Assembly: GCF_029227915.1 (NCBI RefSeq)
Contig: NC_079881.1
Coordinates: 5,644,001-5,708,000 of the forward strand
Reading direction: 5' to 3'
Length of the DNA: 64,000 nucleotides
Source: Hydractinia symbiolongicarpus
Lineage: Eukaryota > Cnidaria > Hydrozoa > Anthoathecata > Hydractiniidae
The number at the start of each line of letters is the position of its first letter. Position 1 is the first letter of the stretch. Under the pieces are notes generated by a model. The model had not been told where the DNA came from. It worked only from the letters and a program-made list of their open reading frames with translations, and searched no databases. A program made the translations under genes and the position numbers. Positions 1 to 64,000 of the stretch are shown piece after piece.

Positions 1-245
1 TATTCGTCTCTCCGCCATTTTCAATTTGATATAACTTAATAGCCAGTTCGTCTTTCTTCTTAAATCTAAAGTGGAAAAACGTACTTAATTAAAAAAAATA
101 AAGGCTTTCGCAGTGAAAAGTAATTTAAAGTATATATATACAGAATTTGTTGCACCAATGCAGGGGAATTAACCATAAATGTCGCAATGTAAAAAATTTT
201 ATGTTGCAAATCAATCAATGTCCCAAAAACAACAACACCAACAAT

Positions 246-281
<36 letters not shown>

Positions 282-1304
282 ACGAACAGAAGCAACATTG
301 ATTTAACCTAAGATGACACCATTAACAAAAATCGCAGCTTACAATTATGATCACAAATTTTGTAGTACACAAAGTGGATGAAAACAAGCAAGCAGGAAAA
401 AAAGAAGCAAGCAGACAAACTAATAGTGAAATCGCCTTAATGTTAGATATCTACCTGCAAGCACGTTCATCATAATGTAAAAATTAGTATTTTCTTATAT
501 GGAGTAGATTTGCTAATTAAGTATTGTGTTTCTCAGTGTTTATTTGTTCTGGATAAAGGTGTTGATGGAAAAGATACAAATGCTTAAACGCAGTTGATTA
601 ATGATAAGGAAACAGGTTGCAAGGGTTGTTTGTTAACATTGGTGAAAGTTGTAGTTAATGCCAATTCATTTCGAGCGATGTAGATAATCTTGTTAAATGT
701 AGTACTACAAGGCTAGTTAGATAAGGCGAACCTAACGTTGATGGCACTCGCATACCGAAGATCTCCATTTAGTAACTGTGACATGACTGATATTTTTAGT
801 ATTTTTTTGTATTAACTTTTGATTTCTGCTGTTGAGAATAGTATTATTACTTGGACATGTTCTTCAAATAGCAAAATCAGCATGTCGTTTTAGGAACTTA
901 TCAATACATTTAAAGGTGATTTTAAAATGAGCAATGCATTAAAGACAAACGCATAATATGCTAATATCATCTCTATCTAGATTATTGACGCTACTGCGTC
1001 TTAAAATGTAAATTATTTCTAAAACAATTTTAAGGTACCTTTTATTTCTTGTTTTCCTGCTTTTTTTTCAAGCTTTCGATTTTCCATGCATCCAAATAAT
1101 CTTCGGCGATGGCAACGTCTAGCTGTAAAACCTAAACGTTTTAAGTGTTAAAATTTAAATTCAAAAAATATTAAAACATTGAATCTTATACCAGTGACAT
1201 TAGAGTCCAGGCAGGCCTCGTCTAGAATAATTTGATTCAAATACTTTTTAATTACCTTGAAAACACACCAGCACTATTACCAAAAGAGCAAGTACTTTCT
1301 TCAT
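1..1304 (-). CDS. Small secreted cationic two-cysteine peptide, copy A (partial at window edge)
   Basis: Three exons on the minus strand: 1304-1256 (signal exon, MKKVLALLVIVLVCFQ), 1131-1039 and 65 to beyond base 1. All splice junctions are GT/AG and phase 1. Exon 2 reads GFTARRCHRRRLFGC followed by a charged stretch. Exon 3 has TNWLLSYIKLKM and runs off the window, so the stop is not seen. The signal peptide is probably cut after FTA, releasing a peptide that begins RRC. The two cysteines, seven residues apart, would form a small disulfide loop packed with Arg/His, followed by a charged and then an amphipathic helix-like tail. I do not recognise the family. An antimicrobial or signalling peptide is plausible but inferred. 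The gene is real by five-fold paralogue conservation (copies B-F). A TATA box and an E-box module lie upstream. Confidence 0.85.
228..282. repeat. (CAA)n microsatellite
   Basis: An almost uninterrupted run of CAA/ACA triplets inside intron 2 of peptide gene A. No coding role is seen. Confidence 0.9.
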
Positions 1305-1390
1305 TTTAATGTTAATGAGGTGTACTAGTTGTAACGTGTAGTTTTTTTGTATGTCAGTTTTCAAATGGTAAAAATACTGCTAAGTTGTTC

Positions 1391-1399
1391 TTTTTTATA
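1391..1399 (-). promoter_or_regulatory. TATA box of peptide gene A
   Basis: The minus strand reads TATAAAAAA about 90 bases before the start codon. The position agrees with TATA boxes of copies B, D, E and F. Confidence 0.6.
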
Positions 1400-1550
1400 G
1401 GTGACGTTTATGAAACACTAAATATGCAGATTGTCTATGGAAACATTGAAATGTGCTGCTTCAGTGAATGATAGGTGTTTTCTATTCTCCTATTGCATCA
1501 TTGATATGATATTATTAAACAAATACTGAAAAATGTTGCTTTATATTTTT

Positions 1551-1594
1551 ACGTGGGTGTCTCGGAAGTATCACATTACAGTTGCCAGGTGTTC
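1551..1594 (-). promoter_or_regulatory. Conserved upstream module of gene A (paired E-boxes, ETS-like core)
   Basis: On the minus strand the module reads AACACCTGGCAACTG, then ATACTTCCG and CACCCACGT. CACCTG and CAACTG are two CANNTG E-boxes one base apart, and TTCC is an ETS-type core. The same order recurs upstream of gene E, and in part upstream of B, D and F. The conservation is visible; binding by bHLH or ETS factors is inferred. Confidence 0.5.
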
Positions 1595-1599
1595 ATAAC

Positions 1600-3185
1600 A
1601 ACATCACCAACAGGGTAATAATCTCTTTGATGTGATACTATGCTGCCATTTTAACAAGTACGTCTTTATCGCTAACTCAGTCGGAAACATAAGGAGCACA
1701 TTGGCATTTTTTATTCGTCAACCACGACACGACACTTCTTTTCTAAATACTAAAAGCTTAGCATCCCTATTGACAGCTTTTTCGATATAAGGGTGTTTTT
1801 AAATATATATATTTGGGGACAAGGGATCATTGTATGGATAATCATGCATAGTTTTATTAGTACAAAAATAAAAGAGTCAAAAACATATTGGTCTATTAGT
1901 TTAGAGTTTCATGTGAACTTATTTTAATAAAATTTAACAATAATGTTTTAATCTAAAATGTTTTTGGTACTGTTGAGTCTTCTCCTATTATTACCTTATA
2001 TTATACGGCTGTTAATTGAGTTAAAATATGAGTTTTCGTTTATTAGTTATGGTTTTAATAGAAAGGAATGTTGACATGGAAACAATGATTATTTTTAATT
2101 TTTGTTTTGTTTTTGTCTCATCAGGCAGTGCATTGAAATCCATTGATATATGTATGTGCCTGCTATAATAAAAATCCAATCCTGTGTGTCACATTGCTTT
2201 GGAGGTTTTGTTTATTTGTTTTTTAACGCACCCATAACGACACGGAAGTTATACAAACATGCTTTTTTGTGTACTAGGTCAGGACAGTAAAATATTCAGA
2301 TATTTATTCATGTCCAGAAAACATCTCGAAAATTATTTGGTTTGAACTTTATAAATTTTAAGATTTTTACTTAGCTTTAGGATAGTCAAAATGTTTTTCA
2401 TGATGTCACACCTGTTGTCATTGTGACACATTGGGTATCCCTTTTTCTACTGTTGATGTTCCATCATTTTATCCTACTTAAACTGGATGATGTCATCGAC
2501 GTACTTAATCCCAGTTGTTTTCAAGTGAGCAAACAATCATTTGTGCGAAGTTTTATGAAAGTAATATTCCTCCTTAACTACTTTTGGTAGGGAGTAAGTA
2601 TGCCTTTTTAGCCCCCTTTCTCAACACTCCTGACTTTTATCTTTTAGTTTATAAAAGTCACCAATCACTATATGTTGTGATTCTTGCAATGTGGCAATCT
2701 AATCCCTGCAACATGTAAATAAAAACATTAGTGATCAAGAGTAATATAATGTTTTTTTATTTTGATCTGTCAAAGAGAAATTTGTTCATTTTTAAGTAGC
2801 ATACGCAACGCCCGTTCAATTAACGTGAGATTGTACTTGTAAAAACTTGTCCTGTGTATTTATGTCTAATTTGACTCTTCGATTATTACTTCAATTATTA
2901 CTTCGATTATTACAATTTATTGTTAATAGTACTGAGCAAAATGCGATCATTAGTTCATTATTCATTATTCAAACTGCATATATATAGTTCATTGTTAAAA
3001 GTATGTGTCTCTTTGATTGTGTGACTCAAATGTTTTGTTGGTTCATTTTATTAGAACTCGCCATATGCTATGAAAGTTATCTAAGTTTATCTTAATGATG
3101 TCATTTCGTTTTTAACGTGATCTATTCATAGGCAAGATGTTTAGAAAATCTTTACGTATCTAGTTAACGTATCCACCCTCCGGAA
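1600..3185. other. Intergenic; left arm of segmental duplication
   Basis: No gene is supported. Patches align with 19.3-21.6 kb (for example 2124-2170 with 20200-20246, and 2965-3100 with 21450-21580), so this is the 5' flank of gene A duplicated with gene D. Confidence 0.55.
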
Positions 3186-3189
3186 AAAG

Positions 3190-3500
3190 GTGAGACTATA
3201 ATTAGTCTATGGCTTTTAAGTGAAGAATTTGCCTCTAGTGCGGAAGCTCTTGGGATTCAAACCCCGGCCGAGTCATGTCAGAGACTATGAAAGTGTACCT
3301 TCTGCTTAATGTTTGGCATGAAAATAAGATTGATGTCGTAGAGGGTTGTAGGTTGAGCGACTGTTGTGTTTTCACAGCTGCCAGAGCTCAAATGGGAACT
3401 TTAAATGCACTAAGACCAACTTCGCAGGACCTTTTTGATAATATTACCATTAGGAACTGAGGAGGCCATCCTGGCTAAATAATAATAGTGATAATAGAAG
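3190..3500 (+). mobile_element. tRNA-derived SINE-like element
   Basis: A pol III box B-like stretch (GGGATTCAAACCCCGG) at about 3251-3266 follows a box A-like TTAGTCTATGG. A SINE-type body comes next, and a tail of AATAAT-like repeats begins near 3476. The 61-residue open frame inside is not a gene. It sits inside the duplicated block but has no counterpart near 21.6 kb, so it probably arrived after the duplication. Confidence 0.6.
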
Positions 3501-4600
3501 CCAACTCGAATGCGTTCATACTTCAAGTTCTATTTATAATTTTATTTTCTAAGACGTACTTTCCCAAAAAGATTTGATTTGGCTATGTATCGTTGGCTAT
3601 CGGCCAAACCGCCTGTTAGATAAGGTGATTTGAAAACATTAATTTATTTTATTTTTATAAGTAGCTATAGCTAACTAATGTTGGTGACTGTCACTAAAAA
3701 GCTGCTGGAATTTTTTAGTTATAACTAGCTAACTGGCTAGCTATTACTTGCTAGTCAAAGTGCAAGCAAAACAAGTCAGTTCCTTACGTGCAAACTCAGA
3801 ATCAGGAAAACTAGCTGATACCAGTTGTGGTGAAGAAAAGAATGATTAAGTGCAGTAAAGCAAGTCTACCTAAAATTCAGAATCCGCTGACGTGGAGTTG
3901 ACTTGCCGAAAACGTAGTGTACATACACTACGTTTTCGGAGGAGGGCAAGCTGGTGCGAATTTTCAGATAAGATTCACGCTTTTCGTCCAATAACTTCGG
4001 CACTTTTCTGTTGGAGCCAGAGCAGCTGACTTATTAGCTAGATTTGGAAGTATTTGAACCTTGCATGTATATGGCTGTATTATTATATTATACATATAAT
4101 TAAGCCGTGGTTTGTTTATATTTTAAATTTTCCACTCCCCCAGAAAGAAGCTGGGAAATTTTTGGACTATAGTATGATAATGTTAGCAGCACAAGGGCAT
4201 AAATTATTATTCTAATTTTTGTGATGAAACTAAAAGCAAATTATATATGAGCCCCTTGGTAAATATATATATTTTTTAATACGTATTTTTTAATTATTTG
4301 ACATTTTGCTTTTATTCAATTTTGGGTTAAATTTCAAAACAAAACGATGCCGTGCACGTTGTTGTTAGCCATTTTGAAATGAAAATCTTATTAAAAATTT
4401 TGACGTAATTCAAGTATAGGTTTTAACTGGCTGTTAAGTTAAAGCGCAAAGGTAGCTCGAACCAAGTAGAGTCCGTTCAACTTTTTTTTAATCGCCCCAG
4501 TGCATACAAGTGCGTGGTCATCAAAATTAATTCAATAATACGCATGCGTAAATCAAAAGTCACGACGCCTTTTACGTCCGGGCGCAAAATGCTACTGTAT
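3500..4600. other. Intergenic, no gene seen
   Basis: AT-rich sequence with the 3906-3939 inverted repeat. Nothing else can be supported. Confidence 0.5.
3906..3939. repeat. Perfect 16-bp inverted repeat
   Basis: Arms CCGAAAACGTAGTGTA and its exact complement are separated by two bases, which can form a hairpin or cruciform. No flanking element was recognised. Confidence 0.9.
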
Positions 4601-4715
4601 GGAAATTAGCCTTAATTCAGAATAAGTATACAGAAATTGATCGCAAAGCATACCATATCTAACGCTTTAACCAGCGCAAAATATTTCCAAATATAGTCTT
4701 CCTTGGGTCAAGTAT
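4600..4715 (-). pseudogene. Relic of the 5' end of a repeat-protein paralogue
   Basis: On the minus strand this stretch aligns with the promoter and first exon of the octapeptide-repeat gene at 6000-6140. It shares a TATAGTC-like segment, CCAGCGCAAA, then TCTAAC and CCAT around the start. From an ATG at 4656 it reads MVCFAINFCILILN and then a stop, where the intact gene reads MAYSAIILSLLVLT. It looks like a decayed second signal exon. The call rests on visual alignment of short stretches. Confidence 0.4.
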
Positions 4716-4744
4716 CTTATAAATCAGTAGGAGTTCTACTTCCA

Positions 4745-5045
4745 TTGTGATATGAATGCCAAACAAGCGATTTGTCCTTTAAGTAGTGTGAAAGCTGAGA
4801 ATTTGATCTCAGTTTCTTTGCACCAATCTTAGTAACTTGAAAATGTGTATAATGTGTATAAGTTCTTGTGATAGCTTAGAGGAAAGAAGAAAAAAGAAAC
4901 ATCTGAACAATTAACCTAGATATCGTGTAATGGTGAAAAGAGAAAGTAGGGTATTTCTTTGGCGATAACAGAACGCCAAACAAGTAATTTGTCTTTCAGG
5001 TAATGTGAACGCTGAGAATTCGGTCCCAGTTTTGCCGTACAGACT
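4745..5045. repeat. Imperfect tandem duplication, about 215-bp period
   Basis: 4753-4820 and 4972-5038 are clearly related. Both carry GCCAAACAAG, ATTTGTC, GTGTGAA or GTGAA, GCTGAGAATT and TCTCAGTTT or TCCCAGTTT. The function is unknown. Confidence 0.6.
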
Positions 5046-5199
5046 ATTAGAAGAAATTCCAGTATACTTATATTCCAATGTATGTGCAATGTTATTTCAA
5101 ATACAGTAAAGCCAGTTTGGATAATTTTTTACTAAGTCGCCTGTGAAAAAAGAGTGACGAAAAAAAATGATTTTATTAAATATACTTTACATCTTCATA

Positions 5200-6078
5200 C
5201 TAGGCATTTATACATGAACTGTAAATCTGTTTTCCTTTCAGAAAAATCTGAATTTTATGTTCACAGAGAGAGTTGCCACTCTTCAAGCGTTGGGCGTCTC
5301 CACTCTTCAAGCGTTGGGCGTCTCCACTCTTCAAGCGTTGGGCGTCTCCACTCTTCAAGCGTTGGGCGTCTCCACTCTTCAAGCGTTGGGCGTCTCCACT
5401 CTTCAAGCGTTGGGCGTCTCCACTCTTCAAGCGTTGGGCGTCTCCACTCTTCAAGCGTTGGGCGTCTCCACTCTTCAAGCGTTGGGCGTCTCCACTCTTC
5501 AAGCGTTGGGCGTCTCCACTCTTCAAGCGTTGGGCGTCTCCACTCTTCAAGCGTTGGGCGTCTCCACTCTTCAAGCGTTGGGCGTCTCCACTCTTCAAGC
5601 GTTGGGCGTCTCCACTCTTCAAGCGTTGGGCGTCTCCACTCTTCAAGCGTTGGGCGTCTCCACTCTTCAAGCGTTGGGCGTCTCCACTCTTCAAGCGTTG
5701 GGCGTCTCCACTCTTCAAGCGTTGGGCGTCTCCACTCTTCAAGCGTTGGGCGTCTCCACTCTTCAAGCGTTGGGCGTCTCCACTCTTCAAGCGTTGGGCG
5801 TCTCCACTCGTCAAGCGTTGGGCGTCTCCACTCGTCAAGCGTTGGGCGTCTTCATTGGTTAATTTCTGAACACCACTTAATAACTCATCTAAATAGGAGC
5901 ACATCTTTTTTACATAAAATTGTGAAATGTAAAATTTCACGATCAGTTAATTTTGAATTAGAAAATGCTTGAAAGAAATTAACGTATTAAGTAACATACC
6001 TAGTTGTCTCAGAGTGATGGGTGCAGCTGCTGTATAGGTGAGAACAAGTAGAGAAAGAATGATAGCAGAGTAGGCCAT
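5200..6078 (-). CDS. Secreted octapeptide-repeat protein (24 x DAQRL[K/T]SG)
   Basis: Two exons on the minus strand. Exon 1 (6078-6000) encodes a signal peptide and junction, MAYSAIILSLLVLTYTAAAP then ITLRQL, ending at a GTATG donor. Exon 2 (5888-5200) follows a TTTAG acceptor in matching phase 1 and reads DELLSGVQKLTNE, then 24 octapeptides (two DAQRLTSG, 22 DAQRLKSG), then a 24-residue tail with two cysteines. Total 255 residues. The signal peptide is probably cut near AAA-P. The repeats are hydrophilic, alternating acidic and basic, with no dibasic sites. I do not recognise the protein. The 24-bp period leaves several frames open on both strands, so the choice of frame rests on the signal exon and phase-matched splice sites. 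A TATA-like sequence lies at 6132-6141. Confidence 0.65.
5277..5852. repeat. 24-bp coding minisatellite, 24 copies
   Basis: Twenty-four head-to-tail units of 24 bp. Most are identical; the rightmost two carry a change that turns Lys to Thr on the minus-strand frame. The near-identity implies recent expansion or homogenisation. It encodes the octapeptides of the secreted repeat protein. Confidence 0.97.
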
Positions 6079-6131
6079 GTCTAACAAGATACCCAGCGCA
6101 AACAATCTGTGTATGTATTGCTGACAAAACG

Positions 6132-6141
6132 ATCATATATA
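6132..6141 (-). promoter_or_regulatory. TATA-like box of the repeat-protein gene
   Basis: The minus strand reads CTATATATGA about 55 bases before the start codon. Confidence 0.45.
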
Positions 6142-6780
6142 GTCCTTGCTGGTTATGAGCCACAAAAATGTTTTTAAATTAATGAAGAAAGTTGATGTTT
6201 GTAGTAGACAATTAACCAACTTTGTTCACATAAGGATTATTTATGTCACCCAAAGGGGGCAACTTGGGAAAATTATTTTTTTCAAATGCGTTAACATGTT
6301 TCAAGATGTGTATTTGATAGTAATCTTCTCTGGGATGGTGGGAAATCTCAAAAGTGTAAGGAAAAATTCAGCATTAGCATGTGCCATGTATTTACTAGCA
6401 ATTAGTGCAGAACTTTAATCTATAAAAGTTCACATTCTGGACAAGATTTATCAGCAGCAGAATGCATTCTGTCATTATGCGGTAATTTTATTCTGTGACG
6501 TTAGTGTTTGTGAAAATTACAAAAATAGTCGCACCTGCAAAAACTGTCATTTTTCGCCCGGCTGAAAGGGTTGTCTGTGTTTTTACTTTGCTGAATATGT
6601 CTTTGTGAACAATAAACTAATCCACACAAAAGAACCACAGCTTAACAGACTGTTGTTAAATTGTGCGAAGTAATAATATATTTAAACAGCAGTTTTGTAA
6701 AAATTACATTGCTGAGGATGGCACAAAAAGTAACAATAAGAAACCCAATAAATACCTTTAAACATAAATAAAACTACAAT
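6142..6780. other. Intergenic, no gene seen
   Basis: Upstream flank of the repeat-protein gene. A 90-codon plus-strand frame at 6146-6418 has no recognisable features and is treated as chance. Confidence 0.4.
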
Positions 6781-7170
6781 TTCCCATAAAATGTATTGAG
6801 ACAAGGCGGCAAATTTCGGAGTTGTTCACACAAGTAATAATATAGGCCATTTCTTTACTAGACTCACGCAATTTCAAATTTTTAATGTTCACAACGGACT
6901 TTAGTTAATTGGTTAGATTCAAACTCTCAAAATGAGATAATTGGCGCTGACGTCAGCATGGCCAGCTTTGCCAAACTGTGAAGCATTTGCATGTACTTGC
7001 GTGGATCATTCCGTAAAGTGGTCAACACAATCTAAACGTTGCTTTACTAACCGACGCAACTCAAAGATTAGCACTTCCTAGACCGACTGGATGGGGAGAA
7101 ATCACGAATTGAAGCTTTTGCTACTTTGGAAAATGTCCCAAAAAGTGTTAATGTCTCAAAAGTTTGGTAA
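6780..7170 (+). repeat. Dispersed repeat family R, copy 1
   Basis: Aligns by eye with 30535-31240 in the same orientation and with 11130-11470 and 34040-34390 inverted. Shared landmarks are TATTGAGAC..GGC, TTGGTTAGAT, GCTGACGTCAGCATGGCCA (or close), AACGTTGCTTA, GGCACTTCC and GGAAAATGTCC. Probably a non-autonomous transposon; no coding part is seen. Confidence 0.5.
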
Positions 7171-9500
7171 GGGAAGGGAGGTTGTAAAGAACTGCCTAAG
7201 CTTTGCAGCCCACAATCTACCTTTGTAACTAAAATCATAAAACGATATTTGACACGATATTTGTGACTTTTGCAGAAAAATGTTATGCGCGCGAATTACG
7301 TATGCACGAAAATCTAATTTCAGGACTGTACGACGGGTAAACCCGTGGCATTTTGTTGCCCCGCTAGCATCTGGTATCCTTAGATTTTGGATAGAAAACA
7401 TTTGTAGCGTATTGTTGACAAAAAAAATGCTCAAATGAAAATAAAAAAAAGCAATTTCAGGGTAAATATAGTACTCCTTTTAAACAAGATCAAAACGATA
7501 TATATTTTTTAATAAATCTTGTTATTGTTATACGTTTGTTATAAGGAACTAGTATATAAAAAATCTTAGGCTCAATTTGATCAAATTTTAAGAAATTGAG
7601 AATCTTTAGCAGACTAAGAAACTTATACATACAATAGAAGGGAACATATAAAATAACAAAGTTTTTATGCAAAATAAATTAATAAACTCTGAAAAGTTAA
7701 AGAATCTCAGTCCCATATATGTTACGCTTATTGTGATAAATCCAGAAATTATACATATTAACCTGTTATTATCAATAAAAGCAGTAGCCCTAACCCATAT
7801 CCTTGTACATAATACCTGGAAGAATATGCATAATTTCCAATTGATTATATTCTCCTTAACAAATACACATAAAATCACAAAAAGGTCATACTTTTTAAGG
7901 AAACCTAAGGGGTCAAATAAGAAAAACCAGTAACTTTTATAGCAAGAATACCGATAGCTTCCAATTAACACCACATCACATGTCAATGTTGAGATAAGGG
8001 TTAAGGGGTTTTGTTGAAGTCAAACAGAGATAAAAAAGTGGGATTATCTGTGTTTTTCACATGGTATAAAAAATTATTCAGAGTTAAATGAAATAGCTTG
8101 AAACCTATAATGGTAAGAAAAACGAATTTAAATTTTTAGTATTTATTTATTCTTTTTCAATTGACTTAGATTCATCAAAGCTTAATTTAATTAATGTATA
8201 ATTCACGATGGACAATTAGCTTCATTTCTATCCCGTACATATGCACAGACAAAGAGTTTGATTAGTAATTTATACAAAAAACGGTAAACATGTGAGATAT
8301 GTGGCTATGGCAAATATGCATATTGGCATTCGAAATGTTTCAGAATTGTTGGATCAATTGGTATATACACCTAGTCTTTCGTGACACAACTCTCAATATA
8401 TTAGCTACTAATTGGTGAATTAATAATAACAACCTTGGCAGAGAAACGATGATAAAGAGGAACGTAACTTTCACAAACACAAAAAAGCAGTTGGTGAAGC
8501 TGCAATGGATATGCCCTAATTTCTTCCCATACAAACCCCTTTTTCGGTTGCATGGCGTTCACTCCTGCAGAATTCACAGATGCAACTCAAAAATAAAACA
8601 CTGTCTGGAAAATGAAATTCAGGATAGCCTTTTCAGTTTGCATTGGAAGCGCTTATAATTTTATTTTTAAACAGACGGGTTGCTGGACAACACAAAACGC
8701 AATAACTGGTTTAGGAGATTCCATTTAAAAAACAAAATGCCAAAACTGAGTGGACGAACGACCACGCAATAGGATAGCTCTACTTACAAGGTGAAAGCTG
8801 CTTGTCTGTAAAATATTTTATTTACTCAGAAGTGAATAATTATTTAGGACATAAAAACATGCTCATACCTGCTGATAACATATTTCTCAACTTTTCAGCA
8901 GGCAATTAATTTCTAAAGATCATTTATCATAAAATATTTTCCATATGCAAAGTTATACTACATGGATTATTCAACACATCTCTGTTGCTTGTGCAATCGC
9001 TAACTGAATAAATTATGCTTAATCTTTACCCATCAATGTAACGCGGTAAAACTAATACAAACAGTTTTTGCGAGGGACAGCTACTCGGAAAATCTTTTAA
9101 ACGTAAAGTCTATTCGTTTTTTGGACCTTAAAATGGAATAGCTGAGAACTCAGAACAAAACGAAACAATGTTGACATTTTAATTATTATTTAAATTTTCC
9201 TGCAAAAAAAACATGAAAAACATGGGAAATTTCTTTCAAACTGAGATTCCTAGTTTTTTTTAAAAATAGTGTATTGTACTCCTGATCCCGAACCTAATCC
9301 TAAGTCCTCGTTTCCGCTGCAGGGATGTATTAACAGAATTATAAATCTTCGTCTATGCTTATTCTAATACATGCCTATCACATTGACAAAAATAAATACG
9401 GAAAATGTTCCGGTGTCCAAAGATACACACACTTTTTTTTCCAAAAATATAGTTGTCAACGTATTGCGTCATTGGCATGACATAAAAGCAATTCTTGTCC
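7170..9500. other. Intergenic; part of duplicated block
   Basis: No gene is supported. 8200-8600 is visibly related to 22270-22600 (TATGCRCAAA, then GGTAAAC or GGTGAATAA, then GATATGY), as expected for the duplicated upstream region of genes B and E. Confidence 0.45.
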
Positions 9501-9521
9501 GAAAAATTTTTCTTCTCATTA

Positions 9522-9567
9522 CCAACACCTAACAACTGTCATTAAATATATCCACTACGCCCACACA
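9522..9567 (+). promoter_or_regulatory. Conserved upstream module of gene B
   Basis: ACCAACACCTAACAACTGTC followed by a TCCACTACGCCCACAC stretch. One E-box (CAACTG) is intact; the partner is CACCTA where other copies have CACCTG. Confidence 0.45.
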
Positions 9568-9727
9568 ACAATAATAACATTTTACCCCTTGTGAAAGTAA
9601 AATCTTTACGAGTTATTTATATTCAATGGAACAATTGGTAACCTTTTCTAACCCAGCGCATAAACATGCTTTCACGTTTCCATAGGTCAGTTTACATACA
9701 TACTGTCTTACTCGCATTTTTATCAGA

Positions 9728-9736
9728 TATAAAAAG
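9728..9736 (+). promoter_or_regulatory. TATA box of peptide gene B
   Basis: GATATAAAAAGGAGA lies about 100 bases before the ATG. The same sequence occurs before gene E. Confidence 0.65.
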
Positions 9737-9831
9737 GAGAAGCAACAAATAATTTTTATCATTTAAATTTTAAGTGAACATAAAAACTTATCTTATAAAG
9801 TTAACTTAAAAAGTTATCAGAAAAGAAAGTC

Positions 9832-10386
9832 ATGAAAATTGGAATAAACAAACTTTTTGTTCTTTTTGTACTGCTGGTTGCATGTTCTCCAGGTATCATT
9901 GATCGTTTATTTGCATGCTGATTTTCCCAAAGCAGAGAGACAAATGTTTAACTAATTGCCATCCGTCGAGTGCACGCGTTTTAGCAATCAAGTAATACTA
10001 AATCAATTAGAAGTTGTTCATTGTTTCAAGAAGCAAACTGTTAGTAATGGTCATCTTTGCTATTGATTTTTAGATGTTGCAGGTAGACGCTGCTATCGTA
10101 GAAGAATATTTGGATGCGTCGATTATCGAAAGTTAGAAGTAGAAGCAGAAAAACAAGAAGTAAAAGGTAAGAATTCCGTAAAGTTTGAGGTTGATCAATG
10201 TTAAAACATGCTAAATTATCTACTATGATATCTTTCCCTTTTTCTAAATGCGCGTCGTTTTATTTTTTGGTTTTAGATATCAGAAAAGTCAAAAGTTGGT
10301 TATTGACTTATATTAGAATAAAAATGGAGGAAAAACGAAGAATGGCGTACACAAAGCAAGCAGTTCCGGTTAATAAAACAAAATAA
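9832..10386 (+). CDS. Small secreted cationic two-cysteine peptide, copy B
   Basis: Exons 9832-9892, 10074-10166 and 10277-10386, joined by phase-1 GT/AG introns of 181 and 110 bases, give 87 residues. Exon 1 is the signal exon MKIGINKLFVLFVLLVACSP. Exon 2 gives DVAGRRCYRRRIFGCVDYRK and a Glu/Lys-rich stretch. Exon 3 gives DIRKVKSWLLTYIRIKM and a basic tail. Cleavage after VAG would release a peptide starting RRC. Four extra residues lengthen the signal exon compared with A, C, D and E. A poly(A)-type AATAAA overlaps the stop. It is the closest paralogue of E in sequence, promoter and 3' flank. The function is unknown; an antimicrobial-like or signalling role is inferred only from charge and the disulfide loop. 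Confidence 0.88.
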
Positions 10387-10399
10387 AGAAATATTTTAA

Positions 10400-11130
10400 T
10401 TTTAACCATCATTTTATAGCTAATGATCTATGTCATGAATGTTAAAAATTACAGGAATATATTTTCTACACATTACATTTGCTTGATCTTACTCTTTAAA
10501 TAGGCTTTTGAAAAATAAATCACTGAATTCTAAGACATATTTGCGAACTAGCAAATCTTTTCATGGCTCTCATGTATTTTGTCTGTCTTTGTGTCTCAAA
10601 AAAGACAACTGGCAACATTTATTTGCTTGTGAGTTAGAATTATTTAAAACATTCTTTACAATTTTCTGAACCTCGTAAAACATTCTATTTTTGTGGCTTT
10701 TTTATGACTACATCTGGAAATGTGAAAACTCTTTATTTTTGTTCAATATTCTTTGCATCCAAATAACTGCGTCTCGTTGTACATTCTAAATTAATCTTTA
10801 ATGATGTATTAAAATTTATATATGTATTCTAATATAAACATCCAAATAACTATCAGAAAAAAAAGGCTTTTAATGGAAACCGCTGTTCAAATAGATAGAA
10901 AATCAGAGAGAGATTTTTGTGTTGTATGCAATACAGATTTTAGTTATAAATAAAACCCCAGCTATATTTTAATATGCAAATGATTTTTTAATTGATAGAG
11001 TGTTCAGCTAAATGAAGATTAGCACAGCCGAACTTTGTGCAGACGTAAACATAGAAAGTTTATAGTGACATAGTAACCTTTGTAACAAGAAGAACCGTAT
11101 CACTTAATAAAACGCCGTACAAAAATAATA
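10400..11130. other. 3' flank of gene B, no gene
   Basis: 10390-10620 aligns with the flank after gene E (23870-24090). 10990-11100 matches 27730-27840 in reverse, which is the 3' flank of gene F, so these copies share downstream sequence as well as exons. Confidence 0.5.
10735..10785 (-). pseudogene. Decayed exon-2 copy of the peptide family
   Basis: On the minus strand, ATGTACAACGAGACG then TTATTTGGATGC matches exon 2 of the family, but about a dozen bases encoding the first Cys and Arg run are missing, and a stop follows in the LFGCKEY frame. A TTTAG acceptor-like sequence precedes it. No matching signal or tail exon was found. Confidence 0.5.
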
Positions 11131-11470
11131 AGCGATTTCATTGGGAATTCTACGAAGTTGGCAGACAGCATCAACTGACTTACTTTTTCAGATGCAGAGG
11201 TTAGGTAATATTGCACTAACCGAACATTTCAACACGTTCGCTTCACGAAAAAACCCACTTAAATAAAAATAGCCACGCTGACGTTACCAACAAATAGCAC
11301 ATTTTGAAAGTTGAGATCTGGCTGACTAACTAGTAATCCTAAGTCCAAGACAGTTGTGGATATTGACAAGTAAACTTTGACAGGGTCAAATTGCGTGAAT
11401 CTAAAATAGAAAAAGTCTATGTAATAACTTAAGGGGGGGACTTTGAGAGGTGCAGCCTTGTTTCAACAAA
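11130..11470 (-). repeat. Dispersed repeat family R, copy 3
   Basis: Inverted relative to 6780-7170 and 30535-31240. It shares the segments around CACGCTGACGTTACC, TAGCACATTTT and the ACTTTGACAGGGTCAAATTG region. Confidence 0.45.
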
Positions 11471-11514
11471 TTTTGTGGATGTTTGTAGACGCACCAGTGA
11501 TTTCAGTTTGCTAG

Positions 11515-11649
11515 TGGGTACGTGCTATTAAGCCTTCATTGTCAAGTAATTTCTTGACTCTCTAACGAGAGAATTTACTATAGGTACGTGCTATTAGGCC
11601 TCTTTTGTCAAGTAATCTCTTGACTATCTAATGAGAGGATTTACTATTA
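11515..11649. repeat. 67-bp tandem duplication
   Basis: Two adjacent copies starting GGTACGTGCTATTA and ending GAGAGRATTTACTAT, with a few substitutions. Confidence 0.85.
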
Positions 11650-11733
11650 CATATTCTACCAATGTGCTTTTATGTTCAAGCCGAATTAATGTTATTCCAC
11701 TACAGTTCTGCAGGTTAAGATCTTTGTTATCTC

Positions 11734-11776
11734 TTATGAGCATGTTACTAAGCGACGCTTAGTAACAGGCTCATAA
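11734..11776. repeat. 21-bp inverted repeat with 1-base loop
   Basis: Arms TTATGAGC-x-TGTTACTAAGCG and the complement, one mismatch, one-base centre. It could extrude as a cruciform. Confidence 0.9.
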
Positions 11777-13590
11777 ACATGCTACTGGGAAGGAAAGGAC
11801 ACAGAGAACAACAGGATAACAGGGACTTAGCCAGAGAATGTTCCCAAATAACATCATGCGTTAGGAGGTATGCTAAAATAATCAGTAGCGTGTGAAAATC
11901 CGATTTGTGTGTTTGAACGATTATTCTAATTCCTAAAGCAAGTGCATGCAATGATTTTGCTGGTTGTACTTTCCTGCTAATTTTACAATGTTTTCTTAAT
12001 ACGCACAAAAAATTTTACAGTCATGTTCCAAATTGGATTACTTGCACAAGATTGTATAAAAATGCTAGAAGGCTAAAACCAATACGAATAAGAGCAATAG
12101 ATTAAAACGTAAAAAGAACGGTTGGCTCTGCACTTAAAGGACTTAAATTTCCAATAGGAAGCAACGAGTTGGGAAAGAGGTTTGCACGCGTTGAGCACGT
12201 GGAAATAAAGTGGATTAATTTGAATTATTTCAGTGCATTCAAAGGAGAGCTATAAGACAAAATTTATTAATCCGTGTAAAAGCATTCTATGAAAGCCCTG
12301 CAAAACATCAAAGTAGCTTAACAGTAACAATGGTCTGCAATAACAGCTATTGTAGATCAGGCAACTTGCAGAGTATTAAACAGGCATTGCCCATGCAATT
12401 GAACTTTGCAAATAAAATAAAGGTGCGCTTTTAGATTAAGGTTTCTTTATGTGGATGTTATAAAGTCAAATCAAGCGTACCAGGGAAGACCTTAGAACTA
12501 CTTTTTTGTAACAAAAACCATTTTTTAAAGAAATCTAAGTTTTGCCATAACATTGTGATGAAAAACTAATATGGAGAAACCTGTTGACGGGTTACTGTAG
12601 CATGTAATTGCTAACCACGCTGCTAAAGATTCGAACATTTAGCGGGATTCGTTGATGAAATGCGATTGAATATGCTGTAATTTCTATTAGTACTTGGAAA
12701 GTCAAACTACAACAGTAATATTGAAAGGTTAAGCTCAAAAATTAGATGGTGAAGTAAAAAAATGGAATATAGATTAATAAAACAGCATAACTGCCAACAA
12801 AACATTCTGTATTATTTTGTTATTTACTTGCATTTTGTGTCTATTACAACTACAGCACAACAAAACAAGGACACAGCGAAATGTACTTATTTCTCACATG
12901 GTCAAGTAATTTTGTTACAAGTATACTTCGAATCGTGCAAATGTAATTGCAATCATGTTTTTGCAATCGATAATCTTTTCACATTCACGAAATAATTGTT
13001 TCAATTCCCGATGCATTGCAAATCCATTGCTCCAGGACTTATGCAATCATCAAAACAATCTTAATAATAAAATATCTCTTTAGTCGTTCGCTGTGAAGGT
13101 ACAATCATATGAATTTATTGAACTAGCATTCTTGTGCTTTACATAGTGATCGGTGTCTGTCTAAAAAATTTTCATTAGTAGCCTAAATAAACACATATAC
13201 GTAATACGAAAGATATAGTTTATCGCATAACATAGACACATCATTTCCAGTCTTTAAGTTTTAATACAAAAGTATCCATGCAAACCTTAACCTTATTTAG
13301 GCCAGGCGTTTGCTACCTCTGGATAGCACCCCTCGCATGCCAACATAAAGACAGCAACATCTTAATGTCCCAAAACATGGTACGAATGTTTGTTAGCACA
13401 TTGGAGGACAATTAAGATAAATAATTCGGATGAAGTTATCCGGACAAGAATGGCTGCAACACACATGAACTATCCTGAAATCTTTGCAAAATAAACGGGC
13501 ATAGAAAAGATCAAGATGCCTAAAATGCCTAGTAAACGAAGTGAAAATGCAAAAATAGGACTTTGGAATTGCTTGTAGGCAAAGAAAATT
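11777..13590. other. Intergenic, no gene seen
   Basis: Only short chance frames. Nothing recognisable. Confidence 0.45.
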
Positions 13591-13599
13591 AACCACTAA

Positions 13600-13870
13600 A
13601 ACGGTATACTTCAGAAAATACCATATAAAAATTGGGGAAGAAGGTTAAAGAAGCCCTCTTTCCTGTCCTATTTGAGTTTAGATCGTTATAGCATTCCCTA
13701 TTAGTAACCGGGGCAGACATACTATAAAAAGTACTTAAAAAGTTTGAAAATGTAAAAAGGTATAAAAGTATAAAACATACTATAACAAATAAGGGGGAGG
13801 ATTAAAGAACACCCATTCCCTGCCCTAAAAGCGATTAAATTGTTATAGCATTCCCTATTACTAACCATGG
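13600..13870. repeat. Degenerate tandem duplication downstream of gene C
   Basis: 13640-13720 and 13785-13866 are related; both contain TTATAGCATTCCCTATTA-TAACC. A similar stretch near 18370-18430 lies downstream of gene D, so this is part of duplicated 3' flank. Confidence 0.6.
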
Positions 13871-14084
13871 CGCATTTTGTACAGAAGTTTCATCTCTACC
13901 TTTATCTCCATAAGCTTTCTAACATGGTAACACGAAAGGACAAAAAATAGGTGGGGTTTAAATTCTAAATTCTATAATATTCACAATATAGGCAAATAAG
14001 ACATCATCAAACAAATTAAAATCTGTCCTCATTCTTTTCTATCGATTGCTGTCTGTCTCTCCACCATTTTTATTCTAATGTAAC

Positions 14085-14622
14085 TTAATAACCAGTTCTT
14101 CTTTCTCTTTTTATATCTGAATGAAAAAAGAACGTACGGGACTCATTATTTACATAAAGTACGCACAGAATTGTCAAGGTCAATAAAATCTGGAATCAAT
14201 CAGCATATAATGTCTCAATTTTGTCATTGAATTTTCGCAAATCCAGCGACAGGTATTAATGCAACAAAATGATTTTTCAGCATTGGATTTTGAAAAACAC
14301 AACAAGTATATTCTTCTATTTTAAAAACAATTATTTAAAAATTGCAAGGTACCTTTCTCTCCTTGCATCTCTGTTTTTTCTTCAAGCTTTTGGTATTCCA
14401 TGCATCCAAATAACCTTCGGCGATGGCATCGTCTAGCTGCAACATCTAATAAATTATTTGTTATACATATAATTCCAAATTTGATCTGAAATGTTTCGTG
14501 TTTAAGCAAATACAATTTCTAGCTACCTTAGAAACGTGCAATAGTGAAACTTACAATTTGACATTAACATTACCTTGAATACACACCAGCACTACTACCA
14601 TCATCGCAATTACTTTAATCAT
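14085..14622 (-). CDS. Small secreted cationic two-cysteine peptide, copy C, frameshifted tail
   Basis: Exons on the minus strand: 14622-14574 (MIKVIAMMVVVLVCIQ), 14445-14353 (DVAARRCHRRRLFGCMEYQK and a Glu-rich stretch) and exon 3 from 14116. Exon 3 carries 19 instead of 17 bases before the conserved TGG codon, so its frame becomes KRERRTGY and stops at 14085. The conserved WLL-x-Y-I tail is lost. Without the two extra bases the frame would continue to a stop at 14029-14031, as in copy D. Signal and cysteine-loop exons are intact, so it may still make a shorter peptide or be an early pseudogene. The E-box module upstream (about 14900-14945) is also eroded, which fits reduced constraint. Confidence 0.7.
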
Positions 14623-14624
14623 TG

Positions 14625-15440
14625 TGATGTTAATGAGGTGTGTTAATCAAATGTGTAGTTTTTTTGGCTGTCAACAGTGGTGAAATGCTGCTGCTTTGCC
14701 CTATTTATGTGACGTTTATGAACCCCTAAATACTAAAATCGTCTATGGACACTTTAAAATGTGTTGATTCGATAAATCTGAGAAGTTTACCATTCTCCTA
14801 TTGCAGTATAAGAATATATTACAGAATAAATACTAAAGAGTGTTAATAGCTATTTCTTATCAGTTATTAAAACTGAAAATAGAGATTTGCTACGTGTGTG
14901 TCTCGGAATTATGACGTTTCAATTTCTAGACGTCAATGCCAACAGTGTTATAATCTCTTTTCAGAGACACCCTACTGTCATTTCAACAAGCATGTATTTA
15001 TCTTCAATCCAATCCTAAACCAAACACAACTCACCAGTTCTTTACTGAAATACAATGCTCATAGTAATCGTCACTATCAATAGTTTACATTATTGCCGTA
15101 GGTTTATCTTTTCGTGAATATGAGAGTTTAGTGAGCGATGTTTCGAAATATCCTTCTCTCCTCAACGGGCAGAGTAAAATGAACATGTATTTGCATAATT
15201 ACAGAGAATCATGAAGGTTTGCTAGATCTTCCCTTTATTTTTAAGGTCTAACCTTTGTAGCAGGTACTACGAGATCATTCGTCAAGTTATAAAGCAACAA
15301 AACAGGAAATGCATTTTTAATTTTAAAGATACAATACGAAGCAACAATTTGTCTAAACTAAAACACAAAATAAGCTTGGAGGAACAAAGCAATGTTTTAA
15401 CGAAGTCTTGCGTAAGGATTGTTATGCAGAATATGTAGGC
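14625..15440. other. 5' flank of gene C
   Basis: 14700-15010 aligns with the flanks of A (1390-1680) and D (19200-19360), including GTGACGTTTATGAA, TGTCTCGGAA and TATAATCTCTTT. No other gene is seen. Confidence 0.5.
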
Positions 15441-15620
15441 AAAACTAAAAGAAATTTCAAGCAGCACACACAGATGCAGCAGAAACCATCAGTTCTACTG
15501 GAACGAGAAGAAAGTCATCGACAGAGAATCGACAATAACGGCATGGAAGATAAAAGAAACCATCAATAGTGTAGAATGTGACAAACACATAACCAGCATC
15601 ATGTATCAACTTCCTGAGAT
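15415..15620 (+). pseudogene. Possible GIY-YIG-like retroelement relic
   Basis: One frame reads AEYVGKTKRNFKQH, which resembles the YVG-TKR-x-F/LK-R core of GIY-YIG endonuclease domains carried by some retroelements. Stops follow soon after and no reverse transcriptase is seen nearby. Weak call. Confidence 0.25.
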
Positions 15621-18585
15621 GTTGTTGGTGGCCCTATAAAAGAAGTAGTAACTTCAATCTACGTTCAAAAAATGTTTATTAGTGTCAACTTGTTCTTGAT
15701 TGGTATATTTAATGAATAAACGTTCAACATTATTTTACTTTGCCCGATGATAGGAGTCAGCTACTATGATGTTCCAGAAATAATAGACCTTCAACAATAG
15801 TGTGAATACTTAACACACAAATCAAAATAATAGTTTACATGTTTTCGCATGGGAAATATCATAAGGGTGTTTTAGAAATTATAATTTTTGGATCAAGGCG
15901 CCATTGTATTAGTCTACATATGCCATGATGCAAAATTCTTACCAGTGTGACTACCAGGTGTGTCACAACAAAAAAAGGTTGTTTTAAACAAACACGTGTC
16001 TTAAGCAAAGTATTAGAAGTAAGCCCACATGCGCGTTTGAAGCAATAGGCCAATATTTAATATAATGAAGGTTTACATGGCAACGGAAATCTCATCAGCT
16101 GTTTTCTTGTTTTTTTAGTAACTGGTCGCACCTTGCACTCCAGTCATATAAATAGCTTCATGGATTAAGCAACAAAAATTCCTGTTTCTGTGTTTTACAT
16201 GGATTCGTAAGATTGGTTAATTTTAAAAACTCATTATACCTATATGTCCACGAGAATGACGAACAGATTTGTTACCTTATAAATTGATTTATAAAACGGT
16301 TTTCTAAAAGGACAGTAACCTGAAAGTTAGAACAAAAAAGAAGAAAATATTTGGCAGCAAATCTAAAGAAATATGTTCTGTATCAAACATTTATTTCACT
16401 TACTTCGAGCTAAGAAAAGTGGCTATGCAAATAAGGCGAAGTATCCCTGTTCTCTGTGAACCAATCTTAAAAATAAATTAGAGTAATTTCATCGAAGCAG
16501 TGTAGTTAACTAGGCTGGCATATTTCGTGTCACCTATTCTCTCTCCACGGACGGTTGCTTTTATGGAATATACTATAGGAAGGAAACATCCGACAAACTT
16601 TTCTTCATACAATGGCAGAAAAAACAAGCCGGACAAACAATAATACCATCCCGCCTCTCAGCTTAAAACTCCGCCTGAAACAGTCCGTAAATAAAATAAT
16701 TCTGTTCTCTGTTTTATTGATAACCATATTTGCCCCGTTTTGTGGGCAAACACAGCAGCGATAACTTTTTTGATCTTGCCGAAAAGTCATTTCTTTTATA
16801 TTTTATTTTTTATTGCGCTTATTTAAGACTAGCCAAGGGGCCCGACGACGAAACGCCGGATTAAGCCACTTGTAAATTTTAGCCCTGTGTTGAACGTTAC
16901 GCTAAACGCGCAATCGCAGGTAAACAGTTTGTTAAAAGTCTAGTGGAGCGGGCACAATTATTGAATGATACAACCCGTATTTAACCTGCCGTAACACAAT
17001 CAGTCAACTAGCTTTTACTATTTAAGTTCCTGCGAACGTTAAAAAAAAATCGTGATTGACACCGGGATGAGCGCTTAGTACATGTATACAAGGTTGCACA
17101 GCCGTGTGGAATGCTTACATCAGTCCGAACTATAGGCGTAGTTCCCATGTAAAGAAACATTATCGCAACGTTATTTTAAATAAAAGCACAGAATAAAAGC
17201 CTGTCATTACCCCCGTCCAGTTGAAACAACCAATTACCAAATAAATCAATAAACTTTAGACATTTGCTAAAATTTGTATTTCAAAGTGTACTACCCAACT
17301 GCATTTAGCATAAGAAATTAATTTTTTGCAGCCAACCCTATTTGGCTACTTTCACTTTTCAGTCAAAGCTAGCTAACAGCTAGATAGTCGCGACCCCGTT
17401 GCAGGTAAATAAAAATCATACAGCTATTCAGACTTTCCCATGGTACGAAAAGTTATGCAAGGTCTAAGATTATACCTCAAAATATATGCTTGCAGTCAAA
17501 ATTTTAAAATTTGTTTGTTTAAGATTTATACAAGGATGAGAAACGTACTGATATATTTATCTTAAAATTCAGAAATATATAATAAACAAATGCTACAAAA
17601 AACACATTTAGAAGACAAAAGTTCCACAAAAGCAGATCTAACAACGTCAACGCCATAGGTTATAAAATTGCCGAAGTCAAGCTGGCTAAGATTGTTTTAT
17701 ATTCCCTTGTCAACATGTCGGATCCGCGAAACACTTGCTGATTGGCTATTCATAAAAAAGATGCGGGCAGTAGTTATGGTCAAGATTTTTTAAAAAAAAA
17801 TTAGCAGTAGTTATCGGCAGTAGTTATTACAGTGCCGAGAAAAATATCGAAAATTTTCTTGTTAAAGCTGTACAGATCGATTAAATGATGTCCTATAAGA
17901 TATCTCTTGTGCTAAATGCTGTTATTGCTGATGTAGTCAAGATTTTGAACTTGAATATAAAGAACTTACATTAGCTTCAAATATCCTCATTAAATAATCA
18001 AAAGTCATACGTTTATTTTTCATACGTTTTTAAGTAATTTCAGTCATCTCAATCCTGTATATGCATTTTTTTATTTCAAAATCTTTGTTTCATCACTTTA
18101 TTCTGATTTTAATTCTCCTCTAATGCTAACAAGCATTTGTACCAAGATTTGTGGTAATAAAATGTCACCATCATCCTTTTTGGTTGCAAGATGGTGCTTT
18201 CCTGAGCCAGGAAATCACCTGGCCTCAATAGACTTAAGGTTTGCATAGATGCTTTTGTACCTAAACTTAAAATCTGGAAATGTTGCGTACATGTTATGTG
18301 ATTGACTTTATTTCGCTTTGGTTTTAATATAACGCATGTGTATTTGAAGATAAACAACCCAACCCCTTAATCGGTATACTTCAGAACTTACTATAAAGAG
18401 AAGGTTAAATAATCCCTTCCACCTTAATAGGGTAAAAATAAGCGTATTTTTTATAAAAGGCTTTTCTCTATCTTCATTTTCATCACATTTCGAAAGTGGT
18501 AACACGAAGACAGAAAAGATAGGTTGCACTGACTACAAAAATCTATGCTATACACAATATAGAATAAAAGAAACATGGGAAGCTA
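15620..18585. other. Intergenic, no gene seen
   Basis: No coding region, RNA gene or well-formed repeat is supported. 18370-18590 is the 3' flank of gene D and is related to 13590-14030. Confidence 0.45.
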
Positions 18586-18590
18586 TATCT

Positions 18591-19159
18591 TCATTCTTTC
18601 CTGTCGACCGCTTTTTGCGTTTCCACCATTTTCACTTTAATGTAACTCAATAACCAATTCGTTTTTCTTTTAGTATCTAAATTAAAAAAAACGTACAAGA
18701 CTTATCACTAGCAAAAAGTACACACAGAAATGTCCAGACCAACAAATGCTTCAATCATTATATACCGTCTAAATTCTACCTATAAATAGTTGCAAATCCA
18801 GCAACAGCTATCACCAAGTCAAAATGATTTTGAAAAGCACAATAAATATGTCGTTCTTTTTCAAAATAATTTATTCTAAAATACAAAGTACCTTTTAATT
18901 CGCGCTGGCCTCTTTCTCCTTTAAGCTTCTGGTAATCCACGCATCCAAATAATCTTCGGCGATGACAACGTCTAGCTGTAACATCTAAGAATTATTAGTA
19001 AGAAATATATTTCTAAGTTGGATCCTAAATGTTTCATGTATAACAAAAAACACATTCTTGCTTTCCAGAAACGCGCAACAGTGATGCTTATACTTTAACA
19101 ATAGTATTACCTTGAATACACACCAGCAGTACTACCATAAGAGCAAATACTTTCTTCAT
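18591..19159 (-). CDS. Small secreted cationic two-cysteine peptide, copy D
   Basis: Complete three-exon gene on the minus strand: 19159-19111 (MKKVFALMVVLLVCIQ), 18984-18892 (DVTARRCHRRRLFGCVDYQK and a charged run) and 18676-18591 (DTKRKTNWLLSYIKVKM, then a tail ending in DRKE). It encodes 75 residues. The introns are 126 and 215 bases, GT/AG, phase 1. Signal cleavage is expected after VTA, leaving a basic peptide of about 55 residues with one C-x7-C loop. This is the best reference copy: all exons and motifs are intact. Its nearest relative is A, with which it shares several kb of 5' flank. Confidence 0.9.
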
Positions 19160-19215
19160 TTCAATGTTAATCAGATTATTAAAAAAATATTACTAAATAA
19201 ATACAGAAAAAAGTT

Positions 19216-19224
19216 GTTTTTATA
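19216..19224 (-). promoter_or_regulatory. TATA box of peptide gene D
   Basis: The minus strand reads TATAAAAAC about 60 bases before the ATG. Confidence 0.5.
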
Positions 19225-19257
19225 GAACATTAGAACTATATTTAAAGAAGAATCACA

Positions 19258-19300
19258 TGAATGTCTCGAAAGTATCATGGTGCTGTTACCAGGTGTCGTC
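19258..19300 (-). promoter_or_regulatory. Conserved upstream module of gene D
   Basis: The minus strand carries GACACCTGGTAACAG then ATACTTTCGAGACA. CACCTG is intact, while the second E-box and the ETS-like core have each changed compared with A. Confidence 0.45.
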
Positions 19301-19669
19301 AACAACACCACAAACAGGGTTATAATCTCTTTTCAGCGGCACCCTGCCGTCTTTATAAAAAGCAGACCTTTGTCTCAATTCACTTCTAGCATGAAACGCA
19401 TTAAGCTTTTCATTCACCAAACCAGACGTCAGTACTTCTTTTAAATTACCAGGTTCATTATAAACTTTTTACTATTAACAATTTATCTTATGTTATGGGA
19501 ACGGATTATGATGGATCAAGTGGCTCCGGTTGTGCACCATTTAATGATATCTCGGTACGTGTTAATAGAAAGGTATGTCGCAACAAGGACATACGCCTTG
19601 CCCTTGTCGTATGTCGCAAGGAGGTAGTATCATTGCCTAGTCTACTTCATGTGCTAGAGAGATAGCAAT

Positions 19670-19742
19670 AGATCGATAGCGCAGTCGGTAGAGCAATTTC
19701 CTTGCAAGCGAGAGCTCGTGGGTTCACGTTCCACTCGATGCA
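19670..19742 (+). tRNA. tRNA-like sequence, anticodon GCA or TGC (pseudo-tRNA or SINE head)
   Basis: The cloverleaf can be drawn. D arm GCGC-AGTCGGTA-GAGC; T arm GTGGG-TTCACGT-TCCAC; the acceptor pairs at five of seven positions, with the first two mismatched. The anticodon loop reads around TTGCAAG with an imperfect stem, so the anticodon is GCA or TGC depending on alignment. The acceptor damage and the A/C-rich continuation argue for a tRNA pseudogene or the head of a SINE, not a working tRNA. Confidence 0.55.
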
Positions 19743-20740
19743 TCATCTTTGCAGCACTTGAGAAGATAATGTGCAGGATTACTTATACCAATATAATTTA
19801 TCTTAGAAAAGAGTAATGTAGACTTAACAATTTTATGACAATATGTATATTAAAATAAAAAAGTTCAACAAAGTAAATACATAACAAGGCAATACCACCT
19901 AACTTTTCAGCTTAAGACAGTATTCTCAAATATTACTGTTAATCCTATTGGTATTGAGGGATCTAAAATGTCCCCCATTCACTCTCAATTATTTGTAATA
20001 AATCAAATGACTAGGAAATAACCGGACAAGTTTTCTTTAATGTTTATATTCCACTGTTCCATCATATATTCCACAAGTTCTGAAATATATGATGATGACC
20101 GAATGACGTCATAGTTTTATACTTACCTTATATCTTTCGGGGCTTCCTAAAGTCTCGGCTGAAGATCTGTTTACCTGCTTCTCTGATTTTTATATTGACA
20201 GGCGGTGCATTGCAATCCATCAATATCATCATGTTCTTGCTATAATGAGAACCAATTTTTTCGTTTCAAATGTTCTTTAATTCTTGCGACGCAACAGTCG
20301 CACAACTATGCTTGTACGCTACGTCACAACCAAGAAATATCCCGATATTGCGCTATACAAATTGTTTTCCAGAATCATTTTTAGGGAAATATCTTCGGTG
20401 CAGGTAGCCAGGGTTATTATAAAATAAACCCTCTGAAATCTATAAAAATTTTTGTGATTACATCTGAAATGGTGTTTTTGGAGTTGAAATTTTCATAATT
20501 TTCAGTTAGCTTTATGATTTTTTAAAAAACCTGTTGGTATGATATTACACCTGCCGTCTTGTAGCAGTAATATATCTTCAATAACTTATAAAGAAGGTTG
20601 CCTTTTTGTCAAAAAGACAAAAACTAAAAAGGGCTGAATTTATGAAATTCAAAAGTCACTATATAACTACATCCGTTGCAAATTCCTCTTTCAACATGTC
20701 AATAAAACACCTTAGTGATCGAGAAACTTCTATTATATAT
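19743..20740. other. Intergenic; right arm of segmental duplication
   Basis: No gene. 20180-20250 and 20640-20740 align with 2110-2170 and 2630-2740. Confidence 0.5.
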
Positions 20741-20759
20741 TCTTTATCATTGCTATAAA

Positions 20760-21300
20760 AATAACAGGTTAAAGAGTAGAATACCGCTATCAACCCGAAT
20801 GCACTCACTAGCCCTTGAAAACGATTCGAGTTCTCCAAAATCATGGGCTGCAGCAACTTGGAAAACACGGTGGCGAGAATCGAATTTTCGACTCAAACAA
20901 TTCATACCAGATCCGTCGGATAAGCCTAATGGTCACGACCTTGAGCGCCGACATTGGGTGTTGCTAAATCGTATCCGCTCAGGGTACGGAAGATATGCTA
21001 ACTTCATGCATAGAATTGGATTAGTTGATAGCCCAAATTGCGTCTGTGGTGAAATTCAAACCCCACAACATGTACTGACATGCCAAAGAATTGATATCCG
21101 AGGCAATATCGGAACTGTTGATGATGATTTTCGTTCGTGGCTACGCGATAATACTATTTTAGATATATGATAGGATTTTATCATATGTTTTGGAATGTAT
21201 ATCTAGATTATCAGTGTCATACTCTACTGCTCATACGCATATATATACTAAAATTCTATCTATTTTCCAAAATTTTAGTTTACGGGGTTACTAATTAGGT
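20760..21300 (+). mobile_element. LINE 3' end: C-terminal part of a non-LTR reverse transcriptase ORF
   Basis: A plus-strand frame from about 20770 to 21170 reads LKSRIPLSTR, then HDLERRHWVLLNRIRSGYGR, then CVCG-x4-TPQHVLTC. The WxxLNRxRxGxGR block plus CxCG..T-x2-H-x4-C is the usual C-terminus of non-LTR retrotransposon ORF2 proteins, downstream of the polymerase core. Fingers, palm and endonuclease are absent, so it is a 5'-truncated dead copy with a short AT-rich 3' tail. Flanking sequence on both sides aligns with 2.6-3.1 kb, so it inserted after the block duplicated. Confidence 0.75.
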
Positions 21301-21834
21301 ACAATTCTCTATACAATTAACGAGTCATTACCAGCACAATATAAATATGATTATATTTATTCAATGCACTTACTAGTTCCTATTCAAACTTCATGCAACG
21401 AACTAAACTATTATTTTATTGTGATTCTGCTTATTGCCTCAACAGGAATCACATATATATAGTCCATTGTTATCAGAATGTGCCTCTTTAATTGTGGGAT
21501 TGAAATGCTTTGTTTTCTCGTTTTATTGCAACTCACGGTGGCATCAAACGTTATATAACTTTATCTTTATGAAATTTTTGAAGAGAAGTTCTTATCGTTG
21601 CTAATCTCTATATTAATAACAGCTGTAGTTTGTTTATCGGCTAAAAGCGCTTCGTAGTAATCACACACGAATTTTCAAGCCGCAAAAATATTGCGACATA
21701 TTTTCACCCACCTTGTTTTGACCCTTTGCGCCTAATCGACTAATTATGCAACCTAGTTCTTATAGCTAACTAGCACTTTGTAGGCATTGAGTCTATCTGC
21801 CCATGAAACATTTGACATTCCCATTGTATAGGTA

Positions 21835-21965
21835 TTAGGCATCTCCACTTTTCAGGATACCTGCTATTGTAGGCGTTTGGCGTTCCCACTTTTCAGGCGT
21901 CTGAAATTTCTGACTTTGTTGGCTTCGAGCATCTCCACTCTTCATGTGTTAGATATCTCTACGTG
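21835..21965 (-). pseudogene. Decayed paralogue of the octapeptide-repeat exon
   Basis: Diverged 24-bp units (CATCTCCACTTTTCAGG, GGCGTTCCCACTTTTCAGG, GCATCTCCACTCTTCATG) lie in the same orientation as the minisatellite at 5277-5852. The right edge GTTAATTaCcGAA matches the exon-2 start at 5857-5875. Reading the DAQRL frame on the minus strand soon breaks. It occupies the expected position between D and E in the duplicated block. Confidence 0.6.
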
Positions 21966-21969
21966 TTAA

Positions 21970-23040
21970 TTACCGAATGTCATTCTGGGGCTGTTCACAT
22001 GAAAAATGCTTTCTCGGTTAGCTACTGTGCGAAACCAAATATGGCTCCAATTAATGGTATACATTATGTTGTTCTCCTGAATCCTTGTAAATAAAATATT
22101 TTAGGTACGAACAAATAAAAAAGTCAAGAAAATCAAATGCTAAGGGTTTTTTTTAAAAAACGTGTGCTGCAGGAACAATGCCTTTGACTACATCTCGCTG
22201 TTGAGGTGATATAACATTAGTAATAACTAACTTTAAAGTAGTCAAACACTTCATGTGTTTATAATTGACCCAAGTCGTTTCATTTTTATTTCATAGATAT
22301 GCGCAAAAACTTAGGTTTGATAAGTATATTATAGGAACAACGGTGAATAAATGATGTGCCTACAGTGATATGCGAATGTTGCAAAATTAGTTGATCGAGT
22401 GGGATCTACCCATGTCTTCTTGATGAATGGCGAATTACTAGTTTTATGCTAAGACAGACAATATGGCAAAGAGAACTCTGCTGCAATCGATAATGCTTTA
22501 TTAATTTCTATAATACAACTTCAAGCCCTTCGACAGTTGCGTGATCACTCCATCAAACATCACAGATGCATATCAAAAAGAAAGAATGCATTCATAAAAA
22601 AGTCTAAATTGTAGTTTATTTTGTGTACGTGAAAATGTAAATAAAAAATGTGTACCAGGAAGGCTCAGTTTTGTTTTTTACTTAAAACAAAACACAATAT
22701 GCGGGAACATCTCTTAAATGATATTTAGGCATAACAAATTGTTGCACTGTAATAAATAAAAAGATTTTAGTTTTAAGAAGCCAAATATTCAGAACATTTT
22801 TACGTTCAGATTATGAACATAAATTTTTATAAACGTCCTGGCTCCTGGCTTCTGCGTCCTGCGTTCTGCATCCTGAATATGAGATGTTGTTCACGTATTT
22901 TGCTATGGATACATTGCGGGTGGAAAACATGAGGCGCTTTTTGCCCCAAAACATAGTTGCGTCATTAACGCAACATAAAAACACTAACATAAAAACACTA
23001 AGGTGTCGGTCAATAGAAAGTATGATCATAATGTTGTCAT
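21970..23040. other. Intergenic; duplicated upstream flank of gene E
   Basis: No gene. 22270-22600 is related to 8200-8600. Confidence 0.45.
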
Positions 23041-23042
23041 TA

Positions 23043-23088
23043 CCAACACCTGACAACTGTCACTAAATACTTCCGCTGCACCCACATA
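23043..23088 (+). promoter_or_regulatory. Conserved upstream module of gene E
   Basis: CCAACACCTGACAACTGTCA then AAATACTTCCG then GCACCCACAT. Both E-boxes and the TTCC core are intact, matching gene A in order and spacing, about 280 bases before the ATG. Confidence 0.5.
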
Positions 23089-23255
23089 AGAATAACATCA
23101 CCCTATTGAAAGCAAAAATATTTTACCTTAATATGATTCTTTTAAATTCAATGGAAAAAGTAAAAGCCAACTTTTCCTATCCCAACACATAAACATGCTT
23201 TAACCTTTCCACAAGTCATTCTACATACATACTGTCTCACATGATTTTAATTAGA

Positions 23256-23265
23256 TATAAAAAGG
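23256..23265 (+). promoter_or_regulatory. TATA box of peptide gene E
   Basis: GATATAAAAAGGAGA, identical to the one before gene B, about 75 bases before the ATG. Confidence 0.65.
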
Positions 23266-23332
23266 AGATTCAACAAAGACATTTTTAACATTTAAATATT
23301 AAAATAAAACAAGTTTCAAGAAACACATTGAA

Positions 23333-23841
23333 ATGGATAAACGTCTTGTTCATTTTATAGTGCTGGTTGCATGTATTCAAGGTATTATTGATTGTTTTAT
23401 TTTACATGCCGTGTTTCTCAAAAGAAGGAGTCAATTTCTTAATTAATTGCCATTCGTCCAGTGCACGCTTATTGTGTGGTTGTTATATGCAATAAAGTAA
23501 TACTAAATCGATTAGAAGTTGTTCATTGTTTCAAGAAGCAAACTGTTAGTAGTGGTCATCTTTCCGATTGATTTTTAGATGCTACAGATAGACGCTGTTA
23601 TCGTAGAAGATTATTTGGATGCGTGGATTATCGTAAGCTAAAAGTAGACGCAGAAAAACAAGAAGTAAAAGGTAAGACCTTCGTAACGGTTAGAAGAAAA
23701 AAAATGTTCAAGATTTTTACATGCTAAAAACTGTTTAATAATATGTCGCCATTTATTTATTTTGTAGATATCAGAAAAAGTAAAAATTGGCTGTTGAATT
23801 ACATTAGGATGAGAATACGCAAAACGAGCAGTTCAAGTTAA
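23333..23841 (+). CDS. Small secreted cationic two-cysteine peptide, copy E
   Basis: Exons 23333-23381 (MDKRLVHFIVLVACIQ), 23579-23671 (DATDRRCYRRRLFGCVDYRK plus charged run) and 23768-23841 (DIRKSKNWLLNYIRMRIRK, then a Ser-rich end) give 71 residues. The introns are 197 and 96 bases, phase 1. Compared with B, the end of exon 3 has lost bases and shifted frame, replacing a 20-residue tail by a short serine run; the WLL-x-YIR motif is kept. Asp before RRC makes the signal cleavage position less clear than in other copies. AATAAA at 23850 lies just after the stop. Confidence 0.87.
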
Positions 23842-23859
23842 CAAAACAGAATAAAAGGG

Positions 23860-25980
23860 GATGTTTTTCACATTTTGAAATCATTTTATAGCGAATGATT
23901 TGTGTTATAAAAATTAAAATTTATATTATAACAACTACACATTGCATTTGCTTGATTTAAACTTTTAAGCCTGCCTTTAATGGATTAAACTAAACGAGTG
24001 TTGAACAAGCGTAAAATTATTGTGATGATTTCATTAGTAAGTCCTTTTATGGTTCTCACATAGTCTCTTTTGTGACAAAAAGGATTTATGGGTAAGTAGA
24101 CAAGTTATGTCATCAACTTCAACCTATATGCATTTGTATTCGGTAATAAAAGCAGAGTCATCATGTGCAGTATTATTGTTCTAATGAACAATAGTACTGA
24201 CAATTGCCTGGATGAACGCACATACTTTTTTTGCTTTAAACTTATATGTATGGCATTTATACATAGTCAAAAAAAGGCGAAAATTCATCAAATCTAGTAA
24301 CAATATTTAAAACAGTTGGTTTGAGCAATGCCTGATAATTAGTGACGTAATTAATAGAGTCACAACTTCTTCAACAATGATGCCATTATAAAAATATTAA
24401 GACTGGCAAAGTTTTAAGCAAGATTTTAATTTGTTGGAGACATTTAATGATGCATACCGAATAGTGAAATTATTAAACATGAACGTACGTTTCGAAACGG
24501 GGCGTTGTCAATAACTTTATTTTCATGGCTTCTTGACAAACACAGAAACCTACTTTTTTTGGTTAACATCGGCATTTCGTTTTGGCTGAAATCCAAGTTG
24601 CGGGAGATGAAAAGAACTGTACTGAATTGTTAAATTTATATTAGACGTGCTACTAACAGCGCATGCGCGCAATTCGCGCACGTTTTTGCAGTGCCAAATC
24701 CCAAAAAGAAACCCTGATTCCAGAATTTTCTGAAATCCGGAAGCATCGCAAGTAAACTATGAAGTAAAAAGGCGTCGTGATTTTTTAAAAAATAATAACG
24801 AAAGGAAGATGTTTGCCTTAAAGCAGAATATATCAAATTACAATGGAAAAGTTTAACTACTTTTTTACCCTTACTCAAATTGTGTTAAGATGAAGTTATA
24901 AAGCTTTTACAGCCCATTGTGAGTTAGAACAAAAAAACACATAAAAGATTTCAGTTACACAATCAAAAAGACGCATAATAATGAACTATAAAGGCCACCT
25001 AAAATAATGAAGGCCACCTTTTCACGCAACAAATACAAACATAGTCAAAGAACATTGACTAATTACGTAAGTTTAAATAAGGATTGTATTGTATTGATTA
25101 TAAATTAATATTAAATTATACAATTCTATTCATTGAATAATTTAAATATTATCATGTCATGAACAAGTGAGTATATTCTAGGGCACGTTTCGACCGCTAC
25201 AGCTGTCATCGACGGGCAATGATCGTAATCATCTTTGGAAGAAAAAAGTCTAAAATATGAGACAAACATGCAGAGTACCAATTATTATAAATAGAACTGC
25301 CATCAAGCTTAGTCTTCAGCTGATATTACCACGAACCTAATTAATTAACCTCTTCAAAAATACAAACCGGCTCTCAAATTGGTGTTTTTTTACGTGGCAG
25401 GGTCGTTTTTCACGCGAGTTTTTGGCCCAATAATAGACATGTTGAGCTACAGACAAAGTTCCTGTCTAAACCAAAAAAGATAAATTTGGAAAAATGAGGA
25501 GACATCAAAGCGTGCGGTGCAAAACGTTCGAAGTTTGTCAGTATAAGTGAAGTTGAAGTTTTGTTGTTGTATGTGGTGTTGCAGTTAACCCAAATCAGAA
25601 GGTAATTTTAAATTACATAGCTGATTAGGAAAAAAACTTTCCAGAGTTCACTGCACAATTACAAAAGGTTATGAAAAATAAAATTTCCGCTAATTTCATT
25701 TCTGCGTTTCTAAAGAGAAAATTTCCTGATAATACATTATATGGTAAAGAAAGAATCGATATAATGCAAAACGTTAAGTTAATTCATTTGATTTGATTCC
25801 GATTAAGCCAAAAACGTTTCTTTACTGCCAAAACTTTTTGGAAAGAAATTTTAACTTCTTATAATTATAACATATATTCCAATTTGCGTATTTTGTGATG
25901 TTAATTTTTATAGCTTCCATTATAATCATTCTAAGCTTTAGGAATTTGTTTTGTATGTTTATATATGCAATAAAACTAAT
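23860..25980. other. Intergenic, no gene seen
   Basis: 23870-24090 is the duplicated 3' flank of gene E. Beyond that nothing recognisable. Confidence 0.45.
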
Positions 25981-25984
25981 CATA

Positions 25985-26190
25985 CAATCAATGACTCACA
26001 CTCTGTATACTAAGCATGTCACACTACTCTGTACTCTGAGCATTTCACACTCCGTATAATAAGTCTGTCACACTCCGTATACTGAGCATGTCACACTTCG
26101 TATAGCACACTTCGTATATGAAGCATGTCACACTTCGTACAGTATACTTCGTATATAAAGCATATCACACTCCGCATGGCATACACCTTA
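25985..26190. repeat. Degenerate CACACTCCGTATA minisatellite
   Basis: About eight imperfect units of CACACTYCGTATA-x(0-4)-AAGCATGT or GAGCATGT. Related ACTCCGTATAGC units recur near 26455-26520. Confidence 0.75.
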
Positions 26191-26453
26191 TACCACATTT
26201 TGCATAGTCTGCATAACATGCTCTCAGTATCTAACAATCTGTTGCCATAATCCGTTTGCTGCAATCAAAAACTAATGTTCGCGTATGTATAGCTACAATA
26301 TACTTCGTATGTTTACGATGGATAAAAAAGTAGGACAAAGATGTGCTTGTCTTTTTAACTTAATCTTTATGGTAATTATTTTTATATTTTTTTCGGAAAT
26401 AGTTTTAAAAAAGTCATATATTGCAATATTTCACTTTAAGAACATTCGTTGGC

Positions 26454-26522
26454 AGACTCCGTATAGCTAAACCAAACTCCGTATAGCAGCTATACGGAGT
26501 ATTACTCCGTATAGCTGCTATA
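26454..26522. repeat. CCGTATAGC palindromes
   Basis: ACTCCGTATAGC and its complement alternate, including one near-perfect 25-base palindrome at about 26474-26498 and a second inverted unit directly after it. This extends the motif of the neighbouring minisatellite into hairpins. Confidence 0.75.
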
Positions 26523-26749
26523 GTGGAAGTGGAAGTCATTATCTAGTTACCTCAAGTTGGAATATGACCTTTTAGTCCAATACAGAGACTGTGCATATCT
26601 GTCTGTAACAGGCAGAGTGGATAGGTTCATTTTCCTTTGATGTTGCCGAAAAAGGTATGTCTCAAATGTTAAATTTTCTGACGGTACGGCGCGACGTCAA
26701 TAACATTAATTTAACGTCAATATCTTATGTTCAAATAATGCAGCCATTA

Positions 26750-27240
26750 CAATGCACTAAAAACTTTAAGGCCGAATAACTTGGAAGCGAGGTAGTTACG
26801 GCAGTCTTTTTTCACCGCGTGTATAACTAGGGACCACCTAGGACCAAATTGGGTAAGTTTTCCAAACCAGGGTTCCCGAATCCGTGTCCGAATGAACGGG
26901 TTAATGACGTCATCAAAAAATCTTAAAAACCCTCTGCAACCGTTTATCAAAGATACATGATCCTATACATTCTCTTAATCAGCGTTTCAAGTTCTATACG
27001 ATAAATGGGTATACAAATTTTTAACAAAAAATATTTTTTGTACTTTTGGTAGGGACTTTGCTGACGTCAGCAAATTTTTTAAAACTTTTTATTTTCTTAA
27101 CCGTTCGTCAATAGCACTTGATACTATACATTTTTCTCATCAACGTTTTAAGCTCGGCACATTATTGGAAACCGTTAAACAAATTTCGCCATTTTTTTGT
27201 GCATGCACTGCTGACGTCAGCAAAAGACCCTAAACAACCT
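26750..27240. repeat. About 165-bp tandem repeat with TGACGTCA palindromes
   Basis: Three diverged units, each ending in a TGACGTCA core (near 26906, 27061 and 27212; two as GCTGACGTCAGC), each with ACCGTT, CTTRATACTATACATT-like and GTTTYAAG segments. The core equals a CRE/ATF palindrome, but it more probably marks repeat-unit ends. Confidence 0.6.
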
Positions 27241-27945
27241 ATTTATTTCCATTATTCTTCAGTTTTCTCCTTTCTTCGACTATGATATGTCTCTTCTTAT
27301 TAATGGTTCCTATTTAGAGGTCTTGCACGACGCTACATAATAAAGAACGAATCCTTTTTTTATAGACGGCTATAGCTTTTGTGTGGGTAGTGGTAAAGTA
27401 TTTTATTTATGCATACTTATGTAAACGCGAGAGTCTCGGTAATCTCAACAATAGCAGCATCTTCTCGTTCTCAGTCTTCACTTTTCCTGCTACTAGACAT
27501 GCTAATTCAAAGGCATGAAAAAAAACATTCGATACGAAGGGGATACATCGCTTAGCTACATGCTCGCAATACGTAATAGAGTTTTAGCTGCATATTTAAA
27601 TCAGAATAGGACATTGTTAGAGATAATGGAGAATATTATTATTAGAAAGTCAAGAACATACTTGGTAGTAGAAAGTTAAATCGTGCATACGCAACAGAAA
27701 GGTGGAAACACTTGCGTGCCTAGATAACATTAAGAGTTTTTTTGGTTACAAAGGTTACCATGTATAAACGGAAACTTTCTATGTTTACATATGCACAAAG
27801 TTCGGTTGCATCAGTCTTCTATTTGATTGAGCGCTATTTAATTGACAGCTGAATTGCTATGTCAAACTCAAATAAATAAAACATGTTTGAATTTATAGCT
27901 AAACATAAACAAATGAATGTTTTTATCCGAATCAAAAAGTGTCTC
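27240..27945. other. Intergenic, 3' flank of gene F
   Basis: No gene. 27730-27840 matches 10990-11100 in reverse (3' flank of gene B). Confidence 0.45.
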
Positions 27946-27949
27946 CCTG

Positions 27950-28973
27950 TCATGTTTCGTCAATTTGAGCGGGTGGTTCTGTAAAAGTATTTTGCCTGTT
28001 CGTTATTTGGATTTTTATGTAGCTCAACAACCAATTACTCTCTCTTCTTATATCTAAAGTAAAAGAGGACAAAGATAATAAAAAAAAATAATAAATAATT
28101 ATAGCTACAGTAATTAAAAAGTTTCTACAAATTGCTACAAATGCAGACCTTTCACTTCTTGTTTTTCTGTTTTTGCTTTCAATTTATATTCCATGCACCC
28201 GAATAATCTTTTGTGATAACAACGTCTTGACATGCTTTCTAAATAATAGTTCGTTGAATTTTTTGAATTATTGATCAAAGATGCTTCGTGAAAACAGTTC
28301 TATTACTGTTACACAATCTTCATACACTGATTACTTTTGTCTGAAGATTGACCGGTAAATCACCAGGCCAGGAATTGTGTCCAGGCGTTAAGCGGCGGGT
28401 CATATGGACATTTTTAGTCATAAACGTAAGATTGTTCGTTTAGCTACTTTTAACTATGGGATCTAACTTAAATATGAAAAATATTGCTGGCAATCAACCA
28501 GACATAATCCGAAGTCAATCTTGACACACAGAAAAATGTACAAGAGACACTTGTAGTTTTATTTTGACTGTTGTCAGACCTGGTCATTATCTAAACATAT
28601 CCAAATAATCCAAAATTATTTATACTTTATATCAGAACCATTGCTAGTAAACATAACCACTCAGAAATATGTTTTAGCAGTAGCAATCTGGTATGGCATA
28701 AAAATGTTAATACTAGACTACATTCCTCCATAGGAGAACCCTACCAGTATCCATAGCTTATTCTGGAACACCTGCAGACTATACAGCATGTCCACAATTT
28801 GAAAAGCTTAGCCCCTAGTTAGTCATTTAGACGGACCAATTAAGTTTTAACATTGGGCAAAAATAGACATAAGTTGAACTTTTGCTCATAGAAAAGCAGA
28901 TTCTACTTTAAAAAAATTTGATACCTTGTAAATACACCAGCAATATTACAATCAAAACAAGTTGCTTTATCAT
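27950..28973 (-). CDS. Small secreted cationic two-cysteine peptide, copy F
   Basis: Minus-strand exons 28973-28925, 28238-28149 and 28053-27950, phase 1, 80 residues. The signal exon reads MIKQLVLIVILLVYLQ. An in-frame ATG two codons earlier (28979) is possible; the inner one was chosen because it gives the 49-base exon of A, C, D and E. Exon 2 (one codon shorter) reads ESMSRRCYHKRLFGCMEYK. Exon 3 reads DIRRESNWLLSYIKIQ with a longer, less basic tail rich in Thr, Pro and Gln. The first intron is 686 bases, the longest in the family. It is the most diverged copy but fully open, so constraint on RRC-x7-C and WLL-x-YI holds across the family. Confidence 0.85.
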
Positions 28974-29056
28974 TTTCATGTCGATTGAGTGCTATGACTT
29001 GAGATTATATCGTAATCATTCGATCAAATGGTAACAACGCAAAGGTTCTTTGGTCA

Positions 29057-29063
29057 ATTTATA
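29057..29063 (-). promoter_or_regulatory. TATA box of peptide gene F
   Basis: The minus strand reads AAGGAGATATAAATTG about 85 bases before the start codon. Confidence 0.5.
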
Positions 29064-29149
29064 TCTCCTTTAAAAAATACATACCCTAGTTACTTTGGTC
29101 ATAGTTTTAACTAGATTTGTACATACGCAAAAATGTTTACTATCGTTAC

Positions 29150-29190
29150 GTGGGTCTTAAAGATATTAAGTTGGAGTTGCCAGGTGTTGG
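29150..29190 (-). promoter_or_regulatory. Conserved upstream module of gene F
   Basis: The minus strand reads AACACCTGGCAACTC. CACCTG is intact and the partner E-box has lost its last base. AGACCCACGT follows at the far end, as in A. Confidence 0.45.
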
Positions 29191-29444
29191 TGTAACATCT
29201 AAAACCACGTTACAATCTATTTCCAGTGATATACTTATGTACTTATGACGCAATGCACGCAATGCACGCTTTAAAGCACAATACCGGGGGAAAATCGGTA
29301 AAAGGTTGAGCAACGTGACTGTGACATTCTTAGTCTTAATTTATTTATTTACTTCCCAATTAATGAAGGATAGTCACTTAACTGTTGGAGAAAAATGTAA
29401 ACGGTGTGGTTACTGCTTATGAGTCTATGCATTAGATATATATC

Positions 29445-29590
29445 GGCATTTTCACCCAGTTTCCCTCATATGGCATTGGTTGACTCGTAGCTGTGGCAAA
29501 GATACTTGTTAAACATGTCTGCACTGTAGACTGAGCTATGAATCTCGTTGTCACGAAGCTAATCTTGTAAACACTTGGCTAAACTTGGCA
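29445..29590 (-). mobile_element. SINE family S, partial copy
   Basis: Related to 30900-31020 and 35560-35640 over TGGCATTGGTTGACTCGTAG, CTTGTTAAACATG and the tRNA-like end. Only the tRNA-like half is present. Confidence 0.45.
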
Positions 29591-30535
29591 AGTCTAGGGA
29601 AATTATGGTATAATAAACAAAATCTATAGAATGTTTAATAGCCTTCCTTTTTGGAATAAAATAATTGTAAGAATAATATACATGTTTTTAAAATTAAGAT
29701 CTACTTTTTGGTTAATTACTCCATTACTTCAAGATATCTCAACTGAATTTCGTAACGTCATTTCTATTCTTTCTTGAACGAGTAGACTGTTTTAACTTGC
29801 TCACTTTAAAGAAAAATACTGGTAAAAAAAATCGTTTTATATGCAAATAAGCCCCCTTCCCTATTTTTTTGCAATAACTCCTGAGGTATGCTTTTTTAGA
29901 AGTGGAAATTTGGTGACTTTTCATCATTTTTAGTTAGCATTAGAAAAATTTTTCTGCATGTCGTCACGACTCATGGGTTAACAGATCAGACGAAAAAAAT
30001 CAGACGAAATTTTATTTTGTTTAAAATGTGCTTATCAGCAGTTCACGTAATAGCGTTTTTTTATTCTTCTATCCAGTAATGTTACACATCTAAAATGTTA
30101 TGAAGGAAATATTTTTCTTCTTTCAAAATTTAAGTCCCAACCTTTTTTCTGTTCTTTTATTCCAATTTTTTTTCATTGTGACAAAAATTCGTGCCATATT
30201 TTGTGCAAAGTGCAACAGTAAAATAGGCAAGTTGTAAAAAAAGGTGACGCATTTAAACAGTTTCTTGAATGTTACAAATGCTTGAAAAGATGTTTGACTT
30301 CGACCGACTTTCGGTTCGTAGAGCTGCATACTTAAAATATGTGCTTCAAAAAATGTTAGCTTTTTAAAACTACTAAATACTAAACCCATTTCGTCTGACA
30401 TTGGAGTATATTAAGAGAAGTGTTTCGTGAAATAGGTCCCGAAAAATGTTTTAAAAAATGGTCAAGAACAATAAAGAGTTCAACATAACCTAATTAAATT
30501 CAAACAATTAAAATATTGTATCTACAAGCATTGAC
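29590..30535. other. Intergenic, no gene seen
   Basis: Short chance frames only. Confidence 0.45.
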
Positions 30536-31240
30536 AAGATATATTGAGACTAGGCAGAAAACAAATTTCAAAGTCATCCTTACATATAATTATGTGGGTT
30601 ATGCTACATACACGCATTTTCTTGTCGAAGTTTACCAGTCAATGTACACAGCGGATTTGGACGCAAGATCTTAGGTTATTGGTTAGATCTTAAATGTGTT
30701 AATTATTGCTGACATCAGCGTGACCATTTGTCATAAAATTCGGAGACCTTGTGGACCCAGACGTGAATTATTCTGTACTATTATTATTATAATGACGAAT
30801 ATTTATACAGGATATAGCCACTTCAGTGTTGGAAACACTGTTATCATTGTGGGTTCTGTGTTCGAAATGTATAAATTAAGAATACAGTGGTAATACCTAA
30901 CCAATTTTCCTAGTATGGCATGGGTTGACCCGTAGCGGTGGTAAAGGCACTTGCTAAACATGCCCACGCTGTGGACCAAACCGCGGACCTTGTGATTGCG
31001 AAGAGAACTTCATAACCACAAGGTCACACGCCATTAAAAGTAAAGCGAACGTGTTAGAAAGTACGGCTAGTGCACTTCAAACGTTGCTTACCTAACCTAC
31101 CCATCTGAAGAAGTGGCACTTCCGTTGCCTACCTGATGTAAAGAATTTGCGAGTTGATGTTTCTTGCCTTCTTTAATGGCTGGAAAATGTCCTTATCTCA
31201 ATCATTTAGTGAGTGCTTGTAAATAATCGTGGAGCTTCTT
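30535..31240 (+). repeat. Dispersed repeat family R, copy 2, split by a SINE
   Basis: The two halves (30535-30790 and about 31035-31240) align consecutively with 6780-7170, with the SINE lying between them. Confidence 0.5.
30795..31035 (-). mobile_element. tRNA-derived SINE family S, copy nested in repeat R
   Basis: On the minus strand it opens with TGTGACCTTGTGGTTATGA (box A-like) and AAGGTCCGCGGTTTGGTCC (box B-like), and ends at GTGTTTCCAACACT. It aligns along its length with 35455-35655. Confidence 0.6.
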
Positions 31241-34040
31241 AAGAATACATCTCTTAGAATTTCCCCGACGTTTCTTTCCATCGCAAAGCTGTTGCATAAA
31301 CGTGCAAGTACCTTTCTTGTGTGATACTTAATAATTTTTTATCAACAGAGATCTGAAAATACGAATTATTTAGTTTTGATATGCTGCACAGGAAGCAGGG
31401 ATTTTTTATCTTTCCTGACAGATTTGATATAGTAAATATCAAATGTGTTAGGATCTTAAATAACGTTTTTTAAGTTGGCGGGAAATGTTGTAACCTCTTA
31501 CCAGACAGCTCAGTTGTGAAATTTCGAGTGGGCAGAGGATAAGGAGGGGGCAATTGAAATAAAATCCCAAATTATCAATGATCACTGTCGGGAATTGCTT
31601 AAAAAACCTCTAAAAATATTCTTCTTTTTAAGGGTGACTGGAGGCAAGAGGTTTTGGAGAGTATTTCATTTGGCGGCCAGCTACAACAGTTTTTCTGCGG
31701 CTGGAAAATTAGTTAATTTTTGCAGGAATTTGTTTTCGCGAGAATAAACAGAAGATCAAACACTTTAATAAACAAACTTTCATTAAGGTTAATCCATGTC
31801 ACTGCTGTTTATCACTGACATGCAGTCATTTTTCCCTTTTCCAGTGGATCTTGCCCTCTGCTCTAAAATCGCAGATTTTAATAAATATTACTTGAATTTA
31901 ATTACAGAGATTATTTTCCTTAGGGTATTTACAATGTTTAGTCTAGTCTATCCTCGCCTAACAAGAAACCGTCACCTAAATCACTCACTTTTGACCCTGC
32001 AACCTCTCCTTTAACTACTAGGTTCATCACAAAGAATTGTCTAGGTTTTTTTTCATACTGTTACACCAACGTTTGTGATTTATGGGGTAAATAGTTCTTC
32101 CACTATATTTTAACACAGAGCTTTTCACTTTCAGCACTTTCTTTTGTTAGACTTCTTTGTAAGCGGAGTCAGAAGCAACATACCTAGTTGAATTATTTTG
32201 CCACTACCGATAATTATGTGCTCTGTTGTAAGAGCTTGTTCAACTATTCCAAGGAGACTCCTGCTGCTTTGTCTTATAAAATTCATGACGTTTCAAACGT
32301 TGGTTTAGACAAGACCTAAACATCAGCATTTTTTTTAAATTCCCGTTGTTTAGAACAATTTGAAACGGTAAAGCTGGGAATGACGGAACAAGATAAAAAC
32401 CTTGAAAAATAAAAAGATATCCCTATCTTAACTTATATTACGACTTATCTGTTCAGTCGATAATGTTACACCAGGATATGTCGCAATCAACGTGAAATGT
32501 CGCAATAAACAGTAAATGTCGCAACGTCGCCGGTAAATTTTGTGTATCGAACATTGAAATCAACAGTAAATGTCGCACAGAAATTCACAATTAACAGTAA
32601 ATGTCGCAATTGTCGCATGCTTTCAAACTTTTGATTAAATAACATTAATTTAAATATCACTTGACTAAGAAAGAATAAACCACCTGCAATATATTTGCTT
32701 TTTTGTGGCATCATATTATCTTTACTATTTAATCACTGATTTTCTTGTTGTTTTTTTTTTGAAAAACACGGAAAATATTGGGAAATACATCTTTCAAGGC
32801 ACAAATCTCAGAATCAACTTCTTAAAGTTCTAAAAAACTTTGTACTAAAGTTAAATATGTATTTGCAATGTCAGCTGCTGTAAGAGTGTTAAAAACAAAT
32901 AACAGAACAAAACCGCATGAAGTTATTTATCTACTAAGGTTATTTTAAAATACCAAATTACGCTATTTTTGTTAAACCAACGCCCCTTAAATTTCATTGA
33001 TTGTTCTATCAACGTCTTTATAATGTTTGATTGTGCTTCTGCTGTACGACATGAACACCTTGTTTTTTTTAAAAATATTCTTTACATAGCCACGACTTGT
33101 TCACAAATTTTTTTTTGCTAAGGACATCGCTTGCATCGTTATTTAGGTTCGTAATCCTTACTTTTAAACCTCTAAAGTACTTTCTTCAGGCTTCCTTCCG
33201 GGCTTGGAAACGGTCTTGATTAATCAATCATACCAGCTTGAAGGCTTTCTTTTCACTTCCAATCAGGTCTTCACCTTCTACTGCAACCCTAAACGCACCT
33301 ACAAATTCTGAAGTTGGTAATATACTCTCTTGACTTACTAGCTTTTGCTACCCAACGAAGTCAACCAATCTAAGCAATATTCGAGATCTTTTTACTGAAT
33401 AATGGGAACGCTATGTTTTTATCTGATCAAATATTCTCTGGTGAGCTATATTGATACTAAATTTTATGTATGTTAGTAAGAGTGAAGGTAGAATGATAAC
33501 ATCGGTACATGCATTCGTTATTTTCTTTTCTGGCGGTATCAAATCGACGTTTTTAAGGATGTGGTTTAAGTAAAACCTGCATTTTTATCCTGTGTAAATT
33601 TGTAATTTTGAGTTATTATATTACGTTCATAAATTTATTCTGATGACATTTTGAAATTAAAAATTACCATTGTGACGACCTCAAACAATTATTGAAAATC
33701 TTGAAGGTATTTTCCGAATGATTCAACAATGGATTTACTGCACTTCATGGCGTAATCGACAAATTAACCTTTATTGGTTTGCCAATTACAACGTAAAGAC
33801 GGAAAATTTAAATACGTCATTGCAACACGCGATCTTAGTGGTTGACTTTTATCCTTGTCCATAGTTACAATGTCATGATCTACTACATATTTTTGCTACA
33901 TCATAGAAATTGCTATGATAAATAGAAATTTAATACTATGATGTTCTGTGGCAATTATCAGTCACTGTGCCAGCATGATTTCATGACAAAGAGTTTAGCA
34001 AAGTTGGAGTTTTGATGCCTCACGTAGCCACCGATAAGAA
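31240..34040. other. Intergenic, no gene seen
   Basis: Contains the 32480-32625 tandem motif. No gene, RNA or transposon could be recognised elsewhere. Confidence 0.45.
32480..32625. repeat. Degenerate tandem motif ACAGTAAATGTCGCA
   Basis: At least five copies of (A)AACAGTAAATGTCGCA or close variants, spaced irregularly at about 20-60 bases. The cause is unknown. Confidence 0.65.
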
Positions 34041-34390
34041 GGCTACAATGGTGGACAAAAAGTAACATGGCCAATAGAATCAAATGGTCAATGTGCACAC
34101 TTAAGCCGAGCGTTTAATGTCTTCTGGTGGAATTCTCTAGCGCTCCCACACGACGAAGTTATCCACTTCGGGACCCAAGATGGTAACGAAATTAGAAAAA
34201 ATAGGTCTAACGTCAGCAACATTTAGCACATTTTAAGAGCATGGATTTAATCAAACATCCGCTGTAAACATTGGCAAGTGAACTTTTAAAAATTCAAAAT
34301 TCTCCACTCTAACATAGAAACAGCCATGTAATCACTTGAGTTAATAGTGAGTTGCAATGATGTGTTTCACATTGTTACCCAACATATCGA
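34040..34390 (-). repeat. Dispersed repeat family R, copy 4
   Basis: Inverted, like copy 3. It shares AACGTCAGCAAC, TTAGCACATTTT and CATTGGCAAGTGAACTTT with 11290-11390. Confidence 0.4.
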
Positions 34391-35450
34391 CAATACCTCC
34401 CAACATATAGGTAGAAAATTAACTATGTTTTAATCTCACCCTATAGTGATGACTCTTACTACTTAACTTGAGGAACAACACACATTCCACATACGCATAA
34501 TGATACTCAACTGTATTTTCCTGTTAAACAAATCTGTTGACAGTCAATATATGACAGCAGATGATCCGGATGTAGTAAATTCAAGCAATACTACTGTGAC
34601 GTTGCAACTTTGTAATTAAGAGCTGGATTCGATTAGAGGCACGACTGATGAATTTTTTTTGTGTAAGTGATATCCCCTTGAGAATTAAAAAATGGACATT
34701 CGAACGTTATTTCCCGAAACCTGAATTTTAAATGCTCATAATGTTCATATAAATATCATGTTCTGGTAAACTTATTGCATAAACAGATCAAATTCAGCAT
34801 GGTTTAATTAAAATTTATTTTAATGTAACAACACGTTTACAGGAAGCAAATTGATTGGTGCAGAATGTTAAACACGTGACTTTCATCTTTAAAAATGTTA
34901 AGCGCATGATATTACAATTAAAGTCAGGATGTTATCAAATGAAGACTATTTTTATTTCAAAAGCATTATAAGTTTGATAAACAAAGATGGCACCATTGTT
35001 GTCGGAACAATCTAAAAATAAAGTTGGTCGTGTCTACATAATTATTTTCAAAAATCCGGAATGTACTGTAACATTTGTACCATCGGAACCTTTTTTTAAA
35101 TAAATCTATTGAAGTTACGTTTGCATATTTTTCCATTAAATTTCTGTTTTACCCGCTATAGAATCTAAGACCTGGGATATGAAAATTATTTTTCTATTGC
35201 GCAGTAACTAATATTTTTTGAAGATTTTAAGAACTGTTGCAAAATCAAAAAAATAACTTTGCCAATAATCTTTGACAACTGTCATCAGGGCCTTAGCTTG
35301 AAATTAACTAGTGCTTCATTGTTTATATTTTTCTTTCTATTTTTCTTTCTAATTTTCTTTCATTGCTATATACTTGTGTTTATCATTATTTGCATATCTT
35401 ATTAACTAATTACCATGCTATATTAACTATTATTTATACATGTTATAAAT
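34390..35450. other. Intergenic, no gene seen
   Basis: Nothing recognisable. Confidence 0.4.
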
Positions 35451-35454
35451 ATTT

Positions 35455-35655
35455 ATACAGGATAGCCATTTCAGTGTTGGAAACACTGTTATCAATGCGG
35501 GTCCTGTGTTTGGAATGTATACATTAGATTAACACCGCCACTCCTTTCCCAATTTCCCTTACACAGCACTTGCTAAACATGGTCGTGCTGTGGACCGGAC
35601 CACGGAACTTGTGATTACGAAGCGAAATCCATAACCATAAGGCCACACGACACAA
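35455..35655 (-). mobile_element. tRNA-derived SINE family S, full copy
   Basis: The minus strand shows box A TGGCCTTATGG (35635-35645) and a box B-like AGTTCCGTGGTCC about 30 bases on, followed by a body shared with 30795-31035 including GTGTTTCCAACACT. This spacing is that of a tRNA-type pol III promoter. Confidence 0.65.
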
Positions 35656-35659
35656 AGAG

Positions 35660-37210
35660 TTTTACTGTAATTGTTAATAGTAATAATCGAATCTAATAAT
35701 CTCCCTTTTTATGCCTCTATTCTAGACCAGAATAATAATTGAATTTAGTCGTATCTGCTGTAAAAATGCAGGGAGATTTAAAAATAACACGTCGCAAATA
35801 TTAAATTTTTTGCCTTGAAAACTTGTTCGTTTCGGGACCTACAGCTATGCACTGTGACTAATTTAGGTGAAGGTAATTTGCTTATGCAAAATTTATTTGA
35901 AGAACATGCAAGAATGACGGGGGGAGGGGGGGGGAGGTGGAGTTTGGGATATAAAGAAACTACTTTTAGACTGCTTTTTTCGCCTACCCAATATGCTCAA
36001 ACACTTCTCATTTTCGAGGCTACCAACGAGAATACACACCTTTGTTCAGTACAGTTACCTTCTCAACAGCCTTAATTGCGTCGTAATTAGACGATACAAG
36101 ACAGGAAAGTCGTGGGAATTCTCAATGGCTATACGCCACAGTACCGTTTACTGCTTTTTTTATACCAGTCATAATATATTTAGAGCAAAAAAAGGATTTA
36201 ATAATTGACATGCATGTATCTAAGATTTTTTTTAATTTAGCATCCTCCAGATGGAATTCTAAGAAAGTTTTCCATGTGTTTTAAATACATAAAAATTGCT
36301 CCAGGTGGATGTTCAAGGAATGAGAAAATGGAGATTATAATTAGAAAAAATACAAGGGCGCAAAACCTATAAGTTTAAATTGGAATTCGATAAAAGGACC
36401 AATTTCCTAATTCCATAATTTATACAAAACGTACAACGAATAGTCCCAATAAAATTTTTATTGCTAAGCAACCGTACTGTGTTGCACTGTGATTGGTCAC
36501 ATTAGTAACAAAAAACCAACTGTTTCCTTACGTAACCCTATTGAGAATAGTTAAAATCAGAATAATTTCGACACAGTTTGCAAAGTCAAAACTAATTCAC
36601 CATCATTAAAACATATCCATCAAAGCAAATTTCCGGTGCGGTTATTAAAGTATCTCATTTTTTGAAATTCAATGACGATTTTTAAATTCCCGCAATCATC
36701 AAAAAATGCGCCATCATTCCCCTAAAAAGGTCATGCTTAATTCCTCCTTAAAATAATTTTTGAGTCATACAGGATAATAAATATGAAAAGCTTCTGTGGA
36801 TTCTATCATTGATTGTATTACCTCGTTTTAGTGGTGTGTTAACGAAGTTCCTCCTTACAGTTATGACACCGTGGTAGACCTTATAAACGGAGTTGATTTT
36901 ATGACTTTCGGATAGCTTCTGTGGCAGCACGTTTGTGATTTTTTAAAAATTCTGTAAGGATACTTGTATCTGCGTAAAGCATTGTAAACGTTTTAATGTA
37001 AGAATGTTTGTGTTAGTCTTCTGGTACTATTTAAAGTGTTTGTACTATAGAAAAACTTCAAAAAAGAAACACGTATGAGGAGTTTAATTTATATGCATTG
37101 TTCTGAAATCATTTGGTTCAGATGGTAACTTTATAAAAATAAAGTTTTATTAAAAATGACAGCTTCAGTGTAGTAATTTGTCCTGTTAATTTTTCTTTTT
37201 TAGTTGAATA
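35660..37210. other. Intergenic, upstream of the astacin gene
   Basis: No gene. A G-rich run at 35920-35941 could form a quadruplex. Confidence 0.45.
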
Positions 37211-37213
37211 ATA

Positions 37214-40200
37214 ATGTTCTTAAAAATTGTAACCTTGCTTTGTCTGGCTTTAGTCCATGACATTAAATGTTATTCGCAGGGAGCGACTAAATCCGAAGCA
37301 ACAGGTATATTAATTGTTTTTATTTGTTTGTGTTTCCAAATACCTATTCAGTGAGTGACATAAATAAACACTAGAAACTGCTTCACTAGCTAGTTCATCT
37401 TCCTTCATTCTTTCATTTCCTAACTTTCTATCGATTTCTTAATTTTCCGGGTTTTTTATTGTGCAATGATCATCAAACTTAAGTTGCAAATCAGTTGTGC
37501 AAGGATCCTCTTTGAACATTTTGCAACACAGTTTTACAAACAAACGTTCAAAATCCCTAAGGCTGTTAAAACAAGGCCATTACAAAAGAATTGGAAATTA
37601 TTCTTATATTACTTGAGATACTACTTACTACTACTTACTTTTGATACTAAAAATATGATGTGTGACAAATATTGCAATTATAAGAATTCTAAATGCAAAA
37701 TTTATTATGCTTACATATTGTTTGGTTGTCATGGCAAGAAGAAGTTAATTAAAACAACATTTTGTATCAAGGCATAAGCCCATGCGGTAATGCGATTGAA
37801 TTAACGTACCATATGTGCTGTAAAAAATAAGATGACTCAAATGAAACGTTTGCGTCAATCGGTAATTAACAAGCATTAAAATGATTCATCTAAACCTTGC
37901 AAAATGAATAATGTTACTTCTTCTAAAAGGTTTCTTGACACTTTTTCCTCTTTGTGTACTGTTTAAATGATGAAGCGTAGGAAGCAGAAACGAAAAATGG
38001 ATTAATTTGCGATGTCGGAAATGACGGAAATGACAAAAGTGAAGTTGTGTCTCCATATCAGGTCAAGAGGGCGTTTGACAGTAGATATACAATAATTTCT
38101 TTAACTTAAGACGCATGTAATTAAGGCGATGATTAACATCTTTTATTCGAAACCCCCTGATTAAATCAAAAAAAGTCCTGCGTTGGAAGATTCGTTTTTA
38201 ACATATTCGAACCATCCTTCATTCCAACATGATGGCAAATCAACTACGAATCAGTTAAACTTTGGGAGTAAAAAAAGCGTGCCTTGGTATCATGTTGATT
38301 TAGTCTTCGTGTCAAGAATATTTGTCAATGGCTTATCATCTGTCTAGTATTAGCTGACGTCAAATACGGTACAGCCGTTGTTGAAAAATTGCCAGCGTCT
38401 TATGAATTATTTTGAAGTTCTAGACAGTCCTTGTAATCTAGTAAAAAAATGTTTGGTTGCATAAAATTTTCTTTTCCACAGACTTCCAAAGACCGCTCTC
38501 CTCACTCTCCGAAGAAGAAATCAATGACCGGAATGGTAAATTACTTGATAAATTTATTTATAACCCTATTCCTGTCAGTGTTTTGACTGTAAATCTTATG
38601 GAGTTAATTAATTTGTTTGATTTTTTCCTCCTAAAATCTAATTAGCAAAAGTAATCCAAAAAATATCTTAACAATATAGGATCAATTTTTGACCTTGGAT
38701 TAAGCTCTTAAATGGCGAAAGTAGGGTCAAGATTTTGAACTCATTTTAAAATTACATCAAGCCAATTATATATCGTTGCTTGCAATCCACTTGGATATTA
38801 GGAAAATGACATTTTTTATTCTCAAAAACTAATTCAATTATGTTTAATGAGATTAACTGATCATTTAAAAATTGTTATCTGTTGACCCTCCTCATAAAAT
38901 TGATGTCGTCAACAGAACGCCTTGTTTGATGTGAATTTATCAATAGATAAAACTACCACAGACATGTAAATTGACTGTGAAATCCAATCTGCATCAGAAT
39001 TTACATGGGACTCAATATATAAAAATTAACTGGATTTTCAAATATTGTTGACGTACTCTGTTTTGTCAATCTCATTTATACAACTTCGTCAGTTTTATTT
39101 ATTTAAAAAATATTATAGGATACCATGGAAACGAAGCAGTTTTTGATGACAAATCTGATGGAAAACGACAACGCCGTGGGATAGGACGTGATGTAACACT
39201 ATGGCCGAAAGATGGAAATGGAGAACTGCATATTCCCTATACAATAGATCCAAGTAGTAAGTTGTTACTTATATTAACACAACAAGCAAACGTCGATTAA
39301 GTTAGCACCACACTTAAATCATAAGAGTTTTTATGCACAAATAAAATATGAATCAGATGACACATTTGTATATCAACTCAAAGATTAAAAAAAACCCACT
39401 ATACTCTTCATACACAATTCTTAATAAGTTATTATATTTTCAGTTACTAGAAATGCACAATACCATACAAGAATTCTCGGCTTCATCAAACAAATGAATT
39501 CGTTTATCAAATGCAACTCGGACGTATGGAGACCAAGAACAAACGAACAATCTTATGTCAACTTTCAGATACACGCTGGGTAAGTTTATTGTTTTATATC
39601 ATTTACGTGTCATTACCCCCTGACTGTATTTAATCATGATTCCAGCTAGATATATGTAGGGCATTTGCTTGTTGGTGGTAATAGTTGATTTGAGGTCATT
39701 TAGTCTAAATAGAGTCATAACACCATATTTACAGCGAGATATATAGGATACCTATCGATTTGATTTTAATAACGTTCTTTCCAAATAGGTATAGACCACA
39801 AATTTTATAATTTTTATGTTTTTACTAAGGATGCTGTGAAAAGCCTTATTCTCTTTACAAAACATAAGTGCTATTTTTTATATAGGTGTTGCACTATGAA
39901 CATAGATTTATAAAAAGGAAACATTTTTTTTCTGATTAAATTATACTTGTCCTGGAGAATTAGGCAAATTTAAGTAAAAAGATTAAAAAAATTCAAAGAA
40001 TAGCAAAAATCTGTACTACAATATTCCAAAGTATCACCCACTTGAATGTAATAACAAGTACAATATTGCAGCATCACTGCCAAAAATGCTTTAATTATCG
40101 GAGGTAGAATCACGAATGAATACAAAAAAATAGAACTAACATTGCATTTAAGTATTTCATTAAAATTTAGGTGTTCAAGCTGGGTTGGATTAGTTCACCA

Positions 40201-43200
40201 GTCTGTCCAACCACAATATCTTCGTCTGTCCGATGGTTGTATAATGTTCAACAACGGTACGTAACTTAAGAGTTAAAATTTACAGTGTAAAAAAATACAA
40301 ACCTTACCTGAGGAGACCTAATCTGGCAAATATTTTGGAATGTATAACTAAATTCTTAAATAATTTTTGATCATGGCAATACATAATCAGTCTACTGATA
40401 CTTCAAAAAACTTGTAACATGATCCATCAAAATAAACCAATGATAACAAAGACTAACAAACATCTTTGCTTCATCTCTCTTCGACAAAATGTCATTTTTC
40501 TTTTTAGGCAGTGTTCTTCATGAAATGATGCATGCCATGGGTTTTTATCACGAACATGCTAGAGAGGATCGTGATCGATATATTCGTGTCAATACAAATA
40601 ACATTCGTGATGGTGAGTTCAAAGAATAGATATTCCTCACAGTTTAACGAAGCAGCCGAAGTAATACAGTTTAACCTGTTACCACGGCAAGTCGAGTATC
40701 GAGAAAGCAAAACTGTATGATTTCGATGTCCCATTAAATCTAATATCACACATCTCCAGCAATTTTCAAAGTTGAAATATTTTGCATTTCGTTATCCTTT
40801 GTCTTAATGCGCAAATTTAAGTCTTTTTATCCGTTTTCTTCGCCTTATCGGAGCGTGTAAATTCTTTTTTTGGCTATCAAAGTGTGTTTTAACGAATATA
40901 ATAAACGGTAGAGAGATGAAAATATAAACTCTGAATAAACTTTGCTTTAACACCACGCGCAAATATAAATCATTATTTGTACCATTGTAATTAACACATC
41001 TGTCGTCTAACAGTAAGAATGACTTAATAAAAGCATTCTCCTTGTCCTTTTTTTGACAATAGATTTATTTCCTCTTCATTTCTTCTGACTGAGTGTATTA
41101 TTACTAACTTTTTACCTTGTTTATTTAGGTGCATTAGATAATTTTGCAAAACTTGGTACTAATAGTCTTGGATCGGTATGTCTAATCTTAAAATTTCTAC
41201 ACTTGCCTTTTCCTTTTTTCTTTCTGCGACTGTGTTTAAGAAAATACAAGTCATTTTGAATAAAATTATCATGGTTTTTGTTTAGCCTTATGATTACGGC
41301 TCAGTAATGCATTATGGTGAATTTACTTTTACAAAAAATAATCTGCCGACGTTAACAAAACTGGATACAAGTGATACACAAAGGATTGGTCAACGTGATG
41401 GGCTGTCTGAGCAAGATAAATTGCAAATAAATTTATTGTATAAATGTAATAATGACGAAGTACTGAAAACCACAACATCAACGACAACAAAACGTCCTAC
41501 AACTACCACGACAACAACAACTCCAACAACAACAATGACAACAACGACAACAACAAAAAGTCCTACAACTACCATGACAACAACAACTCCAACTACCACG
41601 ACAACAACAACTCCAACAACGACAACAACAAAAAGTCCTACAACTACCACGACAACAACAACAACAACTCCAACAACGACAACAAAACGTCCTACAACTA
41701 CCACGACAACAACAACTCCGACAACAACGACAACAACGACAACGACAACTCCAACTCCAACGACAACAAAACGTCCTACAACTACCACGACAACAACAAC
41801 TCCAACAACAACTCCAACAACAACAACTCCAACAACAACATCAACGACAACAAAACTTCCTACAACTACCACGACAACAACAACTCCAACAACGACAACA
41901 AAAACTCCTACAACTACCACAACATCCACAACTCCAACAACGACAACAACGACAACTCCAACAACCACTCCAACAACAACAACAACAACGACAACTCCAA
42001 CAATAACAACAACGACAACGACAACTCTAACGACAACAAGAACTCCAACAACGACGGCAAAAAGTCCTACAGCTACCACGACAACAACAACTCCAACAAC
42101 GACAACAACAACTCCAACTACCACGACAACAACAACTCCAACAACAACGACAACGACAACTCCAACGACAAAAAAACGTCCTACAGCTACCACGACAACA
42201 ACAACTCCAGCAACGACAACAACAAAAAGTCCTACAACTACCACGACAACAACAACTCCAACAACAACAACAACAACAAAACGTCGCACAAGTACCACAA
42301 CATCCACAACTCCAACAATAACGACAACAAAAAGTCCTGCAACTATCACCACTTCAACAACAACGAAAATAACGACAGTAAAAAGTCCTGCAATTACAAC
42401 TACAACTGTAGTTCCTGTCAAAACTGAAAAGATCCCGTTTATTCAGTGTAAGCTATAACTTCTCTCGAAATCGTTTGCTTGTTGCATCCTTTCTTTATCA
42501 CATGTCTTATTTTGTGTGCAAAAGGAGGATAAACCCGTTCCTTATTACGAAATGAATTTAGTTTTCTTTTTATGGTGTAGGTCGAGGAAATATTATTGCT
42601 GACGCAGTATGTGAGAAAAACGGACCAGGTCTGATGGCTTTTCCAACTGACAATGGTTATTTTATCAACTGTGTTGGAAAAATGGCTTGGTCGTGTCAAA
42701 TGTGTCCAGGAGGAACCGTGTTTAGTAACAAATGTGAAAGATGCGTCGATGTATTTGATGGTAAGTATCACTTAATATTTGCTTGATAGCATTTGATATT
42801 TCAATCCAGGACAAAAAAGTCAATAATCAAAATAATATTTTATTCAACATTTTTAAATTGCCAACTTCAACATTATATTCTCGCTTGTTCAAACTTAATC
42901 TAAAATTTATTTACAATATATTCAGTTGATTGCCCGGTTGTTCCTAAATCTACCACCACCACCACCAAAACATCAACGACTACAACTTCGACAACAACAA
43001 CAACGACAAAATCACCACCAGTTTGTAAGTATATCCTTCAATTCTACCTACTCAGGGACGTGTAAAATTATATAGCATTTTACTCCAGAAAAAAATCCTT
43101 TTACTTACAGAATTTGCACTTTTCACAAGCTAGTATACTAAATACTCAAATGCGCTATTTTGCCTTCCAGGTCCAACAAATCTATGCAAAGCTGACAGCA

Positions 43201-43343
43201 AAGTGAGAACGGCGAATCCAAACAACAGTCACCAATTTATTATTTGCTTATCTGGCATATCCTTTGGATGTCAAATGTGTCCACACAATTTAGTCTTTAA
43301 CGATAGGATTGGTGTGTGCGATTTCTCAAGTAACGTTTTGTAA
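37214..43343 (+). CDS. Secreted astacin metalloprotease with mucin-like linker and two chitin-binding modules
   Basis: Eleven exons: 37214-37304, 38482-38535, 39119-39256, 39444-39579, 40171-40256, 40508-40612, 41129-41175, 41286-42447, 42581-42760, 42926-43024, 43171-43343. All phases agree, giving 756 residues. A signal peptide (1-19) and a short propeptide end at a furin-type KRQRR (64-68). The M12A catalytic domain follows, with zinc motif [12 protein letters not shown] (H173, E174, H177, H183), Met-turn SVMHYG with Tyr229, and the four astacin cysteines. A Thr-rich, probably O-glycosylated segment spans about 281-600. Then come two six-cysteine-like modules (607-666, 700-756) of the peritrophin/CBM14 type ([19 protein letters not shown]), split by a second Thr-rich linker. 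It should be a secreted protease held on chitin or mucus-like matrix. Astacins act in development, digestion, matrix turnover and venom; which applies here is not shown. Confidence 0.9.
41470..42400 (+). repeat. Thr-codon low-complexity repeat (ACA/ACG/ACT)n
   Basis: Imperfect array of Thr codons broken by KSPT, KRPT and TPT units inside astacin exon 8. The open frame on the other strand is only its complement. Confidence 0.95.
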
Positions 43344-43344
43344 A

Positions 43345-44410
43345 AAATGTCTATTGGGCGGCTTGCAAGTAATTTAGACATCTACAGTGTTGTGAAAACG
43401 CACTGTGGTACACCCACAATAATAACCTGAAGTTTCTTATTGAGGTTTCGAATTCTGGTTACCTACTTTTTTTCTATGAAATTCAATCAACACTTCTTTT
43501 CCACATAGTTTTTTCTCCTGTTTATCGTTTTGGCATTCCTGTTCGACGGGTAATTTTGTCTTCTTATTCAAAAGCTTCATAATCCGTCTTTTAATGATTA
43601 ATTGTTGTTTTCACAAGAAGGATATGTTACTTTGTATATAGTTTATTTTTGGTTTTGTTTTTTTATTATTTGAAGAAATATATTTATTTATAAGACACTT
43701 TTTATTTTTTTACTTCTTTGGATTCCTTAAAAAGTTATAAAATATTAACTTTTCTGTTTAATTTAGCCTAACTTTTTACAGCCTACAGTCATACAATCGC
43801 CGCTTTGTTTACCATTCTGCAAATTAAGGGACTGTGTTCTCAAGGCATTTACCGAGAGGAAATAGTGATGGGCGTAAATAGCTGAGTTAAGTTGGATCAC
43901 TTGGATCTTATAATACGTAAAAAACACGTATAATACGTGAAAAACACGTATAATACGTGTTTTTTCTAAAAAATCTAGCTAGAATGGCATCTAGTTATTT
44001 ATTGTTGAGACCTGTTAACGCAATTGGCAAATATTAACAATTAACTTTCTCAAATTTTAGTTTCTTAAACATTGTTTGTGCCAGAAATTTTCAATTCTTA
44101 TGCCGCTAAAGTTAAGTGTTCTCAGCCTCCAACAGTGATAGTAGCACAAATTTTGCGTGTTCGTGTAAGTACAGTGGTAGAACAACAGTGGTAGAATATG
44201 AGCACCCGGCTCTTATATATTATTCAGTAGGTGAAACAATATCTCTGGAGGAAGATATAACTTAGACCGAGCGGGATTTAAACCAGCGACCATCTGGATT
44301 GCGCGCCACTGTTCTGCAAACTGAATTATAAATCAATAAATAATTGGACGTAAAAAAGGTCTTAAAGGGTCAAGCCAAACAAACAACTTTCATAATGGCT
44401 GTCCTCCATC
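43345..44410. other. Intergenic after the astacin gene
   Basis: No gene. 43917-43965 holds short ACACGTATAATACGTG(T) palindromes. Confidence 0.5.
43917..43965. repeat. CACGTATAATACGTG tandem palindrome
   Basis: AAAACACGTATAATACGTG is repeated and ends in TTTTTT, so the last unit is a 12-base-arm inverted repeat. Confidence 0.85.
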
Positions 44411-44412
44411 TA

Positions 44413-44947
44413 CAGTCGACGCTCAACATATGGAACTCTCAGAAGACTGACCAAAAAGTTTAAGATATTGAAAGTGCAAGATAAAGGATAGTCGAGATAT
44501 CGAGCGTCGAAGGCCTTTAAAGTTAGAGATAGCGTAATACCCGTACCTTTTTATGAAAGTTTACGTTTTTATTAGGTTTTTTAGCTGAAAACGAGGAACA
44601 GAAAAAAAGACAGAATATATGGATAATAATATGTATGTGTTTCTAAATTTATAACATTACATTTCTCAGCCAACGTTCTCACCTTCATAGCCATTTTTGA
44701 CATAAAGAGGATTTCAAGAATCGCTAATTGTGAACATTGCAAAGATTGTAAAGTCTGTTTTATGTATCACCGAATTTTATATAATTGAATGTTTTTGTTC
44801 GAAATATAGGGGAAAAGATCGAGCTAACTTGAGAAGACGGAGTCGAAGATATGGAACCAACAGATTGCAATGGCTGAGGATACGGGAAAAAGTTGGAGAC
44901 AACAAAAGTTCGAAAAAACGGGTATTCAAGATATTGAGCTTCGATTG
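44413..44947. mobile_element. pogo/Tigger-like MITE, 535 bp
   Basis: It starts CAGTCGACGCTCAACATATG and, read from the other end on the minus strand, CAATCGAAGCTCAATATCTT, so the terminal inverted repeats agree at about 19 of 24 positions. Both ends are flanked by TA, the target duplication of Tc1/mariner/pogo elements. Subterminal CGAGATATCGAGCGTCGA repeats the terminus internally. No transposase frame; the 84-codon frame at 44730-44984 is incidental. Confidence 0.65.
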
Positions 44948-44989
44948 TATTCACAAAATAAATATGTTGGTTAAAGAATGCTGATTAGT

Positions 44990-47960
44990 TACTTTATAAT
45001 AGTCTTCTCCGTGATTGTTTTATTATCTGCACGTTGTTAAATTAAATTCATTAAGTCGCGACTGGATCTTTGAAAAAAATCAGCTAACAACAACCTCGTC
45101 CCCAGGGCATCATGTATTTTTTGTGACATCTGGAAGGCGATACGAACATGGTAATGGCGGAGGCTGATGCGATATGAAACCTGATTGGCGTGGATGTGTG
45201 ACATAATTATTACCTCACAAAAAACGTTCAGCGAGGCGTCGGAGCGGCGAGTCAGGGTCGAACAGAAAAGCTGTTTGTAATAATATTGCAGAAGAGCTGT
45301 AGCATGTTTTTTTCCAAAGTAAAATGTAGCTAGCTAAGACACTTACCTAGCAAACTATCAAGATGAGACTAAATGGAACTTGTAGAGTTCTATTTAGTCT
45401 CATCTTGTAATAGAACTTGCTTCCAAGTGCTGAGGTTTAATTTGCAGCTTTATGCAGAGAATGACATTAGAAAAAATTACTAGTTGAGAGACCTAATCTC
45501 GCCCATGTCTTTTATACACAAAATAATTTTTGACAAAAAGTCGAAAATTTTTTATACAAAATATGTATCACATGTTTTAATGTATTTATATCTGCTTGTG
45601 GTTAGCAAGCATGTTTTATTACTTTATATGTTTGGTTGCCATAAAAAATATAAAAAGCCAGTTGGTTAACCGTCAGAGCCATTTTATCATTAAAGGCACA
45701 TTCATCCTGCTTAATTTAAGAATTTTAAAAGTGCAATAACTTCATTAAAAAAATAAAGTTATTGACTTGAAACATAAAATAAGACATAAAAGTAATTTTA
45801 TATTAGGCATAAAAATATTACACAGGTATTTTAAGGAAGAGTAAAAACCTATAAATTTTAAGCATGTAATGAAAAATAAAAAACGATTTTTGGTAAAATG
45901 ATTCTTGCTTGGTATTTGGACACGCTTTAAAGAAATCTTAGACAAATTGATCACAATCATATTTTAAGTCGCTCTTTGATTGTGCACTCAACCTGGCATC
46001 TGGTTCAATCCAGGATCCACTAACAATAGTGGTAGAAATTGAACAGCTCACCACTGTGATAGATCATTTTAAGACTCTTAATTTTAATTACAAGGCAGTA
46101 AGCATCAAGAAATCACAAAATAAGTCTAAAACGAGTAGTATAGCGTTCTTTTCGTTTGTGAGAGCATAATAATTTTGAGTAAGATACAGGTTCAGATATT
46201 GTAACCTTACAAATAGGTCAGATAAAATTCACCTAAGTTTGTGCCAGTCAATTATGTCACTAAACAAAAACTTTGCTGCTGGTACGGTTGTTTGCCAATA
46301 CTTTTTAAACTATAAAATTCATGATTTATTTGACAAATTAAATTCCGTCAGTCATTTGGTGGATTTTTGGGAATGTCAAGGCCACAAAATGTAAAAGCAA
46401 AGATGAGAAGTCTCCTAAAGTAAATACCTTTTTGAGGCCATTTTTTCACCAACATAAAAGATTTCCTCCAGCTTTTTGGACTCTATAGCAGTTGTTAAAT
46501 GTAACTGCAAGCAGTGAGTTCACAATACGCCAATTTACAGTTTCAGTTAACCACTGTTTAAAAAAAATCATTCCTTTGTTACAAAGCTTTTATTTAGAAT
46601 TGAAAAAAGAAAGAAAACTGTTATGATGAATTAAAAAAATATTTTTTATATAAAGAATTAGCCAAGATACTAAACCGTCTTTACTTTCTAAGGGGCAACT
46701 TTGAGGTTCATTCAACAAAATCTTGAAAATTTTTGAGTTTGAAAATGTTTGAGTTTGAGCCTTAATGAAGTTGGTTACATAAATTTTAAATATCTATTTA
46801 CTAATAGCCGTATTTTTCTGCCTGTTTAAAAGGGATACGGATATTCGTGTTATATTTCCGCATTTTTTTTTTTAGAAAACTGGGCGTTGTTTAATTAAAA
46901 ACCTCATTATTTGTTAAAAAAAATTATAAAAAAATTTAATTATGTAAATTTATTAATTTCATCATAATAAATAAACTTAGTGATTAAAATAAATGCATTA
47001 TTATTTTAATACGCCATTTCTAACATGTGAAAATTATAAAAGGGTGATCCAGCTCCTTGAAGAAGAATTAATGTAAATAGTGGAATTTAATCTCTTGAAA
47101 AAAAATTACAAAAGATTTGGAATCAGAAAGTATAGAGATTTTAAAGAACGAAAAATCGTGATGAATTTGCGGACACTATTTCTAAAACTATTTAAAGGAG
47201 ATACGAAGTTTCGCTAATATCTAAAGAAAACCATCTTAATTTGCCAGACAATTTGCAATACAACAAACAACGCCTTTTAAAATTGGATGATAATTTGGAA
47301 GAATTATTTTAACGAAAACCGAATAAAAAAGATTTAAAAAATGTGAAAATCACCCAACTCAATTTATCACATAGCAAACTTTAGTGGACAGGTCCTAAGT
47401 CTCTCTCTAATATAAATTATTCAATTGGCCTAGAAATATCAGCAAAATATTGGTAAATATATGTTTGTACGAATATGTGACACAGCTGTTGAAATGCAAA
47501 CGGACTGGTACTGTTAGAAAGTCTATGAGTATCAAGCGAACGCGGTCGTTTATCGAGAACTACATAGGCTTAGGTAATTTAACATGGTGTACCTGGAGAA
47601 TGTCTTCATACAAACAGATGCTCATCCATTAAACTTAGTGCCTGTATAGAAAATTGCGTTTAAAGATGTGCAAAAAACAAAATAATACTGTTATTGGAGT
47701 CAAAAGTGACGACATTGTGCTGGATTGATATTTTCATATACTTTCTTCAAAACTTTATTCCTTAGATCCACATCTCTGCTTATCAACATGACTACAAGTT
47801 AACGAAGAGATGTGTAATAAGTAGCTATACAACCGATGAAATATATTTCAACACTGTTACATAGATGTCAGCATTTTCTTTAAAAAATAAATAAATAACT
47901 GTTTAATGTGTGCTTCACAAATCACGTAAATAATTCCTTGGGCCATTCAAGTACCAATTG
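44990..47960. other. Intergenic, no gene seen
   Basis: Contains the 45359-45407 hairpin. Nothing else can be supported. Confidence 0.45.
45359..45407. repeat. 22-bp-arm hairpin
   Basis: CAAGATGAGACTAAAT, one G.T position, GAACT, a 5-base loop, AGTTC and ATTTAGTCTCATCTTG. Looks like a foldback insertion or recent inverted duplication. Confidence 0.9.
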
Positions 47961-47962
47961 AA

Positions 47963-50900
47963 TTAGGTTAAAAGACAAAAAGGAAACTTTTCATTGATTT
48001 CATTAATCAATCGGTTCATTTCTCTTTTTTTGACCTGAGAGGAAGTTAACATTGATTTAAATTCTATACTGTCAACACCATACTTCCACTTGTTTTCTTT
48101 CGTAGATGTAAGCAAAATATCATACTTTAAAGCACAATCAAAAATCATTTCGTGACAAGATATTCGTGCATCGTTATTAATCTTTACCAGTTCTTTAAAC
48201 GCTTCGTTTAATCTATTTAAAAGCAATAAAATCAACCCTTTTAAAAAAATGGGAATATGTAAGAGATCACTCTTCGATTCTCCAGCTACATCAATTGCAA
48301 TATTAATTTCTTTTAAAGCATTTTTATAGTCTCCTTTAACAATGTAAATTCTTCCAATGTTCATCAAAATACAAACTCTTTGATAATTCAGATTATACTC
48401 TGTAGCAATTTTGTTACTTTTAACAAGTACATTGAGACTCTCCTCGTAGTTTTTCTGACACCAAAAAATGCGTGCTTTAAGAAGAGTATAGTTGATATAC
48501 AAGACGTTGGACTGTTTTATATTCATTTCTTTGATAAGAGTTTCTATCTCAACCTCTATACTAGAAGCTCGAGTACTGTTTTTTAGTTTACATGATATGT
48601 CAGCTTTGACAGTTAAGATGTCCAGAAGAAATGCTTTTCGGGCGTCAGTAGATTCTCTCGCAATTCGTTCTAATTTTTTAATAATGTCTAAAGCAGCTGT
48701 GAATTCTCCTAGCAGATCTAATATCTTCATTCTCCTCATTAAAATATCAACATACTTAAATCCATCCTGTTCAAGCTTATAACTTGCCATATCTTCTTCG
48801 ATGCTTCTAAACATATTTTCACCTTTTTTCTTATCACCACATTTCAAATGGATTTCAGCATAATTTAACTTCCAAACAAGCACAAGAAGTTTCTTTTTTT
48901 TCAACACCCTCTTGAAATTAATTAATCCTTGTTCTAATAAATCAATAGCAGCTTTTTTGTTACCATCGAAAAAAAAATTACACTTAATTTGGTTCAGCAA
49001 TAATAAGCTAAAAACATCTTTAATGTCACGGGTATATTCTGGTGAAAGAATAACGCTAACCAATTCTTTTAAAAATTTATATTCTCCGCGATTTTTTGCA
49101 ACGTTGAAAACGATTAGGAGATCAAAGAATACACCTTGATTCCACAAATGTTTCACGTGTATGAACCAGATGTTTTCTTCATCGTTATCCCATGGAAATG
49201 AATTTTCGGATGCTTTCTCCAAAATATTACATAAATGTTTTTGAACAACTGCACTGTTTTTATTTGACTGTTCTTTTTCAGAATAAAATTTTAATACTTT
49301 TTGAACCAATTTATGCATAGTAACAACGGTAGCTTGAGTTACATCACTTTTCTTCTTCGATATGAGAGAATATTCACACAACATTTCCACAATCTCATTC
49401 AAATCAATTTCATCCTCTATATTTTCATCGAATAAAAATGTTTTTGTATTAATAAATGTTCCATCCATATGAGACATCATATTAATAACATCTTTTGCCA
49501 TTTCATGTTTATACAACTTCAGCTTTTCCAAAGCCATCTGCCATACTGTTAACAATGTTTTGTCATAAATCGCTTCCCCACATTTTGTCAAGTTAACATT
49601 TAAAAGCTGTGTTCTGTTTTTCCTAAACGCATCGAGGTATGTTTTTGTAGAGACGGAATTTCTTTTTATATAGCTTACAGCTTGCTGCATTGCTAAAGGA
49701 AGATGTTGTAGTTCGGTAATAAGGTCTTCTACAACTTCATTCTCCGACTCGTCAACAAATTGAAAAAAATTAACAGCCTCCTCTAATGTGAATACATCTA
49801 TATCAATTTGTTGAATTCCTAATCCAGACCACTGACTAAACTGAGATGTAATAATCATGTGAGGCTTTTTATTTAAGTTCAAGTTTTTAAGCACTGGTTG
49901 AATAGAATCCATGCATTCAACATTGTCAAAAACGAACAAGCAATTTGTGTTTATTAACGATTTGCAAATTACAGGTAGGAGAACTTCAATTGATCTATTG
50001 CCTGGATCAATGTTTAAGATGTGGGACAACTTAAGCAAAGAAGATTCCATTGAATCAGCATGAATCCAAAATACATTGTCGTAATATTTTTTGCCATAAA
50101 TATGAGCATATCTTGCAGCTGTTTCTGTTTTACCAATACCGCCTAAGCCAGTTAAAGCAACTGCACTGTAACTATAGTTTGTTGGAGTGTTCAAGTTTGT
50201 TGGAGTGTTTAACTTTCTGTAGAGTTCATCCAATACACTTTCCCTTCCAGTGAAATTAGATACGTTTTGATGGACGTTCCAAAAATGCTTTTCATCAGCT
50301 TCACCTAGCGAAAACAAAAAATTCAGTTTCTAAAATTTTTGATTTTGCAAAAACATCCTTTTAACCTACAACTGACATTCAGGCATGGGTAGGGACAATT
50401 ACAAACATAAATACACAATCATTTCGTCACTTTCAAAGTATAAAAATCTCGGTAGATCTTGAAATAATGAATTAGTTGTGTGCAGTAACATAATCATTTA
50501 TCAACAAATGACACATTATAATTTCCTCCTTTTTGAATTCGCGCTTTACGATGGAGTAAAATTTTGGATGCCTATCAAATGTCTTTAAAAAAATTAAAAA
50601 TACGGTGATATGTTATATCACCTTCAAATCCAGTATTTGCAGTAAAACACACTCTTGCTGTAGTTTCTCTGTCTTAAAGATGTTAGGTTTAAAAAGTAGA
50701 TAGTTTACGTACCAAATATATTGATGAAGATGTTTTTTAATGATTTTTCAAATTACATCGTGTCTCATAAAGACGTATAGACAATATTGGTAAGGAAGTA
50801 ACTGGTTCTCATTATTTTTGTTTTGCTTCTATTTATGTTATGGAAATAAAATAAATTCGCGTAACTAAATTTATTTGTTAGTACTTTACAGAAGATTTGC

Positions 50901-52823
50901 GAAAGAAAAATTCCTAATGCCGCAAAAACTTTTATTTGATACCTGAGACACGTTGTCCGTCTATTTGTAAGGTTTCTTTCAGCAGAGTGAGAATTAAAGA
51001 GATGAGTGATATAAGCAATTCACAAGCATAAAACGAAGCGGAAATTTGGATAGTACAAGCATATTGAGTCTTAGCTCATAATGCACTGTTATTATGATGA
51101 CTTTATTTTTTTTCTGATTTTTCATTTGGTTTGTTGTACACCCCCGTCCTTTTGTATATTTATCTGATTTGGAGGCCATGCGTGTCAGAGAAAACGTAAA
51201 AGTTCCATTAAACCAGTGATGTAGGCGTTTTATTATTCCTGTCCATTCGCAGCTTGTCTAATTCAATTTTTGTTTTTGGGCAGGAACATATATTCCATTA
51301 TTACCCGCGTAACATGGCGGCATTGATAACTTCTGGCGCAAAGTAATTACATAATTATATCAAAGGAGGGGTCTCCTGTTTGTTCTTTGCCGTGTTGAAA
51401 GTGTAAATATGCAAAACAGAAGTAAACAATACTGTAATGCAGAATTTTCTAACAACGCTTTTGAATGTTATGTATGTTTCAAAACCGTTTTATTTAGAGA
51501 ACATTTCTTGTGTTAATGATAAACCCATTATCGAACATACCTCCTTCAATATGTCGTAAATCGTTCTTAACCGTTGAAGATATTTTACTCGCCCAAATGC
51601 TGGCAATAATTTTCTGCAAAAGTTGAACAACTCAAAAAAAGTTTCAGATTACGGTGGTCCTTAAACGATATAGTTTTTATTAAGAAATTGCTTCTATATA
51701 CTGTTCCATAATTCTGTTTTCTTTGGATAATAAAGCAAACGTGCGTATAATGCATTAAATGTTATTTGGGACAGAATTTATCCTTGCCATGTATTACGGT
51801 ATTACCCACTTAAACATTTATTCTGCGGCTAAATATATTGTTTTATTTTTCCAATTGGTAGTTCACCAAACAATAAATCACACCAGAAAATTTATAATGA
51901 AGTGGGAAGAAGCACGCGTCGAGAGTAATAAATATATTACCTATTTCAAGCTCAGCTAATCTTTTCTCATGGTCTTCATATTTTTCTTCTAGGGTGGCAA
52001 GTCTGCTGTTCATTTCTTCAATTTCTTTATAATACTTATTGCATAAAAGATGCAGTCTTTTATATATATCATCTATAGCCTGGTTAACTTCTTGATTTTC
52101 AGAGCTTTTTTCGATATCCTCTTTAATGCCTGATATATTCTCTTTCATCTCAATAACTTCCCTAGCTAAGTCTGAAAGGTTAGATATATCAGTTGTATGT
52201 TCATCAACTAGTTGCTGTAATTGATTTTGCCCATATTGCAGATGATTCAACAACAGCCTAAAATAGTCCATTCTTTCTGGATCAAGTGACTTGTGCTTTA
52301 GGGTTTCTGTATCGATGACATATTCAAGGCCTTTTAAAATCTGATCACCTTCCAGCCAGATTGTAGTAAATTCTGACTCTTTTAAAGTGCATGGGTTGCT
52401 ATAATGGGCAATCTTGTTTCTAAATTTACGAGCACGTAGAACAAATGCACCAACACTCATATCTTTTTTAGATAGACATTTTTGTCTCCATCCTCCGTTT
52501 GGAGAAGGCAAGGCTGTGCAATTTATAACTAACGATATAATTAAGGTAGTATCAAACTTTGCAGAATCGGTTTGTTGATTATCAGGAAACAAAAGCAACC
52601 ATTGATCATCGTTAATAATCTTTTCACTCTTTAACTTAATTAATGTTGCATGATGGTTTCGCAGTTCGTTATATAATCTTCTTGGATCGGAAGGTAAACC
52701 TATGTAAGTACTTTTATTAGTCACGTTATGTAATATATTTAACAATGCTTTTTTCATAAAGTTCTCAACATATAAGGATAACTTCAACCAGAATTCGCAA
52801 AGTGAAATGATATTTGGTGCCAT
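47963..52823 (-). CDS. HEPN-coiled coil-NB-ARC-TPR protein (NLR-like)
   Basis: Two minus-strand exons, 52823-51941 and 50304-47963, joined in phase 1 by GT/AG over a 1,636-base intron, give 1,074 residues. Residues 1-160 resemble the DZIP3-type HEPN domain, including RNKIAH (135-140), the R-x4-H signature of HEPN ribonucleases. A coiled coil spans about 215-294. A STAND ATPase of NB-ARC type follows: P-loop GLGGIGKT (347-354), Walker B LFVFDN (417-422), a TSQ sensor near 447 and LPLA (496-499). From about 640 to the end it is helical and TPR-like. No signal peptide or membrane segment, so cytosolic. The plan suits an NLR-like sensor: TPRs sense, ATP drives assembly, HEPN may signal or cut RNA. 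Family features are seen; the immune role is inferred. The linker 330-340 repeats NTPTN twice. Confidence 0.88.
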
Positions 52824-53520
52824 GGTTTGACTTTTTTATTAACAAGGCTTTCAATCTAAAGATAAAACCATTAATAAGTTACAAGGGAAAAAATGCAAAA
52901 CTAACCAATATAAAGAAAATTTATATCAGGGTATAATGACAAATGACAATTGTCTAACAGTTACACCATGACATCTTAATACTTTTCCGATCTCTTACTT
53001 TTGAAAAAAGTGTTGCCATGGGAACGTTTTGAACGCTCTGGAGCATATTTATATCTCCTGCTACAATCAGATGTAACCGTACTTTGTTAAACGACAAATT
53101 TGTTTTAAAAGTATTTGTAGGACGTAAGATATATTTGTGGTTATTTTTGACCAAGTTAATATTCGTGCCAGTTAACCGTCTGGATTTTGCAAGAGGGCAA
53201 TACGGGTTTTTAGGCATTCTGATTGGCTTAGCGCTCTTGACGACGGGCCGATATGGAGCGGTATTGCCCATCGTCAAGAAAATGGTAGTCTTTGTTGACA
53301 AGCCCGAAAAACAAGTTACAAGAAGCTTTATTACAACTTTACTACAACTTTTTATAAAAATCTTTTAACGTTGTTTGCTTGGCGATGGGCAAGGACTCCA
53401 AATTCCATGTAAACTTCATTTTATTAAAAATGCCAATTTAATTGATAAATTGAAGGAAATTTTGCCACCATTGATGCAATAAAAATGAATAAAAATGAAA
53501 ACATTTTTTTTTATTTTCCT
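52824..53520. other. Upstream region of the NLR-like gene
   Basis: Overlapping open frames on both strands (52954-53301 minus, 53084-53368 plus) have no recognisable domains or clear gene structure. The region is probably promoter and 5' UTR. Confidence 0.35.
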
Positions 53521-53529
53521 ATAAGATTT

Positions 53530-53723
53530 TATTTATCGATACACAAATTTTCGAATTAACGAGCACAATGTAGCCTTGGGACTAAAAAATTGTTCGAATT
53601 AGTGGAGTTCGAATTAAGCAGCTCAAAATATAAGACTTTATTAAACCAAACTCAAGGGACTTGGCAATTTGTTCGAAATAACGGAAAGTTCGAATTAAGC
53701 GGCATTCGAATTTACGTCTACTG
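53530..53723. mobile_element. pogo-like terminal fragment
   Basis: Ends CGTCTACTG followed by TA and carries several spaced TTCGAATTA or GTTCGAA motifs, the subterminal pattern of pogo/Tigger elements. The opposite end was not found, so it is a one-ended fragment. Confidence 0.45.
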
Positions 53724-53869
53724 TATATAATTCCTACAATACAATTATCAATAAAACATTTTCATAGGATAGAAACAGCCACAATTAACGGACGTCTACT
53801 GTATATAACTCCTACAATACAATTATGGATAAAACATTTTCATAGGATAGAAACAGCCACAATTTCTAG
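53714..53869. repeat. 78-bp tandem duplication
   Basis: ACGTCTACTGTATATAA or ..ACTCC to CAGCCACAATT occurs twice with period 78 and few changes. It copies the last bases of the pogo-like end with its flank. Confidence 0.85.
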
Positions 53870-56800
53870 TTTGACTGTTAAAATAACCATATTCAGCAAC
53901 ATTCTGGCTGGATGCTTCTTCAACATGACTAGTTAACTAGCTAGCTACATTGTCCATAAAAACGATGATCTGATATTCAGTTTTATCAATAATACTAAAT
54001 ACAGGACGAAAAAATTATAACAAATACGTCTCCTGTGATTTTCAGACTTGTTCCTTCAGCTTTTTGGTTACTCAGCCAATATAAAACTCGTTGAAACCCA
54101 TGTTATTCTTGGCTGGTTGGGTTAATTCGATTTGTTTCAAATTTTGACCTCAAGTGTAAACGAAAGTAGTACTAGTGGATTATATTTTTTTAAGAACATT
54201 AAACCGAAATTCTTATTTTTTATTTTCATCTAACTAAGACGGTTAACAAATACAATACTAAACGATTACGGCGGGCTGTACCGCAAAATATCGCCCGAGG
54301 TCTGAAACAATACAGCAGTACGAATCTTACAATCTGCATTATTATATAAATGACCAAAAAATTGGTGTCCAACAACTGCGGTATGTGATATTTAAAATCT
54401 AAATCTACTAAATTTACTTGCTCTGAAAATTATTTGGAAGGAAAAAGAAGTTTACCAAAGTATTTCAAATTACATCTCACCCATCAAATTTAAATCACTC
54501 AAAACGTCACACAAAAAATAAGCTGATTAATGTCAAACACAAATCTCTTTCATTGGTAAAATCAGTTAGTTTATTACAAACCCAGCCAAAGGTTGTCACA
54601 AAATGTGAAAGATAAACAATAAATTGTTCCTCTGACAGAAGTTTTTTATCTAAGGTGCCAAAAAAATCGATTGCAAGGATAAATTATAATGCAACAAAAC
54701 GTTTTTGATATATTGCATATGGTCCTTCTTCTCTAAACTTTGAACAAAATGTAAAAAAAAAACGGTTTTTAAACCCAAAATTAATAAAAACCAGTCCTTT
54801 TAGCAACTGGCATGCTGTTTTGCCATCAATAAAGTTTAACACAAAATTTTAAATCTCACATAGGATTCAAATGTTTACATAAAATATGTATTGGCAGAAA
54901 TTTTTTTTGGCTAATTAGTCAAATTAGAAATGCAAAAAAAAAGTCGTAATGACTCATGTTAAAACAACAATAATCAATCTAACAGTTCATTTTATGTCAA
55001 TATTTACAGCAAATTTGCAACACAAAGTACGAATTCTAAATAATACTAAATTTGCTTATTTTGGTCTGTTGCATATCCATGATATGCCACAAAAGTTGGT
55101 AAGTAAAAGATTAGGGGTTAACGACAAAATCAAAGTTTGCAAAATTTAATTTTCTTGCTACTATAGTATCTATTGCATATGCCCTCTAACACAATATTTT
55201 AATCCCTAATGCCAAAGAAAAACAGTTTGCAACAAAAATCAGTTGTTTTGGTGATACAGCATACGCTCTTTCCCCACAAAAGCTATACAACGTGTAAAAA
55301 GAAAGAATGGTTGTAGGGAGTATTTCTGATTCAACAAAAATCAGTTTTTTTTACATTTTGTATATTGTCCTTACCCATTAAATCATACACAAAATATTTA
55401 AAAAAAAGGATTTGGAACGCATCAAATTTAAATTGAGAAGGATCACTATCTCCTCCCTAGTAAGAACTTATACACAAAATATAGAAAAACACTGCTCGCA
55501 AGGTGTAAAGTCAAATTCTACAAAAATTAGTTTTCTCGGTATATATTGCATGATTCTTTTGCCACAAAAGTAAAAATAAAAAATAAATAATCAAAAACTC
55601 ATGTAAACTGCAACAAAATCAAAAAATGTGAAACATTTACGTAAATTTTCCCCATAATGTCAAAAACACAGGATTTTCAGTGTTAAAAAAACACAGGTTT
55701 TTCAGTGTTAGCATGTAGTACTCCCTCAAAAGAGTTTAGACTTTCCTTAAATAACACAAAATGTTATAAACAAAAACATTTGAGTCAGAGCATCTAGAAC
55801 AGCAAAAATCACCACACTTAAGCTACCTGAATTACTACATGGTAACTAAAAATGCCTTTGTCGCATTGCATGCAACCGATGTAAGTTTAGTTACACAAAA
55901 TGTGAAAAATACATTATATATACAGAGCCGATCGCGAGTAAATATACACTAGTATTAAACTACGGGTACGAGTAATTTCTTCTGTGGATATTTCACGAGT
56001 ACGCGACAAGTATGCTGCGCGTATGAGTACACCAACAATACTTGCACATTTATGCTACTGTACTCACACAGTACTCGCTAGATTGCACGTTAGGCAAACG
56101 GTATAACTAAACGAAAAACTTTCCAATATTTTCTAAAAATGTATTTCGGTGTTTACGCTAATTTTTCTTTCATTTTTTTAATGATATTTTGTTACTATCA
56201 AAGATTTCTTTTATGTTTTAGTTATTTTGGAATTTTATTTCTTTGAAAGACGATTATAAATATATAAAGCTTAAATATATAAAATCACAAAAACCCGACT
56301 GAACTGAAGATATAAATATTTGCCGTTTTCCTTTAACAAATGACACAAGTTATAGTAAAAGTTCTTTAAAAGAACCCAATACATATGACCGTACTTCACT
56401 TACTTGCTTTATTTTCAGGGTTCGAAGTAACGCTATAAAGTGATTCGTGATAATTTATTGATTTGGTTAGGACAATGACTCTGTAGGCGGAAATATAGGT
56501 GTTTAGATTGGGAGAAAATGCACTTGTGGCCAATTTATGTTGGTGTTGGATTTACTGAAAAACATCATTTTTACAGTGTTACTTTCTTCTTTCGTTTGTT
56601 TTTTATGTTCCACAGCGAGTTGAAGATGTCATTGAGATTACATGCTAACACTTTAAGCACTGGCGTTTCGTTGATTTACTATCGAATCAGCAGTCCCATT
56701 TAGAACTATGCCACAGGGACCTGAAACTCCGAAGAGCCAGACGAGTCTGAACTGATTCGCGTTATATTCAACTCAACTGCGGGAAAGTGCGCACCAACGC

Positions 56801-57340
56801 AAGTTATATATGATAGCCAGAACGAGGAAGAACCTCAATTGCCTCACGACAAAGTCGTAACTTTCAAGCTCTCTTTAGACATACATTGCGCTCATCGTGG
56901 TTGTTGACTCAGGTTTATTCAGCTATATTAAAAAATATTCGATGTAAACAGAAAAAGTTTTTTTTATTTTACCTTCCATCGAGGTTATAATGTTAAAATG
57001 ATTGACGAGTTATTTAAGATTGGAGAAGCATTAAAGAGAGCAAGCACTCGTGTTTGTAGATTGGAGTATCTGGTTGGTTAATCGGTAATTTAATAAATTT
57101 TTCAAACGTTGTATGGCTATTAATTTTTATTTACCTGGGATAAGTTGAAAAAAAAAACTTTACCTCTAAGCGATAGTGTTGTTTTTCTTTTTCTTCTTCC
57201 CTACAGTTAATAAAATGAATAATTTTTGTCTTGAATTGATTTATTTTCTTAAATAATACATTATTAAGTAGTTTCATATTTATATCAATCTTCGTTCAAC
57301 GTTTTCATTGGTTATAAATATTGAATGCACTGAATAAACC
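53870..57340. other. Intergenic, no gene seen
   Basis: Long AT-rich stretch. Repeated phrases such as CACAAAATnT and AACAAAAATCAG give weak irregular repetition, but no gene is supported. Confidence 0.45.
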
Positions 57341-57344
57341 TTAA

Positions 57345-58418
57345 ATGAAAATCATCGGTACCCTATTGGTTTCTTGCAAATATGAAGGTCTGCATTCCAA
57401 TATATTTTCCAATCGTATTTAGTCATTTCTAGCGGTTTTATGTGTTTCAGGTGGTGTTGGTATACTGTTTTTATTAGTTTGTCTACAGTTTTGACGAAAG
57501 TCACTACACCATCGTCTCCGCGGTAGGGGATTGTTTTGTATTTTGTTAGACCTTCAACGTGGATGCAAAATCCGCATGGCTTTTGATGTTGCTACGTTTT
57601 TGTGTATGAGCCCTCCCTATTCATTTTTTAATTCGATTCAATATTCTGTGTGATGGAGTCAAAGTCAGCATATATCACATAAGGTACTCGCGTCGATCTA
57701 TTAGAGTTAGTAAACACTAGCTTTTAATAGGACTTCGGCATATCTACCACAACAAACCCTTTGTCTGCAATTTTTGAACGTGTCTATTATATGCAGATTC
57801 TAACTGAAAAGGATTGATGCAATGCTTACATACAAATTTTGCAATGTCGTGGTGATTTATCTGTGATAATACTAGTCTTGGAAAGGTCTTTATCTGACAA
57901 TAATGACTGGTTTGTCCATCGGATAGTAGTAGAAGGTTTATTGCTTCTTTGTGGTCTGTAACTCATATGAGGTAGATCATTTTTTCATAACCGAACCCGT
58001 TAAACTTTATATTGTTCTGTTACTCAAATTTAGTTATGTCTTTAATGGTTACCAAAAATTCAATGTTGTTGAAGTTGAGATCGTTGACGCATTCTTGTGT
58101 TTTGTTTGTCTCTTTGCATTCTTTTGTGGATGAAGTATTGCATTAGTATTGTGTACATAAAACATTTATTTTCATCATTTTAACGTTTATTACGGCTTTT
58201 TTTGCCTTTAATTTTTGTGGTCGGTCGATATAAGTTGATCCTCTTACATCCATTTATTCAGCTTAAAATTTTTTTAACTCTTCAAATATCAGTGGAATTG
58301 TCCTGTAAAGTCATCATTTCAAGAAAAATGTTTGCAATTCCGCATAATTAAATCTTTTTACAAACGTTGGCGAAAGGATTTTTGCAAGTAGTAGTTAATA
58401 GTTTCTTGAACCTTTTTA
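57345..58418 (-). pseudogene. Decayed Polinton/Maverick DNA polymerase B fragment
   Basis: Minus-strand reading across shifting frames gives, in order, the usual blocks of Polinton-type protein-primed polymerases upstream of the polymerase core. These are a GSTYID..P-KL-KKA-INVKN block near 58200, a zinc-knuckle-like HYC..KTFPRLV-SQI and F-C-x2-C block near 57850, VPYVIYADFDSI (exonuclease Asp-x-Asp type) near 57690, and PCGFC with YRGDDGV near 57540. Many stops and frameshifts break it. No integrase, ATPase or capsid genes are near, so it is an old fragment. Confidence 0.65.
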
Positions 58419-58520
58419 TCTATATTATAATGCCCGTATACGTCTGTCTGTCTGTCTGTCTGTCACGCAAAATGGTAGCTTAGCTGCGCATAGCTGCTTC
58501 CCTCTAACCACGCCTGAGCA
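58419..58520 (+). mobile_element. Helitron-like 5' terminus
   Basis: TCTATATTATAATGCCCGTA then (GTCT)n and CACGCAAAATGGTAGC, as in the elements at 60314 and 60495, after an A. No matching 3' hairpin was found before 59 kb, so the right end is unknown. Confidence 0.55.
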
Positions 58521-59345
58521 ATGCTAAAACAATCATAGTATTTGTTTTTTTCGTAACCTTTGTATCGTCCTACCAACCTTTTTATGCATCTTTTTAAAGT
58601 CACGTCACTTTTTACCACGAATTTCGATACTGCAAAAAGTCGACATTTTAGACCTAGCCACCCCTACCATTCCTCTGGACCATTAATACGGAGTATTAAG
58701 CCTTTCTGCGCCGGACTTTAATTTCATTAACCAATCAGAAACCTTATTCGTTTCACGTGTTTACGCAACCTTGCGTTTAAGTTTTGGCCGGGGCGTCCAT
58801 GAGATCACCAGAATATCGCAACCACGAGGTCACGAGGACGGATTGGTTTTACATTGGTTTTACACACTTAATCTTTTCCCCATCTTTTCCCATTTTCTGT
58901 AAAGCACTTAGCTACACCTTAACGTTTCACCCCTTTATATTTTTTAAATTCTTGCAAAAGAATGCCAGGGTTAACGCATTCTCATGTAAATATATTATCA
59001 CGTTCTCTAGCCATGTATAAATCTTAAACAAACCAATTTTAGGATTTTAGCTAGGAACGTAGATTTCGTGGCAGTATTCTGCTGAAGCTAGCTAGCTGTA
59101 TTTATTCCCATTCTTTTAAAGTTTTTATTCAGTTTGGTATATCAATATTTATTGTATGTAGCTAGCTAGCTCTTTTGAGCTACCTCTGGCTAAAAAGTGA
59201 AAGTAGCCAAATGCAGTTTTTAGCTAGATACAACAAATTTCTTATTTAATAATTTTTATGATGCTAAATATAGTTAGGTAACTACACATTTTATTACTGT
59301 CATGAAAACTTATTCCGCAAAGTAATTTTTTTAGCTGGACAGAGT
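58521..59345. other. Intergenic, no gene seen
   Basis: May include the body of the Helitron-like element. The 78-codon frame at 58784-59020 has no recognisable content. Confidence 0.35.
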
Positions 59346-59351
59346 AACGAT

Positions 59352-59587
59352 GGGCTTTTTCCTGTGTTTTTAATTAAACCGTTGTGTTAAAGTTTTTTTG
59401 AAAAATGGTATTACGCCTATTACTTATGTGTTTACCTGTAATAAGCGTTCAACCTGGTATTAACAACGGGCTGTTTTGTGTGTTTTTTATTTAAATTGAA
59501 ATTGTAATAAGTTTTTTTGGGAAAGGCCTATTACGCCTATACGCATTTGTGACACTGTTTACCTGTACTAAGCGCCCAGTCCGGTGT
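59352..59587. repeat. Imperfect tandem duplication, about 120 bp
   Basis: Two copies share GGCTTTTTCCTGTGTTTTTA or GGCTGTTTTGTGTG, then GTTTTTTTG, ATTACGCCTAT and TTTACCTGTAATAAGCG or TTTACCTGTACTAAGCG. They lie just before the frame at 59589. Confidence 0.7.
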
Positions 59588-59588
59588 C

Positions 59589-60002
59589 ATGAATGCTCCT
59601 AATGATGATTTGGCTAATGAACGGGCTAAACACCAATTTGACATAACGGCTACCATTTTTATATGGATAAATCAATGTCGTGAAAAACCATCACATTCAC
59701 GAACGGACAAGGCAATTAAAAGTGTCCTTATATTGGAAAAGTCCTCAACATCAATTTCTTACAAAGAGAACCAGGATGAGGCAATGCTTGCTTCAATTTA
59801 TCCTGGGGTCAGTACCGATTCCATTCGATCAAAAATAAAAAGCACAGAAAATTTTAAAAATGCAGTTAATTTCTTAGCTGAAAGCAGTTTAAAAACGCCT
59901 TTTTTTCCACAAGATATTGTAGCTCTTTTCCAAATAAAAAACATTTGGAGAATAAGCGATTACAAATTGATGAAGATCGCCCAATCATGGTTGCAAAGTT
60001 GA
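59589..60002 (+). CDS. Unrecognised 137-residue open frame
   Basis: A plus-strand frame with ordinary composition (charged, few low-complexity runs), longer than most chance frames in this AT-rich sequence. It has no signal peptide, membrane segment or motif that I recognise. Its transposon-rich surroundings make it more likely part of an element than a host gene. It could also be chance. Confidence 0.3.
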   Translation: MNAPNDDLANERAKHQFDITATIFIWINQCREKPSHSRTDKAIKSVLILEKSSTSISYKENQDEAMLASIYPGVSTDSIRSKIKSTENFKNAVNFLAESSLKTPFFPQDIVALFQIKNIWRISDYKLMKIAQSWLQS

Positions 60003-60313
60003 GATATAGCTTCTCTATTTAGATAAGGCATTATTGGGTGTGGATTTCGTTATGTTTAGTATATATATACGTGTTTATAACATTTTACATAACTTTAGTC
60101 GAGCGATACCATAAATCTGCTAGTCAGAGTCATTAATTTGTTCACAGTTTTATTTAAATCACAAAAACACTGGGAAGTTGCCTAAAGCTGGATTACATGT
60201 ACTGTTTTAAAGCTGACACTCAAATTACAGTACGATATGTCATCTCTGATTTACAGGGACAAACACATGTAACATTGTAATTCTTATTTTGATGTATATC
60301 TATTGTTATATTA

Positions 60314-60455
60314 TCTATATTATAATACCCGTATACGTCTGTCTGTCTGTCTGTCACGCAAAATGGTAGCTTAGCTGCGCAAGTAGCGAGGCGCACGCAA
60401 TGTGGTATAAAAGGGAAGGGCGAACCCGTGGATTTTTCCACGGGCCACCGACTAG
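60314..60455 (+). mobile_element. Non-autonomous Helitron, 142 bp
   Basis: It starts TCTATATTATAATACCC after an A, and ends with the hairpin CCCGTGG-ATTTTT-CCACGGG, ten bases, then CTAG before T. TC start, 3' hairpin, CTRR end and A|T insertion site are the Helitron hallmarks. Without coding sequence it must have moved in trans. Confidence 0.75.
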
Positions 60456-60680
60456 TATTTACTTTTTACATTGAAAACAACTAATAAATATGGCTCACTA
60501 TATTATAATACCCGTATACGTCTGTCGGTCTGTCTGTCACGCAAAATGGTAGCTTAGCTGCGCAAGTAGCGATGCGCACACAATGTGGTATAAAAGGGAA
60601 GGGCGAACCCGTGGATTTTTCCACGGGCCACCGACTAGTATTTACTTTTTACATTGAAAACAACTAATAAATATGGCTCA
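60456..60680. repeat. Second copy of a 183-bp unit containing the Helitron
   Basis: The Helitron (second copy 60495-60638) plus the following TATTTACTTTTTACATTG..ATGGCTCA segment is repeated with period 183. The second copy begins TCACTATATT, not TCTATATT, showing it arose by tandem duplication. Confidence 0.8.
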
Positions 60681-61330
60681 AATTTCTAATGAAAACTTAA
60701 ATCTTATAAAATTAAAAAATACTAACAAAATCAAAGTTTGTGAGTTTAGAAGCAGTCCAACTAATGAAGGTGCCGTGGAAAGGAATTTATCCAAAGTTCA
60801 GTTGCCAGAAGCGACTGTCGCGACAAAAAAAGGAATGGAATTTAAAATAGTGTTTCTTTACTAAAACTGTCCACAGGAGATGCTGTCATGATTGAATTCC
60901 TGGATGGCAGCACAAAAGAGAAAAAGTTTTAAGCACATAATATGCTTCTTGAGCAATACATAAATAAAAATGCTGGCACTTGCAATGGCCAAATCAGCCT
61001 GCTCTTCAGGGTCACATAACAACACCACCATTGTCAGAAGAACATTACAACCCTCGACCCCACATTGCACCCCGCAAAAGTTAGATGCTGCACTTAATGC
61101 ATTGACACCCTCTGCACCAATTGAAACAGCATCAACTGATATTGACGAAAACACCTGTCAATTATGTCGAGTCAAACACGACACAGAAAAAGATCTAGAT
61201 TCGGCTTGGATTGGTTGCAGTGTAAGTATTGGGTGCATACTCTATGTTTAGGTTTTACCTGTCATAAGATAGATAACTTTGGAAATTTTTGGTGTCTGAC
61301 AGGCATGTTGCTTCAACCAGAAGAAAATTA
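60673..61330 (+). pseudogene. PHD-finger relic, probably transposon-derived
   Basis: A frame starts at 60673 (63 codons) and another at 60970. The second reaches CQLCRVKHD...WIGC near 61200. After WIGC the zinc-finger continuation (C-K-YWVH-x3-C-LGF...FWC) appears only in another frame, because the usual C-x2-C spacing is short by four bases. This is a PHD-type finger as found at the ends of transposase-like proteins, inactivated by a small deletion. The relation of the two frames to each other is inferred. Confidence 0.45.
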
Positions 61331-62140
61331 AAACACTAACACTTTAAAAAAAAGAAAAAGAAAACTTTATTTTGTTAACCATGTTACTTTTGTTAACTTT
61401 TTGTGATCGATAAACAGATTATTTCGTTACTTGTATAGTCCTCTTATGTAAATATGTGCATATATTATGTTGTTAGGGTAGTTATATATTTATAATAGTT
61501 TATCATCACTAAATTCATCAACGTCCTTTTCTGTATAGGTCTGTAAAAATTCATGATTAATTTTTGAAAGCTTCACCAAGGATGTTAAATATGCTTTCTG
61601 TTTTATCTAAAAACTAGGAATGCCGTAAAAATGCTTTTCATTCAGTAATTTCGTCACGTAAAAGATGTTTCTAGATCTCGAGTCATCCTTTAGGCTTAGC
61701 AAGTTTTCGCACTTGAGGAGAATAAATAGCTTTATTCAGCAAATCACCCTACTCAATTTCACGATAAAAGGGATAATTAAAACCAGAAACAACACAATAA
61801 TTTAAAACATTCAGATATGAAAAAAAGAAACAAACAAAGCGATAAAACCAAAAAATAATAAGATTCCATTGTAACCAGTGCGCATAAAGGGAAAAAGAAG
61901 AAAAAACAATAACAGATGCATTAATTCGCTTACAATAAAACATCTTTACACAAAAAGTCACTTCACAGATACTAGACTAGGACGACATGTTTCCCAAAAT
62001 TTCTGAGCAAGTCGTCAACAAGAATAAGTTAAAAAGTAACACGCACCAAAAAGTAACACACTAACAGCACTATATAGATATACAGATATACTAACATTTA
62101 ATATCTGGTTGATAAAATGTGCAATTTGTTGTTTGTACAT
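61331..62140. other. Intergenic, no gene seen
   Basis: Nothing recognisable. Confidence 0.4.
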
Positions 62141-62680
62141 TTATACAATTTGAATGTCTTCTTCATCACTTCCGCCATCAAGATCGATCAAATTTATTTC
62201 CTCTGCCGCATCTTCTTCGTCAGAATCTGTGATGCTGGCAAATGGGTTAGAAATGTCTTCTTGTAACAAGACAGAAAGTTGCGATTTGAGTAACTCTCTT
62301 CCTGCCTAACAGCGTTTCCCTTTTTAAAGCAATGGATTCTTCCATCCTCTGACCCGTCAGATTCCAAGTTCAAGTCACAACACTTAAAAGAATTAATAAT
62401 ACTCTCCTTTGAAAGTCTAGACCACGCTTCGAGAATCCACTCAACAAGCTTTTTTCTCGATGGTGCCTTCATATTTCTGGCTTCAGTATATTGATGCACT
62501 CCATCGCTTAACCATTGATCATAGAGTTTTGTGACTTTAGCTTTAAAGGATTTGTTCCAACATACACATCTGGCGCCTGCACATACTTAGTAGATCCACC
62601 GGGTATAATGACTTGATCGACCTTCGTTTCATTAAGCTCTTTCTTCACAGAATACGTCATATGACATTCATACGAATCCT
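62141..62680 (-). pseudogene. Tigger/pogo-type DDE transposase, C-terminal relic
   Basis: On the minus strand, from a CATAG acceptor-like site at 62680: ECHMTYSVKK, then VIIPGGSTKYVQAPDV (near 62590), then after a frameshift WLSDGVHQYTEARNMKAPSR, WILEAWSRLSKE and SFKCCDLN, then LESDGSEDGRIHCF. After a second frameshift comes an acidic tail with ITDSDEED and a stop at 62141. These are the closing blocks of Tigger/jerky-like transposases (IPGG..QPLDV-like, MK.PSR, W-x2-AW, SF..CG). The DNA-binding part and first catalytic Asp residues are outside or lost. Two frameshifts make it non-functional. Confidence 0.75.
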
Positions 62681-62689
62681 ATGCAAGAA

Positions 62690-64000
62690 GACGACAAATA
62701 AACGAAAATGACCCAATAACTCTTTGCGATTTAGACCAAAAATCGCGAAAGTTTCTTTAACAAAAAGTTTCTTCCTTTTAAGTAGTTGAAGTTAAAGAAG
62801 CTGAAGTTAAAAGTATGTATACATTGGATGGAAAAATTAGTGTAAATTGTTTTCTAAAAAGAAAAAAAAACTAATTTTGCGAGAATTAATTTCTGCTAAT
62901 TTAAGATTTTTTTAAACTATTTGTTATGTTCTTTCGCTTAGTTTTATTTGATTTATTATCCCCGTACTTTAAGCATTACTTTTTTATGTTGACGTCTGCA
63001 AGATAAATGTTCCGGAATTTCTTATTCTTCTTGGACTTAATGTGGATGTTAACTTAACCCTAATACTGCTGGGCTACTGTGCCGCTCCTCCATGTCGGGG
63101 ACAGGTTGTTTTACCTTCTGTAAATCTCAAAGTTGTTATCTATTAGATGTGAAACTTGTCACAACCGTGCGCTTGAGTTGAGAAAAAAATAGTTTAAATT
63201 AGAGTAAAAGATATTTGTATAGTTGCGTTATATTTACTCACGCTAATGTGACAAACAAAATATAACATAGCAATATATACTAAGAAGCCCCCCAAAGCTC
63301 ATAAATAACATTTTTTTAAACTTTTTCACAAAGCTCCAAAAAAGGGTTGTCATGGCAACACTACTCAATTGTTATTAAACTTGTTATGACCTATTCTGCA
63401 TTGCTTAAGCACTATAGTAAACTCTTTATGGCTATAGAGCTATAAATTCTGATGCAATGTTCATAAATTTAAAAAACAAAACAAGAATAGGTTGGCAGAG
63501 CTATGTAATAGAGGATTTTATGTATTACGGATATACTTAGTGCAGTGCATGATCTACATCTTTAGTACATTTGTTAAGATGCGTTACAAGGGGTGAGGGG
63601 GTGGTAAAAAATGGCAAATTTAATTGTTACGTAAATATTGAATGGCCCTTTAGCACAAGGATACACTTGGTTTGCAGTGAAACATCTCAATTGATATAAT
63701 TTTGTTAAATGGAATGCGTAAATCAGTTTGTTTTATTTTTATCAAACAAATTAACTCTTGATTTGAAAGTGGAATATATATCAGTATTAGGATATGATAG
63801 GGAAATGAAATCATAGAAAATATTTTTCAAAATAAATAAATTTTTGAGAATATCATAGAATTCACACTACATGCGGAATCTGTTGGACGGATAAGTAGAT
63901 CGGACGCATTCAAAAAACGCAATATCAAAGAGACTGAGTTCGAAAATTTGCAAGGCCAAAGGAGAGACGTTTGAACGTTTTTAACATTTTACATACATCA
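62690..64000. other. Intergenic, no gene seen
   Basis: AT-rich sequence to the window end. No gene or repeat could be supported. Confidence 0.4.

Follow-up and report, generated by a model that had tools for sequence, protein, structure and literature searches.

A cluster of seven related genes for small, probably secreted peptides in Hydractinia symbiolongicarpus

A cluster of seven paralogous three-exon genes in the hydrozoan Hydractinia symbiolongicarpus would encode short peptides with a positive charge. Judging from their sequences, these peptides are probably secreted, and they may, by analogy with Hydra, help the animal to control the microbes on its surface. Hydractinia is a model for the study of stem cells and of allorecognition. 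The antimicrobial peptide families of Hydra are reported to have no homologues in Hydractinia (PMC10945409). The genes described here provide a concrete and testable set of candidates with exact gene models, in which seven copies reveal which residues cannot change. The cluster would also give one more independent example of a hydrozoan peptide family that is clustered and possibly lineage-specific.

Results

The genes were located by a translated-motif search and rebuilt from sequence. Positions refer to the window, which is the whole stretch of 64,000 nucleotides that was analysed. The original prediction described six paralogous three-exon genes with identical phase-1 introns, five of them with full-length open frames. 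All six, A to F, were rebuilt where it had placed them; C is frame-broken and the other five are open. A seventh copy, G, lies about 10 kb outside the window. In each of the seven gene models both introns are in phase 1, and all junctions are GT..AG. The shared architecture consists of a signal-like exon, an exon with the core RRC-x3-R-[LI]-FGC and an exon with WLL-x-YI. The core had been predicted as RRC-x-basic-LFGC; in gene B, IFGC is found. The precursors have 71 to 87 amino acids, and 57 in the broken gene C.

1..1304, minus strand: gene A, exons 1256-1304, 1039-1131 and 65 to -41, the last continuing beyond the window start; 82 amino acids, open
9832..10386, plus strand: gene B, exons 9832-9892, 10074-10166 and 10277-10386; 87 amino acids, open; core RRCYRRRIFGC
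14029..14622, minus strand: gene C, exons 14574-14622, 14353-14445 and 14029-14116; stop after 57 amino acids, loop intact, frame break in exon 3
18591..19159, minus strand: gene D, exons 19111-19159, 18892-18984 and 18591-18676; 75 amino acids, open
23333..23841, plus strand: gene E, exons 23333-23381, 23579-23671 and 23768-23841; 71 amino acids, open; nearest to B
27950..28979, minus strand: gene F, exons 28925-28979, 28149-28238 and 27950-28053; 82 amino acids, open; exon 2 one codon shorter
-10522 to -9237, plus strand: gene G, the seventh copy, open
10085..10117, plus strand: conserved core in gene B as an example, RRC to GC (C-x7-C), predicted beta hairpin
10277..10386, plus strand: exon 3 in gene B as an example, D-x-[RK][RK] with a dibasic pair, then W-L-L-x-Y-I, predicted helix
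9728..9734, plus strand: TATA word in gene B as an example

A single genome search, in which 11 candidates were scored, gave at least nine matches at E<=0.001, all within one 39-kb stretch of one chromosome; counts from this search are lower bounds. In the gene tree, B and E form the sole well-supported group (100), and the remaining nodes have support of 40 to 55. That direct and inverted duplication produced the seven-gene cluster is well supported by the sequence. Upstream, a TATA word is located 65-104 bases before the ATG in six of the seven genes, C being the one without it. Two simple patterns, applied to the gene strand over the 400 bases upstream of all seven genes, found no kappa-B site. 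The flanking DNA of the cluster genes is also duplicated. An Rfam scan of the window gave no matches.

The coding frame was compared with its alternatives. Exon 2 has no stops in the coding frame and 9 and 12 stops in the other two frames in six of the seven genes, F being omitted for its one-codon gap, and it was stop-free in 11 of 2000 column shuffles. The first 17 codons of exon 3 after the D have no stops, against 16 and 6 in the other frames (six genes, C omitted), and this exon 3 core was stop-free in 31 of 2000 shuffles. Weaker signal, or none, came from the 33-base loop alone, which was stop-free in 515 of 2000 shuffles, and from the number of invariant residues, which was reached in 93 of 2000 shuffles for the loop, in 202 for exon 2 and in 75 for the exon 3 core. 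Across the copies, the mean dN/dS is about 0.09 in the loop (18 of 21 gene pairs usable), where change is mostly synonymous, 0.44 in exon 2 after the loop and 0.80 in exon 1. Judged by the stop counts and the low dN/dS of the loop, the frame is coding; the loop is, on good support, the most constrained part of the predicted precursor. Between A and G, which have a coding dN of 0.109 and a dS of 0.108, the loop residues are unchanged while the spacer has changed at 7 of 16 positions. A second frame of exon 2 (DVAIAEDYLDAW...), which resembles an amphipathic helix, was rejected, as it has stops in several copies and is out of phase with the other exons.

Exon 1 is hydrophobic and signal-like in all seven genes. 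By the -3/-1 rule, used without a trained predictor, a cut directly before RRC is permitted in five of the seven; A and E fit the rule only at earlier sites, and E has an Asp at the expected cleavage site. From RRC onward every copy has exactly two cysteines. The charge of this part ranges from +4.7 to +12.7, with F and the truncated C at just +4.7. By region, it is +4 to +5 in the loop, -1 to +3 in the middle and -1 to +8 in the C-terminal part (six genes, C being without it), a profile with no clear anionic half. The product had been expected to be strongly basic, which holds for A, B, D and E (pI 10.25-10.79, +10.7 to +12.7) and less for F (pI 9.5, +4.7). By eye, RR immediately precedes the first cysteine in all seven copies, a dibasic pair straight after D-x is found at the exon 2/3 junction in all seven, and no Gly-basic amidation site is common to the seven sequences.

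Folded separately, exon 2 gave a predicted hairpin and helix (mean pLDDT 68, pTM 0.25) with strands at 7-11 and 14-17, and exon 3 a predicted helix (mean pLDDT 78.5); both models are of modest confidence. Taken as a helix, the WLL segment was more amphipathic than its own shuffles at the 5% level in none of the seven copies. At the beta-strand angle, two of the seven (G and E) fell below 5% against shuffles, a result at odds with the helix model.

No Pfam family model matched the cluster proteins. The PDB sequences, in a library of chains of 20 residues or more, gave no relative. The PDB matches, four at E 0.0019 to 1.1 in one search and one at E 1 in another, were short and helix-like and were read as chance; among those listed were three designed TIM barrels, a p63 chain and a ribosomal protein. 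In a large protein database none of 1601 candidates passed E<=1; a control from the same genome, a HEPN_DZIP3-domain protein, was also missed (0 of 1499 candidates at E<=1e-5), so this negative result carries little weight on other cnidarians. Of 70 pattern matches in bacterial contigs and 47 in viral contigs, none was confirmed. Five motif strings occurred in none of the papers of a library of 5.39 million, and the main text of the Hydractinia cell atlas (PMC11876637) had no match to the terms searched. A 2019 bachelor's thesis covered antimicrobial peptides from the H. symbiolongicarpus transcriptome, according to the available part of a paper that cites it (PMC11820242). The view that the core belongs to no named family agrees with Pfam, the PDB sequences and the literature strings; within the limits of these collections, the peptide family is apparently undescribed.

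Discussion

There is, in our estimate, an even chance that the cluster encodes lineage-restricted host-defence peptides of H. symbiolongicarpus. The signal peptide of exon 1 would target the product for secretion, with cleavage by signal peptidase near RRC, and the two cysteines would close a nine-residue ring holding an Arg-rich beta hairpin, followed by a basic helical part with WLL-x-YI. The hairpin could bind negatively charged bacterial surfaces and the helix could serve as an anchor, and microbes on the colony epithelium would be killed or restrained, as by the lineage-restricted antimicrobial peptides of Hydra. This reading draws on analogy with the clustered families of Hydra and with bactenecin and tigerinin-1, whose rings have nine members. 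We count in its favour seven paralogues of one gene structure at one locus, the signal-like exon 1, the charge, the two cysteines of each copy, the constraint on the loop and the predicted hairpin and helices. Against it we count the non-amphipathic WLL helix, the low charge of F and C, the lack of an anionic half and of kappa-B sites, the Asp in E, and mature parts of 51-63 residues, which are long for a single-hairpin antimicrobial peptide.

The antimicrobial families of Hydra are small, secreted, charge-biased, clustered and lineage-restricted, with a common exon structure (PMC10945409). The Hydractinia peptides are like arminins, periculins, hydramacin and NDA-1 in being small, charged, predicted to be secreted and hydrozoan (PMC10945409 and PMC5614986, in the parts available). 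Clustered paralogues of similar exon structure, shown in Hydra for periculins, are found here in all seven copies. However, most Hydra peptides have their positive and negative charges in two separate parts, according to the accessible sections of PMC10945409, and no clear anionic half is seen here. The same sections give periculin a complex cysteine pattern, and the available text of PMC5614986 gives NDA-1 ten cysteines, against two in the Hydractinia peptides. Sequence kinship with arminin, periculin, hydramacin or NDA-1 was looked for through Pfam, where no model matched the Hydractinia peptides.

The C-x7-C ring, putative here, has the size of the nine-membered rings of bactenecin (Cys3-Cys11) and tigerinin-1 (Cys2-Cys10), and the basic character is that of bactenecin, as given in the part of PMC4410394 at hand. 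Those are 12-residue peptides, whereas here the ring opens a product of 51-63 residues with a predicted helical second part. The likeness seen is one of ring size and basic character rather than of sequence.

Thanatin and arenicin-1 and -2 are 21-residue peptides cut from longer precursors, and their cysteine spacing differs from that of the Hydractinia peptides. They share with the Hydractinia peptides one disulfide and a single hairpin, both putative here, and differ in that arenicin proproteins have a BRICHOS domain, which Pfam did not find here (PMC13001179, available portion). No solved single-disulfide beta-hairpin antimicrobial peptide matched at E<=10 in the PDB, chains under 20 residues being outside the library.

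Two other readings involve the dibasic pair that all copies have where exon 2 meets exon 3. We consider it possible but doubtful that the precursor is composite, with a dibasic hinge, present in all copies, linking a disulfide-closed Arg-rich hairpin to a basic WLL-x-YI helix; a single gene would then yield either one two-headed membrane-active protein or, once cut, two different effectors shaping the Hydractinia microbiome. It is unlikely that the genes encode signalling-peptide precursors, in which a convertase would cut at this pair to release two peptides with receptors as their targets, one a C-x7-C ring and the other with WLL-x-YI. The pair itself and the RR before the first cysteine, both present in all copies, would suit such processing, and the strongest constraint falls on the loop, as expected of a receptor ligand. 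Dibasic pairs are, however, common in any peptide rich in Arg and Lys, one lies inside the loop, and a shared amidation site is absent; hormones also less commonly occur as seven diverged copies whose spacer is loose. The available text of a review of cnidarian neuropeptides includes no such peptide (PMC9545775).

Secreted peptides with some other fast-evolving task, such as the interaction of gametes or larvae, a part in mucus or cuticle, or prey capture, are similarly improbable: duplication with a loosely evolving spacer and signal exon is typical there as well, but nothing found here points to such a task, and a single disulfide with high charge is unlike the cysteine-rich cnidarian toxins. 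Decaying repeats that merely resemble genes are very unlikely. The frame break in C and the duplicated flanks would fit decay, whereas six of the seven copies are open over three exons with intact splice sites, shuffled columns of exons 2 and 3 are rarely stop-free, change in the loop is mostly synonymous and the TATA word is in place in six of the seven. A reading as a cell-cycle inhibitor is hardly credible. The sequence R-x-L-F-G, with a helix and a W after it, resembles the cyclin-docking domain of Cip/Kip proteins; by eye, R-x-[LI]-F-G is spaced alike relative to an acidic residue, L and W, and a helix is predicted downstream of the loop. Yet exon 1 is signal-like in all seven copies, and such an identity was not supported by profile or PDB sequence searches, with no match to PF02234 (CDI domain) at E<=10 in six proteins (C not included; the HMMER filters may drop weak matches) and no such chain among the PDB matches at E<=10.

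As a minor observation on the upstream DNA, CRE half-sites are scattered before six of the seven genes.

Gene models and extent of the cluster

Translated motif scans of the window found six exons that encode the core RRC-[HY]-[RH]-[RK]-R-[LI]-FGC, each in phase with a hydrophobic exon upstream and an exon encoding WLL-x-YI downstream. The six three-exon paralogues of the original prediction, A to F, could all be rebuilt with GT..AG junctions, and both introns split a codon after its first base, as they do in a seventh gene, G. Five of the six are open to the stop, as had been proposed (A, 82 residues; B, 87; D, 75; E, 71; F, 82), while a frame break in exon 3 of gene C ends its product after 57 residues. 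Two elements precede the window (negative coordinates):

-41, end of exon 3 of gene A
-10522 to -9237 (+), gene G, open, 82 residues, tail to tail with A

The genome (480.9-Mb assembly, 76 contigs) was searched with one query, the rough protein of gene C, and gave at least nine matches at E ≤ 0.001, with 11 candidates scored; these counts are lower bounds. All matches are located on NC_079881.1, which carries the window, between 5,633,637 and 5,672,233. A tblastn search with the proteins of A, B and D-G covered the 134 kb surrounding the cluster and found no further copy, matches elsewhere reaching no better than E 0.13. The GC content of the window is about 30-40% in 2-kb blocks. An open frame of 154 residues inside the cluster, 20706-21170 (+), resembles by eye the end of a non-LTR retroelement protein; it has no Pfam match at E ≤ 0.1.

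Genes G and A (-10522 to 1304) form a convergent inverted duplication that includes their flanks, with 81% identity over 1.9 kb, mostly upstream of the ATG. Identity is 71% over 1.0 kb for B and E, and 72% over 0.8 kb for C and D. The gene tree strongly supports only B+E (100), the other nodes having 40-55. A TATA word lies 65-104 bases upstream of the ATG in six of seven genes, which are related copies and hence not independent.

Coding evidence and constraint

Exon 2 has no stops in frame and 9 and 12 in the other frames (genes A-E and G), and 11 of 2000 column shuffles were free of stops. For the first 17 codons of exon 3 after the D (A, B and D-G), the stops number 0 in frame versus 16 and 6, with 31/2000 shuffles stop-free. 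The loop from RRC to GC is too short to be judged by stops (515/2000). Invariant residues are a weaker coding sign, their observed number being reached in 93, 202 and 75 of 2000 shuffles for the loop, exon 2 and the exon 3 core, respectively.

The dN/dS comparison suggested with the original prediction was made across A to G (NG86, mean as ratio of means), and its values are rough because the codons are few. The mean is 0.09 for the loop (18/21 pairs usable), 0.36 for exon 2 (20/21), 0.44 for exon 2 after the loop (19/21) and 0.80 for exon 1 (18/21); in exon 3, dN is 0.27 and dS is saturated (11/15). Single pairs scatter widely, up to 2.4 for A/G in exon 2. Over the full coding part, A and G differ with dN 0.109 and dS 0.108; residue changes number 0 in the loop and 7/16 in the spacer.

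Predicted product and possible function

Counted from RRC, the products of the six open genes are 51-63 residues long, with exactly two cysteines each, pI 9.5-10.8 and net charge +4.7 to +12.7; that of truncated C is 37 residues long, also has two cysteines and carries +4.7. The proposed basic product with two cysteines holds for every copy, but F and truncated C reach only +4.7. The -3/-1 rule allows a cut directly before RRC in 5/7 genes; in A and E it permits earlier cuts only.

Exons 2 and 3 of B were modelled separately, and the models are silent on how the two parts pack. Exon 2 (six-row alignment) is predicted to have strands 7-11 and 14-17 and a helix 18-29 (mean pLDDT 68, pTM 0.25; five models 56-68), and exon 3 (five rows) a single helix 2-28 (mean pLDDT 78.5). 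Amphipathicity of the WLL segment exceeds that of its own shuffles in 0/7 segments as a helix and in 2/7 at the beta angle, which is evidence against a classic membrane-lytic helix.

The absence of a named family with this core was borne out in Pfam (two chance matches, E 0.85 and 1.3) and in PDB sequences (no credible match). Bacterial and viral contigs gave no confirmed match, and five core motif strings occur in no paper of the literature library searched. A search of 5.8 billion proteins also gave no match; it is no test for other cnidarians, because it equally missed a control from the same genome, a HEPN_DZIP3-domain protein with a good Pfam match (E 2.2e-21).

PMC10945409 describes Hydra antimicrobial families as small secreted proteins of biased charge, in clustered paralogues that arose by repeated duplication, and reports that homologues were found in neither Hydractinia nor Clytia. 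On that description, the Hydractinia cluster resembles these families in its signal-like first exon, its clustered genes, its basic charge and its loosely evolving spacer, but lacks the anionic half and the complex cysteine pattern. Furthermore, its predicted nine-membered ring has the size given for bactenecin and tigerinin-1 in PMC4410394. Because of this family pattern and ring size we favour host-defence peptides, a reading with roughly an even chance of being right. At the exon 2/3 junction, all seven genes encode D-x and then a dibasic pair, so the product may be cut into two peptides; such a cut would also suit receptor ligands, which we consider unlikely, and other secreted roles seem improbable to a similar degree. 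The cluster may overlap with earlier work: PMC11820242 cites a 2019 bachelor's thesis in which antimicrobial peptides from the H. symbiolongicarpus transcriptome were active.

Other features of the window

5276-5851, minisatellite in which a 24-base unit occurs 24 times (99% matches); five reading frames are open, both strands counted
40447-43343 (+), astacin metalloprotease exons (41286-41460, E 9.1e-16); they also encode a long Thr-rich linker and cysteine modules of chitin-binding appearance by eye
47963-52835 (-), HEPN_DZIP3-domain frame (E 2.2e-21) upstream of a second one whose STAND-NTPase and TPR matches are weak and below cutoff; the two probably belong to a single NLR-like immune gene
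60315-60680, two copies of a 183-base unit (98% matches)
62194-62586 (-), open frame of 130 residues whose match to DDE_1 transposase is weak and below cutoff (E 0.029)
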